NCBI GenBank assembly: GCA_030272155.1
Contig: CP126201.1
Span: 4,450,501 to 4,514,500 of the forward strand
DNA from: Tetradesmus obliquus
Lineage: Eukaryota; Chlorophyta; Chlorophyceae; Sphaeropleales; Scenedesmaceae
Direction of reading: 5' to 3'
Length of the DNA: 64,000 bases
Of this stretch, positions 1 through 64,000 are shown piece by piece. Each line of letters opens with the position of its first letter. The first letter of the stretch is position 1. The notes beneath the pieces were generated by a model. That model worked only from the letters and a program-made list of their open reading frames with translations. It had not been told where the DNA came from and searched no databases. The translations under genes and the position numbers were made by a program.

Positions 1-2227
1 AGTGCATGGCTTTTGATGCGGTATGCAGTGGTGCTTGCTTGTGGCTGAAAGTGTGCTGTGTGACATGCAACAGCAGGCAGTTGGGGAGACTGGTCAGTGA
101 CTGGGGCTGGGGATGGCTTTTACATCGCAGGTTCCAGGGTATGGTGTGACTGGCGTTGAATGGCAGTGCACACCTGCAACAGTGTTAGTTTGCTCTTGCA
201 AGTTGTATGATCATCACAGCACGCACTGTGGCAGGTGCTGCGCTGCATGGGTTGACTGCATGCTTGATACCAGTTGCGTTGCTGCTGCTTGTAAGGTGCT
301 GTGGCTGGTATGTTTGGCGCACTGCAGCACCAGGCTTTAGTGCACTATGGGCAATTCATCATCTGCTGATTCAGCATAGCCAGGCAGGTGTTTCAGTGGA
401 GATATCTATGGGTGTACTGTACATAGTGAGAGGTGGTCTACATGTACTGAGAGAGACAGGCAGTTATATATGGCAAGTCCAGGTGTTTAGAGGGTGGGTT
501 GAGCCACAACATGTATTGTGAGCGCATCAGTGTGTGACAGCTTCTGGCGTCGAGCAGTGCTGGTGTGTGCGTGTTGTTCGAAGCTGCTAGACTGCTTGGA
601 CTGGCTGCACCCAATGCAGGGGCAGTGTAATCAGTGGTTAGGGATGCAGCGAAGCGGCTGGCTCAGCCGGCAGAGCCACTGGCTCTGGCATGGGGCATCA
701 TACAGTGCTGTTATACCAGAGCACGTTGTTGTTTGTGGCCTTGCACTTGATGTGAGAATGCGGCGTCTGTTTTGGAATGTTGCTATGGTGCGCTTGCCAG
801 CACGTCGATTAGTGGGCACGCAAAATTCGAACAGCTGCTGGGTGCATGGGAGCACTCTGACATACAATGCGGGCGGCAAGAGTATGAAAGTGTCTGCAGC
901 AGCTTCACGCGCTGCTGATGTGTGCTTAGCTTGTATCATGCATCAAGCTGTAAAACACTTTTGTTACGGAACTTGCTTCCTGCTTATCAGTTGGTCTGGC
1001 AGTGCAAACGTGCTTGGTAAGGAGGTCACGACAAGGATCGTGACGTCATGCGTCAACTCTGCAATATTTGTTACCTGCGATCCATAGGACTTTGCCATGG
1101 ATAAAGTCATCATCAACAGCTGACCAGCTGGACCCTGCAGGGTCATGACGTCAACAGCCTGTGGTCGCTGGCAGTGATCACGTGCCACCACTCCTTGCCA
1201 GCTGCCCAAGTGACCCTCCTCAAGAATGTCGCACTGCAAAGGCTTTGGGTCGCACTAGAAGTATAAAGAATTGCATGGAAGACAATACATTCTGCAAAAG
1301 CATGCAACATATTGCTCACTCACATATCTAGAAGGCCGCACTGTATTGTATGCCTTTCAACATGACACTAGTAGCTGCCAAACAACATGGAATCACTATC
1401 TGCCAAAAAGGGGACAAAATCACACCTTGCGTATAAACACCACATGCCTGCCACCTGCTCACATGTGAGCATGCGGTTCACTCCGTTGCCAAATGAAGTT
1501 AGGTGTCATAACGTCACGTATACGTATATGACTCATAGTATGATATGTATATGTATCTCAAGAAGATGCTAGCACACCGCAGCTGTCAACCTGCAAAACA
1601 TAACAGCACTGGCTGTGCTCATACCCACCTGCAGCATCCCATCACAAGCGCGGATGCTCCAACAATCAGGTTGCCGCCTCGAGAGGAGACGATGACACAG
1701 CACCCCTACACCACAAGGCTCGCAGGGGGGCCCCCTGCCACACACTAGCTGCTGCTGCACCCACATACTGCTGTAGCCCACATAGCTTGTGCGGCTGTCA
1801 GAAGTCCCCGCACATCTCGTTCACCGTCTTGTTGTGCTACTAGTAGTACATCACGTCAGTCGGCGCAGCACCCGCGGCTGCATCCACCATCATTGCTGAA
1901 GCTGTCAGCGTTGCGCTTTGCTCACAGTAGTTTTGGACGCAGTGCTGCAAGCCAATCCAATCCTACATGCCAACCTGCCCCATTCGTTGCACAGATCACA
2001 ACCAGTTCATTGCGTGGCGGCACCATCACACACCTCTCAATGCAGCAAACTTCAAAACCCCGCCTTCTACGACTCAGGTAGGTGCATGCTTGCTGCATAG
2101 GTTGTCACAACCGCCAAAGGCAGCCTGCTGTGCCTAGAGATCTGGGATCACAGCAGCAAAACTGCATCACACGCCTTAAAACTGACCTGGGAGCCTGCCA
2201 CAGGCTTGACAGCTGCGTAATGCTGCC
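1..2227. other. Region without a recognised gene
   Basis: Open frames of up to 189 codons exist here, but none shows a recognisable domain, a convincing start or a splice pattern, and several overlap on opposite strands. Two perfect TGACGTCA palindromes lie at 1041-1048 and 1146-1153. A TGTAA near 948 could belong to a plus-strand gene ending left of the window. The right part lies downstream of the fatty acyl-CoA reductase gene and probably holds its 3' untranslated region. Confidence 0.4.
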
Positions 2228-5200
2228 TCATTTGATGAATTCAAAGTCATGCTGCACGCTGCGCCCTGCTGCACTTGCCTTGCCTTGCTTGCCTTGCTTG
2301 CCTTGCCTGCTGCAGCACTTCTTGCAGCACTTGCTGCTGCAGCACTGCTTGCAGGAATTGGCCTCCTTCCCACCAGCCTCCCCTCCTGCTGCTGCTGCTG
2401 CTGTGCTGGCCTGCTCAGGCACTGCTCCAAACAGCATGCGGTACACTCCTGCCATCTGCGTATGCAGGTAGCGCCGCCACACAAGGTCGCCCCCTACTGG
2501 TGCCAGGTGTGCTGCGCAACGCACCGCAGCAGCAGCTGCTGCAGCGCCTGCTGCCTCGCCGCCCTGCAGCTGCTGCTCCGCCTCACTGCTGCTGCCGCCA
2601 GTGCGGCCTGTTGCCGGCCTCCATACCAGCAGATAGTCGCTCGCATCTCCCGGCGCGAGTGCTGCCTCGAGCGCCACCAGCGCACGTGTGGAAAAAGTCA
2701 AATCCTTGTCGGTCTTGCTGTTGTTGACCACGCAGAACGTTTCGTAGCCCACCTGCAGCTTTTTGGCCTCGCGCGTGCGGCCGACGAGGCGCAGCAGCGC
2801 CGCGACGGTGCGCACGCGCCGGCCCATGCTGCGCCGGTGCGACAGCACGGCAGCATCCGAGGGTTCGAAGGTGGCATCCATCCTGCCGGGGTGCTTGAAG
2901 CTGATCCTGCAAGTGCAAGAGTGTTGAGGTACCAGAAAATAGTAAAGTGTCAGTGCGGCATGTGCAGCTGCAGCAGCAAAACCAGCGTGCTGGTTTGTGA
3001 TGAGTTCTGCACAGTATGTTTGCAGCTCAGTGAGTTGGCGCAGCTGCCTACATGCAGCCTATGCAAAGGTGGGTGAGCTCATCAAATATGTGGCGCGGCA
3101 GACAACACAGGTGCATGTGCAGCTGGAGCACGTGTGCTGCCTAAGCACCCCCTGCACCTCAAATTTCATTCACAACCAGCAATCGCCACGAACATGACGC
3201 AGCAGCAGCTGTTATGCAACAGCAGCGGCAGCAGCAGCAGCAGCAGTCTCACCTGAAGGGCGGCGGGTGCGCCTGCAGGAAGTCCAGGTTGGTGTTCCAG
3301 CCCTCAGACAGCACCAGCGGGTAGCTGCTGCTGGTGGCTGCACGGCAGCACGGCAGCACAAAAGCAGCAGCATATCAGCCACAGCAGACACACACGCTGC
3401 ATGCTCACTGCGTGGCGGGCTAGCAATGCAACATGGCTGCATTGAGATACATACAAGGAGTCAAACTTCTGGCTGCTGTTCTAAGCATGTAACCATCTGG
3501 TTTACCGGGGCAAGTGCTGGGCAAGTGCACTGCCTCACTCTTGCAAGCTGCATGATGGTCGACTGAACACGGTTCAGTCAGCATCATCATCCCTGTGACT
3601 GCAGAGCTCCTCAGATGCTCACCAGCATGCACAATCAGCAGCGGAAGAGCAGCGTGCTCGCCACCCATGCTGTCGCTCTGCGGATCTTCACTGCAGGCCG
3701 GCAAACAGTGCAGCAGCCTAGGGCTACTGGTGCTGCTGCTGGCACTGCTGCTTGCCCTGTGCCTGCTGTCGCTGCCATGCGCCACAATCCTGACATTGAG
3801 GTCTGTTAGGGGGCCGCTGCTGTTGCTGCTGTTGCTGCTGCTGCCGCCGCACGAGTGCATTGCTGTGTCATCGGAGCGGGCGCACGCTGCAGCTGCTTTG
3901 TCTGCTGCTGCAGCGTGATGCAGCTTGGCAGCAGCACTGCAAGTTGGCTTCCACCCATGCACCCTGCCGCACACCCCTGCTGCTGCGCCTGCTGCTGCTG
4001 CTGCCACTGCTGCTGTGATCCCTTCAGACACAAACGCATGCGGGCGCCCCAGCACAACTGCTGCATCCACCGCACTTCCTGCAATGCTGCCAGACCCCTT
4101 AGCCTTGCTAATGCTGGCCGCTACACCCGCTGATGTGGCAGCAGCAGCAGCGATGATAGCACTGGCGACCAGATCGCAGGGCACTATGTCCCAAACACCG
4201 TTCGGCTGGCTTGCAACTGACTCCAGGCAGTCAAACATACCAATAGCCATGGCTGCTGCTCCGCCAATCGGGCCTGCCCAGTTGCCTGCATAGCCTGGGT
4301 AGGGCTCTCCTGCAAGAGAGTGTCAGAACATCCGGTGCGGCGTGGCGGTTTAGTGGTGTATGTAGTAAGGCTGGCGATTTGCAGTTACTGCCGCAGGGAG
4401 ATTGCAGGCATATCAAGCCAATCCTAGGGATGTGTCAGCGCGGTATCGACGCTGGGTGAAGTGTAGGGCGCGTGCTAAAATCATGGCAAGCAGCAAATGC
4501 CTCAAGACTTGAGCATCCAACTCTCTCTCCACCTCTGCAGCAGACGGCAGCAAATGTTTGTGATGTGTGCTCACCCGCAATGGCTGACACCAGGCTGGGC
4601 CGCACAATGGCCACAGGCAGCTGCTGCTTGGCCTGGTAGCGCGCCACCAGCTGCTCCGACATGTGCTTGCCCTGCAGGCGGCAGCAGCAGTGCGCAAGTA
4701 AGCGTGATGCAGAGTGTTGGTGTATGTAGACAGGGCTAGCTGTTGCAGGACGTCATGCATGTACAAGTGTCTGCCGTTTCAGCGTCGCCTCGTAAGCAGC
4801 AGCTCGGTAGAGTAATGCAGGTGACAATGCGGGTGTGCCAACTCACACGCAACGTCCAAACAAAGAAACCTTCTGCAGGATTGAGCCTGCACAGAATTGT
4901 GTGCATGTGATCTTGCGTGGTAAGCCAGGTTGCTCACCAGTGTGTAGGTGTTGGGGAAGTGCCAGCGCTGCAGCAGCGTGGCGGCGCGGCTGTTGGCATC
5001 AGGCTTGGGCACGGCCAGCAGCTCCTGCAGGGACAGCAGCACAGCAGCAGGGTGCTGGTTCAAAGGCTTGCCTGTCTTTTGTGCTTGCACTGTCAATCAT
5101 CGGCCCCACAAATGCCCATCAACAGAGAAACTGCCTGCCTCCAACTGCAGGCCTGCATGCGCGCCGTCGCAAGTGCTGTTCATGCTGCAGTCTGCTGCAG

Positions 5201-6426
5201 TCTCTCCTGCTGTTCTGACAACCTCAAAGGCTGCCGCAGGTAACAAGCAACAGCCGCTGGCGCCACAGCAGCAGCAGCAGCAGCAGCAGCAGCACATGCG
5301 GCTTACCTGCGCCAGCTCCTCCACATCAACCGCCTGGTGCCCGTATTTGAGCGGGTACACCTGCTCATCCACGATGCTGCTGCGCGGCTGGTTCATGTTG
5401 ACAAACGCGGAGCTGACGTGCACCAGCGCCTTCAGGTGGCCCGCTGCTGCTGCCAGCTCCAGCACCTTGCGTGTGCCCTCAAAATTGGCAGACAGCGTCT
5501 CCTGCAACGCATGCAAGGCATCTCAGCATGTTATTTTAGGCGATTGGAACATGCATACTTCACCACCAGCTGTGACCTATGATCTTGAATCACGGATTAT
5601 GCTTTTGTGAGGCAGCCTGTTCAGCCTGCAGGTCTTCACTTCAGGGTAATAGTTGGTCTCATCTTACAAGGTTAGCTATGCCAGCTGATCACCCCACAGG
5701 CTGGCAAATGCCCACTTGCTGCTGCTGCTGCTGCTGCCCACCTGCATGTCAGCCTCCAGCCGGATGTCTGCCGCACAGTGGATGATGTAGTCCACGCTGT
5801 GCAGCAGCGTGGCACGATCAGCATCAGACAGCCCCAGGCCAGGCAAGCTGATGTCGCCAGCCACCACGTGCACCTTCTGCACCAGCTTCTCGCTGCTGCG
5901 CACCTGCAGCATCAGCAGTGCAGCACAGCAGCATGTGATTGCAAGCGATCGACAGCTGGTGACCTTTGGATTGACTTGTCATCGACATAGTACGTGATGA
6001 TGATGACATAGTACGTGTCCAACTGCTGCTGCAACAGTTGCTGGTGAGGCAGCAGAACTCAGCGATGTAGGATGGCAGGAGTCGTCCTGGCTGGGTGTAT
6101 ACTGGTGTGCAATGAACATTAAGACAGGCACGTCAGCGCACCTTGTGAAACAGTGCACCCTTCAGCAGTGCTTCTGCCCTGGCCTGAACTGGTGCCTTGC
6201 CTTTGGGGCGCAGCAGTAGGTACACTGCAGCGCAGTTGGTTGTGCGCAGCAGCTGCTCTAATACCACGCTGCCAATGTATCCGGTTGCTCCAGTGATAAG
6301 GATCGTGGCTCCTTCCAGTTCCGCCTTGATGCTGTAGCTCTTGGGTACCCCAGCACACACTGGTGTGCATGCAGGGCACCCTCCATGACAGGTGACGCCT
6401 GTCTGCCACATACCCAGGGACTTCAT
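2228..6426 (-). CDS. FAR: Fatty acyl-CoA reductase (alcohol-forming), 8 exons
   Basis: Predicted to reduce fatty acyl-CoA to a primary fatty alcohol with NADPH, feeding wax-ester or ether-lipid synthesis, probably at the ER or peroxisome. Exons, 5' to 3': 6426-6142, 5903-5742, 5501-5307, 5024-4938, 4671-4575, 4309-3623, 3337-3253, 2906-2228. They sum to 2,277 nt (758 residues) with consistent phases. Seen: the Rossmann motif TGATGYIG at residues 45-52, then YLLLRPK, then the downstream GDISLPGLGL and IIHCAADIRL blocks; the catalytic YxxxK pair is Tyr241/Lys245 (NTYTLGK), created across an exon junction. GYAGNWAGPIGG and IVRPSLV are also family-like. The FAR C-terminal domain starts near residue 533. 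Odd: about 155 residues of Ala/Ser-rich sequence are inserted near residues 335-490, and the Lys/Cys-rich tail is unusual. The ATG at 6426 is the first in frame; an upstream exon is possible. Confidence 0.88.
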
Positions 6427-8401
6427 GCCTATAAAATCAACATTAACAAAGGTCAGTATAGCTGCTGTGCTACAGCAGCCATCGACAACTGCGCGCGTCA
6501 GGATGAACGTCCCGCCAACGGATGCTGATGTTTTCCATGCCGGCACACACCAAACTGTTGTTCTAAGTACCACAGCTTTTATTTGAAAAAACCTTTACTA
6601 GGCCTGCAAACCTCACGGCAGCGCCCGTGCTTCCACAGTGCTGTGGATCAAGACCCACCTGTTGGCTTTCAACTCGGTTACGCATGCTATCACGGACTAA
6701 GGGCTGTTCAATTTGCTGTATTAAAGCTTTTGCTGATACTATCACATACACCTGCAACACGTTCGCCAGGGGCATGGTGGCGACCCTTGTATGTCAGATC
6801 GCTGCACTGACAGGCTTGTTGCGCTGCTGCTCGCAGATCTCGCCTCTGTCACGACCAAATAATTTACTGTCTTTGGATTGCGAAACAGCATTAACAAGAG
6901 CAGCTGTTGCTGTTAAGTATTTTTCCTTGCACAGCTGTGGCATCGTCCCTATGCCCATTGAGTATGATGCAATTTGTTCCAGTTAAAGATTTAAACTCAT
7001 CCGTAAGTAGTCATCATGATTACAGAAGGCGTTTGAGATCGCTGGTATGTTACCAGCACAGCTGTGGTTGCACTGCAGTGCAACCAATCCAGTCGAGCGA
7101 GCTATATGACACGTTGACTGTTACCACGACTGCGTATAATCATCTAGTTGAAGTGTTTGACGCGATGTCCACGAATGGAAGGACTTTGACCTGTTTGAAA
7201 TGCTCAGACCTACCCATCAGTGCAACTGCGGATGACTGCATGCCCGAGTTCTTTCTAAAAACACTGATGTAACATACTACAAAGTTCTTGCCGCCTGAAG
7301 TTTGCACTGCCAGCCTCGTCCGGTGTGCACGTTGCTGCTGAGCACTGCTGGCATACATTTGAGCTTTACACCAGCTTCGATTACTCCTCTCTGGGCTGCT
7401 GTAAACCAGGATGCTGTTTGAGTACTTAGAACAGTAGTTCAGCATAGGTTGCTCGGCATCCTGCCTGGGTGGGCACAGCACTTCAGACAGCTCGTTTGTA
7501 GAAAGAAAGTAGGTGCCCAGCAGATGCAGCTGTTCCACCTTACAGCACCGCCAGGAGGCCACCTGTAGGTCATACCCGTGCTTTAGCTGCATCTGATGAA
7601 CGATTGGCTCCTACAGGTCCCACAGAACAAGGCAGCGTTCTCACGGCAAGCTTGGAGCAGAGGGGCCAGCAGGAGCTGGCCCCTCTGTTGCAGTTGCTGC
7701 TGCAGGACAAGGAGTTGAGAAGAGCAGCAAATCAGGTACTAGAGCGCAGCCTGAACAGGCCTTACATCACGCATGCTGCAGCTGGATAGCATCTTGCCAG
7801 TGTGTCTGCCTTTCCTGCCTCTTCTTGCCACAACCACTGGCCTGCAGCAGCATAAAGCAGCGCGTATGGTAACGTAACACCCGTTGCACACTTTGAAGAT
7901 CAGCTCTGCTCGCTTAAATGCCTACTTGGCACCCATGCAATGACTGATTGCTGCTGATGCAGTTGGCCAGCCATGGCTGGGGCGGACCTCTGTGCAGCAT
8001 GCTGCACTGCCGCGCATCTCTGCCATCAGGACCACCAGGGTCACCTCAGAGACAGCAGAGGTCCGAGAAACACCCCGCCTGGTAGTCGACAAGCTGAAAG
8101 TGAGCAAGTGCTGAACCTTGCCGTATCTGCATCTTTGCAAAAAAACTAAGGGTTGTGCATATCCCTCTACACTGGTGTTCAGTTGTCCTGCGAGCTGTAG
8201 CCTGCTATATGTTGAGTCAGCTGGGCAAGGCATCGGCGGCCTGGATACACCAAGCCTTGCAGGAAGCTACCCAGCACAAGTAGGGCAAAAGCAGAAGCCA
8301 TGCAGGCAGTGCAGTTGCTAAATGCTGCTGTTTTCTAGGGCCTATGCCCCACCATGTTTCATGTCTGTGTGAAGCACCTGCCTGGTGTACTGCTCCTGCA
8401 G
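6427..8401. other. Divergent intergenic region between FAR and the kinase gene
   Basis: Probably holds both promoters. A minus-strand open frame at 7592-7140 (150 codons, ATG start) has no recognisable domain and is not called. A plus-strand stretch ending at 7735 with an AAT CAG|GTACTA donor is in the right phase to splice to the kinase exon at 8402 and reads as a helical segment (ELAPLLQLLLQDKELRR). It may be the 5' coding exon of the kinase, but no in-frame ATG was identified. A perfect 13-bp inverted repeat with a 4-nt loop lies at 7658-7687 inside it. Confidence 0.35.
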
Positions 8402-11400
8402 GGAAATGTGTTTGTGAACCAGTACCTAATAATCAAGGACCTGGGAAGAGGGGCGCATGGCACAGTCAAGCTGGTGCTAGATACAGAGGACCAGACAGTG
8501 TTTGCGATGAAGGCGAGTTGCAGCCGGGGCAGCAACAGCGGCAGCAGCTTGCTGAGTGGATGCAGGTTTGCTGGTTCTGCACTTTGCATGGCATTGATAT
8601 ATAGCATTGGCAGTCGCATGCTGCTGATTACAGTGCATGTCCACGCTGCCTTAATGTTTGGTGACTGCCGTATGCCTGCAGGTCATCCACAGGCAAGCAG
8701 CAGCCAGGCGGAGGAACAGCTACAGCATTGGCCCTGGCACACCAGCAAGCGCTGTCTCAAGTGGCAGCCCTTATGCAGGAGGGGCAGCGGCTGTGTTTGG
8801 TAGTCCTGGCGGCTTGGCGAGAGGCCACAGCATGTCAGCCGATGTGTCCGTCTTTGCAGCCCAGATAGCCGCTGGCAGCCCCTTTCACAGCAGCAGTAGC
8901 AGCCCGTTTGCTGGGCAGGGAGCAGCTAGCATAGCACACAGAATTGCTGGGCAACAGCAAGGACAGCAGCAGTGGCCGTTTGCGGGTGCATGCGAGTTGC
9001 TGTGCACCAGCTGGAGCGGCAGTGGCGCAAGAACCGGCAGCATCAATGGCCAGGCAAGCCAGCAGCTGCAGCAGCAGCTGAGCTGCAAGGAAGTCCAACT
9101 GCTGCAGCTGACAAACTCGGATACGGCGGAGGCAGAGCAACCAGCAGCAGCAGGGAAGGCCGCAGATCAGCACCAGGCAGGCTCTGCTGCAACTACACTG
9201 CCAGATGTGAAGATGACTGCAGGCAGTAGCAGTTGCGATGTCACATCATGTGTAGTGTCAGTCAGCCAGGCAGACAACAAAGAGAAGCAGCCACGTGATG
9301 AGGATAGGATTGTGCAACGCTTAGACATAGCGGCAGCAACAGCAGAGGCAAAAACTGGTGCAGCCAACAGTACTGTATGTAATGCAGCCAATGGAGTAAC
9401 AATTGAAGCACTAGAGTGCACAGCAGCAGGCCTAGCAGTAGGAACAGCAGCAGCAGAGACAGCAACTGCAGGAGCAGAAGGAGGCGCAGAAGGTTCTGCA
9501 GCAGCAGGAATACCACCGCCTTCTCCTCGTGGGCATCAAGTTCCTGCTGCATTGCCGCTGCTGTGCCAGCTCAGCAACAGCAGCTTGGCATCAGCACCAT
9601 CCTCAAGAGCTACTGCAGCAGGCATGGGTGTTGATGCTGCCAGCGCATTGGCAGCTGCTGGTGCGACAGCAGGATACGGCAGCGGCAGATTCAATGCTGT
9701 GCCGGTGGCTGCCGCAGCTGCTGGTGCTCAGACATCTGAGCTGGTGCGGGAGATGGCTGTCATGAAGAAGCTGGACCACCCAAATGTTGTGGCTCTGCAT
9801 GAGGTGGGCGTGGGGCCAAGCTGTGGTCAGCAATGCGCTTGCTTCATTGCTGCTACATGGCGCACCCATGCTCCGTGTAGCTGCTTGTACTGTGTGTTGT
9901 GCGCAGGCCCAACGTGCTGTGGCAGTGGTGCACCGTCACAGCAATAACTTTGTTGGGGCATGTTGCATGGTTCATGGCTGCAGGTGATCCACGACCCTGA
10001 TGCCAAGCTGCTGATCATGGTTATGGAGTACATGCCAGGCGGCCCGCTGCTGAGCAGCGCGGGCCAGGGCATGACGGAGCCGCTGCCAGAGGCTGCAGCG
10101 CGGCGCTACTTCAGGTGCGGTCACAATGGCTGTAAGCAACAGTGTGCAGCAACTGTGTAGCCAGAGGCTGGCGCTTGTGCAGGGCAAACATGGTCATTTA
10201 TGAATGGGCTTGCTTTCTGTTTGTTGCACATTCTGGGATTGGGATGCACAGAATAACGCAAATGTGTTTTCCTATGCACTGCGAATGTGTGCTGGATGTG
10301 TGTGCAGGGAGCTGGTGTCTGGGCTGGACTACCTGCACTCTAACCTGATCATGCATGGTGATCTCAAGCCAGACAACCTGCTGCTGTCGGCAGAGGGCCA
10401 GCTGAAGATCAGCGACTTTGGGAGCGCAGCTGTCCTGGTGAGCAGCTCATGCAGTGCACAATCACAGAAGGTGCTGTGCTCTGCTGTGGGTATGTCATGT
10501 ATCCGTACACCACAGCCATTGAGGCACCTGCAGCACACGTCGTGTGCTTGCCTTTTGCATGTCTTCATAGGTCAGCTGAGTTGATCCAGCACATGGCCCG
10601 GCTGCCTGCTGTGATTTGTAAAAGCCCTGGCTGCTTGCTGTCGTCTGTCGTCTTGATCGTGCAGCCCTCGCCGGACTCCCTGATCAGCACCACCCTGGGC
10701 ACGCCAGCATTCATGGCCCCAGAGATGTGCGGGCTCAAGAGCAGCCCCTTCAAGCCCTTCCCTGCAGAGTGCTGGGCACTGGGGGCATCCCTGTTTATGT
10801 TTGTGTATGGCAGAGGTGCGCGGGCCACAGCCATGTGGTTGAGCTTAAAATTATGTAAGCTGCACACGCATGCCTGCAAAAAGTACTGGCCTGCATTTTT
10901 GAAGCGCTGAGGGGCAGCCTTGCAGAATGTGCAAGCTTGTCACTGGTTGCTGTGAAGTACTGTGTCTGCGCCTGTATCGCCCCAACACACTGCATATTTT
11001 GCTTTGTTGCTGCGTTGCAGCGCCATATGTTGCGTCATCAACGGGCCAGCTGTATAAGCGCATTCGTGAAGCTGCACCTGTGCAGCTGCCAGAGCGCCCG
11101 GCAGTCAGCGAGTCGCTAGCTGCGCTGCTGCGGGGGCTGTTGGACAAGGACCCCAGCAGCAGGATGACGCTGGCAGAGGTGAGGCAACAGGGGTTGATCT
11201 GCCACTGGGCAACGTACAGCATGTGTGCAGTGTTTACCAGTTGGGCAAAGCTATGTCCTTCCCCCCCAGTGATGCTGGTAGGGGTGATGAAGCAAGCGTG
11301 CGCTGCTGCCAGTTGGCTATATCCGCCAAAGCAGATGACAGCAACAACAGAGGCTTATGTTGTTGGTTCACTGCTGTTATGTTTTGGCTCGTGCCTGCTG

Positions 11401-14400
11401 CAGGTGTGCGGGCACCCGTGGGTGGTGGATGGCGGCAAGCTGCCGCCTGTGCAGCGCTGCTGTGAGCAGCAGGAAGGAGGGGCCTTCTTCCCGGTCTGCG
11501 CAGGGCTGTCAAAAGCTGAGCAGAACCAGGCGCTCGCAGGCCTGAAGCAGCAGGTGAGAGTGCATGGAGTGCGCTGCTGTGTTCAACAACCTGCTGTGCT
11601 TTTGGCGCCGCTGCTGTGAACGTGTGTTGGCATTGCTCGCCGGCAATGTATACCAGCATTGCAGCGTTCAACTAAGTCAGCCACACTATGCTGTGCTGCA
11701 GGTGAAGGAGGCCATACCTTCTGTTGAGGAGCGCACCTACAGGAAAGGGCAGCTGCTGGTCGAGCAGGGCAAAGTGCCTGAGGGCTTCTTCCTCATCCTG
11801 CAAGGCACGTGCGAGCTTGTGCTGCTGCACCTTGAGCAGCACAGCGGCAACGGCGCTGCAAATGGCCCTGGCAGCGCAGCTAGCTGCACAGCAGGGGTTT
11901 TGGGGCTGTTGGGTACTGGCACTGGTCTGGTGCTGCCTGCAGTAAAGAAGGAATCTGACATGGACTTTGCAGCAGAACTCAGCGGCAGTACAAGCGATGA
12001 AGATGATGATGGTGAGGAAGAGGGAGAGGATGAAGAGGATGATGCTGGACAGCTGCAGAGTCCAGGGAAGCAAGGCGGACTCTCCTTTGCAAATGGCAGC
12101 TACAGCCCTCTGGCGCAGAGCTTCAATTGGTCTGGCAGGTTCAGTCAAGCTGATAGCAGCAGGAGTCCGACGCCGCCGCAAGTAGCGCTGGCTGCAGCAG
12201 CTGTGCTTGCTGGAGTGATGGCGCCTGCACCAGCTGCTGCCTCATCGGCACTGGCAGCCGCATTGAATGCTGCTGCTGTTGCTGTAGCCCCTGCAGAAGC
12301 AACTGTGGTAGCAGGACTTGATACAGTGCTGGAAGGTAGCAGAGAGCAGCCACAGCAGCAGCAGCAGCATGATGCAGGCATAAGTTTGGAGCATGTGCCA
12401 GACCTCCTGCCTGCACCTCGTTGGCAGTACACAGGTGCTGACTACAACAGCAGCAATACTGACAGCACCAGCAACACCCCTGCAGCAGCCAGTGGCAGCG
12501 CAACCCCAGAGCCTGGTGGCAGCTCCTGCCAGTTGCCCCTGCCTCGAGCACCAGCTGTCAGTGCTGGCCCCATCCTGCTTGGTACCTTACAGGCAGCTGA
12601 AGACGCAGCAGCTGCTGCCTCAGCAGTTGCGGCGGCAGAGGCAACGTTCAGCTTGGATGGCGGCGGCGGCGGCAGCAGGCCGTGCTCAGCCAGTGGCAGG
12701 AACAGGGTCAGGGGCCACTCCCACTCAGTTGACTTCTCTGCGTACGACAGGCAGCAGCTGCCAGAGCTGCGGCGGCAGGTGAGCAAGCAGGTTACCATCC
12801 TGTTGCAGTGACCATTTAAATTGCCCTTTTGGTAGAAGCAGCTGCAGGCAACAGCCACCGCCTGGGTTGCGTGTCTGATGCTTTAGAAGTGAGCTTGCAA
12901 GTACGTTCTGCCTATGTGGCTCGTACATTGTGTGCCTCTGCACATGTCGCACTCACTGGGTACCACCACTCTTTTGTCACCTTACTTCTGTTCGTGATTA
13001 TCATGCACTGCAGGTGTCCGGAGGTGACCCTGGCACCTCACAACACCAGCCAGGATGGCCAGCAGGCGTGCAGCATGGCCTGCCGGCATTCTTCCGCACC
13101 TCCAGGCCTGGCACGCCCAGCAGCCCTTTGCCTGACCTCAAGTAAGTTGCAGATGTAGTCCCAGCCATGCAGGGTGGCTGTACATCACACTGTTGGCAGG
13201 CAGTGTTTGTACCCCTGTATGCTGACGGCTATGCTTGATTTGTCACAATAGTGTTAGTGTCCATTTGCTTTCACACAGCAGCTGAATTTGCTGTCACACA
13301 TCTGCTGTCACCATCTGCTTTGTATTCCATGCACTGCCACGCAGGTACAGCTCCCTTGCGCAAGCCTCGGCGCCTGACCTGCGGCAGCTGATGGCACGCG
13401 GCCGCAGCGGCCACCTGCCCGGCTCACCCGGCGCTGCTGCAGGGCTGCTGGTGCAGCGCAGTGCCAGCAGCGCAACCATGGGCAAGGCATTCAGCAGGTT
13501 GGCGCCAAAAATGAACAGGGGGAGGCCTGCAGGAAGTCACTTTTAACCGCCGGCAGACCGTCTGTGTCGGACATGATAGTGCTCGCAGGAAAGGCAGTAG
13601 TATGCTTGCAGGACGACAGGTCATGCTGTGGTGCCTCCTGGTGATGGTGCCTTCTGGAGATGGTGTAAGCCAGGCCTGCAGCTTCAGCAACACGCACCCA
13701 TGTTTTGCTGCGCTGGCGGCCATGCACTGCAGGGCCATGCGGCGCAGCGAGAGCATGCACAAGCGCATGAAGCAGCTGGTGGTGCAGGCCAAGATGCTGA
13801 CGGAGCACAACTCTAAGCGCCAGGAGCTGGTCGGCATCAGGTACGTGCCTGTAGGCTTTTGGTGAGCTGGCGCAGTGCTGCAGATGCAGGACTTGGCATA
13901 ATGTGAGCAACCACGTTCACGCAACAAAATGTGTTGTGATATTGTTATTGCAATGCTGCGTAGCCCTGGGTTTGCTTCGTGGGTTGTGTTCAGTGGAACA
14001 CTTTTGGTTGTTGAGCTTAGTCTGCACATTCATCATGTCACCACCTGCACTCTGGTCGAAGCTTTGTGATTCGAAAGATGTGGCTGCTGTTTCATGTGCA
14101 GGGGCCCTGGCCAGGTCGTTGGTGACACCACGCTAGGCAGCAGGGCTGTGCCAGCCACCGCCACAGTACGCGCCCGCACAAGAATGCAGGTGCTGCTGGT
14201 GCGGCGGGCAGATGCTGCTGCGCTCAAGCACCAGCCTGGCATCAAAGCAGCGCTGTACAGGACGCAGACGGAGTCCTCTGTGCTTGATGTCCTCGAGAGC
14301 TTTGCCACGTACGATAACGAGGTCACAACCATAGATGAGCTGCGGAAGAGCCTAGCTGCAGCCTCCAGCAGCTTTTCTGCAGCTGCACAGCTCAGCGCCA

Positions 14401-15140
14401 TTGCTGCTGCATCAGGCTACAGCGGCAGCCAAAGCCAAACATGTGGCCAGCCAGGAGTAGGCCAGAGCAGCGGGGTGTTTCCTGCAGGATTGGCAGTAGG
14501 CGCAGCAGCAGGCGCAGGTAGTGGCAGCAGTAGCGTAGCTTTTTCAGGAGGTGCAGTGCCAACGTCTCCAAGGGGTGATGCTGGCACAGCGCTGGGGAGC
14601 AGCAGGGTTGGGAGCAGTCCTAGTTTCACAGCAGCAATGGCAGCAGCAGCTGGTGGTGCCTTTGGCGGCACGGGCGGGTATAACACGGCCAGCTTCAGTG
14701 CACTGGGAGCACTGCGGCCTGCAAGTAGAGGCAACAGCTTTACAGCAGCGGCAGCTGCGCAGGCTGCTGCAGCAGCACAAGGGGCAGCAGGGACATCTGG
14801 CCCACTGTCGCAGCTGCCTTCACAGGGCTCTGGGTTACTGGCAGGCACTGGCTACTCGACGTCACCCAGCAGCAGCACTGTGTTGAGTGGCGTGGGCAGC
14901 GGCGGTTTTGGCATGATGTCAGGGTTGCAGCACCATGCATCTCCCAGCAGAGGCAGCAGCAGCACTCGCTTTGCGCTGAGTGCTGCTGCGAGTGGCAGCG
15001 TCCCAATCTCGCGGGAGCTGTCGCCAGTGCCGACCAGCACATCAGCAGCACTGGCTGCTGCTGCTAGGGAGGCAGCAGGTGTCGGCAGCAGGCAGCTGTC
15101 TCAGCGTGCGATGTTCCAGCAGAGGCAGCAGCAGCAGTAG
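8402..15140 (+). CDS. CaMKK/GRIK-like Ser/Thr kinase with a split cyclic-nucleotide-binding fold; 5' end incomplete
   Basis: Exons: 8402-8512, 8682-9803, 9984-10114, 10308-10437, 10665-10815, 11021-11178, 11404-11553, 11702-12778, 13014-13141, 13345-13497, 13733-13840, 14102-15140; 1,485 residues from 8402, plus a likely missing first exon. Kinase parts in order: GRGAHGTV loop, FAMK (beta-3 Lys), an insert of about 330 Ser/Ala-rich residues, helix C in [17 protein letters not shown] (471-478), DFG (491-493), APE (516-518), HPWVV. HGD in place of HRD and the [13 protein letters not shown] start recall plant GRIK/CaMKK kinases upstream of SnRK1; this is inference. A CNB-like half (residues 652-696, [11 protein letters not shown]) is parted by about 435 residues from the second half (1141 on, [10 protein letters not shown]...ATVRART). 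The usual phosphate-cassette Glu and Arg are not evident, so ligand binding is doubtful. The intron at 8513 starts with GC. Confidence 0.8.
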
Positions 15141-15425
15141 CACTAGAGTCAGCGACGTGACGCTCCTTACTGCAGAGGGAGCTGCAGAACTCAACCATTG
15201 TTTCACTGCTGTGGGTTTCATGTGATAATTACTGCACATGCCTTTTGCTGTTTCATTTGCCATTTTGTTTGGGATATGAAAGTGACGTTCATGACCTGAT
15301 TGTGGCTGCTGGGCACCGCCTGCGAAGGTAGAACCTCCAACCTGATGCTGCCTGTTTGTGACGCATTGATGGACTCCATCTGAGATGTGTGGGCACACTG
15401 AGCATCGTACATGGTGTGTTGCTTC

Positions 15426-15430
15426 TGTAA
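15426..15430 (+). terminator. Candidate polyadenylation signal TGTAA for the kinase gene
   Basis: TGTAA lies 286 nt after the TAG stop of the kinase gene, a normal 3' UTR distance in chlorophyte algae, where TGTAA is the main polyadenylation signal. This short motif also occurs by chance. Confidence 0.4.
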
Positions 15431-15824
15431 CGAAGTCTGAAGCAATTCCGACTGTCAGAAGTGTAAGAAGTTTTCACCTTGTGAGGGCCGGTTGCTTTAA
15501 AAGTCCGGGCCTTGCGGGGTGGATCACATCGCCCCATACCATGCACCCCGTCACGGCATGTCATTTAGGGTTTGGTGGCTGCACATCAGTTGCAATTCAA
15601 AAACCTCCAGCATGTATGACACCAGTGCTTACCAGCTTCAGAATTATTGTTCGCTTGGCTGCTTGACATAAGCTCTCTGTGCTCCGCTTATGCACCAGTG
15701 AGCAGTGGTCGCAGATTCCAAACACCTCGACGACGTGTCTCGAAGCGCTCAAGCAAGAGCACATAACACGAATTTGGCTGTCTCCATGTCATGCTCTCCA
15801 AGTTGCAACTCACTGCTACTGCAG

Positions 15825-18423
15825 GCCAGCAGTGTCTCCATTCTGGAGGGACTATGGCCTGCTGAAACGGTCATCTGCTTCAGCTGCTGCTGCAAAGACG
15901 CAGCAAAAGAATGTGGGGAACTTGTTGTTGGCAGCACAGCATGCAGTTTGCTGAAGGCCGCTGTGACCGATGCCTGCAAGGAGTTTGCAGCACAGCGCCT
16001 GGCACCAGACGCCAACTACAACTATGCGCCATGTAATGCAGCAAAGGCCGCAACGGTCAAACGCTTGCAGGAGCAAGTGACTTGGGGTGGCCAGGCAGGC
16101 AGGCCAGCACATCCTGCAGGGCCAAGCCATGTCAGACCTGCTGTGCATGCCCATCCAGCAGTAGCTTGCAGAGGTGCTGGTGGGCTGCGGAGCCCGCTTC
16201 ACCTTTGCTCAGGTGCTGGCAGCTGTGGCCAGCAGGGCAGCAGCCGGCACTGCATGCAGTGAGAGTGCGCCAGGGCCTAATGTGTGGATGCAGGCCTACA
16301 GGCAGCTTGAGCTGGAGCGGCCTCGTGACATGCCTGCAGTCGCTGAGGCGCTGTGCTGCGGTGATGACCTTACAGCATTGCTGGTGAGCCCTGTGCGGTG
16401 GCATGCCGCCATTGACTGTCAGTGCAGCTTTTGCTACTTGCTGTTGTACGAGCCTAAAAAAATTGCTGACCATGTCCAGTGCGGCTCTGGGGCCCTCACA
16501 TGTGCGGCACTACACATGCAGGGGTCTGTTGGCTGGCGTGTGTCAGAAGGCCCGACGGACACGCCATCCCATGAGGTGCTGCCACAACAGCTGCAAGATG
16601 TAGTATGCCTGGATCTGGCAACAACACCACAGCCTGCACCGGACTCCGATCTTGAAGATGATTGGTTTGCATTGCATCTGGAACAAATGGATCCGCTGGT
16701 GCAGCTGCTGGAGCTGCCAGCTGCAGCACGGCTCAGCACACAGGCTTTGCAGAGCCTTGTGAACATCGCTCTCAAGGTATGTGTGTGTTTGCAGTTTTGC
16801 TGCACCATGAGTAGGTTGCCAGCAACACATTTCGTTGATGGTCTACATGGCTAGACAGTGTGGCTGACAGGAACAACGCAGCCCAGGTAACAAAGCAGGA
16901 TGTCTTGTTTGAGCACCGTACTGTGCAAACATGCCGCCTTGACATAACAAACATGCTCTGCATGATTGCAGGTGCGCCCCACAGGCGATAGTTTTGGTGT
17001 GGAGCTGCTGCTGGGGTTACCAGCAGCGCAGCAGCTGAGCAGCGAAGCAGTGGCTGGACTGGTGCAGCCAGCTGTAGCACATGACCACTGTGTGGATACC
17101 TTGCTCACTGCCTGCAGCGCAAGTGATGAATGCCACTGCCCTGGGGCAGCTGCTGCTGTTGGTAGTGAACACCAGCACTGGATGTAAGTGGCCAAAGATG
17201 ACTTGCCAGCTGCTACGGCTACCAGCAGCACAGCAACTCAGCGGCGACTTGGTGGGACAGCTGTTGGAGGCAGCTCTGCAGAACCGCACTGGAGATGCAT
17301 GGTTGGTGGGAAGATTCCTGGAAGGGCTTGTGGGCCTGCCTGGGGCACACCACATCAGCAGCAGCAGCATGAAAAGGCTGCTGCAGACGTTAACAGCACA
17401 CGAACAGCAGTCCAATTTTCACCTGCTAGTGAACCTTCCAGCCGCACAGCAGCTCAGCAGGGCGAGTGTGGCTCGGCTGCTACAGACCGCACTGGAACAT
17501 GACCATGAAATGGGCTTCTGTCTACTGGCTGCTCGGCCGGCAGCACAACAGTTGGACAGTGCAGCTGTAGGACAGGTACTACAGGCAGCTGCCAGCCGAG
17601 GCAATTGCAGGTACCTAGAGCTGCTGCTTGAGCTGCCAGCAGCACAGCAGCTCAGCAGCAGCTGCACAGCACAGGCGTTAGAGGCAGTATTGGTAGCTGA
17701 GCAGCACCACTGCGTGCGGCTGCTGTGCAAGTTGCCTGCAGCGGAGGAGCTGGAAGAGCTGGCAGTGGCAGCGTTGCTGCAGGCGGCAATAAAGATCAAG
17801 TGTGATGGATGTGTGAGGGCGCTGTGTCAGCTTCCTGGAGCATATGACTTGGCAGAGGAGGCAGTGGTCAGCCTGGTGCATGCTGTAGTGCAGCAAGCTG
17901 CCTGCATGCCTGGTGGGGCCGTCAGGCAGTGCAGGGCTGCTGAGCCTGCCCGCAGCACAGAGCTTCAGCAGCAGCACGATAGACACACTGCTGCATGCAG
18001 CAGTGCAGGCAGGATGCGCAGGCGCAGCGCGACTGCTGTGTGGGCTGCCTGGAAAGCCCAGCTGTGAGTTGCATGAAGTCACTTCAGTGATGGCACAGCT
18101 TGCAGCAGCAGATGAACACCCTGCTGGGCATCCGTGCAACTGCGCACAAGCTGTACTGGAGCTCCTGCAGGCAGCCACACCTGCAGACATCACTGCACAG
18201 CTTGCAGGAGAGATGCAGCATGATGCACCCGCAAGCAGCAGTGGCAGCAGTGGCAACGCAGTGCTGGTGGGCTTGCTGACCAGCGGGCTGCCAGTGGACG
18301 TGCTGCAGCAGCTGCCGCTGCCAGAGGTGTGCTGCTTGATGCAGGCAGCCGAGCACTGCTCAGCGGAGGGTGTGGGCTGCTTGCACTCACAGCTATGGAG
18401 CTCTTTGTTTGATGCGCTCTGAG
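15825..18423 (+). pseudogene. LPAAQQL-repeat gene, copy 1, with frame breaks
   Basis: First of four tandem relatives. Exon-like blocks 15825-16383, 16522-16776 and 16972-18423 are joined by GT-AG introns at the same places as in copies 2-4. The first block resembles the second half of an F-box (GLWPAETVICFSC) and is followed by CGARFTFAQ. The third block is a run of 33-residue repeats with LPAAQQL motifs (for example LLQAAASRGNC then LELLLELPAAQQ). Breaks relative to the copies: an extra G in the run at 16084-16087, TAG at 16162-16164 where copy 3 has GAG, a frame change near 17102-17110, a 2-nt loss near 17893, and an early TGA at 18421-18423. Degraded repeat sequence (ALASVMAARQMD) continues past the stop. 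The true 5' end is not resolved. Function unknown. Confidence 0.6.
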
Positions 18424-19733
18424 CCAAACTCTGGGGCCATCAAGGCGATTCGAGGGTGCAGCACTGGCAAGCGTCATGGCTGCCCGCCAGATGGATACTT
18501 CAGCTTTGAATTGCATGCTAAAGCGCTGGTCAGTGACGGTCAAGGGATACAGCAGCTGGCATGGGGACCCTGTACAGGATGAGCGCAGTGCTCGAGTGCA
18601 AGTACTACTCTAGTAGGCTTGCCAGCATGGGACTGCTGGCAGCGTCTTGTTGCAATGTTGCAGTGGTGTGAGGGCGGTGGTAGCAGCTCCTGGGAGCATC
18701 CTGCTGCTGGAGGGCATGCTGTGCCTGCAACACTTGTTAAAGGCTGGCTTGATGCGTAATGCCCTAGCAGGCTGTGCAGCTGTCAGACGGCCAGCGTTTG
18801 TTGGTTTGCGCGGAGTTCAGGGCTTTTGTGGGCTCTGGTTGCACAACACCCCAGTATGGGAGCTGTGAAAGGCGGCATCAACAGCAGCAGCTCTGGGCAT
18901 CATGCCAGGAATGATGCAGCAGCATGCACGGCCCCAGGCAGCAGCAGCATGTTGTGTTGCGCTTGTCACACTTTGTGCTGCTGCTGCAAGAAAAGTTGCA
19001 ATTACAGTTACAGTTACAATCTGCATATGGCTGCGAGTGGCAGTGTGGTGATGTTGTGGGAGATGTCGCCAGTGCCGGCCAGTACAAGAGCAGCTGGTTG
19101 CTGCTGCCAGGCTGGCAGCAGGTGATGGCAATAGTTGGCCATCTCAGCGTGCGATGTTGCAGCAGAGGCCGTCACAGTCCGCTTGAAACGGCTTATGCAG
19201 GCATTAGTTGACTTGCTGAGGGCTGCACGAGCTCCGTGCAGACAGGATGCTCATCCTCACCCAGGCTGCGTTGGTTTTCCAGGAGCACCAAAGCATCAGG
19301 ATATGTTGAGCTGCTGCTAAGCCATCAGAAACGGACCTTGACACATAACAGAAGTGATGCAGTGGGTAATTCGCCAGGATCAGCTTTCAGCTCATTGAAC
19401 TCCACCAGAGCTGCAATGCCAGTATGCCCTGGCATAAGCTGACTCCTTCATGGCATGTCATGCAGGGTTCGGTGGCAGCATATCCCTCCATACGAGCATT
19501 AAGCAGGTACAAACACGCATCGTTTCTCAACATAAGACATGGTTAGAACAGTGAGCTGTAGCGGACTCTGTGCGCAGTTACTCAAATGCAGCAGTGAGTT
19601 TTGCCGACAGACAGGCTGCTGGGGAAGCTGCCGAACGAGCTGGCCGAACTTCACACAGTTACCTTAGAAAACAACATCACGGATGACTGCAGCTGTGTTG
19701 AGCTGTTCGCAGGACAGCCCCCTGCTGTTGCAG
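18424..19733. other. Spacer between repeat-gene copies 1 and 2, with duplicated flanking sequence
   Basis: No intact gene. It holds the decayed tail of copy 1, the kinase-tail relic listed separately (18890-19175), and a segment near 19443-19480 resembling 15555-15590 upstream of copy 1 (shared GGCATGTCAT followed by AGGGTT). It therefore represents the left part of the duplicated unit. Confidence 0.5.
18890..19175 (+). pseudogene. Relic of the kinase gene's 3' end
   Basis: Similar to the last exon of the kinase gene at about 14910-15125. Shared blocks include GAGATGTCGCCAGTGCC against GAGCTGTCGCCAGTGCC and TCTCAGCGTGCGATGTT (identical in both), in the same order and at similar spacing. The frame is not kept. 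Position and spacing (about 3.9-4.0 kb) match the spacing between repeat-gene copies 1 and 2, so this marks the left end of the duplicated unit. Confidence 0.65.
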
Positions 19734-22286
19734 GCCAGCACTGTCTGCATTTTGGCGGGACTGTGGCCTGCTGCAACGGTCATCTGCTTCAGCTGCTCGT
19801 GCAAGGATGCAGCAGATGTATGTGGAGAGCTATTTGTTGGCAACACAGCACGCAGTCTGCTAGAGGGCGCCGTGGCAGATGCTTGCAAAGACTTTGCAGC
19901 TGTAGAAGAAATGCCATTCTGGTGCCATGCAGAACACATCCAGCGTTGTGCAGCAAAAGACAAGGTTGTCATACGGCTGCACAATCAAGTGGCGTGGATG
20001 CTCAAGCATGCAGGGCAGCATATACTGCAAGGTCAAGTCATGACAGCAGCCTTGCTGCGCATGCCAGTCCACTCAGACCTTGCAGCAGTGCTGGTGGGCT
20101 TCGGAGCTCGCTTCACCTTTGCTCAGCTGCAGGAAGATATTGCCACAGCTGCGGCAGGCGCAGCCTATAGTGTGCCAGCGCTCCACATCTGGATGAAGGC
20201 CTACAGGCAGCATGGCCTGGCTCGACCCTCGGACATGCCTGCACTTGTAGAGGCGCTGTGCTGTGGCGATGAATTGACTGAAGACGTACTGGTGAGCCCA
20301 ATGTGCTACACATCCAGAGCATGTCATGCTCAAACCGCAATCAGCAGTTCAATGCCACGATCATAGCAGTGGGTGTGAACTGTGTTCAGCATAATGGGCA
20401 GGACGCACAGCCAGGTGGCCATGCAAGGCCTTGAGCTCGAGCTGCTGAACAGCATGCTGCATATGCACGGCACCCTCACGAAGCAGGCAGCTGCTGTATT
20501 CAGCAGGCAGCTGGAATGTCAATAACAGTTTTTAATATGCATGCCGCATAAAATGCCGCGGAGCCTTCACTGCTCAAACTGTGTCTTGTGTGACTGCTAC
20601 CCTCACATCATGAGTGCTGGCATGACAGCGGCTCGTACATCTTCAAGCTGCGGTTGCAGGTGAAGATTACAGCAGCCAATCTGCAGGACCGTTACATACT
20701 GCGTTGTGTTTGTGTGCTGCCGATTGTGCATGGTGTATGCAGGGGCCTGATGGCTGGTACGCGTCAGAAGACCCACCGCCTGCGCCGCGCAACGAGGTGC
20801 TGCCACAGCAGCTGCAGGACGTGTTGGTGCTGGCTGTGGTCATGCTGCGCAGGCCTTCTTTTGACACATTTGACGAGAATTATGTGAAGTTTGATGGACA
20901 CAACTGCCACTTTTTGAATGGACCCGAGATGTCCCGACTGGACAGCTTTGCAGAGCTGTTGGAGTCACCAGCTACAAGGCAGATCAGTGCACATGCGCTA
21001 CACAGCTTGCTCAAGGTTGCTCAGAAGGTGGGTTTGTTGCGCAGCAGTTTCAGCATTGTTGGTTGCAAGCCTTGATATGTATACAATGTAAGAGCATGCA
21101 GCAGCTGGCAATGATAGCAACACACCAATTGTTGTCAGGCACCATGATACAAGCGACTGACGTAGCAATGCTGTCCTGTCCTGCTGCTGTTCCTGATGAG
21201 TGCAGGTGGGATTTCATCATGAGAACAGCATGGGGATGCTGCTGGGGCTGCCAGCAGCCCTGCAGCTGCGCCCCGCTTCTGTGGCAGAGCTGCTGCAGGC
21301 ACATGTACGCCACTTCAGCTTAAGCATCTGCCATCTGCTTGCGCTGCCAGCCGCACAAGAGATGGACACAGACAGCGTGCTGAAGCTGCTGCAGCAGGCT
21401 GTAACTTGTGGCAATACATGGATGGTAAGGGACCTGGTCAAACTGCCAGCTGCACAGCAGATGAGCAGCACTGTTATGGGACAGATGATGATGTCAGCTG
21501 TGGAGCAAGCAATCCAAGCACTAAGCCAGCGCTAACAACCATATGGTGGAAGCTGCCGCAGAATATCTCATTGAGGCGCTTGTGACGTATCCAGCAGCTG
21601 ATGATGTACCCAGTGGCATTGTGGAGCACCTACTACAAGCTGTTATTGATGGCAAGCTTCATGACCGTTTCATGCGGCAGCTGTTGCAGCTGCCCACAGC
21701 TCAACAAGTCAACAGCAGCGCCGTGGTGCAGCTGGTGCATGCAGCAAACAAGAACAACAACCCCAACATACTGCGCATGTTAGAGCAGCTGCCAGCAGCA
21801 CAACAACTGAGCAGCAAAGCAGCTGATCAACCAGTGTAGGCCAGTGTAGGCGTATCGACCTTGCCCGCAGCGCAGCACTCAGTCAAATCTTCAGCATCAG
21901 CAGCACAATAGACACAATGCATCATGCAGCAGCACAGGCGGGATGCACAGTATATCACCGTATATGGACTTCATGCAGATCCCAGCTCTGAGATGCTTGG
22001 AGTGATGGCACGGTGCGCAGCACTGCTGGCAGCAGCTTTGCACAATGCTGGTGAGCAGCCATGCAGCTGCACAGAAGGTGTGCTGGAGATGCTACAGGCA
22101 GCCACGCCTGTACATACGACTTGCAGCTTGCAGGAGAACAGCATGAAGATGATGCTTCTGCCAGCAGCAGCAACAGCAGCGGAAAATGGCAGCGCGGTGC
22201 TGGTGGGCTTGCTGGCCAGCGGGCTGCCAGCTGCCTCTGCCGCAGGTGTACTGCTGCATGCAAGCAGCCGCGCATGCTTCAGCTGA
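19734..22286 (+). pseudogene. LPAAQQL-repeat gene, copy 2, internally deleted
   Basis: Exon-like blocks: 19734-20291 (fully open, 186 codons, donor CTG|GTGAGC), 20743-21027 (open, 95 codons) and 21206 onward. The first block carries the N-terminal module (GLWPAATVICFSC, then FGARFTFAQ, then WMKAYRQHGLARPSDMP), so it is the best guide to that module. The third block meets TAA at 21533-21535, resumes in another frame, and meets TAG at 21837-21839. From there it jumps to sequence matching the late part of copy 3, so roughly eight repeats are missing. It ends at 22284-22286, with a further decayed repeat near 22390-22415. A pseudogene is the simplest reading; a shortened product from the first two exons cannot be excluded. 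Confidence 0.6.
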
Positions 22287-23183
22287 GGGGTCGGGCTGCT
22301 TTTTCAATGAGTCGTGGAGCTGTTTGTTGAGGCGATGCGAGCCAACACGTTGAGGCATTTGAAGATGATTGACGTGGTGGTCGCACTGGCAAGCCTCATG
22401 GCTGCCAGCCACAATGGTGTATATTGTTGCGCATGTCGCCAAGGCAGTTGCGGACAGCTGATGCAGCAGCAAGCACATAGGCCATGTGCGACCTGTGAGC
22501 CTTACTGGCAGAACGTGTCTGGAGCAGGCCGGTGTTTCAGCTTGCAGATGTCTCAGCACACGCAGTACAATGTAGTAGTCATCTATGAATCGTCTTGACT
22601 GCAGGTGCATGTTACTCTGATCTTTTGAGTCTTAAGCAAGTATTGAGATATGGCAACGGGCATATTGAATCAATTGCTGCACCAGCCATATGCCGGTATG
22701 ACCTTCCAGCCTGGCTCAGGCTGCTCAAGCAATTGCACCTTGCAAGATGCAGCGTCAAGGGAGCGCCTGTGCATGTGCCTGCTGCTGTAAGATATCAGAC
22801 ACGACACCGCCGTGATTACAAGGATATCAGCTGTCACGTCGAGCAATCGGTTCTCCACAATCATACCCCAAGCACAGCACCTACAAGCCCAGCACCTACC
22901 TGTAATGACAGCGTGTTATCTAGGGTTTGATTACTGTGATATAGTCCGATAAGCCCAGCAACGATACACCAGCATGAAGCAGCTCTGTCAGGTAGATTCA
23001 AGGCTGCACATTGTAGCCAAACTGCCTGTGCCAGGTTCACGTATGCACGGCGTGGCAGTAGCAGCAGGTGCCGGACGAGCTCGACGACCCCGGGCATGAA
23101 GAGCCCGAGGAACAGCCTACACAGCATTAAGGGATACCGCAGCTATGTTGCGCTGTCCGCGTGACAATACGCTGCTGTTGCAG
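22287..23183. other. Spacer between repeat-gene copies 2 and 3
   Basis: Holds decayed repeat sequence to about 22420, then nothing recognisable. No clear kinase-tail relic was found here, unlike the spacer before copy 2. Confidence 0.4.
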
Positions 23184-26100
23184 GCCAGCAGTGTCTGTCT
23201 TTCGGCAGGACTATGGCCTGCTGAAACGGTCATCTCCTTCAGCTGCTCGTGCATGGAAGCAGCAGAAGTATGTGAAGAGCATACTATTGGAAATACAGCT
23301 CGCAACCTTGTGTTGGACGCCGTGGCAGACGCTTGCAGCAAGTATGCAGCAGAACAAACAAGCTTACGTCTTAAGACTGCACACCTCTCATCCAGGGGCC
23401 CTCTGGAGGTCCCGGGGACGAGTGCAGCAGTACATAGCAGAAGCCACCATCACAGGACGCTTGTATGACCAAGTGGCATGGGTGGTGAAGAAGGCAGGGC
23501 AGCACATCTTACGAGACTCTATGTCAGCACTACTGTGCATGCCTATCCAGCTGGAGCTTGCAAAAGCCTTAGTGGCCTGCGGAGCCCGTTTTACCTTTGC
23601 TCAGCTGCTGGCAGCTGTTGCCAGCAGGGCGGCTGCAGGCATTGCATGCAGTGAGCGTGAGTCAGAGCCCAAGGTGTGGATGCAGGCCTACAGAGCTCGT
23701 AAGCTGGCTCGGCCTGCCGACATGCCTGCAGTCGCTGAGGCACTGTGCTTTGGTGATGAGTTTTCAGAAGACATGCTGGTGAGCGTAGTGAACGGAAGCA
23801 TGTACGGAGATGTCAGCGATCCGTTGCCTACAACTTTGGAGTAGTTCTTGCTTTGCAGCGGGTGACAGTGGTATGCAGCATGGCAAGCTAGCGCATAGGG
23901 GTCCAGTGGCCATGCAGTTGTGTAAGCAGCTGACCAGCTTGTTTTGTTCGCACAGCAGCCAACCTGTAGTATTTATCCAATGCGCTAGCTTTGTTGTAAG
24001 CAGAGGACGCTGTTGCGCGCACATGCAGCACACACTGTTTGGATGTTGCTTGTGGCTGCTTTGGTCTCATCGCAGAAGCGCTTGCAGGACAGCAGCCCTC
24101 CATGTGTTTTACCTTGCTGCTAATGCCATCTACTGCTATGCTTATGTGGTGCTCTTTTCATACGGATGGGGCACATGTGCAGGGACCTGGAGGTTGGTGT
24201 GTGTCAGAAGGCCCAACTGCTACGCCACCCCATGACGTGTTGCTACAGCAGCTGCAGGATGTGCTGGTGCTGGCCTTGGCAGTGCAGCAAGAGGACCTTG
24301 AGAAAGAGCAGTTGGACCAGCTGGAGCAGCTGCTGGAGTTTCCAGCTGCACAGCAGCTCAGCTCAGAAGCATTGCAGCACATCGTGACCGTTGGTATACA
24401 GGTGTGTGTGCTTATGCTATCGTTGCAGCTTCGGCCATAACGTGGTTGCCTGGTGATGGTATCAACCTGCAGTTCACCAAAGCCAACCAGTCCAAAGCAA
24501 GGGCATGCAGCACCTTATCTGAACTGCCAGACTGGTTGTCTGTCAAGGTCTTGCACTAAGGCGCCAAACATCAACGTTTTCCTGCATGCAACACTGTCTT
24601 TCATGAGTGCAGGTGCAGTCTGCGCATCTTGACAGCAGCATGACGCTGCTGCTGGAGCTGCCATCAGCACAGCAGCTGAGCCCTTCCTGCGTGGCAGAGC
24701 TGCTGAAGGATTGTGCTCAGCAGCGCAGCAGCAGCGCACAGCATCTGCTGGCGCTTCCAGCTGCACGAGAGCTGGAGACAGAGTTTGTGGTGCAGATGCT
24801 TGAAGATGCTGTACCAGGCGAACAATGGGAGCTTGTTCCTCAGCTGCTTCGACTGCCGGCAGCGCAGCAGATGAGCAGCGCTGTGTTGCAGATGCTGCTC
24901 AAGTCAGCTTTTAGGGTAGCAATTGTAAATTCAATCGACCGCCGCGTCTCCAAAGTCACGGCTGCGCTTGACTGCATGGAGGCGATCAGGACGTTGCCAG
25001 CAGCTCGCCAAGTGCCCAGCAGCAGTGTGGCAGAGCTGTTGCAGGCAGCTGTAGAACGCCGCCGAAGAGATGTTGCGCTGCAGCTGTTGCAGCTGCCCAC
25101 AGCACAGCAAGTCAGCAGCAGCACCGCGGTGCAGCTGCTGCAAGCAGCGATAAAACCCAAGACCATGACTTGATACTCAGGTTGGGAGAGTTGCCAGCAG
25201 CACAGCAGCTGAGCATTGATGCACTGGCTGCCTTGCTTCAGGCAGCTGTCATGGATGATGCCTGCTGCTGCTTGGAGGACGTGCTTGCAATGCCAGCAGC
25301 TCAGCAGCTCAATGCCGTCATGCTGGGGCAGCTGCTGCAGAGGGCAAGGCACCTTGATAGCCGTGCTTGGCCAGAGGCCATGAGACGGCTGGCACAGCTG
25401 CCGGCGGCACAGCAGCTAAATGGTGACACAGCAGCACATCTGATGGAATCAGGGTTGGAATACAGCAGGCAAACCAAAAAGGACTTGCTTTTGGAATTGT
25501 TTATCAGACTGCCAGGAGCACAGCACATCAGCAGTGACGGCATAACGCGAGTCCTGCAGGAGGCAGCAGCAAACAACCAGCAGTCGTCTTTTCAGCTGTT
25601 GGTGAACCTTCCAGCAGCGCAGCAGCTCAGCTGGGCGTGCATGGAACAGCTGCTGCAGCTTGCGCCTCAGAACAACCTTGAGTGGTGCTCCCGTGTGCTT
25701 GCTGGTCTTCCAGCAGCACAGCAGCTTGACAGCGCAGCAATAGGCCAGATGCTGCAGGCTGCTGCCAGCCGTGGCAACTGCAAGCAGCTGTTCCTGCTGT
25801 TTCAGCTGCCATCAGCACAGCAGCTCAGCAGCAGCTGCACAGTACAGCTGCTGGAGGCAGTAATGGCGGCTGAGCAGCACTGCTGCATGAGCATGCTGTG
25901 CAAATCCTCTGTGCAGTGCAACAGCTCAGTGCCTTGCCCGTGGCTTGGTTGCTACAAGCAGCCATGGGCAGCAAGTGTGCTGGCTGTGTGCGCGCCCTGT
26001 GCCAGCTTCCAGGGGCGCAGCATTTGGCCGCGGAGACGGTGCTGAGCCTGGTTCATGCAGCACTGCAGCACAGCCTGCCTGCATGCCTGGCAGGGCCATC

Positions 26101-26908
26101 AAGCAGTGCAGGCCTGCTGAGCTTGCCTGCAGCGCAGCGCTTCAGCAGCAGCACGATAGACGCGCTGGTGCATGCAGCTGTGCGAGCAGCCTGCACAGGT
26201 GCAGCGCCACTGTTGTGTGCGCTTCCTGCAAAGCCCAGCTGTGAGGTGCATGAACTGGTGCCACTTGTGGTAGCTGCAGCCGAGCTCAACGTGGATGAGG
26301 CATGCCTCTGCGCAGAGATCTGGATGGAGGTCCTGCAGGCAATCACGCCTCCGAATGTAGCTGCACAGATCTGGCTGGATATGCTGCGCAATGCATGTGC
26401 CAGCAGCAGCGCTGGCAGCACCTTGTTGGTGCTCTTGCTGACTATCAAGCTGCCAGAGGATGTGCTGCAGCAGCTGCTGCTGCCAGAGGTGTGCTGCTGC
26501 ATGCATGCAGCTGTGGGCTGCTCAGCAGCAGGTGCAGGGCAGAAGGTGGCAGCACTGGCCAGCCTCCCAGCAGCACAGCAGATGGATGTTCACACACTGA
26601 ACAGCATGTTGGCCTGTGTTGGGCAGCTGCAGACAGCAGACACAGCAGCAGGAGTCAGTGCCTTGCTGAGGCTTCCTGCAGCGCAGCACTTGCACGGTAC
26701 TTCTAGCACCATGGCGGCGGGCGGTACGGCGCCTGGGGCCTTAGCGCAGGGTTCAAACGGCGGGACGACAGCACCCGCGGTGGTGGGTGGTGCGGTGCCT
26801 GGGGGTGGGATGCAGGGTTTGGGCGACGGAAGCCTGCAGCAGATCCTACAGACGTTGAAGCAGGATGGCATGATGCTGCAGCAACGGTTGGAGCAGATGA
26901 TGCGTTGA
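23184..26908 (+). pseudogene. LPAAQQL-repeat gene, copy 3, the most complete repeat region
   Basis: Blocks: 23184-23778, 24183-24401 (73 codons, intact) and 24613-26908. About 18 repeat units can be read, most exactly 33 residues. Each begins LPAAQQL or a close variant (LPSAQQL, LPTAQQV, LPAARQV, LPGAQHI), then an amphipathic helix ending LLQAA, then a second helix. The C-terminal part (GGAVPGGGMQG, then MMLQQRLEQMMR) matches the start and end of the copy-4 tail. Breaks: a frame change at 23390-23425, an apparent 1-nt loss near 25170 (TGA at 25171-25173) and a frame change near 25905-25935. From there to the TGA at 26906-26908 it is open. Repeat length and the AAASRGN...LLL pattern suggest a diverged ankyrin-type solenoid (inference). 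If the breaks are assembly errors this would be a real gene of about 950 residues. Confidence 0.6.
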
Positions 26909-28328
26909 GGCAAGCTGCTGTTCAACACCAGGCAACAGTTCATGGTTAGCATGTTGCCTCTGACACTCATGTGGCCAGATGTTGGGAACTCTGACTGCAA
27001 CCTCAGCGGGATGCTCGGATGTGTGCAGCAGTTTCGAAACTTCCGTCACTGCTGATGTTTGGCACATGGCATCTCGCTGCTGTGCCAGTGCAGGGGTGGT
27101 TGGCACAGCAGCTGACCAATGATTGGTGCAGTTCCAGTGTATGTCTACAGTCCCAGCATGCCTTTGTGCTGGCAAGCGCGCATCTCTAGTGACCAGGCCG
27201 CTCAATGATAATATTCTGGCAAATCACTTTGTGATTTCTGAGAGCGTATGAACATGCTCATGCTGTGCAAAAGAACATGCTATGCAGGGTGTGGTGCTCC
27301 TGTGACGTTACATGGTCAGGTGAACGCTGCATGTGCACTGTTTCCGTTGCAGTGCATGTGCAGCACTGTATTCGTCGCTTACGTGCGCCGTGTGCAAGAT
27401 GGTACTGCTTCCTTCAGTGAGCTGCATCAGCACACAACACTGCTGGAGCACTCCACAGCCTAGCGTGACAATTGCTGACTGACAAGTCCTGGGCAAGTGC
27501 TGCTGTATGTAGTTGAGCACACCGTTGGCAGGAGTTGTCTCAATACCCAGCTGTAAGTTCTAGTTTTGGCTTGTGCAATGGTGCAGCTGTTGCACAGCCA
27601 ATCATCTCAGCAGCTCCGAAAGGGCACACTTGGTGTTGACCAGATTACCCCTGGTCTGACGATCTGAACATTGCGCGGTGCAGCACAAGGTTACCAAAAT
27701 ATTGAGAAAATGTACCTGAGGCAACGAAAGCGGACTGTCAAGCGTCGCAAGTGCCTGTACACGTGTGGGTGTTACAACATCCGACAGCACTTCATTGCGG
27801 TCGTTATCCATTTCACCCACGGACTAGCGCTCACATAATTTGCATCACTCCGCCAGCACTTTGAGATCCGTGCACCGAATCCTGGGACCAAGTGGACAGG
27901 CTGATATCGAGGTGAGTGTTTCGGAAAGAGGGATCACAGCAGTAAAGCATAGCCGGCAGCCAACAGACATGATCCACCTGTTTTACCTTGTGATCAACGG
28001 CTGTAGACAGCAGAACCGGTTCCTGCTGGCGAAATGGCACCGCAGCAAGGTGGCCTTCATCAAAGCAGCAACGCCACCAAAAACGCTGCTTATTGATGGT
28101 GATAGCACTTGAGATCTGCGTTGTGCAGCTGGTACAACGATTATTTTGGTCAGCAGCTTGTGGGGGCGTGTGTCACCCGTGCCAGCTGTGTCGGACTCGT
28201 GTCTCCGTGTGTGCGATCAGCCGCGCATGTGTCGTCTTTCACTACTATTTACAGCCTGTAGTGGATTTGTTGCGTTTTTGAAGCACCTGCTGCTGCTCGG
28301 AACTCGCCCTTGCAGGTGACACAGCAAG
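26909..28328. other. Region without a recognised gene
   Basis: Short open frames only, with no domain or splice pattern. It presumably includes the 3' flank of repeat copy 3 and the promoter of the secreted protein gene at 28329. Confidence 0.4.
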
Positions 28329-29524
28329 ATGGCAGCTGGCCCCCGCCCTACCCTGCTCTTTGCAGCATTTGCGCTGCTGCTGGTGATGGCATCCTGCAGT
28401 GACAGGGCCTTACTGAACAGGAGGCCCAGAAAGAAGCCACGTACACCTGACACCCCAGTGTACTCCTTTGCCTGGGCATCTATTACATCCACACCCGCTG
28501 GCACCTGCGAGGCTGCCTGCTCCAAGTAAGCACAGACCCGCAGCTGCTGCTGCAAGTGGTTGCCGTTGTTAGGTGCTGTTTGTGCTGCTGCTTGAGCTGG
28601 ATTTGGATGAGAAGTGCCCATGGGGATGGCTCTGTTGGGATGTGGGGGCGACTGTGGTGGGGAGATCATCTGCTTGCACCATTGTGCATCAGACATTTGT
28701 GCTGCTCAAGCTGGGCTCAAGGTGCAGACCTAGGTGCAGAGTGGTGCCTCGTGCTTTTGCCAATTGCCGCCATCAACAGTGCTGTAGTGTGTGTGGGGAC
28801 AACTGAGTGCTCCTCATGCCAGTCTGACAATGGCCCTGCCTCTGCCTCTGCCTCTGCACGCTGCTGCTGCAGCTACGGCTTTGCACCGATTCAGAGCACG
28901 GATGCAGCACTCTGCTCCTACGCCTCCGTCGAAGTCAATGGCACGGTGTATGGCACCTGGTCAGATGACACCTGCAAAGCTGCCAAGCCTGACGGCACAC
29001 AGATCGACAGCGTGACCGAGGATGTTGAAGCCGTCACATGTGGCTGCTGCGGAACGCTCAACCGCAGGGGTGAGAGCGCCAAGCTGCTGCGCAGGCTGCA
29101 AGCAATGCAGTGGCTGAAGCAGTAGTGTGCAATCCTTACACAACACGCTGTTCCTGCGCTGCTGCTGAGCAAGGTGAAAGAACAGCAGTTGCACCACAGT
29201 GCAAAGCTGTCCCTGCTGGATGCCTGCTGCATGGGTTTTAACACCTGCGCTGATTGCTGTTGTGTGCAAACTGCTGCAGGTTACAAGCTGTCTTGCCCTA
29301 CCAATGTTGTGGATTACGTGGCCTCAGCCGGCACTTGTCCTGCAAGCGTTGCTTGGACTGGCAGCGCCGGTGGTGATGGCACAAAGATCTGCTTGAGGGG
29401 CACCGGCGCAGGAGGCGTGGAGTTTGGAACCATCAGCGGCCCTGCCCCCGGTGACACATGCGCTATTTGGGATGCGACGCCTGCTGCTACTTGGCAGAGG
29501 GTGTGCATGAGGGTCTTCAAGTAG
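28329..29524 (+). CDS. Small secreted Cys-rich protein, unknown family
   Basis: Exons 28329-28525, 28873-29069 and 29280-29524 give 212 residues with consistent phases (AA|C, G|GT). The start has a hydrophobic core (LLFAAFALLLVMA) followed by ASCS, a likely signal peptide, then a basic cluster (RRPRKKPR) that could be a processing site. The mature part has scattered Cys pairs (CEAAC, TCGCCG, LSCP, TCAIW) and ends in RVCMRVFK. An alternative acceptor at 28780 would add 31 residues in the same phase, including CVGTTECSSC and a CCC cluster; both choices fit. I do not recognise the family; an extracellular or cell-wall role is a guess from the signal peptide. It sits between repeat copies 3 and 4 but shows no similarity to them and is intact. 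Confidence 0.55.
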
Positions 29525-31426
29525 GCTGCCACACTGGCTGCACTGGCTGCACCTCAATCATGAGCTGACCCCGACCTTATCCCAACCCAAAAAGCTGGAC
29601 AGCGTTTGACCATGAGCAATCAGTGAGCTTTGCATACATATGCCCATGTACATATTTGCATTGACACATGCCGCAAGTGGCGTTTTCTGATGGAGGTGCT
29701 TACGTTGACTACGAGCTTTTGTACATACTGAAGGCAGCTGCGTTTGGCACAATAGCTGGCAGCTGTCCGTGCGGTGTGGGTTGTCTGCTGTACATGCATC
29801 GAGCAGCATGGCCCGCGTCCCCTTGCGGAGCACTGGGTCCACCACATGCATTGACCAGGCAATTTGACTAGTTTGAACGCATGGATCCAGCATGTTGCAT
29901 TGTGTTGCTATGCCTCTGCAGTGCTGGTTGGCGCAACAGGTGTTGATTGATGGGACGAAAGCTGTTGCACTGCATAGTGGATGAGAGTGCACGCCCACCA
30001 CCCCACCATCTTTGTGATCATGACATCCTTGTAGGATTCGCAGGATTCATTTGCAAGGCACTCGTTTCTCTTTCAACGCACGCCGCTTTGCTGACTGCTG
30101 GCAAAGCAAGTTGTGGTTTATGATGCTGCATGCACATGCGTACATGCTGTGCTGCAGTTGATTTTATGCAGCGTGCAGGGCTCGTGTGACACTGCAGGAA
30201 CGCTGCAGGGATACGTGTACTCTGCATGTGCACTGCCCTGACACAACCTTCTTGTCTGGCAGCACACGCAGCATTTCATTGGCTGCGCACTCGCGGCGGA
30301 TGGTTTGGACTTTCTGCTGTGCTTCTCAACACCGGGTAGCACCAGCATGCAGGATGTGACCCTTGTTGATATACGTTGATATACGATGTACTGTACTGCT
30401 GGTGCATATGCACCATGCATAGATGGAGTACTCCATCCTCCTTTATTATTGACTAGTTTCTCCAGCAACCAGCCCCAACTGGCTGGTGGCAGCTTGCCGC
30501 TGCTTAATAGCCAGCACACCTGCTGAGCAAGTTAGCTGGATTGGTATGTTGTTGACTGTGTGCAGAGCAGGGCTGCTGCAGTTGCCTGTGCAGAGATGCA
30601 GCCCTGTTTAGGGTTGCAGGCACATGCCAGGGTGATGGTGCACATCCATCACCTTTCTGAGTTGAAACCACTGGAATCACCACGCATATTCAGTTGCAGT
30701 TGTAACACCAGGCGATGTCCACAGCGCCAGGATCCTTGCTGAGCAGTTCACAAGCTGTGGACACCATGATGCTGTCACGTGACAGCATCTGTGCACAGAG
30801 CATGGCCTGTTACCAGCACAAGCACCACATGGCTCGCAAGAAGATGCTTGTAATGAATGCAATTCGGCAACTTTCCTTATATAAGAAGTGCACGTGCAGG
30901 ACAGCCAGGCATGTGCACACGTCTTCAAAATGCAACGAGCAACGCTGCAGAATGGCACCTGTGCTGCAATCCGTTCTACATCCTGTATGTTTTTAGTTCA
31001 AGAGCATCAGCAGATTGAGCATCTGTGCACGTTAAACTGCTACTTTAAGCCACCAAAAACGAAACAACAGTAGAGGAAAATAACTGGACTTGCAATGTGC
31101 GTATTTCTGCTAGGGTTGGACCCCCAGCGCAGTACAGCGCTGTACTTCATCTTGGCATGTCATCTTGGCATGTCATCAAGGGTTTGGCGGCTGGCCAATT
31201 GTCCCCAGGCCCAGCATTGCTGAGCAAGCATGCCGAACCATGTAATAGCCATGTATAATGAATGACCCAGCGAACCAAATCAGACCCTATGCGCCAGTGT
31301 CGCAGATGTGACTGTTGGTGATCGAGCTGGACGACGTTGGCTTGAAGAGCTCAATACGCCTATGACTACTAATGAATTACTGCATAGATGATGCGCTGTC
31401 CGAGGCACAGCTCGCTGCTGCTGCAG
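29525..31426. other. Region without a recognised gene; holds a diverged direct repeat
   Basis: No coding structure seen. The segment at about 30690-30990 resembles 35890-36120 beyond repeat copy 4 (shared blocks around GTAACACCAGGC and TTGCTGAGCA, and a later block ending GTGCTGCAA). Near 31145-31185 there is GGCATGTCAT followed by AGGGTTTGG, as upstream of copies 1 and 2. Confidence 0.4.
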
Positions 31427-34400
31427 GCCAGCGGTGTCTGCATTTTGGCGGGACTGTGGCCTGCTGAAACGGTCATCTGCTTCAGCTGCTCGTGCAACGA
31501 TGCAGCAAACGTCTGTAAGGAACTCGTTGTCGGCAACACAGCACGTAGTCTGCTACAGGACGACGTGGCAGATGCTTGCAAAGAATGGGCAGTAGACGAA
31601 AAGAAGAACCTACGGGTCCATTACAGCACCTATGCAGCGGCATTCAGCACAAGCTGCAGTCTTACGGTGCCTGCAGCAGCAAGTAACATGGGTTATCAAG
31701 CAAGCAGGGCGAGATATACTGCGTGGCAAAGCCATGTCAGCCCTGTTGTGCATGCCTGTTCAGCTGGCTGGAGCTTGCAACAGTGCTGGTAGCCTGCGGA
31801 GCTCGCTTCACCTTTGCTCAGCTGCTGGCAGCTGTTGCAAGCAGGGCAGCAGCAAGCAATGCATGCAGCAAACGCGTGCCAGGGCCTCATGTGTGGATGC
31901 AGGCCTACAGGCAGCATGGCCTGTCACGGCCTAGTGACATGCCTGCAGTGGCTGAGGTGCTGTGCATGGGCACAGAACTGACAGAGGACATGCTGGTGAG
32001 CCCCGCTTGCAAAGCAAGCACATATATGCCAGGCTTGCCTTGATACAGCTATTACTTGGTTCATGCATAACCGCGGGCGACGGGGTGCACAGATGGTGAG
32101 CTAGTGCACACTATGGGTATGGTGGGTTGTTGTGCCTGCAACACCCTTCCCCATGAAATGCTTGCAGGAAAGCACCTCCCCGCAGCCCTTAGTTGAGGTT
32201 AGATGGTACTATGTCACAAGCTGGCCTTGTTGATCAACACCACTCTGCTTGTGGGCTGCCTTGCCTGCATGGCATCTGCAGGGGCCTGATGGCTGGCCTG
32301 GTGTCTCAGAGGGCCCATCTACTACGCCGCCCCAGGAGGTGCTGCCACATCAGCTGCAGGATGTGCTGATGCTGGCCTTGGCAACGCCGCAAGAGCGCGA
32401 CAGGGCCTTGCAGGAACGGCAGCTGGTTCAGCTGCTGCAGCTGCCAGCTGCGCAGCACCTCAGCACACAGGCAGTACAGAGCATGATGACGTTGGCTCTT
32501 GAGGTGTGTGTCTGTGTGCTGTGGTTGCAGCTCAAGCCGCTTGAGAGTGGCCATAAGTTGGTTGCCAGTGATGACAAGCTGAACACATACCACCATAGCA
32601 AACAGGAGAATGTAGGGCCATGCAGCACCTCACACTACAGCCACTTTTTATGCTGCTGCGATGTTACGCAGCAATGCATGCCTGCCAGTCCTTGCATTTC
32701 TGTTGTTGTTTGATGAGTGTAGGTGCAGTCTCAGCATCTTGACAGCAGCGTGGGGCTGCTGCTGCAGCTGCCAGGGGCACAGCAATTCAGCCGTTCCAGC
32801 ATGGCAGAGCTGCTGCAGAGCCTGATACAGCGCTGCAGCAGCGCCGCACGCCATCTGCTTGCGCTGCCAACAGCACGAGAGCTGGACACAGAGATTGTGG
32901 TGCGGATGCTGGAGACAGCTGCAGCAAGCGGCCAAGATAAGCTTGTAGCTGAGTTGGCTCGGCTGCTGCAGCGCAGCACTTGAGCAGCTCTGCTGTGCAG
33001 CGGCTGCTTGTGTCAGCTGTGCAAAGAGCAGTCACACCTCCGATCAACCCCCACAACTCCAGGGTTCTGGCTGCGCTGGAGTGGATCAGGGCAGTGACAG
33101 CGTTCCCAGCAGCTCGCCACTTGCCCAGCAGTCTCATAGAGGAGCTCACGCAGGCAGCTGTGACCAGCCACCAAGAAGACATTGCATTGCAGCTGCTGCA
33201 GCTGCCCACAGCACAGCAAGTCAGCAATGACGCTGTAGTACAGCTGCTGCATGCAGCAATCAAAGCCCATGCAGCCACATTTGTACACCGGCTCGGGTAT
33301 TTGCCAGCAGCACGCCAGTTGAGCAGTGAGACACTTGCTCCCTTGGTGCAGGCAGCTGCCACGCAAGTAGATTCCTACTGCTTGAATGGCTTGCTGGTAA
33401 TGCCTGCCTCTCAACAGCTCAACGCCACCGTGCTGGAGCAGCTGCTGCAGTGGGCTGTAAAATGGATAGTGATGTTTGGCCAGATGTCATCAGCCAGCTG
33501 GCAACGCTACCAGCGGCACAGCAGCTGAGTGGTGACACAGTGTTGCAGCTGCTGGAAGCAGCTGTGAAGTACAGTGAGCGGAATTACAATTACTCACTCT
33601 TGGAGGAGGTTGTCAGCCTGCCGGGCGCGCAACACATCAGCAGCAGCGGCATGGCAAAAACTGCTGCAGACAGCAGCCGCTAGAGACCACCAGGACTCGG
33701 CTTTTGGACTGCTTGTTGTTCTTCCAGCAGCAAAGCAGCTTACCGCAGCGAGCGTGGCACAGCTGCTGCACTTTGCAATTAAAGAAGAGTGCACCCACTA
33801 CTGGTATTTCTGTCTGCTTGCTGCTCTGCCAGCAGCACAGCAGCTTAGCAATGCAGCTGTGGCACAGCTGCTGCAGGCTGCTGCCAGCCGCAGTACTTGC
33901 AGGCAGTTGGAGCTGCTGCTTGAGCTGCCAGCAGCACAGCAGCTCAGCAGCAGGTATACAGCGCAAGTGATAGAAGCAGCCATGCTTGCTGGGCAGCACC
34001 GCTGCATGCACCTGATGTGCGAGTCACCTGCAGCGCAACAGCTGAATGCAGCGGCCGTGGCGTGGCTGCTGCAGGCAGCCATGCAGTTCGAGTGCGATGG
34101 CTGTGTGCGGACGCTGTGCTGGCTTCCAGGGGCGCAGCAGTTGACTGAGAATACAGTGCTTGGCCTGATACATACAGCACTGCAGCTCAGGCTGCCTGCA
34201 TGCCTGGCAGGTCTGTCAGGCAGTGCTGGCTTGCTGAGCTTACCTGCAGCGCAGCGCTTCAGCAGCATCAGGATCGACGAGCTTCTGGATGCAGCAGCGT
34301 AGGCAGGCTGCATAAGTGCAGTGGCGCCCCTGTGTGCGCTGCCTTCGCGGCCCGGCTTCGACGCTCACAAGGTGTTGGAGCAGCTGACAATAGACAGTGC

Positions 34401-35472
34401 GCTTCAAACCGCGCATGGATGCATGTATGTTGAGATCTGCTTTGCGGTTGTGGCAGCAGTCACGCCTGAGCATGTCACTGCACAGCTTGCAGGAGACCTG
34501 CTGCGCAATGCATGTGACAGCAGCAGTGCTGGCAGCACAGAGTTGGTGCACCTGCTGACCAGCAGGCTGCCAGTGGATGTGCTGCGGCAGCTGCCGCTGC
34601 AGGAGGTGTGCGGCTTCATGCGAGCAGCAGTGCAGTGCTCAGCTGAGGGTGCAGGGCGAAAGGTGGCAGCACTAGCAAGCCTCCCAGCCGCCTGGCAGAT
34701 GGATGTCCATACGCTGGAGGGCATGTTGGCTTGTATTTCACAGCTGCGCACAACAGATGCAGCAGCAGGAATTGTTGCTTTGTGCGGCCTGCCTGCAGCA
34801 CAGCACCTGCACCCTGCCAGCAAACCTCCCAGCTTTATCATGCCTGGTGGTGCAATGCCTGGGGGCGGGATGCAGAACATGGGCCCGCCTTGGCAGCAGA
34901 TGATGCCTAGTGGCGCAATGCCTGGGGGTGGGATGCCACACTTTGGCCCGCCTGGGGGCGGGATGCAGCACTTTGGCCCGCCATGGCAGCAGCAGATGTT
35001 GCCTGGTGGTGCAATGCCTTGGGGCGGGATGCCGTACATGGGCCCGCCATGGCAGCAAAAGATGCCTGGTGGTGCAGTGCCTGGAGGCGGGATGCAGCAC
35101 TTTGGCCCGCCATGGCAGCAAATGTTGCCTGGTGGTGCAGCGCCTGGGGGCAGGATGCTGCACTTCGGCCCGCCATGGCAGCAGATGATGCCAGGTTGTC
35201 CAATGCCTGGGGGCGGGATGCTGCACTTCGGCCCGCCATGGCAGCAAATGATGCCTGGTGGTGCAGCGCCTGGGGCAGGGATGCAGCACATGGGCCCCCC
35301 TTTGCAGCAGATGATGCCTGATGGTGCAATGCCTGGGGGCGGGATGCCGCACTTTGGCCCGCCTTGGCAGCAGATGATGCCGGGTGGTGCAATGCCTGGG
35401 GGCGGGATGTATGATGTGGATGACGGGATGATGTTTGTGCAGATGTTGGAGCAGATGATTGATGAGTTCTGA
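31427..35472 (+). pseudogene. LPAAQQL-repeat gene, copy 4, with a Gly/Met-rich tail
   Basis: Blocks: 31427-31995, 32282-32503 (74 codons, intact) and 32723-35472. N-terminal module, linker and repeats run in the same order as in copy 3. It ends with about eight copies of a 21-residue unit rich in Gly, Met and Pro (GGGMQHFGPPWQQM) and closes with MLEQMIDEF. Breaks: a frame change near 31616-31632; a 4-nt duplication GCTG at 31763-31770; a frame change near 32968 (TGA 32981-32983); one near 33455-33462; an extra A in the run at 33656-33660; and an in-frame TAG at 34300-34302 where the relatives have CAG. From the TAG to the TGA at 35470-35472 the frame is open. Six breaks argue for a pseudogene, although the tail array is very regular. 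Function unknown. Confidence 0.6.
34845..35415 (+). repeat. 63-bp coding minisatellite (about 8-9 units)
   Basis: Tandem units of about 63 bp, each reading GGGM..FGPPWQQMMPGGA or a variant in the frame of repeat copy 4. One unit carries an extra partial piece near 34945-34980. Because the unit length is a multiple of three, the antisense strand is also open over the same stretch; that is a shadow, not a gene. Confidence 0.85.
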
Positions 35473-37253
35473 AAGAACAAACAAAAGGCTGACCAGGACG
35501 CAGGCTTGTGGGCTGGGCGGTGCCTGATGCATCTGATCAGGTTGCAAGGGTCATGCTGTTGACAGAGAGTTTGCATGTTGCATGTACGCATATGATCACA
35601 TGCGATGCTTGATTGCCATGCCTGGTGTTTCGTGGTTCTACATGCCGTCTATAGATTCAATGATGAGAAGCAGAGGACAGCATGACACGATACTTTGAGA
35701 CGTGAGTTGATTGACCTGTCCAGCAAAGCAGCACGGTGGTAGCAGCACAGTGGTCTGTTACAAGCAGAAGTTCATGAGAGCAAGTGCTGCATCATCCGCC
35801 CATGACTACCCTGTGGCTGGTGACCGTACCACCATCGCTGCAACAGTGATGTTGCGTAGCACCATTCGCCGGCGTACCTCGACCATGCACATTCATCTGC
35901 AGCTGTAAACACCAGGCATCGTCTACACAGACATGACATCTGCTGAGCAATGACCAAGCTGTGAAACCATGCTGTCAAAGTTGACATCACATTCGTCCAT
36001 TCACATGAGCATGAAACCAGCAAACGCACCGCCACACCGTTCGCAGGAGCACCATGCATGTGCACTTATCTGCACAATGCAAAGAGGCACTGCTCCAGCA
36101 TGGCAAATGTGCTGCAACAGATGAGCACTGAAGTTCAGCTATGCAGCGACCGACCAGCCGATGATACATAACATCTTTTATGCGCCTGAAAGCCAGTGAA
36201 CCTGTCTCCCACCTCAGCACAATCCAAAACATTGGGACAAGCACGCAGCACACACCACAATTTCAGTTCCTGTCAAGGCGCCGTGCAGGCATCACGGTGG
36301 CGAGCACCACTGTCTCTCTCTTCCCCTCAATGACAAACAACCTGCAACCCGCTTCCCTGTGCAGCACAAACACACAATCCTCTCTACAGCAGCACGCACA
36401 CTCAGAAGACCAATAGTCCATCAAAGCCAACACAAAAGGAGCCACTCTAAACAAGCAAAGCAGCAGGCAATATGCTGCGTCCTGCACAGCTCAAGCACTG
36501 ACAAGGGTGCACTGTCACAGGAAGACCTGTGTGTTCACGGGTGTAGCAGGCATCTCAGCAGCGAACATCAAACCAAAACAGCAGACACGCAAGCTACAGC
36601 ACAAGGACCCAGCTGGATCTAGCGCTCAAGCATGATCGCGAAATGATTCCAAACTCTTCTGCAGAACAGCCAGAACAACGAGCAACAGCAGCACGTATCT
36701 TCATTAGCTCTGGCAACGGCGTGCAGAGATCCGCGTCAACACCTCTGTCGAACCTGCAACTACACAACAGTGATAATCCTGCTCTCCTAACACCAAACAC
36801 AAACCAAACCTGCTGCAGCATGTACAGCAGACGCCGCCACTCTCACCAGCTGTTGCAGCTGCCAATGGCACTTCCTCTCGCAGGCAGAGTGCAGCAGCCA
36901 TGAAATGAGCAAGAACCGCCACACCTGCATCTGCGGCCTGTCACTTCACGAAGCTCCTCACAGCTCTCTGTCACCTCCTCACTTACAGCTGCAATCATGA
37001 CGCACACAGCATGCCAATAAGCATTTGATCAGCACCTCTCGGTGCCACCTGTTCCGTCTCAGATCCCAAAAACCCACATTCCAAACACCCGCCCGCCCCA
37101 AAAGCACAATGGTGCAGCACAAATCCAACCCCACTCGATGATCGTCTGCGGGTTCAGCAAATTGACAAGCACCAACCACACTCCCTCTGCAAACAGTAAC
37201 CAGCCTGCCAGCACACTCCACGCCTGCTGTTACAACAAGCCAATGTAACAGCT
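35473..37253. other. Convergent 3' region between repeat copy 4 and the kinase-PP2C gene
   Basis: No gene seen. 35890-36120 is the right-hand member of the direct repeat shared with 30690-30990 and includes a TGTAA at 35904-35908. The right part should be the 3' UTR of the minus-strand kinase-PP2C gene. Confidence 0.4.
36983..36987 (-). terminator. Candidate TGTAA polyadenylation signal for the kinase-PP2C gene
   Basis: On the minus strand TGTAA lies about 267 nt beyond the stop at 37254. A second TGTAA at 37230-37234 lies only 20 nt past the stop and is less likely to be used. Confidence 0.35.
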
Positions 37254-38421
37254 CTAGTAGGTATCCATCAACTCATCAGCAGCGCCTGCAGACCCAGCAG
37301 CAGCAGCAGCAGCAGCAGCACCATCACCGGCCTGCTCTGCCGCCTGCTGCATAGTCAACCGCCGGCTACCGTAGAAAGTCGGCGTGGCAGCGGGCACAGC
37401 CGCACCGCCGCCGCGCACCCACACACGCTCAAGCGTGTGCTTTGGCTGCAGGAACAGAACCACAGCTGACACGTTGTCGCTGCTGCCGCGCGACAGCGCC
37501 TCCATCACCAGGCGCTTTGCGCACAGGAATGGGTCCTTCACTGTGTCATGCACTAGACCAACAGCCTCCTGATCGCCGATAACATCCCACAGACCATCAG
37601 TGCCCAAGATCAGGAACTGATCTGCTGCTGACAGCTGCAAAGACACCACCTCAGGCTCAGCCGTCACCGGCATGCTGCTGCTGCTGCTGGTGCTGCTGCT
37701 GCTGAGCGGGTTGCAGCTGTACGGGCTGCTCCGCTGCTGCTGCTGCTGCTGGTTGCGCTGCTGAGCTGGCACCTTCAGATCAAAATCACCCAAGGCCCGA
37801 GTGACCTGTAGTGCTGCAGTACCAACACGCCAGCTGCCACCCCTGAAAGCAACTGTACCGCCTGCTGCCAGTACACGCTCCCGCTCGTCCTGCAGGTCTG
37901 CTGTGTGCTGCCGGCTCAGCGGTACAGCCGTCCCGCCCCTGCTCAGCACAGCACGGCCGTCACCCGCATTCGCTACAAACAGCCGAGAGCCGGCCAGTAC
38001 AGCTGCCAAGGCAGTACAGCCAGGGTAGCGCTCCGTGTACTGCCCTGCTGTTGCGTGTGCATGCATCTCCGCCTGCCACTCCTGCCAGAAGGCTGCATCT
38101 GTTGCTAGGAAGGACCGCTTCAGTGCAAGCGCTGCGCCTGTGCTGTCGTCTGCTGCCGGCTGCTCAGTGGCAACACCCTGCACTGCTGCACTGCTGCTGC
38201 CGCTGCTGCTGCTGCTGCCTTCGAGCACAGAAGCAAGCAGCAAGTTGCGTGGCAGCTGCGCAGCTGCATATGCAGCTGCTTCGTGCCCACGGTGACCATC
38301 AAAGACAGCAGCCAGGGTCACCCGCGCGTCACCACCCAAGCCCTGAACCACAACATGCCTGTCCTCCATACTCTCCCTAGGACCCAGTGCACCAAATGCA
38401 CCAGACTCCACAGCTCCACCA

Positions 38422-38452
<31 letters not shown>

Positions 38453-39818
38453 CAGCAGCAGTGAGGCTCAGTACGCCCTGCAGGGACGCTGCTGCCGGCA
38501 CTGCAGCAGCAGCAGCGGCTGCAGCAGCTGCATTTGCCGCCTCAGTGCTGAGCGGCTTGGTGTTTTGGCTGCTGCTGATGTCAGCTGATGTGCCAAACCC
38601 TAAACCCGGCTCCTGCATTGAGCTGAGGGTGCTGGCGCTGCTGCTGCGGGGTATGCGCCGCAGCTGCTGCTGCTGCTGCTGCTGCTGCCCGTGTGGCAGC
38701 AAGCTGAGGGTTGAGCTTGCCAGGGTTTCAGAGTCCTCAGGAATGAAGACATCTGAGCCTGCTGAAGATCCTGGACCACTCACATCCCAATCATGCTGCT
38801 GCTGCTGCTGCTGGGTGTGTGGCTTGCCTGCTGCTGCTGCTGCTGAGGGTGCTGCTGCACCATCCACCTCCATAGCAGAGGAGCAATCCTCTGACGAAGC
38901 ATCACACGCCGCATCCACAACCACCATGTGCTGCTGCTGCAGCCGCACCTGCTGCTGCTGCTGCTGCTCAACCCCGCCACACACCTGCTGCTGCTGCGCC
39001 TGCACTTGCTGCAGCAGCGCTGCCAAGCCGTCGCGCATCTGCGCAGCAGTAGGCCGTGCAGTGGGGTCCCTACTCCAGGCCGCCTGCAGCAGATCAGCAA
39101 AGCCTGCAGGGCCCTGCTTGGGCAGGCTGGGCCGCAGCCCCTCTGCTGCTACTGCTGTGGTGAGCTCCTGCCTGCCATAGCCGTGCTCAAGCACTGTGTG
39201 AATCTCGGGGTTGTCCTTGGTGCAATCGGAGTAGGGGTACACACCTGCAGGCAAAGCGGGATGCGCAGCAGCAGCAAATACATCGACAGCTGTCAGGTGA
39301 CACGTATTGGGTGTGAAGCTAGGGGTTGTCCTTGGTGCAATTCGAGTAGGTGTACTCACCTGCAGGCAGTTAGCAGAAAAGCGGATGTTGGGTTACATGC
39401 GCGCAACTTGCGGCACGGTGTGGAGTTATGGGTTGTCCTTGTTTATGACTTGTCCTTGGTGCAATCGTAAAAGGGGTATACGCCCGTGTAACTGGCAGAG
39501 CAGCAGGACCACCGCACAGAGCGCTGTCATGTTTCAAAGTACACGCAACCTACGCTCCTGTTCTGTTCACACTGCGCTAGCTCGTTACCAGCATGTGGCG
39601 CACGCCATGCCAGTGGAGGTTGAGGATACCTGGAACTGTGGCTGCAAATATGCTGCAGAGTGACACACACACCTGTGGCGAGCTCGTTCAGTGCAATGGC
39701 CAGGCCATACACATCAGAAGCCTGGCTTGCTGGCGCCTTGAGCAGCACCTCAGGGGCCATGTACTCCAGGGTGCCCGCCATGGCACGCTTCAGGAAGCCG
39801 CCTGCAAAAACAACAGCA

Positions 39819-39853
<35 letters not shown>

Positions 39854-41271
39854 CAAACTTGCTGTCAGCAAGGCAGGACGGTGCAGGGGTGTGTCAGCAA
39901 GCTATGCAGCTACAACAGCTGCACCTGCACATCATCTGCCATGCCCAGGCATTACACCACTCTCCTGGCACCACTCTTCTGTCCTGGCACAGGAAGCACA
40001 ACACCCAGGTCTTGACAAGATGCCCACCAACACAACATATGTAAACCAATCACTTCACTTGCCCGCTCACAAGCAATCCCACTGTCAACAACCCTCCAAG
40101 AACCACCCAGAAAGCCGACCAACCGCACAACCCACCTGTGGGCTTGCCGCGTGAGCGCACCATGCGCACACTCAGCGTGCTCTCCGCCACAACCTCCTCA
40201 ACACTTGCCGCCAGCCCAAAGTCTGACAGCCAGAGCTGCCCCTCGTAGCTAATCAGCATGTTGCTCGGCTTCAGATCCCTGTGCACCAGGCCCTTGGCAT
40301 GTACTGCTGCAAGCGCTTCTGCTGCTTGGACTGCCAGCTGCAGCAGCTCCACATGGCTGGGCCTCCAGCCAAACTGATACAGCTTGCCGTGTAGTGTGGT
40401 TGCTGCAAGCGGCATCACCATGAGGTAATCTGGTGGCAGTGCACGGGCCCCAAGTAGAGGCACAATGTTTGGGTGTCCTGCAAGCGAGGCGACGATGCGA
40501 AGCTCCCGGCGGAAGCGGTTTAGGTCGTCCGAGTGGTGCATCTTAAACCGCTTGACTGCCACGTCACTGCTGCTGCTGCTGTGGAGGTGGTTGGCAGCTG
40601 GGGATGAGGTGATGCTGCTGCTGCTGTTGAGGGTGGCGTACAGCACGGTGGCTTCTGCACCGCTGGCTATCTCGCCGAGCAGTGAGAGGTCCTCCAGGCG
40701 AATGCTGAGGGGCACTGCTGCTGTTGCACCAATGGCTGCTGCCTGAGAAAACATTTTGGTAAAGAGATGCATACAGAAAGGCAGCAGTGCAGCAAGTTGC
40801 GCAGGGTGAGTACAAGTGTGTCTGGACTGTGGGAACGTGCAATGCTTCCAGGATGAGCTGATTCAAGCCGAATGGTATAGCATGTCTGATCACGACGTGT
40901 ATGCATGACGGCAACTCAAATTGTAACTATGTGAAGCTGCTGAGTCACCACCGCTGTCCGCCTGGCCACATGCAGCCACTGCACAGGATCTGCCACGACA
41001 AGCTACTTCCTTGGCTGACGCTGTGCTGCTACCATAATGTAATGCCAAAAACATGAAGCGAGACATATGCAAGCAGCCTGGGTGGACTATCACAAGCACA
41101 CGGGCCGCAGATACAAGTCTGGTCAGGCTACAGCTGTACTAGTGGACAGCGGCGCATACATACCTCCTGAAGCTGCCCCTTGCGCACAGCCTGCTGCATA
41201 AGCACCAAAGCATCTTCGACGCTCAGCCTATCGCTTTGGCCGCCTGCCTGCTGGGCTGCTGCTGTGGTCAT
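37254..41271 (-). CDS. Protein kinase-PP2C fusion protein
   Basis: Exons 41271-41164, 40742-40136, 39801-39673 and 39244-37254 give 944 residues, all phases consistent. Kinase (about residues 45-330): GEIASGAEATV loop, VAVKRF Lys, FRREL Glu, HRDLKPSN, DFG in LSDFGLAA, and GTLEYMAPE. A Gln/Ala/Ser-rich linker (about 370-565) follows, then a PP2C phosphatase (about 565-910): RESMEDR, VFDGHRG (usual form DGHGG), NAGDGRAV, GTDGLWD, GSSDNVSAV, so the metal-binding Asp residues are present. The same order, kinase then PP2C, is known in plants (protein kinase and PP2C-like domain protein, At2g40860 type). One protein could thus phosphorylate and dephosphorylate targets or itself; targets are unknown. 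In-frame ATGs upstream to 41385 leave the start uncertain. Two echo copies of the exon-4 acceptor lie in the intron before it. Confidence 0.9.
39321..39499 (-). repeat. Two echo copies of the kinase-PP2C exon-4 acceptor and exon start
   Basis: The real junction (about 39205-39260) is followed by similar sequence at 39321-39383 and a more decayed copy at 39430-39499. All share GTTGTCCTTGGTGCAAT (plus strand). The first echo keeps an acceptor (CTGCAG before GTGAGTACACC) and would read TYSNCTKDNP before a stop, against YPYSDCTKDNP in the real exon. Confidence 0.8.
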
Positions 41272-42021
41272 GGCTCCTGCCTGCAGCACACCATACAGCA
41301 ACATTGGAGGGGGAACTATGCTAACGCCGAAGGCCGAGTCAAGCAAAACATATACAATTGCATTTGTAGTTGACTGATAATGCATGCAGGTAGCCTAGGT
41401 GCTGTATGCGGTGGTGAGCGCATTGGCAGTGGTTGTGGTGCACTTGGGGTCTGCTGCTGCCACGACATTGATGGTGTTTACAAACGCACTCTTCAGTAGC
41501 ATACCTGTACTTTTATGATTGGTTTAATTGGCCTACACGCCGACTGACTCTGGCCAGCAACTCGAGCCACAAATTGCTGGCGCCGAGGACAGCAGCGACT
41601 GCTGGGCAGCGTTGAATGCCCAATCGAGGTAGAATTGCAGCCACTAGCGTGGCTGTCAGGGTGAACGACGGTATACCAGGTGGAACCGATTCCCGTCTGC
41701 TGTCCACAAGGGGAATTATTCTCTGTTGTGAGCTGCCGGAGCCTATGTCGATGTGAAACGCAACAAACGAAATGCGGCTCAACCAAAGTAAAGCACGAAT
41801 GGCAGCCCTCCGCCTATGTGGGTGATGTGCATGCCCGGTCTGCCCTCACTCATCACACCTGTTACTCACAGCCTATCCTACCATTCGTTTCGTCAACCAC
41901 CCGCTTGCCTGCCGCCACAGCACCTGCCGAATTCACGCAGTACAATCCCGAGCACCCAATCAAGCTTCAGCAGCTGCAGCTGCTGCGCTGCTGCCTAACA
42001 TGTGCCACTGCGCAAGGGGCG
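41272..42021. other. Region between the kinase-PP2C start and the SEC13 stop
   Basis: No gene recognised. A minus-strand TGTAA at 41478-41482, about 540 nt beyond the SEC13 stop, could end the SEC13 transcript. The rest should include the promoter of the kinase-PP2C gene. Confidence 0.4.
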
Positions 42022-44422
42022 CTACTGCACCACCTGCTGCCACACACCATCCAGGGACTCCTTCCAGAGCGTGACTGCATTGTTGCCGTCTGACACTGCC
42101 AGGATGTTTCCTGCTACACTCCAGCTCAGCTTCCAGACAGGCACCTTGAAGTCATGCACCAGCTTGCTCTGCCAGCTGCCGTCAGCCTGCTCCGTCCACG
42201 CAAACACCTGCCAGCAGCAGCAGCAGCAGCAGCAGCAGAGCAGTTTGTAGGGTTGGCCATGCATCGACACAGTGCTCAACGGCAATGAACAGCAACAGCA
42301 GCACCAAGCGATCCCCAATGCTGCTGTGGCAGGCGCACCTGGCCGTCCTGCCTAGCACTGGCATTGGTGTGCAGCGGCAGGCCCAGGCTGGCACATCTGC
42401 AAGGTCACCACTCTGCGCTCAACATTCCACACTCTGGCTCAACATTATCAACAGCAGTGCTGCTGTTACTGCTGTGACAGGCTCACCTGGCTGTCCTGCC
42501 CCGCACTGGCGATGGTGTTCAGCGGCAATGAAACAACAACCGCATCACACAAGCGTGTGCAGTTACTGTATAAGATTGTCCCTTGATGAAGCCCCGATGT
42601 GCTGCAATAGGCCTATCTCACCTGGCCGTCCTGGCCCGCACTGGCAATGGTGTTCAGCGGCAGGCCCAGGTTTGGTGCCCAGGCTGCGTCACGCACCCAG
42701 TCGCTGTGACCTGGCAGGGTGGCCTCCAGCGCCCAACCAGCTTCGCTGCAGCGCCACACCTGCACACATAGCAGCAGCAGCGGCAGCAGCAATCACCAGC
42801 AAGCCTTGCAGGAGAACCCACCTGGCTGTGCAAGGTGGTGCACCATGGCAACATGCCTGTTTGGTGCTGCCAAGCATGAAGCATCTGACAACGCTTGATA
42901 CAGCAGCGGGATTACAAACAGAGGATGCATCTGCTCTGCGCCAGACTGCACCGTGCGCTGAACGGTGCAGTGATACCTCATGCGACTGCACTTGCATTGC
43001 TGAAGGGCTAACAGCAACAACCGTGCATCATGATGGCGCCCGACTGCTGCTGTCTGCAGCAACTGATTCACCAACAGGGCTTGCACTGCCATGCCCTGCT
43101 GGTACTGCCTCATGACCGTCCTGCTGCTGCTGCTGCTGCTAAGATTACAGCTGGCCCCACTCCACCTCACACTTCACGCTCCCGCACCTTGACAGTGTTG
43201 TCGCAGCCGGCGGTGCACAGCCGCTTGACTGGCGCTGCTGGCGGCGCTGAGCTGACCATGCCGCCAGCAGGCACTGCGGGCGCCCAGGACACAGCAGTCA
43301 CGCCGATAGCATGCGCGCCGCTGATCTGCTCGCAGCAGCAGCAGCAGCAGCAACAATGAGAAATTGCATGATGGCCATGATGGTAATTGCTGATGCACCA
43401 GGTGACGATGGCAACAGCCATAGATGAGATGCAGAGCAGCTGCTGCGCTGTGCTGCTGTAAACATCCCGCAGCGCTCAAAGCGTCTGCAAGGAAACACCT
43501 GCTAGGTCAACGCTATTGCTTGCTGTGGTGCTGCTGCCCGGCCAAGTGCTTTTCAGCAGCACAGGTGTCGTTTGCAGTTCAGTTCAGCTTGCATGCTGTC
43601 TGGCTCACTTTGAGCTGCTGCTGCTGCTGGCCCCGTCTGGTGGCACCCAGCACCTCGCTGCTGCCAGCGCAAGATACTTTTGGTTCAACACATATTGCTG
43701 CCGGAACCACTGCCCTCGGCCGTGGGCAAACCACACAAACCACATATCGCTGATTCCTGCAGCTGCAGCAGCACCTGCGGCGCGCACCTTGCTAGTGTCC
43801 CAGCTGCCGTCCGGTTTGTGCTCCAGCAGCGATACTGTGCCGTCTGATGAGGCACACGCCAGCACCAGCCCTAGCTCATGCGGGCCAAACGCTATGCTGT
43901 TGACTGACGCTGTGTGCAGCGTCGAGGGCGTTTTGTACACCTACAGGCACAGGAGACGAGTTTGAGGATGCGAACGGGATACTTGACAGAGCAAAAGTGC
44001 GTTATCGAGCAGGGACGATGCATAAGGCAGCAGCTTGCATGCAGAGCTAGCTGGTTCTGAAAGCAGCGCTGCTGTTGCAACTTGGGTGCTGCTGCAAAGC
44101 ACTAAATGTCTCTCAGGAGCGTCCGCAGGAGGCTCACCTGCATCCACTGCCCGTCTGAGCCCTCCTTCCACAGGATCACCCGATGATCGAAGGATGCCGA
44201 GGCCAGCAGCGAGCCATAGCGAGGGTGTGCCCAACAGACAGTCCAGACAGGTCCCTCGTGCCCCGTGAGGTCCGCGATGTGCGTACGCTGATCGCCTGAT
44301 AGGTCAAATACCTTGACTGTGCGGTCAGAGGAGCAGGTTGCTAGACGCTTGCCGTAGTAATCGAGCTGCGCATCGTGCACCATGTCCAGGTGGCCGCTTT
44401 CAAACACGCCACCCGCAGCCAT
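42022..44422 (-). CDS. SEC13: SEC13 WD40 protein (COPII coat and nuclear pore)
   Basis: Exons 44422-44138, 43940-43788, 43325-43188, 42759-42622 and 42207-42022, all phase 0, give 299 residues, the usual length for SEC13. It is a six-bladed WD40 propeller: it pairs with SEC31 in the outer COPII coat at ER exit sites and is also part of the Y-shaped nuclear pore complex. Seen: [20 protein letters not shown] near the start, [61 protein letters not shown], and [17 protein letters not shown] with VTLWKE near the end, all typical of the family. The ATG at 44422 fits the family start. Oddity: two echo copies of the exon-4 donor lie in the following intron. Confidence 0.95.
42334..42530 (-). repeat. 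Two echo copies of the SEC13 exon-4 donor edge
   Basis: The real exon-4 end and donor (42616-42680) is repeated at 42481-42530 and 42334-42391, about 135-145 bp apart. Both echoes keep the reading frame for about 15 residues ([14 protein letters not shown] and [14 protein letters not shown] against [14 protein letters not shown]) and keep a usable donor (GTGAGC, GTGCGC). Confidence 0.88.
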
Positions 44423-45035
44423 GGCTGCTAAAGTCAATTATTCGAGCCAAGCGTATAGATGTGGAAAGATTGGGACAGAGGTGCTTTCTAGCACCCCAGT
44501 GCAAGCAAGCACAACAGAAGCAGCAGAGGGGTGGTTGGCAGGGTGATCTCTTGTCCTTGCTCATCACACAACCAAAAAGTAAGGGAAAGCAGTAGTGATG
44601 GACAGTCTACAGCATTGTCCAGCCTCAACACATGAGCAGGGTTCAGTGCTCAGGTGCTCAGGTCACCTGAGGTGACAGTACAGTCCTGTAGTGCCTGCTG
44701 CAGGCTGCAACTGCCAGCATGCAACAGCTCTGGCTGGCTGACCAACACAGACACGGTGTAACAATATAATTTCAGCAGAAGCACGTCATCCACCACACCA
44801 AAACAATCGTGAGCTGACAGTATCTGGCCCTGCAGATTGGCACACACGTGCAGGATGGACCATCCCACGTGCCATCCCATGCGGTCGACATTGGTTGGCA
44901 AAGGTAGGCAACTTTCCAATAGCTATCCACTTGCCATCAAAAAAACTGTCCAGCATTGGCAAAGGTAGGCAACTTGCCAACAGCTAGCCACTTGCCCAAA
45001 AAAGTGTCTAGCATTGGTCTCAGCTTTGCAAGCTG
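44423..45035. other. Region between SEC13 and the PqqB-like gene, with a short tandem repeat
   Basis: No gene recognised. Two tandem copies of about 64 bp lie at 44890-44957 and 44954-45017 (GGCAAAGGTAGGCAACTT is shared), just beyond the PqqB-like stop on the minus strand, so probably in its 3' UTR. Confidence 0.5.
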
Positions 45036-46591
45036 TCAAAGGCTGTAAACATCGCCTTGGCAGCCTATCTGCAGCCCCGAAGCAAGCGCCTGCTGCCGCT
45101 CGGGCCCATCTCTGTAGCAGGGGTTGCTGTGGTTCAGGTGCACCATGACCACCGCCTTGCCGCCCGTTATCACGCCATTCAAACGCTGCGCCGTATCTGT
45201 TATCAGCGGGTGGGGTATCTGGCTGATGTCCCGCCCTGGAAGCTCTGCAGCACTGTAGAAGCAGCCATCCAACAGTGCAAGGTCTACTGACTGCACCACC
45301 TGCAGCACAACATCAAATGGAGGCAGCAGCAGCAGCAGCAGCAGCAGCATGCATGCCAGCCCTAATCACACAAGCCAGAGCCAGGTTGTGCACATCACCT
45401 CATGCTCAGTTTGCGCATCGCAGGCCAGAACACCATGCACGCTGCTGCTCTTCAGCGCTGCGCCGCCCTGTGCTTTACTGGGTGATCAAGATTCACTGCA
45501 GCAGTGGCAACATGGCCGCATCATACACAACCGCTGCACATTCACACATGCATGTCTGCCGCACCTGCCGTATGTCAGTGCCTGCTGCCTGCCATGCACC
45601 CCAGCTGTCAATGTCAGGCAGGTAGAAGGCAGTCTTGCAGGAGCCCTGCGCACAAGCATGCAGGGAAGCATGGCAGGACAGAGCCGCGGCTAAGTTGCTG
45701 TTATCACAATCACCGCAGCTGACCTTGCAGCATGGTGCGCGGTACGTGCAATAAGCGTGCGCGCCTGCCCATGTGGCCCTGCTGTTGCCTGGCAGTTCCA
45801 CCTCCTATGCCAGCAGGCATGCTCAGGGGCCTGAGGCGCCAGCCGCGGCGCAGGCACAACGCCACACAAGGTTGTGCTGCCAAGCTATTCAAAGCTTTCT
45901 GACAGCGAATTTCAGGCTACTTCTGCAAGCGTAAACAGTGCAGGTCTATACAGCAAACCAGGGTGCATCGTCAACTAGCACTTCACTTGCCTTGATGTAA
46001 AAGCCCACTGCATCGCTGAACTCTGCGCGGTGAGGCACTGCTGCTGGCGTCACCGACACGTGCTCCGACAGCTGCAGCGCTGCTCCAGGCTGCAGCTGCC
46101 GCAGCAGGAAGTTGCCATTGCTGATGTAGGTCCTCCAGGGCTCGTTGCTGCTGAAGAAGCTCAGCACGGATGGCGTCCCCCACAGCTGCAGGTGCAAGAG
46201 TTGCAAGCACGTCACAGGCATACCTAAGAGAAGGAGCATATCAGACGTTAATGGCACATCAGGGTGCTGGGAGACAGCGCAGCTAGAAGTGTGTATGCAT
46301 TGCGGCAAGCTAAATGCAGAGCAGCTGCTGTGGCCAGTTTGAAAAGAACAAAAAGGCAGTCTTACGCATGGCAACCAGTGTGTTGGTGGGATGCATATGG
46401 CAGCATAGTCGAGCCGCTGACAGCAGTTGCTGACTTCAAAACGAACGCCTTCCACAGATAGTGGGCAGGTTGCTGAAATTGACACACAACCAGGTCATCA
46501 TCCACAAGTGATGTTGGCTGCTGCATCTGCTGGCCGAATGTCGTGTCACGCACATGCAGCTAGGCAACCAACTGCTGGCTGGCTGGCTGGT

Positions 46592-46637
<46 letters not shown>

Positions 46638-46915
46638 GCTGAGCACCATGTGTTGTGAAACAACTCCTACTCTGGGCATCAGGCACTTGGGGTGGGGGTC
46701 TCCTGGTCCAGCATTGTTGAAGGTGCGTACTCATGCTCTCACTGTACAAGTTCACTGTACAAGTGTCCTTCGACAGCTGCTGCCACCTCCCCACCTGCAG
46801 CCCTCTCCAGTCCATGGCTTCCCTGCCAAACTGCATCAGGCCGAGGTAGTGGCCCATGTGCAGGTGTGTGAGCAGCACACCAGCCAGCTGCACATCACTC
46901 AAGCCATGGCTGGCT

Positions 46916-46960
<45 letters not shown>

Positions 46961-47601
46961 CATGCATTAACGAGGTTAGGCTTGCGGTGTGCCGCTATGA
47001 TGCATTTTAGCAGGTTGCAGCAGACTGATGTGACGGTCGCTTTTGCCACAGGAAACAGCTGCCCTTCTTGCATGCAGCAGGACAGTACTTGGTGCGGTGG
47101 CCGTAGCAGCTCACACATGCGATCAGCAAGTTCCTGCAGCCAGGCGCTCACCCAAGTACTGCTGCAGTGCATGGTATTGGTCCTTGAAGTCTGGTGAGCA
47201 GTCCAGCAGCCAGCACTGTCGGGTGCTGGTGTCGATGACAGCAGCCGACACGGCAAACTGGCGCGGCACGGCACCCGCCCAGACAGCGCTGCAGTTGGCG
47301 CAGGCGCAGCCCGCCTGCGGCACGCCTGCAACGAAAGCAATTCAAAGAGACTGCTTAGCTGTATGCAGAGGTAGACTGATGAGTTGTAAGCAGAGGTGAT
47401 GCACACATGCTGGCACGCAACAGAGGCTATGTATGGGAGTGACATGCAAATGAGGCAAGCCTACTGCTGAGCGTGCACCATGCTGATGGGTCACTAGCCT
47501 GCATCCTGTGCTACGCCCAGCAGCAGCAGCTGGCAGCATCCTTCTGCTGCTGCTGTGCCCTGCAAGGATGTTGCAGCCGGTATGTTGCTTGTCTGATTCA
47601 T
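45036..47601 (-). CDS. PqqB-like metallo-beta-lactamase-fold protein
   Basis: Exons 47601-47499, 47325-47152, 46913-46795, 46185-45991, 45645-45565 and 45299-45036 give 311 residues, close to bacterial PqqB (about 300). Family signs: LLLLGVAQDAGVPQAGC then CANC near the start, LLDCSPDF, LLTHLHMGHYLGL as the metal-binding region (HxHxGH rather than HxHxDH), FYLPDIDSW, LLDGCFY, and VHLNHSNP near the end. PqqB acts in pyrroloquinoline quinone synthesis in bacteria; eukaryotic relatives are of unknown role, so a hydrolase or oxidoreductase activity is only inferred. Two introns start with GC (at 45990, AAG|GCAAGT, and at 47498, CAG|GCTAGT). The second is chosen because it alone keeps the frame and the family motif. 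One intron contains a (GGCT)n run near 46575-46635. Confidence 0.87.
46573..46636. repeat. (GGCT)n microsatellite
   Basis: About 15 GGCT units with one TTGGCT interruption, inside an intron of the PqqB-like gene. A CAG run follows at 46916-46960, just inside the next intron. Confidence 0.95.
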
Positions 47602-47909
47602 GTTAGGGTGGATCAGCACGCTGCTGCGTGATTGTCAGGAGTTGAACTTTGCACTGCTGCTGTGGTGCATATCGGTTTGTGCTAACTAGCATCGGCCGTG
47701 CACAATCTCTCACGAGGTGACACTGAAATCCAGTGGGGTGTGTTTGCTGAAATGAACATGCCCTGCCATTTCAAACCCTGTCACATGTTGCTCGCTTGAA
47801 GGTTGCCGGTCGAGACAGCGGCAGAGCAATTAGTACATTCGTGGAAAATCCCATCTGCATCAGTGATCGTATATCCAACTGCCTGCATCGTGCCTAAGCA
47901 CCGCGCGTG
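47602..47909. promoter_or_regulatory. Bidirectional promoter region
   Basis: 308 bp separate the divergent starts of the PqqB-like gene (47601, minus) and the small gene at 47910 (plus), so both promoters must lie here or overlap the first exons. No clear TATA box was recognised. Confidence 0.4.
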
Positions 47910-49294
47910 ATGAGCAAGCAGAGCGGGCTCGACTGGAAGGCACTTCTCCAGCAGAAGCCACCACCTTCATCTGTAGTAAAGAAATCAGCGCTCAAGTCCC
48001 GCCAAGGCGCACATCACACACCCAGCACGCCCCTAGCTAGTAGCAGCACAGGCTCATTAGTGGCAGACCAGCAGCAACAGCAGCAGCAGACAGGCAGCAG
48101 CATACCTTTCCTGCTGCTGCCAGTTGCCATACCAGAACAACAGGAAAACAAGTGAGCGTCATTTACTATCGTCTGCTGGCGCAGCCTCCCTTCGTTAGGT
48201 CAACATCAGCAGCACTGCGGCAGTGCGGTCACCGGGTGCATCAACCTGCAACAACTTGCACGTGCAGCAGTTGTACAGCATATGGTAGCAGCAGAGATGC
48301 GGACAAGCTGTCATCAAGTGTGCTTCTGTCAAGTGTGCTTCTGGTGCTGCATCTTACTTCAGTCTGCTGCTGCATGTGATCACACTGCAGGGTGCCCACT
48401 GACCAGCCTGCAGCTGACCTGTTAGCGAAGCTCGCGCAGCTAAAGCAGAAGGCCGCGAGCTTAGCAGATGCAGCAGCGGCAGCCAAGCAACCAGGTGAGT
48501 CTGCCAGGACATCGTACCATCTGCGCGTTGAGCAAGGCAGGGACAGCCACTGCTGCACTGAACTTGCTTTGCAATTGGACTTCAGGTGCTTTGCTGTATC
48601 AAGTCGCTAGGCATCCTCTACTTCTGGTGGTGGCCTTGCATTGCACTTGACACCAAATGTAACAAGCATTCTTATGCTTACACCCTCAACTTGCTGCATA
48701 CACAGCGCCAGACCCTGCTGTGCTTCTACCATCCATTCTCCACTGCATCTTCTGCATATGGCAGCAGCAACATGATATTCAACAAACCAAACCCTCATCT
48801 ACTGGCAACCTGACTCTCTGCTGCCGGACATGCTGTTGATGGTTGCAGCTGCAGCAGGCAGCGCAGCAGCTGCACAGCTGCTGCAGCGTCCACCCATCCT
48901 GCAAGACCCTCTGCCCCCACCAGACCATATCATAGCACCAGACGCATGGCTTCTGAGCAGCAGCAGCAGCAGCAGCAGTGATGGGGAGCCAGACGAGTTT
49001 CCTGCAAGCAGCAGCGGCCGTTTCCTGCAAGAGCAGCAGCGGGACAGCCGGGGCTTTGCTCATGCGAGTGCCAGAACAGCAGCAGTGCCTGGTGGCGATG
49101 CTGTCAGCATGGCGACAAGTTTGACTGGTCAAACTAACGACAGCTCGTCGTTGCTGACAACTGCTAATAGCCCTGACAGGCGGGTGCAGCAGGCGCTGGC
49201 GCGGATACGGCAGCTGCAGCAGTGCACGCATGACGCGCTAGAAGAGGGAGGGCTGCAGCAGATTGCAGAAGAGCCGCAGGCCTCGTGGGCATGA
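47910..49294 (+). CDS. Uncharacterised low-complexity protein
   Basis: Proposed exons 47910-48151, 48391-48494 and 48849-49294, with matching phases (AA|G, G|CT), give 263 residues. Seen: start MSKQSGLDWKALLQQKPPP, a Gln run, an Ala/Lys/Leu helix (LLAKLAQLKQKAASLADA), a Ser run followed by acidic DGEPDEFP, and a C-terminal helix with coiled-coil character (RRVQQALARIRQLQQ). No domain was recognised. The third exon start is the weakest point; an alternative acceptor near 48708 leads to a stop. A nuclear or cytosolic regulatory or scaffold protein would fit the composition, but that is not evidence of function. Confidence 0.5.
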
Positions 49295-50733
49295 CTGGAT
49301 GGATGCTTCCATATAATTGGCAGCAGCTGGAGCATGATATCTTTTGTGATAGTTGAACAGATGACAGATGAAGGTGGGCAAGCTGTTGTCAGTTTGACCG
49401 CAGCTCTGTGGCGGCCAGCTGTGAACAGTCAGGGGCGTTGTGCCAGCTGTTGAGCTTTGCTGCGGTGTTGCTTGAAGCATGCTGACAGCCGCGGGTCGCG
49501 GATGAGGGAGAGTGTGTTCACTGCAGCTGCTGCGAAAGCAGCCGTCAGCTGCTGAGCCTTGCTGTATAATTGGTGAGCCCCGTGTGTGGCCCAGGTGATG
49601 CATCTGGTGGGTGCGGTTGTTGCTGCAGCTGCAGCTGGCGGCAGCTCAGCAGGTTGTACAAGGTTGACAGCAGGGGCCCAGCTCCACCACGTGATTTGAT
49701 GGTTGCGCCCAACTTCAAGCAACAGGTGCATGTTAATGACGGCAATTTGAGTACGTGTGGTGTACCTACAGAGTGCTGCATGCCTCTTCCTTGCATTGAG
49801 CTGGTGCCATGCTGTTCAGTGACGCTTGTTGCTGCACACGTGTGGCAGTTTTGGGCGGTCGGGTGCATAGGTTGCGCTTATTTCTGGCTGCAGAGGCTTG
49901 TAGATATCAAATGTGCAGCGGTACATGCGCACACAGTGTCTCAGCGCAACACAGCGGGTGCAACTCCAAAAAGTTGTCAGTCCAAGGATTTTGTCTTGGC
50001 GAGATACTGACGCATTGAAACAACGCAGATTACGTCTCAATGTTCCCTGAATTCTGCGTGAAAACAAGGATTCGGGCTTCGGTGTCACCACGAGCAGACG
50101 TGGACGGTGCCACTCGCGACACTTGCACCACATGTATGGCCCTCCCATAAAATTCAACTGCACTTCACGTTATCAGTATTCATCAACAAGCACAACGTTC
50201 GTTTACGTGGCGCTAATAGACAGGAGATAGGATAGGGGAGCCTGGTGCAGATGCGTGCTTGAGGTGAGAGCTACCATTTTAGGTAACACCACTATCTTAG
50301 GGGCTCAAAAAATGTTATCATTACGTAGGGCCGCGCGTTTCGGCAAGCGGTGGCCAGGCACTCGTACAATGGCGCGGCATTTGAGCAAGCCAGGGACCCT
50401 TGCTGCAATTGGAGGCGTCCACAGCTATAGTTGCAACTAGTAGAAACGTTTTGATAAGCTCAATTGCGCCTTGGCGTGCACGACATCAGATACGCCTTTG
50501 CTGCTGCTGCTGCCTCTTATGCAGGAAAAGCTTGCTCCTGGGCCATCCAGGACACGTGCAGGAAGCTCATTGGAGCCAAAACAGTTTGAATTACAATAGT
50601 ACGCCTGGCTTCCATCTGAGGCTGAGGCAGGCGTAGCAGTGGCACAACAGTACGCTGACAGCCGCTCAGCATCGGCTGAGCCAAGCTGCGAGGCATTGGT
50701 GCCAGCAGCAGCCCCGTAGCAGCTGACTGCGCC
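49295..50733. other. Region without a recognised gene
   Basis: Nothing convincing seen apart from short open frames. It should hold the 3' UTR of the small gene and the promoter of the armadillo-repeat gene. Confidence 0.4.
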
Positions 50734-52467
50734 ATGTCATCGGCATTGTCATCTCCTGCTGTTTTGGGCCGGAGCCCAGCTAAAAAAGCGCCTGGCAGCA
50801 ACGCAGCCAGCAGCAATCCCAGCAGATGCTGCAGCCCAGTCAGCGCTGCAAAGCATGTGCCGCTCTGTGGCGGCCTGCAGCCAGCTGCCAGGCGGGGCAA
50901 CAGCAGCAGCAGCAGCAGCAGTAGCAGCCCCACGGTATGTCTAAGCAGCGCATCCGCTGCAGCTAGTGCCAGCAGAAGTCATGCTGCAATGCAAAGTGTC
51001 TGCCTTAGTCAGAGGATGCAGTCGCATCTGGCCTTCTCAGCAGGGCCAATGCCTGCAGGGCGTAAGTCACCCCTAGGGTTTTCCCAGCAAGGTGTAGCCA
51101 GCCCCCGTAACCACAGCGCAGGGTTCATCTGCCGTAGCACGGCTGCAGGAGGCAGCACAGGCAGCAGCAGCGGCGGAGGTGCCAGCAACGAACACATACC
51201 CCGTGCTACAAGCCCTATCTCAACTGCTGAGCTGTACGCATCAGCACCTGGCAGCAGCAGCAGCAGCAGCAGCAGTGGCTATGCAAGCTCACGCGAGCAG
51301 CAGCAGCAGCAGCAGGGCAGCAACAGCAGTGACAGCCCGATGTCATCTACAGCTGCTGCAGCAGCTGCTGCGGGCCCTGCAGCAGCAGAGGCACTGCCAT
51401 CTGCTGGCCTGCTGCCAGCACTTGGCAGCACAGCAGCAGCTGCAGCAGCAGCGGAGGCAGCAGCAGCAGTGACGGCCACAACCTCTGTGGCAGGGCTCTC
51501 TGAGCTTACTGATGTCGAGCTGTTGGAGGTGCCACAGCCGGCGGCAGCAGCGGCAGCAGCAGCAACAGCGGCGGCAGTTGCCGGCGTGTTAGGGCAGCCG
51601 CTGCAGTCGGAGTTGCAGGACTTGTTTACGCTGCTGCAGATGCAGGTGAGGGGCGGCTGCCCAGTTCTTAAACACTAAAAGCTAAAAGCTAAAGCTGAAA
51701 GCTTGCGTGTGTGTGCTTGCCACCTTCTTGATAACCCATCCACTCTGTTCTCCATGAGCGTGCAGCGTGCCTGCCTGAGTCTTGCCAGTAAAGCGGCCCA
51801 CACAACAAGCAGTCCAGTGCTGCAACTCTATCTCATCAGGCTAGCAACTCACAGCCACACACTGTCTGCCTGTCTTCAACATCATCAACATTCTGTTGCA
51901 CATGGTGCGCAGGTGTCTGGCTCTCTGCCGGCGCAGCAGCAGGTCGCCACGCTCACCTCAATCGTCAAGCATGCAGCAGCGCAGCACGTGCCCCTAGCCG
52001 CAGTATTGCAGCCGGCGCGCCTGTCCCTGCTGGCGCAGCTCCTGCATGCGGAGCCCTCGGTTGCGGTTCTGGCCGCCGAGGTTTTGTGCCGGGTGTGCAG
52101 CCAGGAGCTACAGCCCTGGGGCAGCCAGCTTGCAAAGATTGTGCCAGATCTGTTGGCAGTAGTGGAGCAGTGCAACAGCAGCAGTGGTAGTCGCAGCAGT
52201 AGTGCAGGCGGCAGCAGTAGCGAGGCAGCGGACAGCAGCAGCAGCAGCAGCAGCAGCAGCGCTGGCGATGCAGAAGGGATGGAGCTCGGGGATCATCATC
52301 ATCATCAGCAGCAGCAGCAGCGGCTGCCGCTGCTGTTCTTTGCAGTGAGTGCGCTGGTGCGCATGAGCAGTGACAGCGCTGTGGCTGCTGCTGTGGTGGC
52401 GGCTGGGGGCGTGCCTGTGCTGGTGCATGCGCTGAGGGTGTCGCCGCCTGCAGTGTGCCAGGTGAGG

Positions 52468-52504
<37 letters not shown>

Positions 52505-53496
52505 ATATCTGATTTATTGCGCAATGAAGCTCGTAGCTGCCGCAGCTGTTGGAAACAACATGAAGCGTGTAAGAGATGGAGCTGGTTTGGCATTGTGTGA
52601 CAAATGCGAGGTTGGCAGATTAAGGGCAGCAGGTGGTGTTACAGCAGCTGCTGCATAGGCATGCATGATGTGCTGCATGGTGATGGATCTGCTGGCAAGG
52701 GTCAAGCGCAGTGATGTGTTCCTGAAGATGCTGCTGCTGTGTCTGCTGCTACTCACCATACCATTTGGTGCTGCCACCTTCGCTGCTGCTGCAGGTCACC
52801 ACCTTCTCTCTGTTCAGGCTAATGCGGGAGGTGGATGGGGACCTGACTGAGGACCAGCTCAGCAGCTACACCTCACCAGCAGCAGCAGTCAATGGCAGCA
52901 GCAGCAGCAGCAGTGAGGCTGGCAGCAGCCAGGATGAGCTGCTGCTGCTGCAGTACGTGCGCCACGGCGCGTTCAGCAAGCTGTGTGCTGTGATGGGTGC
53001 CGGGCAGGGCCAGGGGAGTGCCCATGAGCTGGCCTTCAGCATGCTGCTGTCGCTGGCGCTGCTGCCGCAGGCGCAGCGGCTGGTGGCAGACCGGGGCGAG
53101 GTGGCCAGCATTGTGCAGGTGAGTTGGAGGGCTGTAGGACTGATGTGCTGGTGGGATAAAGGGCTGCAGGTTGGGGGAAGGGGGGCAAGGGCGCAGGCGC
53201 AGCGGCTGGTGGCGGATTGGGACGAGGTGGCCAGCATTGTGCAGGTGCGGGGGGCTGTGACGGGGGCTGGGCTGCTTGGTAAGGCGTGTGTGCATAGTGA
53301 CGGCATTCATGCAGGTGAGGGGAAGAGGAGGGGGGGAGGGCTGTGGGGCAGGTGTCTGGCTGGATTGTTTGAGTGGGGCATGTGTGGATGGTGGCGGCAA
53401 TTGTGCAGGATGAAGAACGGCTGTGGTGGCGGTTGGGCTGGGCTGCTTGGTGGGTGCTGCGTGCATGGTGGCGGTGCTTGTGGCCTACACGTGACG

Positions 53497-53538
<42 letters not shown>

Positions 53539-53612
53539 CTGCAGGTGCTGTCCTCCAGCAGCAGCCCTGCCACGCGCTCATGCTGATCCTGCTGCTGCTC
53601 CTGCTGCTGCTC

Positions 53613-53643
<31 letters not shown>

Positions 53644-55331
53644 CGGTGCCTGCAGGTGCTGTCCTCCAGCAGCAGCGCCGCCACGCGCCTTGAGGCGATG
53701 CTGGTGCTGGGCCGGCTGGCTGGGCTTAATGCATGTGCGTCGTAAAGTTCGCACTGAAATCAATACTGCTGCTGTTGCTGCTGTAGGTGCTGTGTTCCAG
53801 CAGCTCCCCTGCCACGCGCCTTGAGGCGATGCTGGTGCTGGGCCGGCTGGCTGCGCGCTGCGTGGCAGTGCAGCAGGATGCGGTGCGGGAGGGGGCCGTG
53901 CCCCCACTGGTGGACATGATGCAGGCCGGTGAGTTGGCTGTGGTTTGATGCAGGAGTTGGAGTTGGGGTTGATTGGAAGCCTGAGGTTTGAAGCTTGGAA
54001 GTGTTGTTGTGGCCAAAGCAGATGAGTCAGCGCATGCGTGGACACTGCCATATACGGCAGGGGCCTGTGCCCCCACTGGTGGACATGATGCAGGCCGGTG
54101 AATGTGATGCAGGCATTGAGGTTGATGGTCTGCGATTTGAGGTTATAGCTTTGGTTGGAGCCAAGCAGCTGAGTCAGCGCATGCATACTCCTCCTCATGC
54201 AAGAGGGGCAATGCCTCCACTGGTGGACATGACGCAGGCCGTTGAGTTGCCTAAAATTTTTATTTGGGTTGCTGAGTGTGCTGCCCTTGTCAGCCTGCTT
54301 ACCAAACTTGACATGCTGCCATGCAGGCACTGACGAGGAGCGCTGCCACGCCTCCCGCCTGCTGGCGCTGCTCGGGCAGCACGCTTCGACCCATCAGGTC
54401 ATACTGCAAGCCGGCGCGCTGCCGGTCGTGCTGCGCGTGCTGCGCGACCGCGGCCACCGCGCGCCACCCGGCCTGACCCTGCAGCCCGCCACAGCACCTG
54501 ACGGCAAGCCCCTGGCAGTCTGGCAGGCAGCACACGCTGCTTACAATGCAGCACTGGCTGAGGGAGCCACGAGTGAGGCTGCAAGCACGGCAGCAGCAAT
54601 GGCTGCCTCTGCTGCTGCTGCTGCGGGAGGGTCTGGTGCAGCAGAGGATGCCAGCAGCATCAGCAGCAGCAGTTTGCTTGAGATGCCGCAGCAGCAGGAG
54701 CAGCAGGAGCAGCATGCAGAGGCAGGCTTTTCAAGCCCCAGCAGCAGCAGCAGCAGTGAGCAAGTGGCAGCAGCAACAGCGGCAGCGACCTCGGCTGTGA
54801 CTGTTGGCCCCAGCCTGGTGCTTGAGCAGGCTGTGGGCGTGGTGTGCATGCTGGTGCACAACCCTGACAACCACTTTGCCATGGTGGGGGAGGGGCTGGT
54901 GCCACTGCTGGTGTCGCTGCTGCACAGAGGTGAGTGGGGTAGCATACGTTTTGTCGTCATTGTGTAAGTGCGTAGCTTTGCAGTTAGTGCATTTAGATAT
55001 GTGTGCTGTGGTGGGGGAGGGCCTGGTGCCGCTGCTGGTGTCGCTGCTGCATAGAGGTGAGTGGGGTAGCATATGTTATGTTGCCATTGCATGACTTTGG
55101 ACTTACTGCACCAAACATGTTTGCCATGGGTCGGGGAGGGCCTGGTGCTGCTGCTGGTGTCACTGCTGCATAGAGGTGGGCGGCTGGGGCTGATTTGACC
55201 AGCGACATAGTTATTTGAAAGGTTGAGTTTGTAGTGGCTGCATTACCTTGCATATGTTGGACATGTGCATTGCACCTGCATTGCGCCTGTGCCGAGACAT
55301 GCACCAGTCAAGGATGGCGCCTCACCTTGTG

Positions 55332-55380
<49 letters not shown>

Positions 55381-58300
55381 AGAGACGCCGGGCAAGACCC
55401 TGACGTATGCTCTGGCCAGCCTGCTGATGCTGGCCATTGCGGAGCCACGCCACGCAGCGGTGGTGGCACGCACAGGTGCGCCTGCTGCTGCTGCTGCTGC
55501 TGCTGCACTGTGGCAAACTTGCATGCCTGACTGGCAGTGCAGAGTGCTAGCTGTGTGCGACTTGCTGCCAGTGATGCCCATAATGTTGCTGGTGCTGCTG
55601 CTGCTGCTGCAGGCGCGGTGCCTCTGCTGGTGCTCATCTCGCGTGAGGGCAGCCACCGGCCGGTCAACCGTGAGCTGGCTGCTGCGCTGCTGGCGGTGCT
55701 GTGCCGCAGCCAGGACGTGCAGGTGGACGTGGTGGCAGCAGGCGGCATTCCCGCACTGGCGAGGTGAGCATATGCTGCAATGTACGTGCTGTAATTTGCT
55801 TATGACACTGCGGGGAGGATGCCTTGGCATCAGGGTGTGCAGGTGGACGTGGTGGCGGCAGGCGGCATCCCCGCCCTGGCGAGGTGAGACAGTTAACACC
55901 ATGTTACATGCTTGTACATGTTTGGGTAACAGGCACCACAGAGCTTCAGCTGGGATGCTTGACATATGCCACAGCATTGGTGACAGCTCTGTAACATGTC
56001 TACGTCACCTGCATGCAATGCAATGTACCTGCCCTTGCAGGCTGATGGCGGAGGGCACGGACAATGCGCGGTGCAACGCCTCTGCCGATTGATCATATTC
56101 AACACATAAATTAACGCTACCCGACATGATGTTCACCTTGTTGCTGCAGGCTGATGGCGGACGGCGCGCGCTGCTACGCCAACATGCTCAACACCCAAAC
56201 GCACTGCAGTCGACTGAAAACTCTGTGCACAACGGCATGTTTTGCTGTCCTGCTGCAGATTGATGGCGGAGGGCACAGATGGCGCGCGCTGCTACGCGTG
56301 TGAGGCGCTGGCGCAGATCGCGTCCGGCACGGACGTGCGCTGCCGGCTGGTGGCACGTGCTGGGGCGCTGGCGCCGCTGCGGAGTATGCTGGCTCCTGGC
56401 GGCAGCTCACTCAGCACGCTATGGGCGGCGCGGCTGCTGAAGGTGCTGGTGCAGGTGCGCTGCAAGCGATACGGGATAAATTGTGTTCAGTGGGTGCTGG
56501 GTACGCATGGCTTTGCGTCAGCGTGGATGTGCTGGCTGTGAATTGTGTGTGTTGCTCAGCATGGTGTGCGCCGCTGCGGTCCATTCTGTTTCCTGGTGGC
56601 AGCTCATTGAGCACGCTGTGGGCTGCGCGGCTGCTGAAGGTGCTGGTGCAGGTGCGCATCTGCCACAGCACAACCCGCTGCGTACCCTGCCTTGCCAAGT
56701 GCTGCTGCGCCCAATGAGTGCTGTTTTGGCTGGCAGAGCTAGCGCCTGATTCAGGTTTCAGCTCGACGTGCATCCTTGATATGTTACAGTGCTGTCTTCT
56801 TCTGTCAAAGAGGTTGCTGTGCGGTCTTGCCCTGATACCAATTGGTGGTGTTTCTTGTGATTTGCAGGAGCACAGCGCGCTGCGGGAGGTGGCAGAGGTG
56901 CCGGGCCTCATTGCACTGCTGCCAGAGGTGCTGGGCAGGCGCCCTCTGCGCCAGCAGCAGCAGCAGCAGCAGGATGAGCTGCCACCAACAGCAGCAGGCA
57001 GCACAGCATCCAGCCCGCACATTGTGCCGGGCGTAACGACCAGCAGCAGCAGCAGTGTGAACGGCGGTGTGAACATGGCATCGATGGATGTGGAAGTTCA
57101 GGGTGAAGTTGCCAGTGCTGCTGCTGCTGACGCTGACCTGGAGAAGGCACAGGCGCAGCTGGCCTGGGTGGTGGCGGCACTGGCTGCCAACCGCCTGACA
57201 CGGTGAGCTTGCGTGTGTGTGTGTGGATGGATTGTGCTCTGGTCTGTCAAAAGCACCAGCTGCACCTATTCTGTCTGTGCGTGCGCTGTGCTGCCATGTC
57301 TTCTTGCAGGGGCGTCATTGCTGACGTGGGCTGCTTTTTAATCTGCCCCCTGGTAGCCACACATCTTTTTGTAGCGACTTTTTTGCTGTACTCTGACAAC
57401 TTGCTGTCGTCTAACATGTGCAGTGGCATCATAAAGCGGAGGTGGGCTGCTTCCTCATCCGGCCCCTAGTAGCTATGCTGCGTGTATGTTCCGTGTCTGC
57501 TACCTGTGTTTTGTGCTGTGTGCTGTGGCAGCTGCCTGCAGAGGTGTCACTGCCAAGGCCGGCTACCTGACTCCATCACACCGCACAAAGCACACCTGAC
57601 TCTTTTGTCTCTGCTCTCCTGCAGGGGCGTCATCTCCGGAGTCGGCTGCTTCCTCATCCGGCCCCTAGTGGCCATGCTGCGAGAGGCCCAGGCTGGCTGT
57701 GGAGCAGGGCTGGGCCTGGCAGATGTGCTGTGTGCTGACAACTGTCTGCTTGCAGGAGTGTTACCTCTTGGACTGGCTACTTCCCCATCACACAAGTCAC
57801 ATTAAGTCCTCCACTGTTTTGCTCTGCCTCAAACATCTTTGTGCAACGTGCATGTCTCTGCTCTCCTGCAGGGCCGTCATCTCTGAGGTGGGCTGCTTCC
57901 TCATCCGGCCCCTCGTAGCTATGCTGCGAGAGGCCCAGGCCGGCTGTGGAGCAGGGCTAGGCCTGGCTGACGTGCTGTGTGCTGATAACTGTCTGCTTGC
58001 AGGAGCGTCACCTCTTGGGCTGGCTACTTCCCCAGCACAGACAGTCCTGCACTGTTTTACTCTGCGTAAAACATCTTTGTGCAACGTGCATGTCTCTGCT
58101 CTCCTGCAGTGGCGTCATCTCTGAGGTTGGCTGCTTCCTCATCCGGCCCCTAGTAGCCATGCTGCGAGAGGCCCAGGCCGGCTGCGGGGCGGGCCTGGGC
58201 CTGGCTGACGTGCTCGAAGGCCTGGCCAACAGCAGGCAGGCCGCTGCCGCTGCTGCGCTGAGAGGGTTGAGCAGGGCCGATGACCGGCTGGCTGCGCTGG

Positions 58301-58404
58301 TCAACGCTGAGCTGGCGTTGCAGCTGTGGCTGGGGCACCGGGTGGAGCTGCCTCGGCTGGCGGAAGAGGGGATCGCATCTGATTGGTACCCGCCAATGGA
58401 GTGA
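50734..58404 (+). CDS. Armadillo-repeat protein
   Basis: Ten exons: 50734-51645, 51913-52461, 52795-53118, 53787-53928, 54327-54929, 55383-55475, 55613-55763, 56259-56454, 56868-57202, 58110-58404. They sum to 3,600 nt (1,199 residues) with every phase matching. The first 300 residues are Ser/Ala-rich and likely disordered. After that come repeated ARM-type helices: VAAGGVPVLVHAL, ATRLEAMLVLGRLA, REGAVPPLVDMMQAG, LQAGALPVVLRVLRD, VGEGLVPLLVSLL, GAVPLLVLISREG, VAAGGIPALARLMAEG, ARAGALAPLRSML, and EVGCFLIRPLVAML. These form an alpha-solenoid binding surface; partner and pathway are unknown. Poly-Ser, poly-Gln and poly-Ala inserts interrupt the repeats. Almost every intron holds copies of the adjoining exon edge, so other splice choices are possible; the model uses the copy that extends into the full exon. 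Confidence 0.85.
53191..53250 (+). repeat. Echo of ARM exon-3 donor edge
   Basis: Repeats the last about 55 nt of exon 3 and its donor (CAGCGGCTGGTGGC through GCATTGTGCAG|GTGCGG), about 125 bp into the next intron. The frame would read AQRLVADWDEVASIVQ against AQRLVADRGEVASIVQ in the exon. Confidence 0.9.
53541..53727 (+). repeat. Two echoes of ARM exon-4 acceptor edge
   Basis: Copies at 53541-53580 and 53651-53727 precede the real exon 4 at 53787. Both keep a CTGCAG or CCTGCAG acceptor and GTGCTGTCCTCCAGCAGCAG. The second continues through ATRLEAMLVLGRLAG before diverging. Confidence 0.9.
54059..54250 (+). repeat. Two echoes of ARM exon-4 donor edge
   Basis: CCACTGGTGGACATGATGC and the GGCCG|GT donor are repeated at 54059-54102 (GTGAAT donor kept) and at 54203-54250 (donor changed to GTTGAG without a GT at the junction). 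Confidence 0.85.
55006..55180 (+). repeat. Two echoes of ARM exon-5 donor edge
   Basis: The exon end GGGGAGGGGCTGGTGCC through CATAGAG|GTGAGT recurs at 55006-55080 and 55119-55180. The first echo also copies about 30 nt of intron sequence (GAGTGGGGTAGCATA), showing that the duplicated segment spans the junction. Confidence 0.92.
55836..55890 (+). repeat. Echo of ARM exon-7 donor edge
   Basis: GTGCAGGTGGACGTGGTGGC through CTGGCGAG|GTGAGA repeats the end of exon 7 (55720-55769) about 115 bp downstream, with the donor kept. Confidence 0.92.
56031..56185 (+). repeat. Two echoes of ARM exon-8 acceptor edge
   Basis: TGCAG|GCTGATGGCGGAGGGCAC at about 56035-56090 and TGCAG|GCTGATGGCGGACGGC at about 56146-56185 precede the real exon 8 at 56259, which itself begins ATTGATGGCGGAGGGCACAG. 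Both echoes keep the acceptor and the phase, but run into stops or diverge. Confidence 0.9.
56570..56657 (+). repeat. Echo of ARM exon-8 donor edge
   Basis: The last about 85 nt of exon 8 (reading GGSSLSTLWAARLLKVLVQ) and the GTGCGC donor are repeated about 200 bp into the next intron, the coding sense unchanged for 19 residues. Confidence 0.92.
57299..57995 (+). repeat. Four echoes of ARM last-exon acceptor edge
   Basis: Before the real exon at 58110 there are four copies: about 57299-57360, 57410-57480, 57600-57760 and 57850-57995. All have a CAG acceptor followed by GGCGTCAT or a near variant and GTGGGCTGCTTCCTCAT (GTCGGC in the third). The last two form a tandem repeat of about 243 bp that includes the intron end and continues for about 40 codons (to GLGLADVL) before diverging. 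Confidence 0.93.
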
Positions 58405-58528
58405 TGCGTTGAGCTGCATGATTGTCAAATCGGATGGCCTGATCGGGACCAGCCTGGTGCATTTGTCGTCCGTGGCTGCTTGTCATTCGGTTGGATTAGC
58501 ATGCGTCACAATCATGACATGGGTTGAA

Positions 58529-58660
58529 GCCGATGGCCGGCTGGCTGCGCTGGTCAACGCTGGTCAACACTGGTCAACGCTGAGCTGGCTCTGCAGCTGT
58601 GGCTGGGGCACCGGGTGGAGCTGCCACGGCTGGCTGGCGAGGCGCCCGACATGGAGTGAT
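58529..58660 (+). repeat. Echo of the ARM coding end beyond the stop
   Basis: Sequence matching the last exon from GCCGATGACCGGCTGGC to the ATGGAGTGA stop recurs after the real stop, with a 12-nt unit (CTGGTCAACGCT) partly triplicated and an internal deletion. It is a partial copy of the gene end, not a separate gene. Confidence 0.85.
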
Positions 58661-60963
58661 GGAGGGAGCTGCGGGGCGTAGCCACATGCTGTCCTGTTGA
58701 GGCACTGATGGGATTTCTGTTTGGGTATGGCATCTGTGATGTTGGCTGTGACAAGCATGTGCCAGCTAGCGCTGTAGCGTAGCAGGCAGTCAGCATGCAT
58801 TTAGTGATCCCGTGATCACCCCACGTGCTGTGGCAGACAGGCTTTGCCTCTAGCATTAGCCCTCACGTACAAGTGCCGTTGTTAGGCAGTGGTATGCACA
58901 GTGATAGAGTGTCAGCATGCGTGGAGCGATCTGGTGATCAACCCATGTGCAGAGCTCCATCTGCTGAAGCCAAGGCACAGAGCCGCGGCTCCTGCTGTCT
59001 ACTCTCATGTGACAAGCATCGATGTTAGGCAGTGCTATCACCAGCAGAAGAGTGCAGAGCAGCATGGTGAGGTGCTGCGCAAGCACCTGCAGTGTAGCGC
59101 AGGGTATATGGTGTGCGCATGCGCCAAAGCAGCGCTGCTTGCACGCTGACTTGTCGGGAGTGTCCTCAGCGCTGCTTGCACGCTGACATGTCGGGAGTGT
59201 CTCAGGGTGCTCGGTTTGCAAGCTAGCATGCTGAGGACGTCAGATTGACTGTGGCACTGGTGTAAGGCTTGACAATGCGGGAGCTTCATGTACTATGCAT
59301 GAAAGAGGCTGCGTGGGAGCGGCTGTGGTGTGGCAGTGAAGCAGCTGCTTGCTTATGGCTGGTGCGTGGCGGATGACAACGGGGCTGTGATATGTTACAG
59401 TGACAAATGATGCAGAGAATGTGCGAGTTCTGCTCCGGCAACTGGTGTTGCATGTTGCTGCCAGCGGCAGCAGCGCTCCGAGCAATTTGGGTTCTGTACA
59501 GATGTGTTCAGCGCAGGATGACCAGCAGCATTGACTGACTGCTGTGCAATGGCCATTTCGAGGCCTCATGACAGCTGATCTGTGCCACGCATACGCAGGT
59601 GCAGCACTGCCTATGTGTTGAGCGAGTGTATGTGTGGGTGCCACCGCACCATACATGACATGTCTTGACACCCCAACCACAGTCTGATTTTGTACGCAGC
59701 TGACCTTGACATTGTGTACATGTGACCTGTTAAAACGAAGCATGACCATGCACGCTATTATCAAAGTAAGAGGGCAGGATGTGTGCAGATGAACCATATC
59801 ATTGTGTTTTTGTCAATCCATTCCTTTGGGCAGGCAATTTGGCAGATGTGGAGCTGTGCCCGTGTTGATGTGCCAAGAAGCAGCAACTGTTTTGGGTGTT
59901 CAGCTGCTCAGCTAGGCTAGCTTCTAGACATGCACAGCAGCACGTAAGGTGTGTTGTCACGGACAATCGGCTGAGTATATCGTGGCTGCGCATGCATATG
60001 CAGCTCTGTGTGCACTGAGGGAGGGGTGTGCGGGGACAGGACCCATGTGATTATGCTTGCTGCTCTGCTCTGCAGCCTGTAGGAAGCAGTGCTGCTGCTT
60101 TTTGCATGCATGCAGCGCTGGTTCTTTCTACATGGTGTGCTGCATTTGTACAGCTTTTTATATCCAGTACACTTAGAAGTGCAGCAGCCAGTTTGATGTT
60201 TGCACGCGCTGTGCAGCATGGCTGCTGTGGCTGCTGCCTCACTGGCAGCATTCTGTGGTAAGACAAGGACTGAGCAGTTGCCAACTGCCGGGCCTTTTTT
60301 GCCGGGCCTTGTGCTGTCATCAGGGGCCTTTTCAACCCTACAAAGCATTGTTCTTCAGGCAGCAAACATGAGCATGGGCCCTGAAGCACGCTGGATGTGG
60401 ACATCAGTAATCAACAGCCTTTTGTAGAAGCCTCTGCTGGCGCTTGCTTTGCTCCTTTAGGTTGTTGCACTGCACGTGCTGCCTGCTGAAGGCTGAGGCT
60501 ATCTGAACATTTGTGTGGGTTTGCACAGCTGTGGGCATGCACTCACAGAACCTGCATCGCTGGGCAGAACATGTAATAGATCTTCAACACTCTCTTTGTT
60601 GCAAGGCTAACTCCTCGTGCAGCCCTTAGTTTTGGTCCAAGGTTCGCAGCCTGAAAGCCGCTCACAGGCTGTGCAGCAACTCTCGAGCACGAGCTGGTGC
60701 TGCCATGGCAGAGCTTTGCGCGGCGGCATGCTGCTTTGGCCAGCTGATTCATAGTGCGCCACCCATTCCCTGAGTCGCAACCGCCAACTGCAATGACCCA
60801 CGCAACATTGGGACTTGAGGCACGCCCACCGCATGGGACGCTTCCTGCGTCTTGGGAAGCCCACGCAACAGAAGAAACTGTGTCGCTCTGCGAGCTTGGT
60901 TACACGTTGTACAAAGTGAGTTCTGCACAGCCTGCAAGCATCACGGGAGCCATCCTGCAGGCA
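58661..60963. other. Convergent region between the ARM gene and TSR3
   Basis: No gene recognised. A tandem duplication of about 37 bp lies at 59131-59205 (GCTTGCACGCTGAC twice). Loosely repeated blocks of about 85 bp occur between 58740 and 59070 (GTCAGCATGC, GTGATC). The right part is the probable 3' UTR of TSR3, with a minus-strand TGTAA at 60900-60904 about 60 nt past its stop. Confidence 0.4.
60900..60904 (-). terminator. Candidate TGTAA polyadenylation signal for TSR3
   Basis: TGTAA on the minus strand, about 60 nt downstream of the TSR3 stop at 60964. Position is plausible; the motif alone is weak evidence. Confidence 0.3.
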
Positions 60964-61145
60964 CTACTGCTGCTCCCCCTCCTCTATTGCTCCTGCTGCT
61001 ACATCCTCCTCTTCTTCCTCTTCACTTTCACTCTGTGAGGGAGGCAGCATGGAGTCATCAAGGTACCCTTTCCTGCTGTCCCCCTTTTGGTGCCGAGTGC
61101 CACTGCCCGACGGCTGCTGCTGCTGCTGCCCGGAGCCTCTACCCT

Positions 61146-61179
<34 letters not shown>

Positions 61180-61548
61180 TGCTGCTGCTGCCGCTGCAGC
61201 TTCTGCAGCTTCTGCTGCTGGCGACAGCGTCAGCTGCCCTAGCCGCCCTAGCTGCTGCTGCTGCTGCTGCTGTTGTGAGCTGCCGCCGTCGCCATCCTGC
61301 TGCTGCTGCTGCTGCCCTTCCTCATCCCCTTCTTCGCCATTACCATCATCATCATATGCTTCTATAAATTCACTGTCACCCTCCTCATCTTCACCCTCAT
61401 CTTCACTGCCACTGCTGGGCCACTCAGGGCCAGCTGCAGTGACCTGCTGCAGCCACGCATTCTGCGCTGCAATGACCTCGCCAGCCGTGTTGCACTGTGA
61501 GTATGCCTCCAGCAGCTCCGCGTTGGTGCTGAAGAAGCTGTGGCCCCT

Positions 61549-61583
<35 letters not shown>

Positions 61584-62013
61584 CAAGGTGCTGAATTTGT
61601 GAGCAGCTCAAGGCAGCAGCCAACAAAACTGCTGTCACAGACAACAATCGAGCTGCAAGATGGTGCAGCGCTGCACATCACCAGCGGCTGTGTGCCCGCA
61701 GCTCAATCTGCTGCTGCCACGCACCACTTGAAGCAGCTCATGACCCCCCGGCTCTCCTCCTGCAGCCCGTACATGCACCCTTAGCCAAATCCCCACTACC
61801 CACTTGCTGATGCTGCTGCCACACACCACTTGAAGCGGCTCATGATGCCCCGGCTCTCCTCCTGCAGCCCACAAATCCACGCCACCCCGATCCTGTCTAT
61901 CCACAGCCCTATGCTGTTACCGTGCATCACTTGAAGCGGCTCATGACCCCCCGGCTCTCCTCCTGCAGGCCGTTCATGCACCCTTAGCCGAATCTCCACT
62001 ACCCACAGCCCAA

Positions 62014-62051
<38 letters not shown>

Positions 62052-62716
62052 CGTCATTGCCTGCCACGCACCACTTGAAGCGGCTCATGATGCCCCTGCT
62101 CTCCTCCTGCAGCCCGCAGATCCACAGCGCGGCAGCCAGCGCCTCCGCACACGACAGCTTGCACGGCCGGCCTGCAAGCAGACATGACAGGCGCTGGTTG
62201 TGAAGCAGACATACGTTGCAGGTCACAAGCGCTTGTTGTGGAGCAGACATACAATGTGGCAGCCAGCGCCTCCGCACACGACAGCTTGCACGGCCGGCCT
62301 GCAAGGCAGAGCAGCGGTAGCACAGACACCGGCAGGCAGTGGTAGACCCCAGCAGAAAACGGCAGTCAGCGGTGCGAGGGCGTGTGAGTAAGAGCTGGCT
62401 GTACAATGCAGAGCTCGAGCCAGTGTGCTTGCCTGCAGTTGCCAGCTGCAGTGAGGTAGCAGGGACAGGTGCAGCAGAGCGAGTGCAGGACACCAGATGT
62501 CGGCCACGCGCACAGTGCAGCAGCCAGCAACAGCTTTTGCAGAGGCAGCCTGGCAGGCCAACCTTGTGTGGCTGCGGCAAGGTAGCAGATCACCAAAAGC
62601 AGTGCAACTGTTGACAGCTCAGCATCGCCCTGCCCTGCCCCCTCACCGTAGTTGACTGGGTTGGCTGCCACGAAGAACGGCAGCAGGCGAGGAGCAGCAC
62701 CCCTGATGCGCCCTGC

Positions 62717-62752
<36 letters not shown>

Positions 62753-64000
62753 GCAGCAGAAGGAGCAGCAGCAGTTCAATGATGTGCGCGTGTGTACAGC
62801 GCGCAAACCAAGCATCATTGTAGATGCAGCTGGTGTGCAGCATCCTTCAGACCGCAGGTGCAGCACCACTTGCAGCTGAGCATGCATTTGCTGATCTCAC
62901 TTGCTGTTGATGGTAGCTGTGCATGCAAGCAGCTCACCGAAGGGCACATCCTCCAGCCTGTTCCATGAGCAGTCCACCACTGCCAGGCCCTTGGCGCGGA
63001 TCAGCGGCGCATCCTCACGCGACACAACCCTGGTGGCAGCCAGCAGACAGACGGCAGCAGATGGCAGCAGATGGCAGCAGCGATGTCAGCAGCAGGCAGG
63101 CGGCAGCAGGCAGCATCTCACACGACACCAGCCTGACATGGCAGGCAGCAAAGCACAACATATGGCAGCAGATGGCAGAAGGCAATGAGCCAGGTCAGCA
63201 CACGGCGGCAAGCGGCAGGCAGAAAGCCCTTGGCGCGTATAAGCGGCGCATCCTCACGTGACACAACCCTGGTGGCAGCCAGCAAACAGATGGCAGTTGT
63301 AAACAAGCAAGTGGTTGTCAGCGACCCAGGCAGCGGTAATTGTAAACAAGCAAGTGGTTGTCAGCGACCCAGGCAGCGGTACGTAAGGAGCCTTACGTAC
63401 CGCTGACAACCACTTGCTTGTTTACAGCAGATGGCAGCAGATGGCAGCAGCCGTGTCAGCAGCAGGCAGGCCGCAGCAGGCAGCATCCTCACGCGACACC
63501 ACCCTGGCAGCAGGGAGCACATGACAACACATGGCAGCATACACACAAGACAGTAGGCCAGGTCAGTGCATGGCAGCATGCGTCAGGCGACAGGCGGCAG
63601 GCAGCAAGCCCTTGGCGCGGATCAGCGGCGCATCCTCACGCGGCACCACCCTGGCAAGACAGCAAGGGACATAGATGACAGCGAAGCACAACAGGTGGAA
63701 GCAGATGACAAAAGGCAGTAGACCAGGTCAGCTCATGGCAGCAGGCGGCAGGCAGCTGCTGCTGCGGCCGGGGCTGAGGATGACTGTTGGGACGGGTGTG
63801 CCTAGCCGCACTGCTGTGCTGGACATGACCACCCTGCACACGATAATAAAAGAACCTGATAAACACAACCCTGCACACGATAATAACAAAACCTGATGCA
63901 GCAGCGCACCTGCTGCCGCTGGGGCTGCAGATGACTCCAGGGAAGGGAGTGCCCAGCCGCAATGCTGTGCTGGACAACACAACCCTGGGCAAAACAGCCA
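60964..64000 (-). CDS. TSR3: TSR3, 18S rRNA aminocarboxypropyltransferase; 5' end outside the window
   Basis: TSR3 transfers the aminocarboxypropyl group from S-adenosylmethionine to the hypermodified pseudouridine of 18S rRNA (1191 in yeast), a late step of small-subunit maturation in the cytoplasm. Exons seen: one ending at 63909 (its 5' edge lies near 63980 or beyond the window), 63029-62938, 62712-62647, 62171-62072, 61546-60964. Joined, they read through LRLGTPFPGVICSPSG, VVSREDAPLIRAKG, LAVVDCSWNRLEDVPF, RLLPFFVAANPVNYG, RPCKLSCAEALAAALWICG, then SRFKWGHSFF and NAELLEAYSQC, the conserved order of the family; WGH is formed across a splice junction. The tail of about 150 residues is acidic and rich in Gln and Ser, as in other eukaryotic TSR3 tails but with longer runs. 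The first part of the enzyme is missing because the window ends. Introns hold many exon-edge echoes. Confidence 0.92.
61716..61988 (-). repeat. Three echoes of a TSR3 exon donor edge
   Basis: The real exon end (62062-62115, coding LQEESRGIMSRFKW with a GTGCGT donor) is repeated at 61716-61785, 61813-61880 and 61919-61988 at 100-150 bp spacing. All share CACTTGAAGC(G/A)GCTCATGA on the plus strand and CTCTCCTCCTGCAG. Donors read GTGCGT, GTGTGT and GTGATG. Confidence 0.92.
62251..62311 (-). repeat. Echo of a TSR3 exon acceptor edge
   Basis: GGCAGCCAGCGCCTCCGCAC through GGCCGGCCTGCAAG (plus strand) repeats 62130-62178, the start of the exon beginning RPCKLSCAEALAA, with its acceptor, about 125 bp into the upstream intron. 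The shared coding part is nearly identical. Confidence 0.93.
63225..63660 (-). repeat. Echoes of the TSR3 exon reading VVSREDAPLIRAKG
   Basis: The exon start at 62985-63035 is repeated at 63225-63280 (coding VVSREDAPLIRAKG unchanged but for synonymous or single differences), at 63605-63660, and as a short piece at 63483-63510. CCAG or CCAGGG before GTTGTGTC keeps the acceptor in the first echo. Confidence 0.88.
63299..63426. repeat. Foldback structure in a TSR3 intron
   Basis: A unit beginning GTAAACAAGCAAGTGGTTGT is present twice in direct order (63299-63338 and 63341-63381) and once inverted (63391-63426). The inverted arm pairs with the second direct copy over about 35 nt, apart from a 12-nt insert, around a GAGC loop. 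AGATGGCAG sits on both sides. Confidence 0.85.
63765..63835 (-). repeat. Echo of the first visible TSR3 exon
   Basis: Reads STAVRLGTPVPTVILSPG against STALRLGTPFPGVICSPSG in the exon at 63909-63980. The donor is lost in the echo (CTGCCT in place of GTGCGC), so the 63909 copy is taken as the real exon, although VILSP is closer to the family pattern. Confidence 0.8.

Follow-up and report, generated by a model that had tools for sequence, protein, structure and literature searches.

Short direct duplications within genes, known as internal gene or tandem genomic duplications, are described as a source of new introns and exons (Rogers 1989; Gao and Lynch 2009, cited in PMC4974935, PMC3443670). 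The account of the potato RdRp gene in PMC4974935 has tandem duplication of an intron-exon boundary giving a new intron in one event, and also mentions a tandem duplication of 83 bp within an intron; PMC3443670 describes intron gain in double-strand-break repair, where short direct repeats flank the inserted stretch. Here we examine ends of exons that recur in the adjoining introns of Tetradesmus obliquus, which we call echoes and file as a variant of internal tandem duplication, since these too are short intragenic direct duplications that carry splice signals. Measured against the process as these sources summarize it, the echoes differ in that they sit within an intron already present and leave the product mostly unchanged, in that about 11% of exon edges have them, and in that over half show nothing in common past the splice site. 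They are recurrent copies of exon edges and not a single intron-making event of the kind outlined for potato, and while direct repeats are shared with intron gain by break repair, those of the echoes span tens of bases to about 120 and lie at existing junctions. A few loci (L012, L016) resemble intronic minisatellites, but of the 38 single echoes that lack intron homology, 35 are 86-246 bp from their source, with unlike sequence between. Among titles and abstracts we found no published description of recurrent exon-edge copies in introns.

Repeated exon ends in the window

Self-BLAST of the 64,000-nucleotide stretch analysed (the window) returns many local direct repeats at 39-64 kb, and from 1 to 39 kb only an array of tandem genes at 15-35 kb, a pair of short repeats at 33.2-33.9 kb and a minisatellite at 34.8-35.4 kb; an Rfam search of the window gave no match. 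Positions 34837-35409, like loci L012 and L016, are ordinary tandem arrays. Gene models and BLAST together place 23 copies of 12 exon edges between 39196 and 63654, on both strands, in genes recognized by Pfam as kinase-PP2C, SEC13, ARM and TSR3 (Table 1). The echoes that an earlier note had read from the letters of this DNA, in these four genes and on both strands, are thus real; its figure of over twenty places is right for copies but not for edges, and its length range of 40-150 bp becomes 46-124 bp as measured by BLAST, with one array alignment of 214. A thirteenth edge, that of the ARM exon starting at 56259, has two upstream copies seen by eye and not returned by BLAST. The TSR3 gene model is poor (18 stops), and its edges rest on reading of the sequence and on Pfam. 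Translated with the real edges, the SEC13 protein has 99% identity, over 99%, to a T. obliquus protein, and in strain OEZ85 neither the SEC13 nor the ARM protein contains an echo; homologous proteins such as these suggest that the echoes are spliced out.

Table 1. Exon edges in the window and their echoes; pairs are from self-BLAST except where another basis is given.
Feature	Position	Strand	Remark
Kinase-PP2C exon (about 38828-39244), acceptor edge, source copy	39196..39253	-	89.7% over 58 bp
Acceptor echo, upstream intron	39311..39368	-	in-frame TAG by eye
SEC13 exon 42622-42759, donor edge	42617..42670	-	
First echo	42482..42527	-	93.5% over 46 bp
Second echo	42336..42387	-	90.4% over 52 bp
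ARM exon 52795-53118, donor edge	53066..53135	+	Arm by Pfam
Echo	53192..53258	+	
ARM exon 53787-53928, acceptor edge	53781..53856	+	
Echo	53650..53725	+	shorter third copy from 53545
ARM exon 53787-53928, donor edge	53886..53939	+	
Echo 1	54055..54101	+	
Echo 2	54205..54252	+	
ARM exon 54327-54929, donor edge	54875..54932	+	
Echo 1	55014..55065	+	
Echo 2	55120..55178	+	
ARM exon 55613-55758, donor edge	55711..55768	+	
Echo	55831..55888	+	likeness stops at GTGAG
ARM exon 56259-56454, donor edge	56371..56460	+	
Echo	56568..56657	+	88% over 90 bp; likeness stops at GTGCGC
Last ARM exon 58110-58404, acceptor edge	58102..58214	+	
Echo, tandem unit with intron	57864..57976	+	exon part 8.8% diverged from real
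Further echo	57617..57729	+	against echo 57864..57976: exon 10.6%, adjoining intron 7.9% diverged
Partial echo	57419..57482	+	
Partial echo	57302..57359	+	
TSR3 exon 62072-62171, donor edge	62061..62125	-	PF04034
Three echoes, tandem array	61709..61972	-	starts 61709, 61811, 61912
TSR3 exon 62072-62171, acceptor edge	62131..62182	-	
Echo	62258..62310	-	98% over 53 bp
TSR3 exon 62938-63029, acceptor edge	62984..63034	-	
Echo	63226..63273	-	94% over 48 bp
Further echo	63605..63654	-	94% over 50 bp
Third, shorter echo	63483-63537	-	

Frequency and placement among the sampled loci

The sample is made up of the window plus 38 other loci of T. obliquus and contains 315 internal exons, with gene models made ab initio by a home-made gene finder trained on 18 kinesin loci, so that exon ends may be off by some bases. 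After an earlier step that took out low-complexity pairs, self-BLAST gave 253 direct local pairs as against 4 inverted ones, none of which touches an exon. Removal of 50 direct pairs before counting (44 with a gap below 15, 6 shorter than 30) left 203 to be classified, and 97 of these are one-sided edge pairs, a count that excludes 41 pairs called exonic on both sides by the gene finder, 3 covering both exon ends and 2 at gene ends.

For 32 of the 315 exons the donor end recurs in the intron downstream, and for 37 the acceptor end recurs in the one upstream, with one wrong-side match of each kind. The rule proposed earlier, that donor edges recur downstream and acceptor edges upstream, accordingly describes all 97 one-sided pairs and 98 of 100 edge matches, with two exceptions. 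When edges are compared with exon interiors on the sampled loci, as the earlier note had proposed, edges are far ahead (98 matches versus 9, where random placement would give edges about 55%; binomial P 9e-17). The 315 exons have no match in the introns of other loci, which excludes chance, and echoes occur across the sampled loci and not in the four genes alone. Their distribution is strongly uneven: at some loci about half of the tested edges have an echo (8/14, 6/12). GC content shows no correlation with this unevenness and is rejected as its source; intron length does correlate (rho 0.62), partly by construction.

Probable duplication across junctions and the fate of the intron half

We favour, with a probability of roughly 0.6, the view that echoes are near-neutral partial direct duplications across an exon-intron junction, tolerated because splicing uses the copy joined to the exon. 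Head-to-tail duplication of a stretch containing a splice junction would leave one junction at the exon and drop the other copy into the intron, and this topology would by itself put donor ends downstream and acceptor ends upstream with frame and splice site intact at birth, while duplications that change the protein would be purged. Since topology and purging suffice to put the copies on the intron side and to keep their frame, neither feature calls for a special cause, so the edge-interior comparison would not separate the hypotheses. The suggestion of a mutational process focused on junctions, also made earlier, is therefore superfluous for side and frame, but it does draw some support from the 54 of 97 pairs without similarity past the splice site and from the small number of intron-only copies.

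Intron homology divides the 97 pairs, with p<=0.02 in 34 (about 2 expected), p>0.1 in 54 and 9 between, and about a third of the echoes (34/97) are tandem duplications that include intron sequence. Tandem units with an intron part are found at ARM 57617-58090 (exon 10.6%, intron 7.9% diverged) and in a six-echo array in L026. Elsewhere in ARM, the echo at 54055..54101 sits in a repeat including intron (53886-54101 against 54055-54245, 72%) and the intron beside that at 55014..55065 is similar too (54882-55059 against 55009-55178, 82%), and beside the TSR3 echo at 62258..62310 the intron has no significant similarity (p 0.12). For the remaining echoes, in which the exon end and the core of the splice site alone still match, tandem birth may have been followed by re-copying of the exon half from the live exon through short-tract gene conversion as the two intron halves diverged, a step that we propose tentatively, at somewhat under even odds; a duplication that from the outset ended at the splice site is conceivable for these echoes, if rather doubtful.

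Several observations weigh against simple tandem birth. Exon halves are equally alike with or without intron homology (10.2% divergence in the 54 pairs without, 9.7% otherwise), so uniform decay does not explain the loss of the intron half. Plain tandem birth with equal decay predicts that intron homology rises with exon identity. Homology exceeds the 95% background in 39 of the 97 pairs, or 3/17, 10/28, 15/27 and 11/25 by rising exon identity, and a second intron test (p<=0.05) gives 9/33, 13/26, 12/25 and 4/13, with multi-echo edges confounded by other copies in the gap and single-echo edges giving 12/54; an earlier gap-against-flank test with few null comparisons (10/91 at p<=0.05) is superseded by these. 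The predicted trend is absent, which counts against the favoured view, as does the expectation that conversion should refresh the intron half as well. Deletion between 50-bp direct repeats is expected to be at least as frequent as conversion, and this too argues against the conversion step.

Fast-mutating introns are rejected as the cause of the missing intron half, as exon and intron divergence are about equal in the ARM unit, and likewise in copies 2 and 5 of L026. Where intron parts can be aligned, under a cut-off that lets through about 5% of chance pairs, 25 real-echo pairs differ by 8.5% in exon and 15.8% in intron, and 8 echo-echo pairs by 12.6% and 14.4%, ratios near the neutral expectation (1.6 real-echo, 1 echo-echo).

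A mutational process tied to the splice junction would duplicate exon ends without the intron half and place them some 90-250 bp into the intron, and we regard it as questionable; it is unlikely in the specific form of a process that copies the exon end and no more than about six bases beyond the splice site, mostly to a place 86-246 bp away, for instance by break repair with filler DNA at the edge of an exon RNA-DNA hybrid. Donor-aligned identity is 92% over the ten terminal exon bases plus the GT and falls to 53% at +6 to +9, then to 48% at +10 to +19, 35% at +20 to +39 and 29% beyond; higher exon identity brings no increase in intron homology, intron decay is no faster in the true tandem unit that was tested, and intron-only copies are rarer than geometry predicts (28 intronic pairs in 11-12 clusters, by reading, versus 82 edges; geometric ratio 0.67). 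Against such copying stand intermediate cases with a worn intron half (the SEC13 edge, ARM 54875, L026) and the pairs above the 95% background, and 27 donor and 22 acceptor edges showed no motif at their distal ends. The live copy, too, is under selection only as far as the splice-site core, and the predicted exon ends may be some bases off. We know of no mechanism that would do this.

Constraint, age and use of the copies

The 97 pairs retain GT or AG in 86 echoes and contain 9 in-frame stops and 37 gap columns, so the earlier claim that the frame is kept does not always hold. Differences between a real exon and all its echoes number 26, of which 22 are synonymous and 4 are not, identifying the real exon as the constrained copy. 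Echo-private differences (165 in 2226 sites, 7.4%) are nonetheless 47% synonymous (65/137) versus 28% expected (P 1e-6), so that the echoes do not behave as neutral copies of a single age, and sampling of older exon states could explain the excess. The echoes are star-like about the real exon (echo-echo 12.0% versus a sum of 18.3%), and serial birth with the nearest echo youngest is rejected, the order being inconsistent. Coding constraint on echoes is not supported, given the stops and frame breaks, though mismatches are clustered by codon phase (z about 8); in the sample, echoes are direct, local, edge-bound, one-sided and not kept as coding sequence.

The retained dinucleotides and the synonymous excess, together with an echo donor used in the deposited ARM model, could also be read as selection that retains echoes to serve as decoy splice sites, as had been suggested, or as regulatory pseudo-exons. 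We find this improbable: the donor GT is no better kept (0.920) than neighbouring exon bases (0.924), splice dinucleotides have been lost and frames interrupted, 14 of the 18 kinesin loci have no echo, and one of two close paralogues lacks the echo of the other.

Still less probable are alternative or mutually exclusive exons arising by exon duplication. Some echoes are indeed taken for exons by the gene finder and in the deposited ARM model, and 3 of the 203 pairs cover both exon ends, but none of 109 matches to the 315 exons is a whole-exon copy, in-frame stops are present, and inspection by eye of 27 donor and 22 acceptor edges shows no shared start resembling an acceptor in the donor echoes and no end resembling a donor in the acceptor echoes. 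The deposited model, OEZ86_013887, runs past the real donor of exon 52795-53118 and exits at that of echo 53192..53258, and the extra segment is absent from the strain OEZ85 and Scenedesmus sp. proteins. Mobile elements or introners carrying exon ends are the least credible source, for although short dispersed repeats are present in these introns, every echo reproduces its own exon, inverted exon copies are absent, and at 54 edges with a single echo the stretch separating the copies matches a different sampled locus in 3 cases and that beyond the echo in none (control pieces 9/120). Retrocopying is rejected, since the copies carry GT or AG and are not joined exons devoid of intron bases, in agreement with the earlier reading of them as DNA copies across the junction and not of spliced mRNA.

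If one edge in nine has near-neutral copies, part of intron length derives from the genome's own exons, and a class bounded by splice sites would make splicing or transcription as a cause of local duplication testable by strain comparison. Were a junction-tied process true, echoes would record both past exon sequence and DNA damage coupled to splicing or transcription, and would provide a stock of ready-made splice sites. They may also mislead annotation, the deposited ARM model of this assembly being a case in which one is included. Each echo would preserve an earlier form of its exon: in ARM, those at 53545 and 53656 encode VLSSSSS, as does strain OEZ85, and the live exon encodes VLCSSSS.

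Genes and sampled loci

The genome analysed comprises 104.7 Mb in 17 contigs, with the window on contig C11 (4450501-4514500); T. obliquus has been described as having a 108 Mb genome with 57% GC and a mean intron of 462 bp (PMC5966456), and a Chlamydomonas comparison mentions long introns for which the reason is unknown (PMC8226300). The window contains WD40, Pkinase plus PP2C, Arm and Ribo_biogen_C (TSR3) Pfam domains. The WD40 gene is SEC13 by its homologues, and its translation matches a T. obliquus protein with 99% identity over 99% of the query; the ARM gene matches the deposited model OEZ86_013887, and a query from which the echoes (copies of an exon end and its splice site in the adjoining intron) were removed by hand is 100% identical to that protein over 67% of its length.

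A gene finder was trained on 71 kinesin exon matches (66 once stop-containing ones were removed), refined on its own predictions, and applied to the window and 38 loci: twenty stretches of 10 kb, taken from 13 contigs at arbitrary round coordinates, and 18 kinesin loci located by Pfam search independently of the gene finder. The resulting models contain 441 exons and 447 introns (median intron 296 bp), and most kinesin exons from the family search were recovered, as was SEC13. The acceptor consensus is strongly CTGCAG/G, and the donor is CAG/GTGAG or CAG/GTGCG.

Placement of echoes relative to exons

Self-comparison of the window shows direct repeats of ∼40-370 bp throughout 39-64 kb, at spacings of ∼60-690 bp. 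The earlier note had described echoes in four genes of the window, but they are not confined to these: similar direct repeat pairs occur in 16 of the 20 arbitrary stretches, and some kinesin loci carry echoes also. The clearest example is a kinesin gene, L042, in which one exon has six upstream copies of its acceptor end and two other exons have downstream copies of their donor ends, two and one respectively. Outside the window 59 of 520 edges bear echoes, with a between-locus dispersion 2.9 times binomial (P 1e-8); they are present on 48 of 358 edges in the 20 arbitrary loci, spread over 13 of these, and on 11 of 162 in the 18 kinesin loci, in four of them.

Pairs with a gap of 15 or more and a length of 30 or more were kept, 203 out of 253. 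These include 47 acceptor edges with a copy upstream and 50 donor edges with a copy downstream, and none in the opposite direction (36, 42 and 0 outside the window); the others are interior (6), across both exon ends (3), at gene ends (2), in no exon (54), or have predicted exons on both sides (41). Only four inverted local pairs are present in the sample, and none of these touches an exon.

Separately, each of 315 internal exons of at least 60 bp, with both flanking introns 80 bp or longer, was searched against these two introns and against introns from a different locus. For 32 exons the donor edge has matches in the intron downstream (50 hits) and for 37 the acceptor edge has matches in the intron upstream (48 hits), whereas exon interiors give nine hits, some beginning 13-22 bp from the edge, and no matches were found in the introns of other loci. 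The comparison of introns with flanking exons proposed earlier, run here on the sampled loci, yields 98 edge hits against nine interior, an interior share (9/107) far below the ∼45% expected under random placement (P 9e-17). The claim that echoes are always on the intron side holds for all 97 one-sided pairs and for 98 of 100 edge hits among the 315 exons, where donor and acceptor edges each have one wrong-side hit. Introns with donor echoes are longer (median 438 versus 282).

A direct duplication across a junction would leave one junction joined to the exon while the other copy falls in the intron, and duplications within exons would alter the protein. One-sidedness, kept frame and kept GT or AG would therefore be what survives, and, reasoning from the topology of duplication, the one-sided rule needs no special cause. 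Intron gain through tandem duplication and break repair has been discussed (PMC4974935, PMC3443670, PMC3296678), and none of the titles and abstracts listed by searches of an open-licence library reports copies of exon edges within introns.

Echoes with and without an intron half

Aligned on donors, identity is 92% over the GT and the ten exon bases before it, and then falls to 53% (+6 to +9), 48% (+10 to +19), 35% (+20 to +39) and, farther on, 29%; at acceptors it drops from 94% to 67% within the last ten intron bases and to 39% further out. When the introns beside the real site and beside the echo were compared, with other copies excluded and simple repeats masked, the intron half is homologous in 34 of the 97 pairs (p≤0.02), without homology in 54 (p>0.1), and of intermediate p in nine. 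Exon divergence is alike with and without intron homology (9.7% and 10.2%), as is the synonymous share (0.54 and 0.51), and no rise of the intron-homology share with exon identity was found among the 97 pairs.

Judged from these alignments, echoes with intron homology appear to behave like ordinary tandem duplications, and those without appear not to. That similarity stops at the splice site speaks for a junction-bounded event in which the copy ends there; copies of intron alone are also scarce (28 intronic pairs, in 11-12 clusters by our own reading, versus 82 edges; geometric ratio 0.67), which points the same way. Intermediate cases with a worn intron half (SEC13, ARM 54875 and the sampled locus L026) favour renewed copying of the exon half while the intron half wears. 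Units whose exon and intron parts can both be aligned, such as one in ARM (exon 10.6%, intron 7.9% diverged), suggest that the intron half is not simply lost through faster intron decay; with a cut-off of 48 that passes ∼5% of chance pairs, divergence is 8.5% in exon and 15.8% in intron for 25 real-echo pairs, and 12.6% and 14.4% for eight echo-echo pairs. The junction-focused process proposed earlier is accordingly dispensable for intron side, frame and GT/AG, which topology can explain, but retains some force for the echoes that end at the splice site.

Single echoes that lack intron homology, 38 in all, are placed 86-562 bp away from their source, and none is nearer than 86; repeats outside exons, by contrast, include spacings of ∼60-80.

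The inverted paralogues L047 and L048, near each other on C11, share an exon with two differences in 142 bp. One of them has an echo of its donor (95% over 40 bp, 33 or more identical), and none was found in the other, whose intron start resembles the sequence following its partner's echo (69% over 85 bp) and is not clearly similar to the stretch that separates exon from echo. The arrangement is consistent with a stretch that may have been gained together with the copy, or lost by deletion between two copies.

Sequence change in exons and echoes

The 97 pairs include 482 mismatches in 4772 exon bases, of which 133 fall at the first, 81 at the second and 268 at the third codon position; 243 lie in synonymous and 233 in other codon changes, and there are nine stops. 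Where an edge has several echoes, the real exon shows differences, 26 in total, from all of its echoes, and because 22 of these are synonymous and four are not, they are changes of the live exon. Differences private to an echo number 165 in 2226 sites; in full codons, with L020 left out, 65 of 137 are synonymous versus 28% expected. This silent excess fits copies of different ages, and mild constraint on the echoes may be another source of it. Echo-echo distance is 12.0% against a summed distance to the real exon of 18.3%. The shortfall is roughly double the 3% that changed in the real exon, which matches copies of the live exon made on separate occasions. GT or AG is still present in 86 of 97, so that splice sites are largely retained as first noted, but the nine stops show that frame is not always kept. 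We read the echoes as near neutral.

The deposited ARM model passes through a real donor and exits at the donor of an echo, which adds a repeated segment that the ARM proteins of the other strain and of Scenedesmus sp. NREL 46B-D3 are without; this is either an annotation error or an alternative product. At the next ARM edge the echoes encode VLSSSSS, as in strain OEZ85, while the live exon encodes VLCSSSS.

Coordinates of echoes and other repeats (unprefixed positions refer to the window)
Location	Feature	Observation
53118	End of ARM exon	Real donor passed through by OEZ86_013887
53192-53258	ARM echo	Donor used by OEZ86_013887
53066-53258	ARM repeat region	Includes the echo donor at which OEZ86_013887 exits
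L047:4685-4811 and L048	Stop-codon region repeated (24-25 bp) just downstream of gene	Common to both paralogues; echo at gene end, not splice site
15793-34872	Tandem array, about four related gene pieces	∼600-bp blocks, 66-76% identity; exon-edge echoes almost absent
34837-35409	Tandem array, minisatellite-like	Within predicted gene
39802-62788, many places	CAG/CTG triplet runs	Numerous in exons and introns, also directly ahead of acceptor sites
63341-63426	Inverted repeat (hairpin), TSR3 intron	Arms 23 plus 10 bp, one with insert (by eye)
L026:2778-2912	Dispersed repeat, 135 bp	86-89% identity; copies on many contigs
L026:9206-9319	Short dispersed repeat, ∼114 bp, inside echo array	Mostly 92-96% identity, copies on many contigs; repeated TGGGCTT apparently at flanks (by eye); seems to resemble a small non-autonomous element
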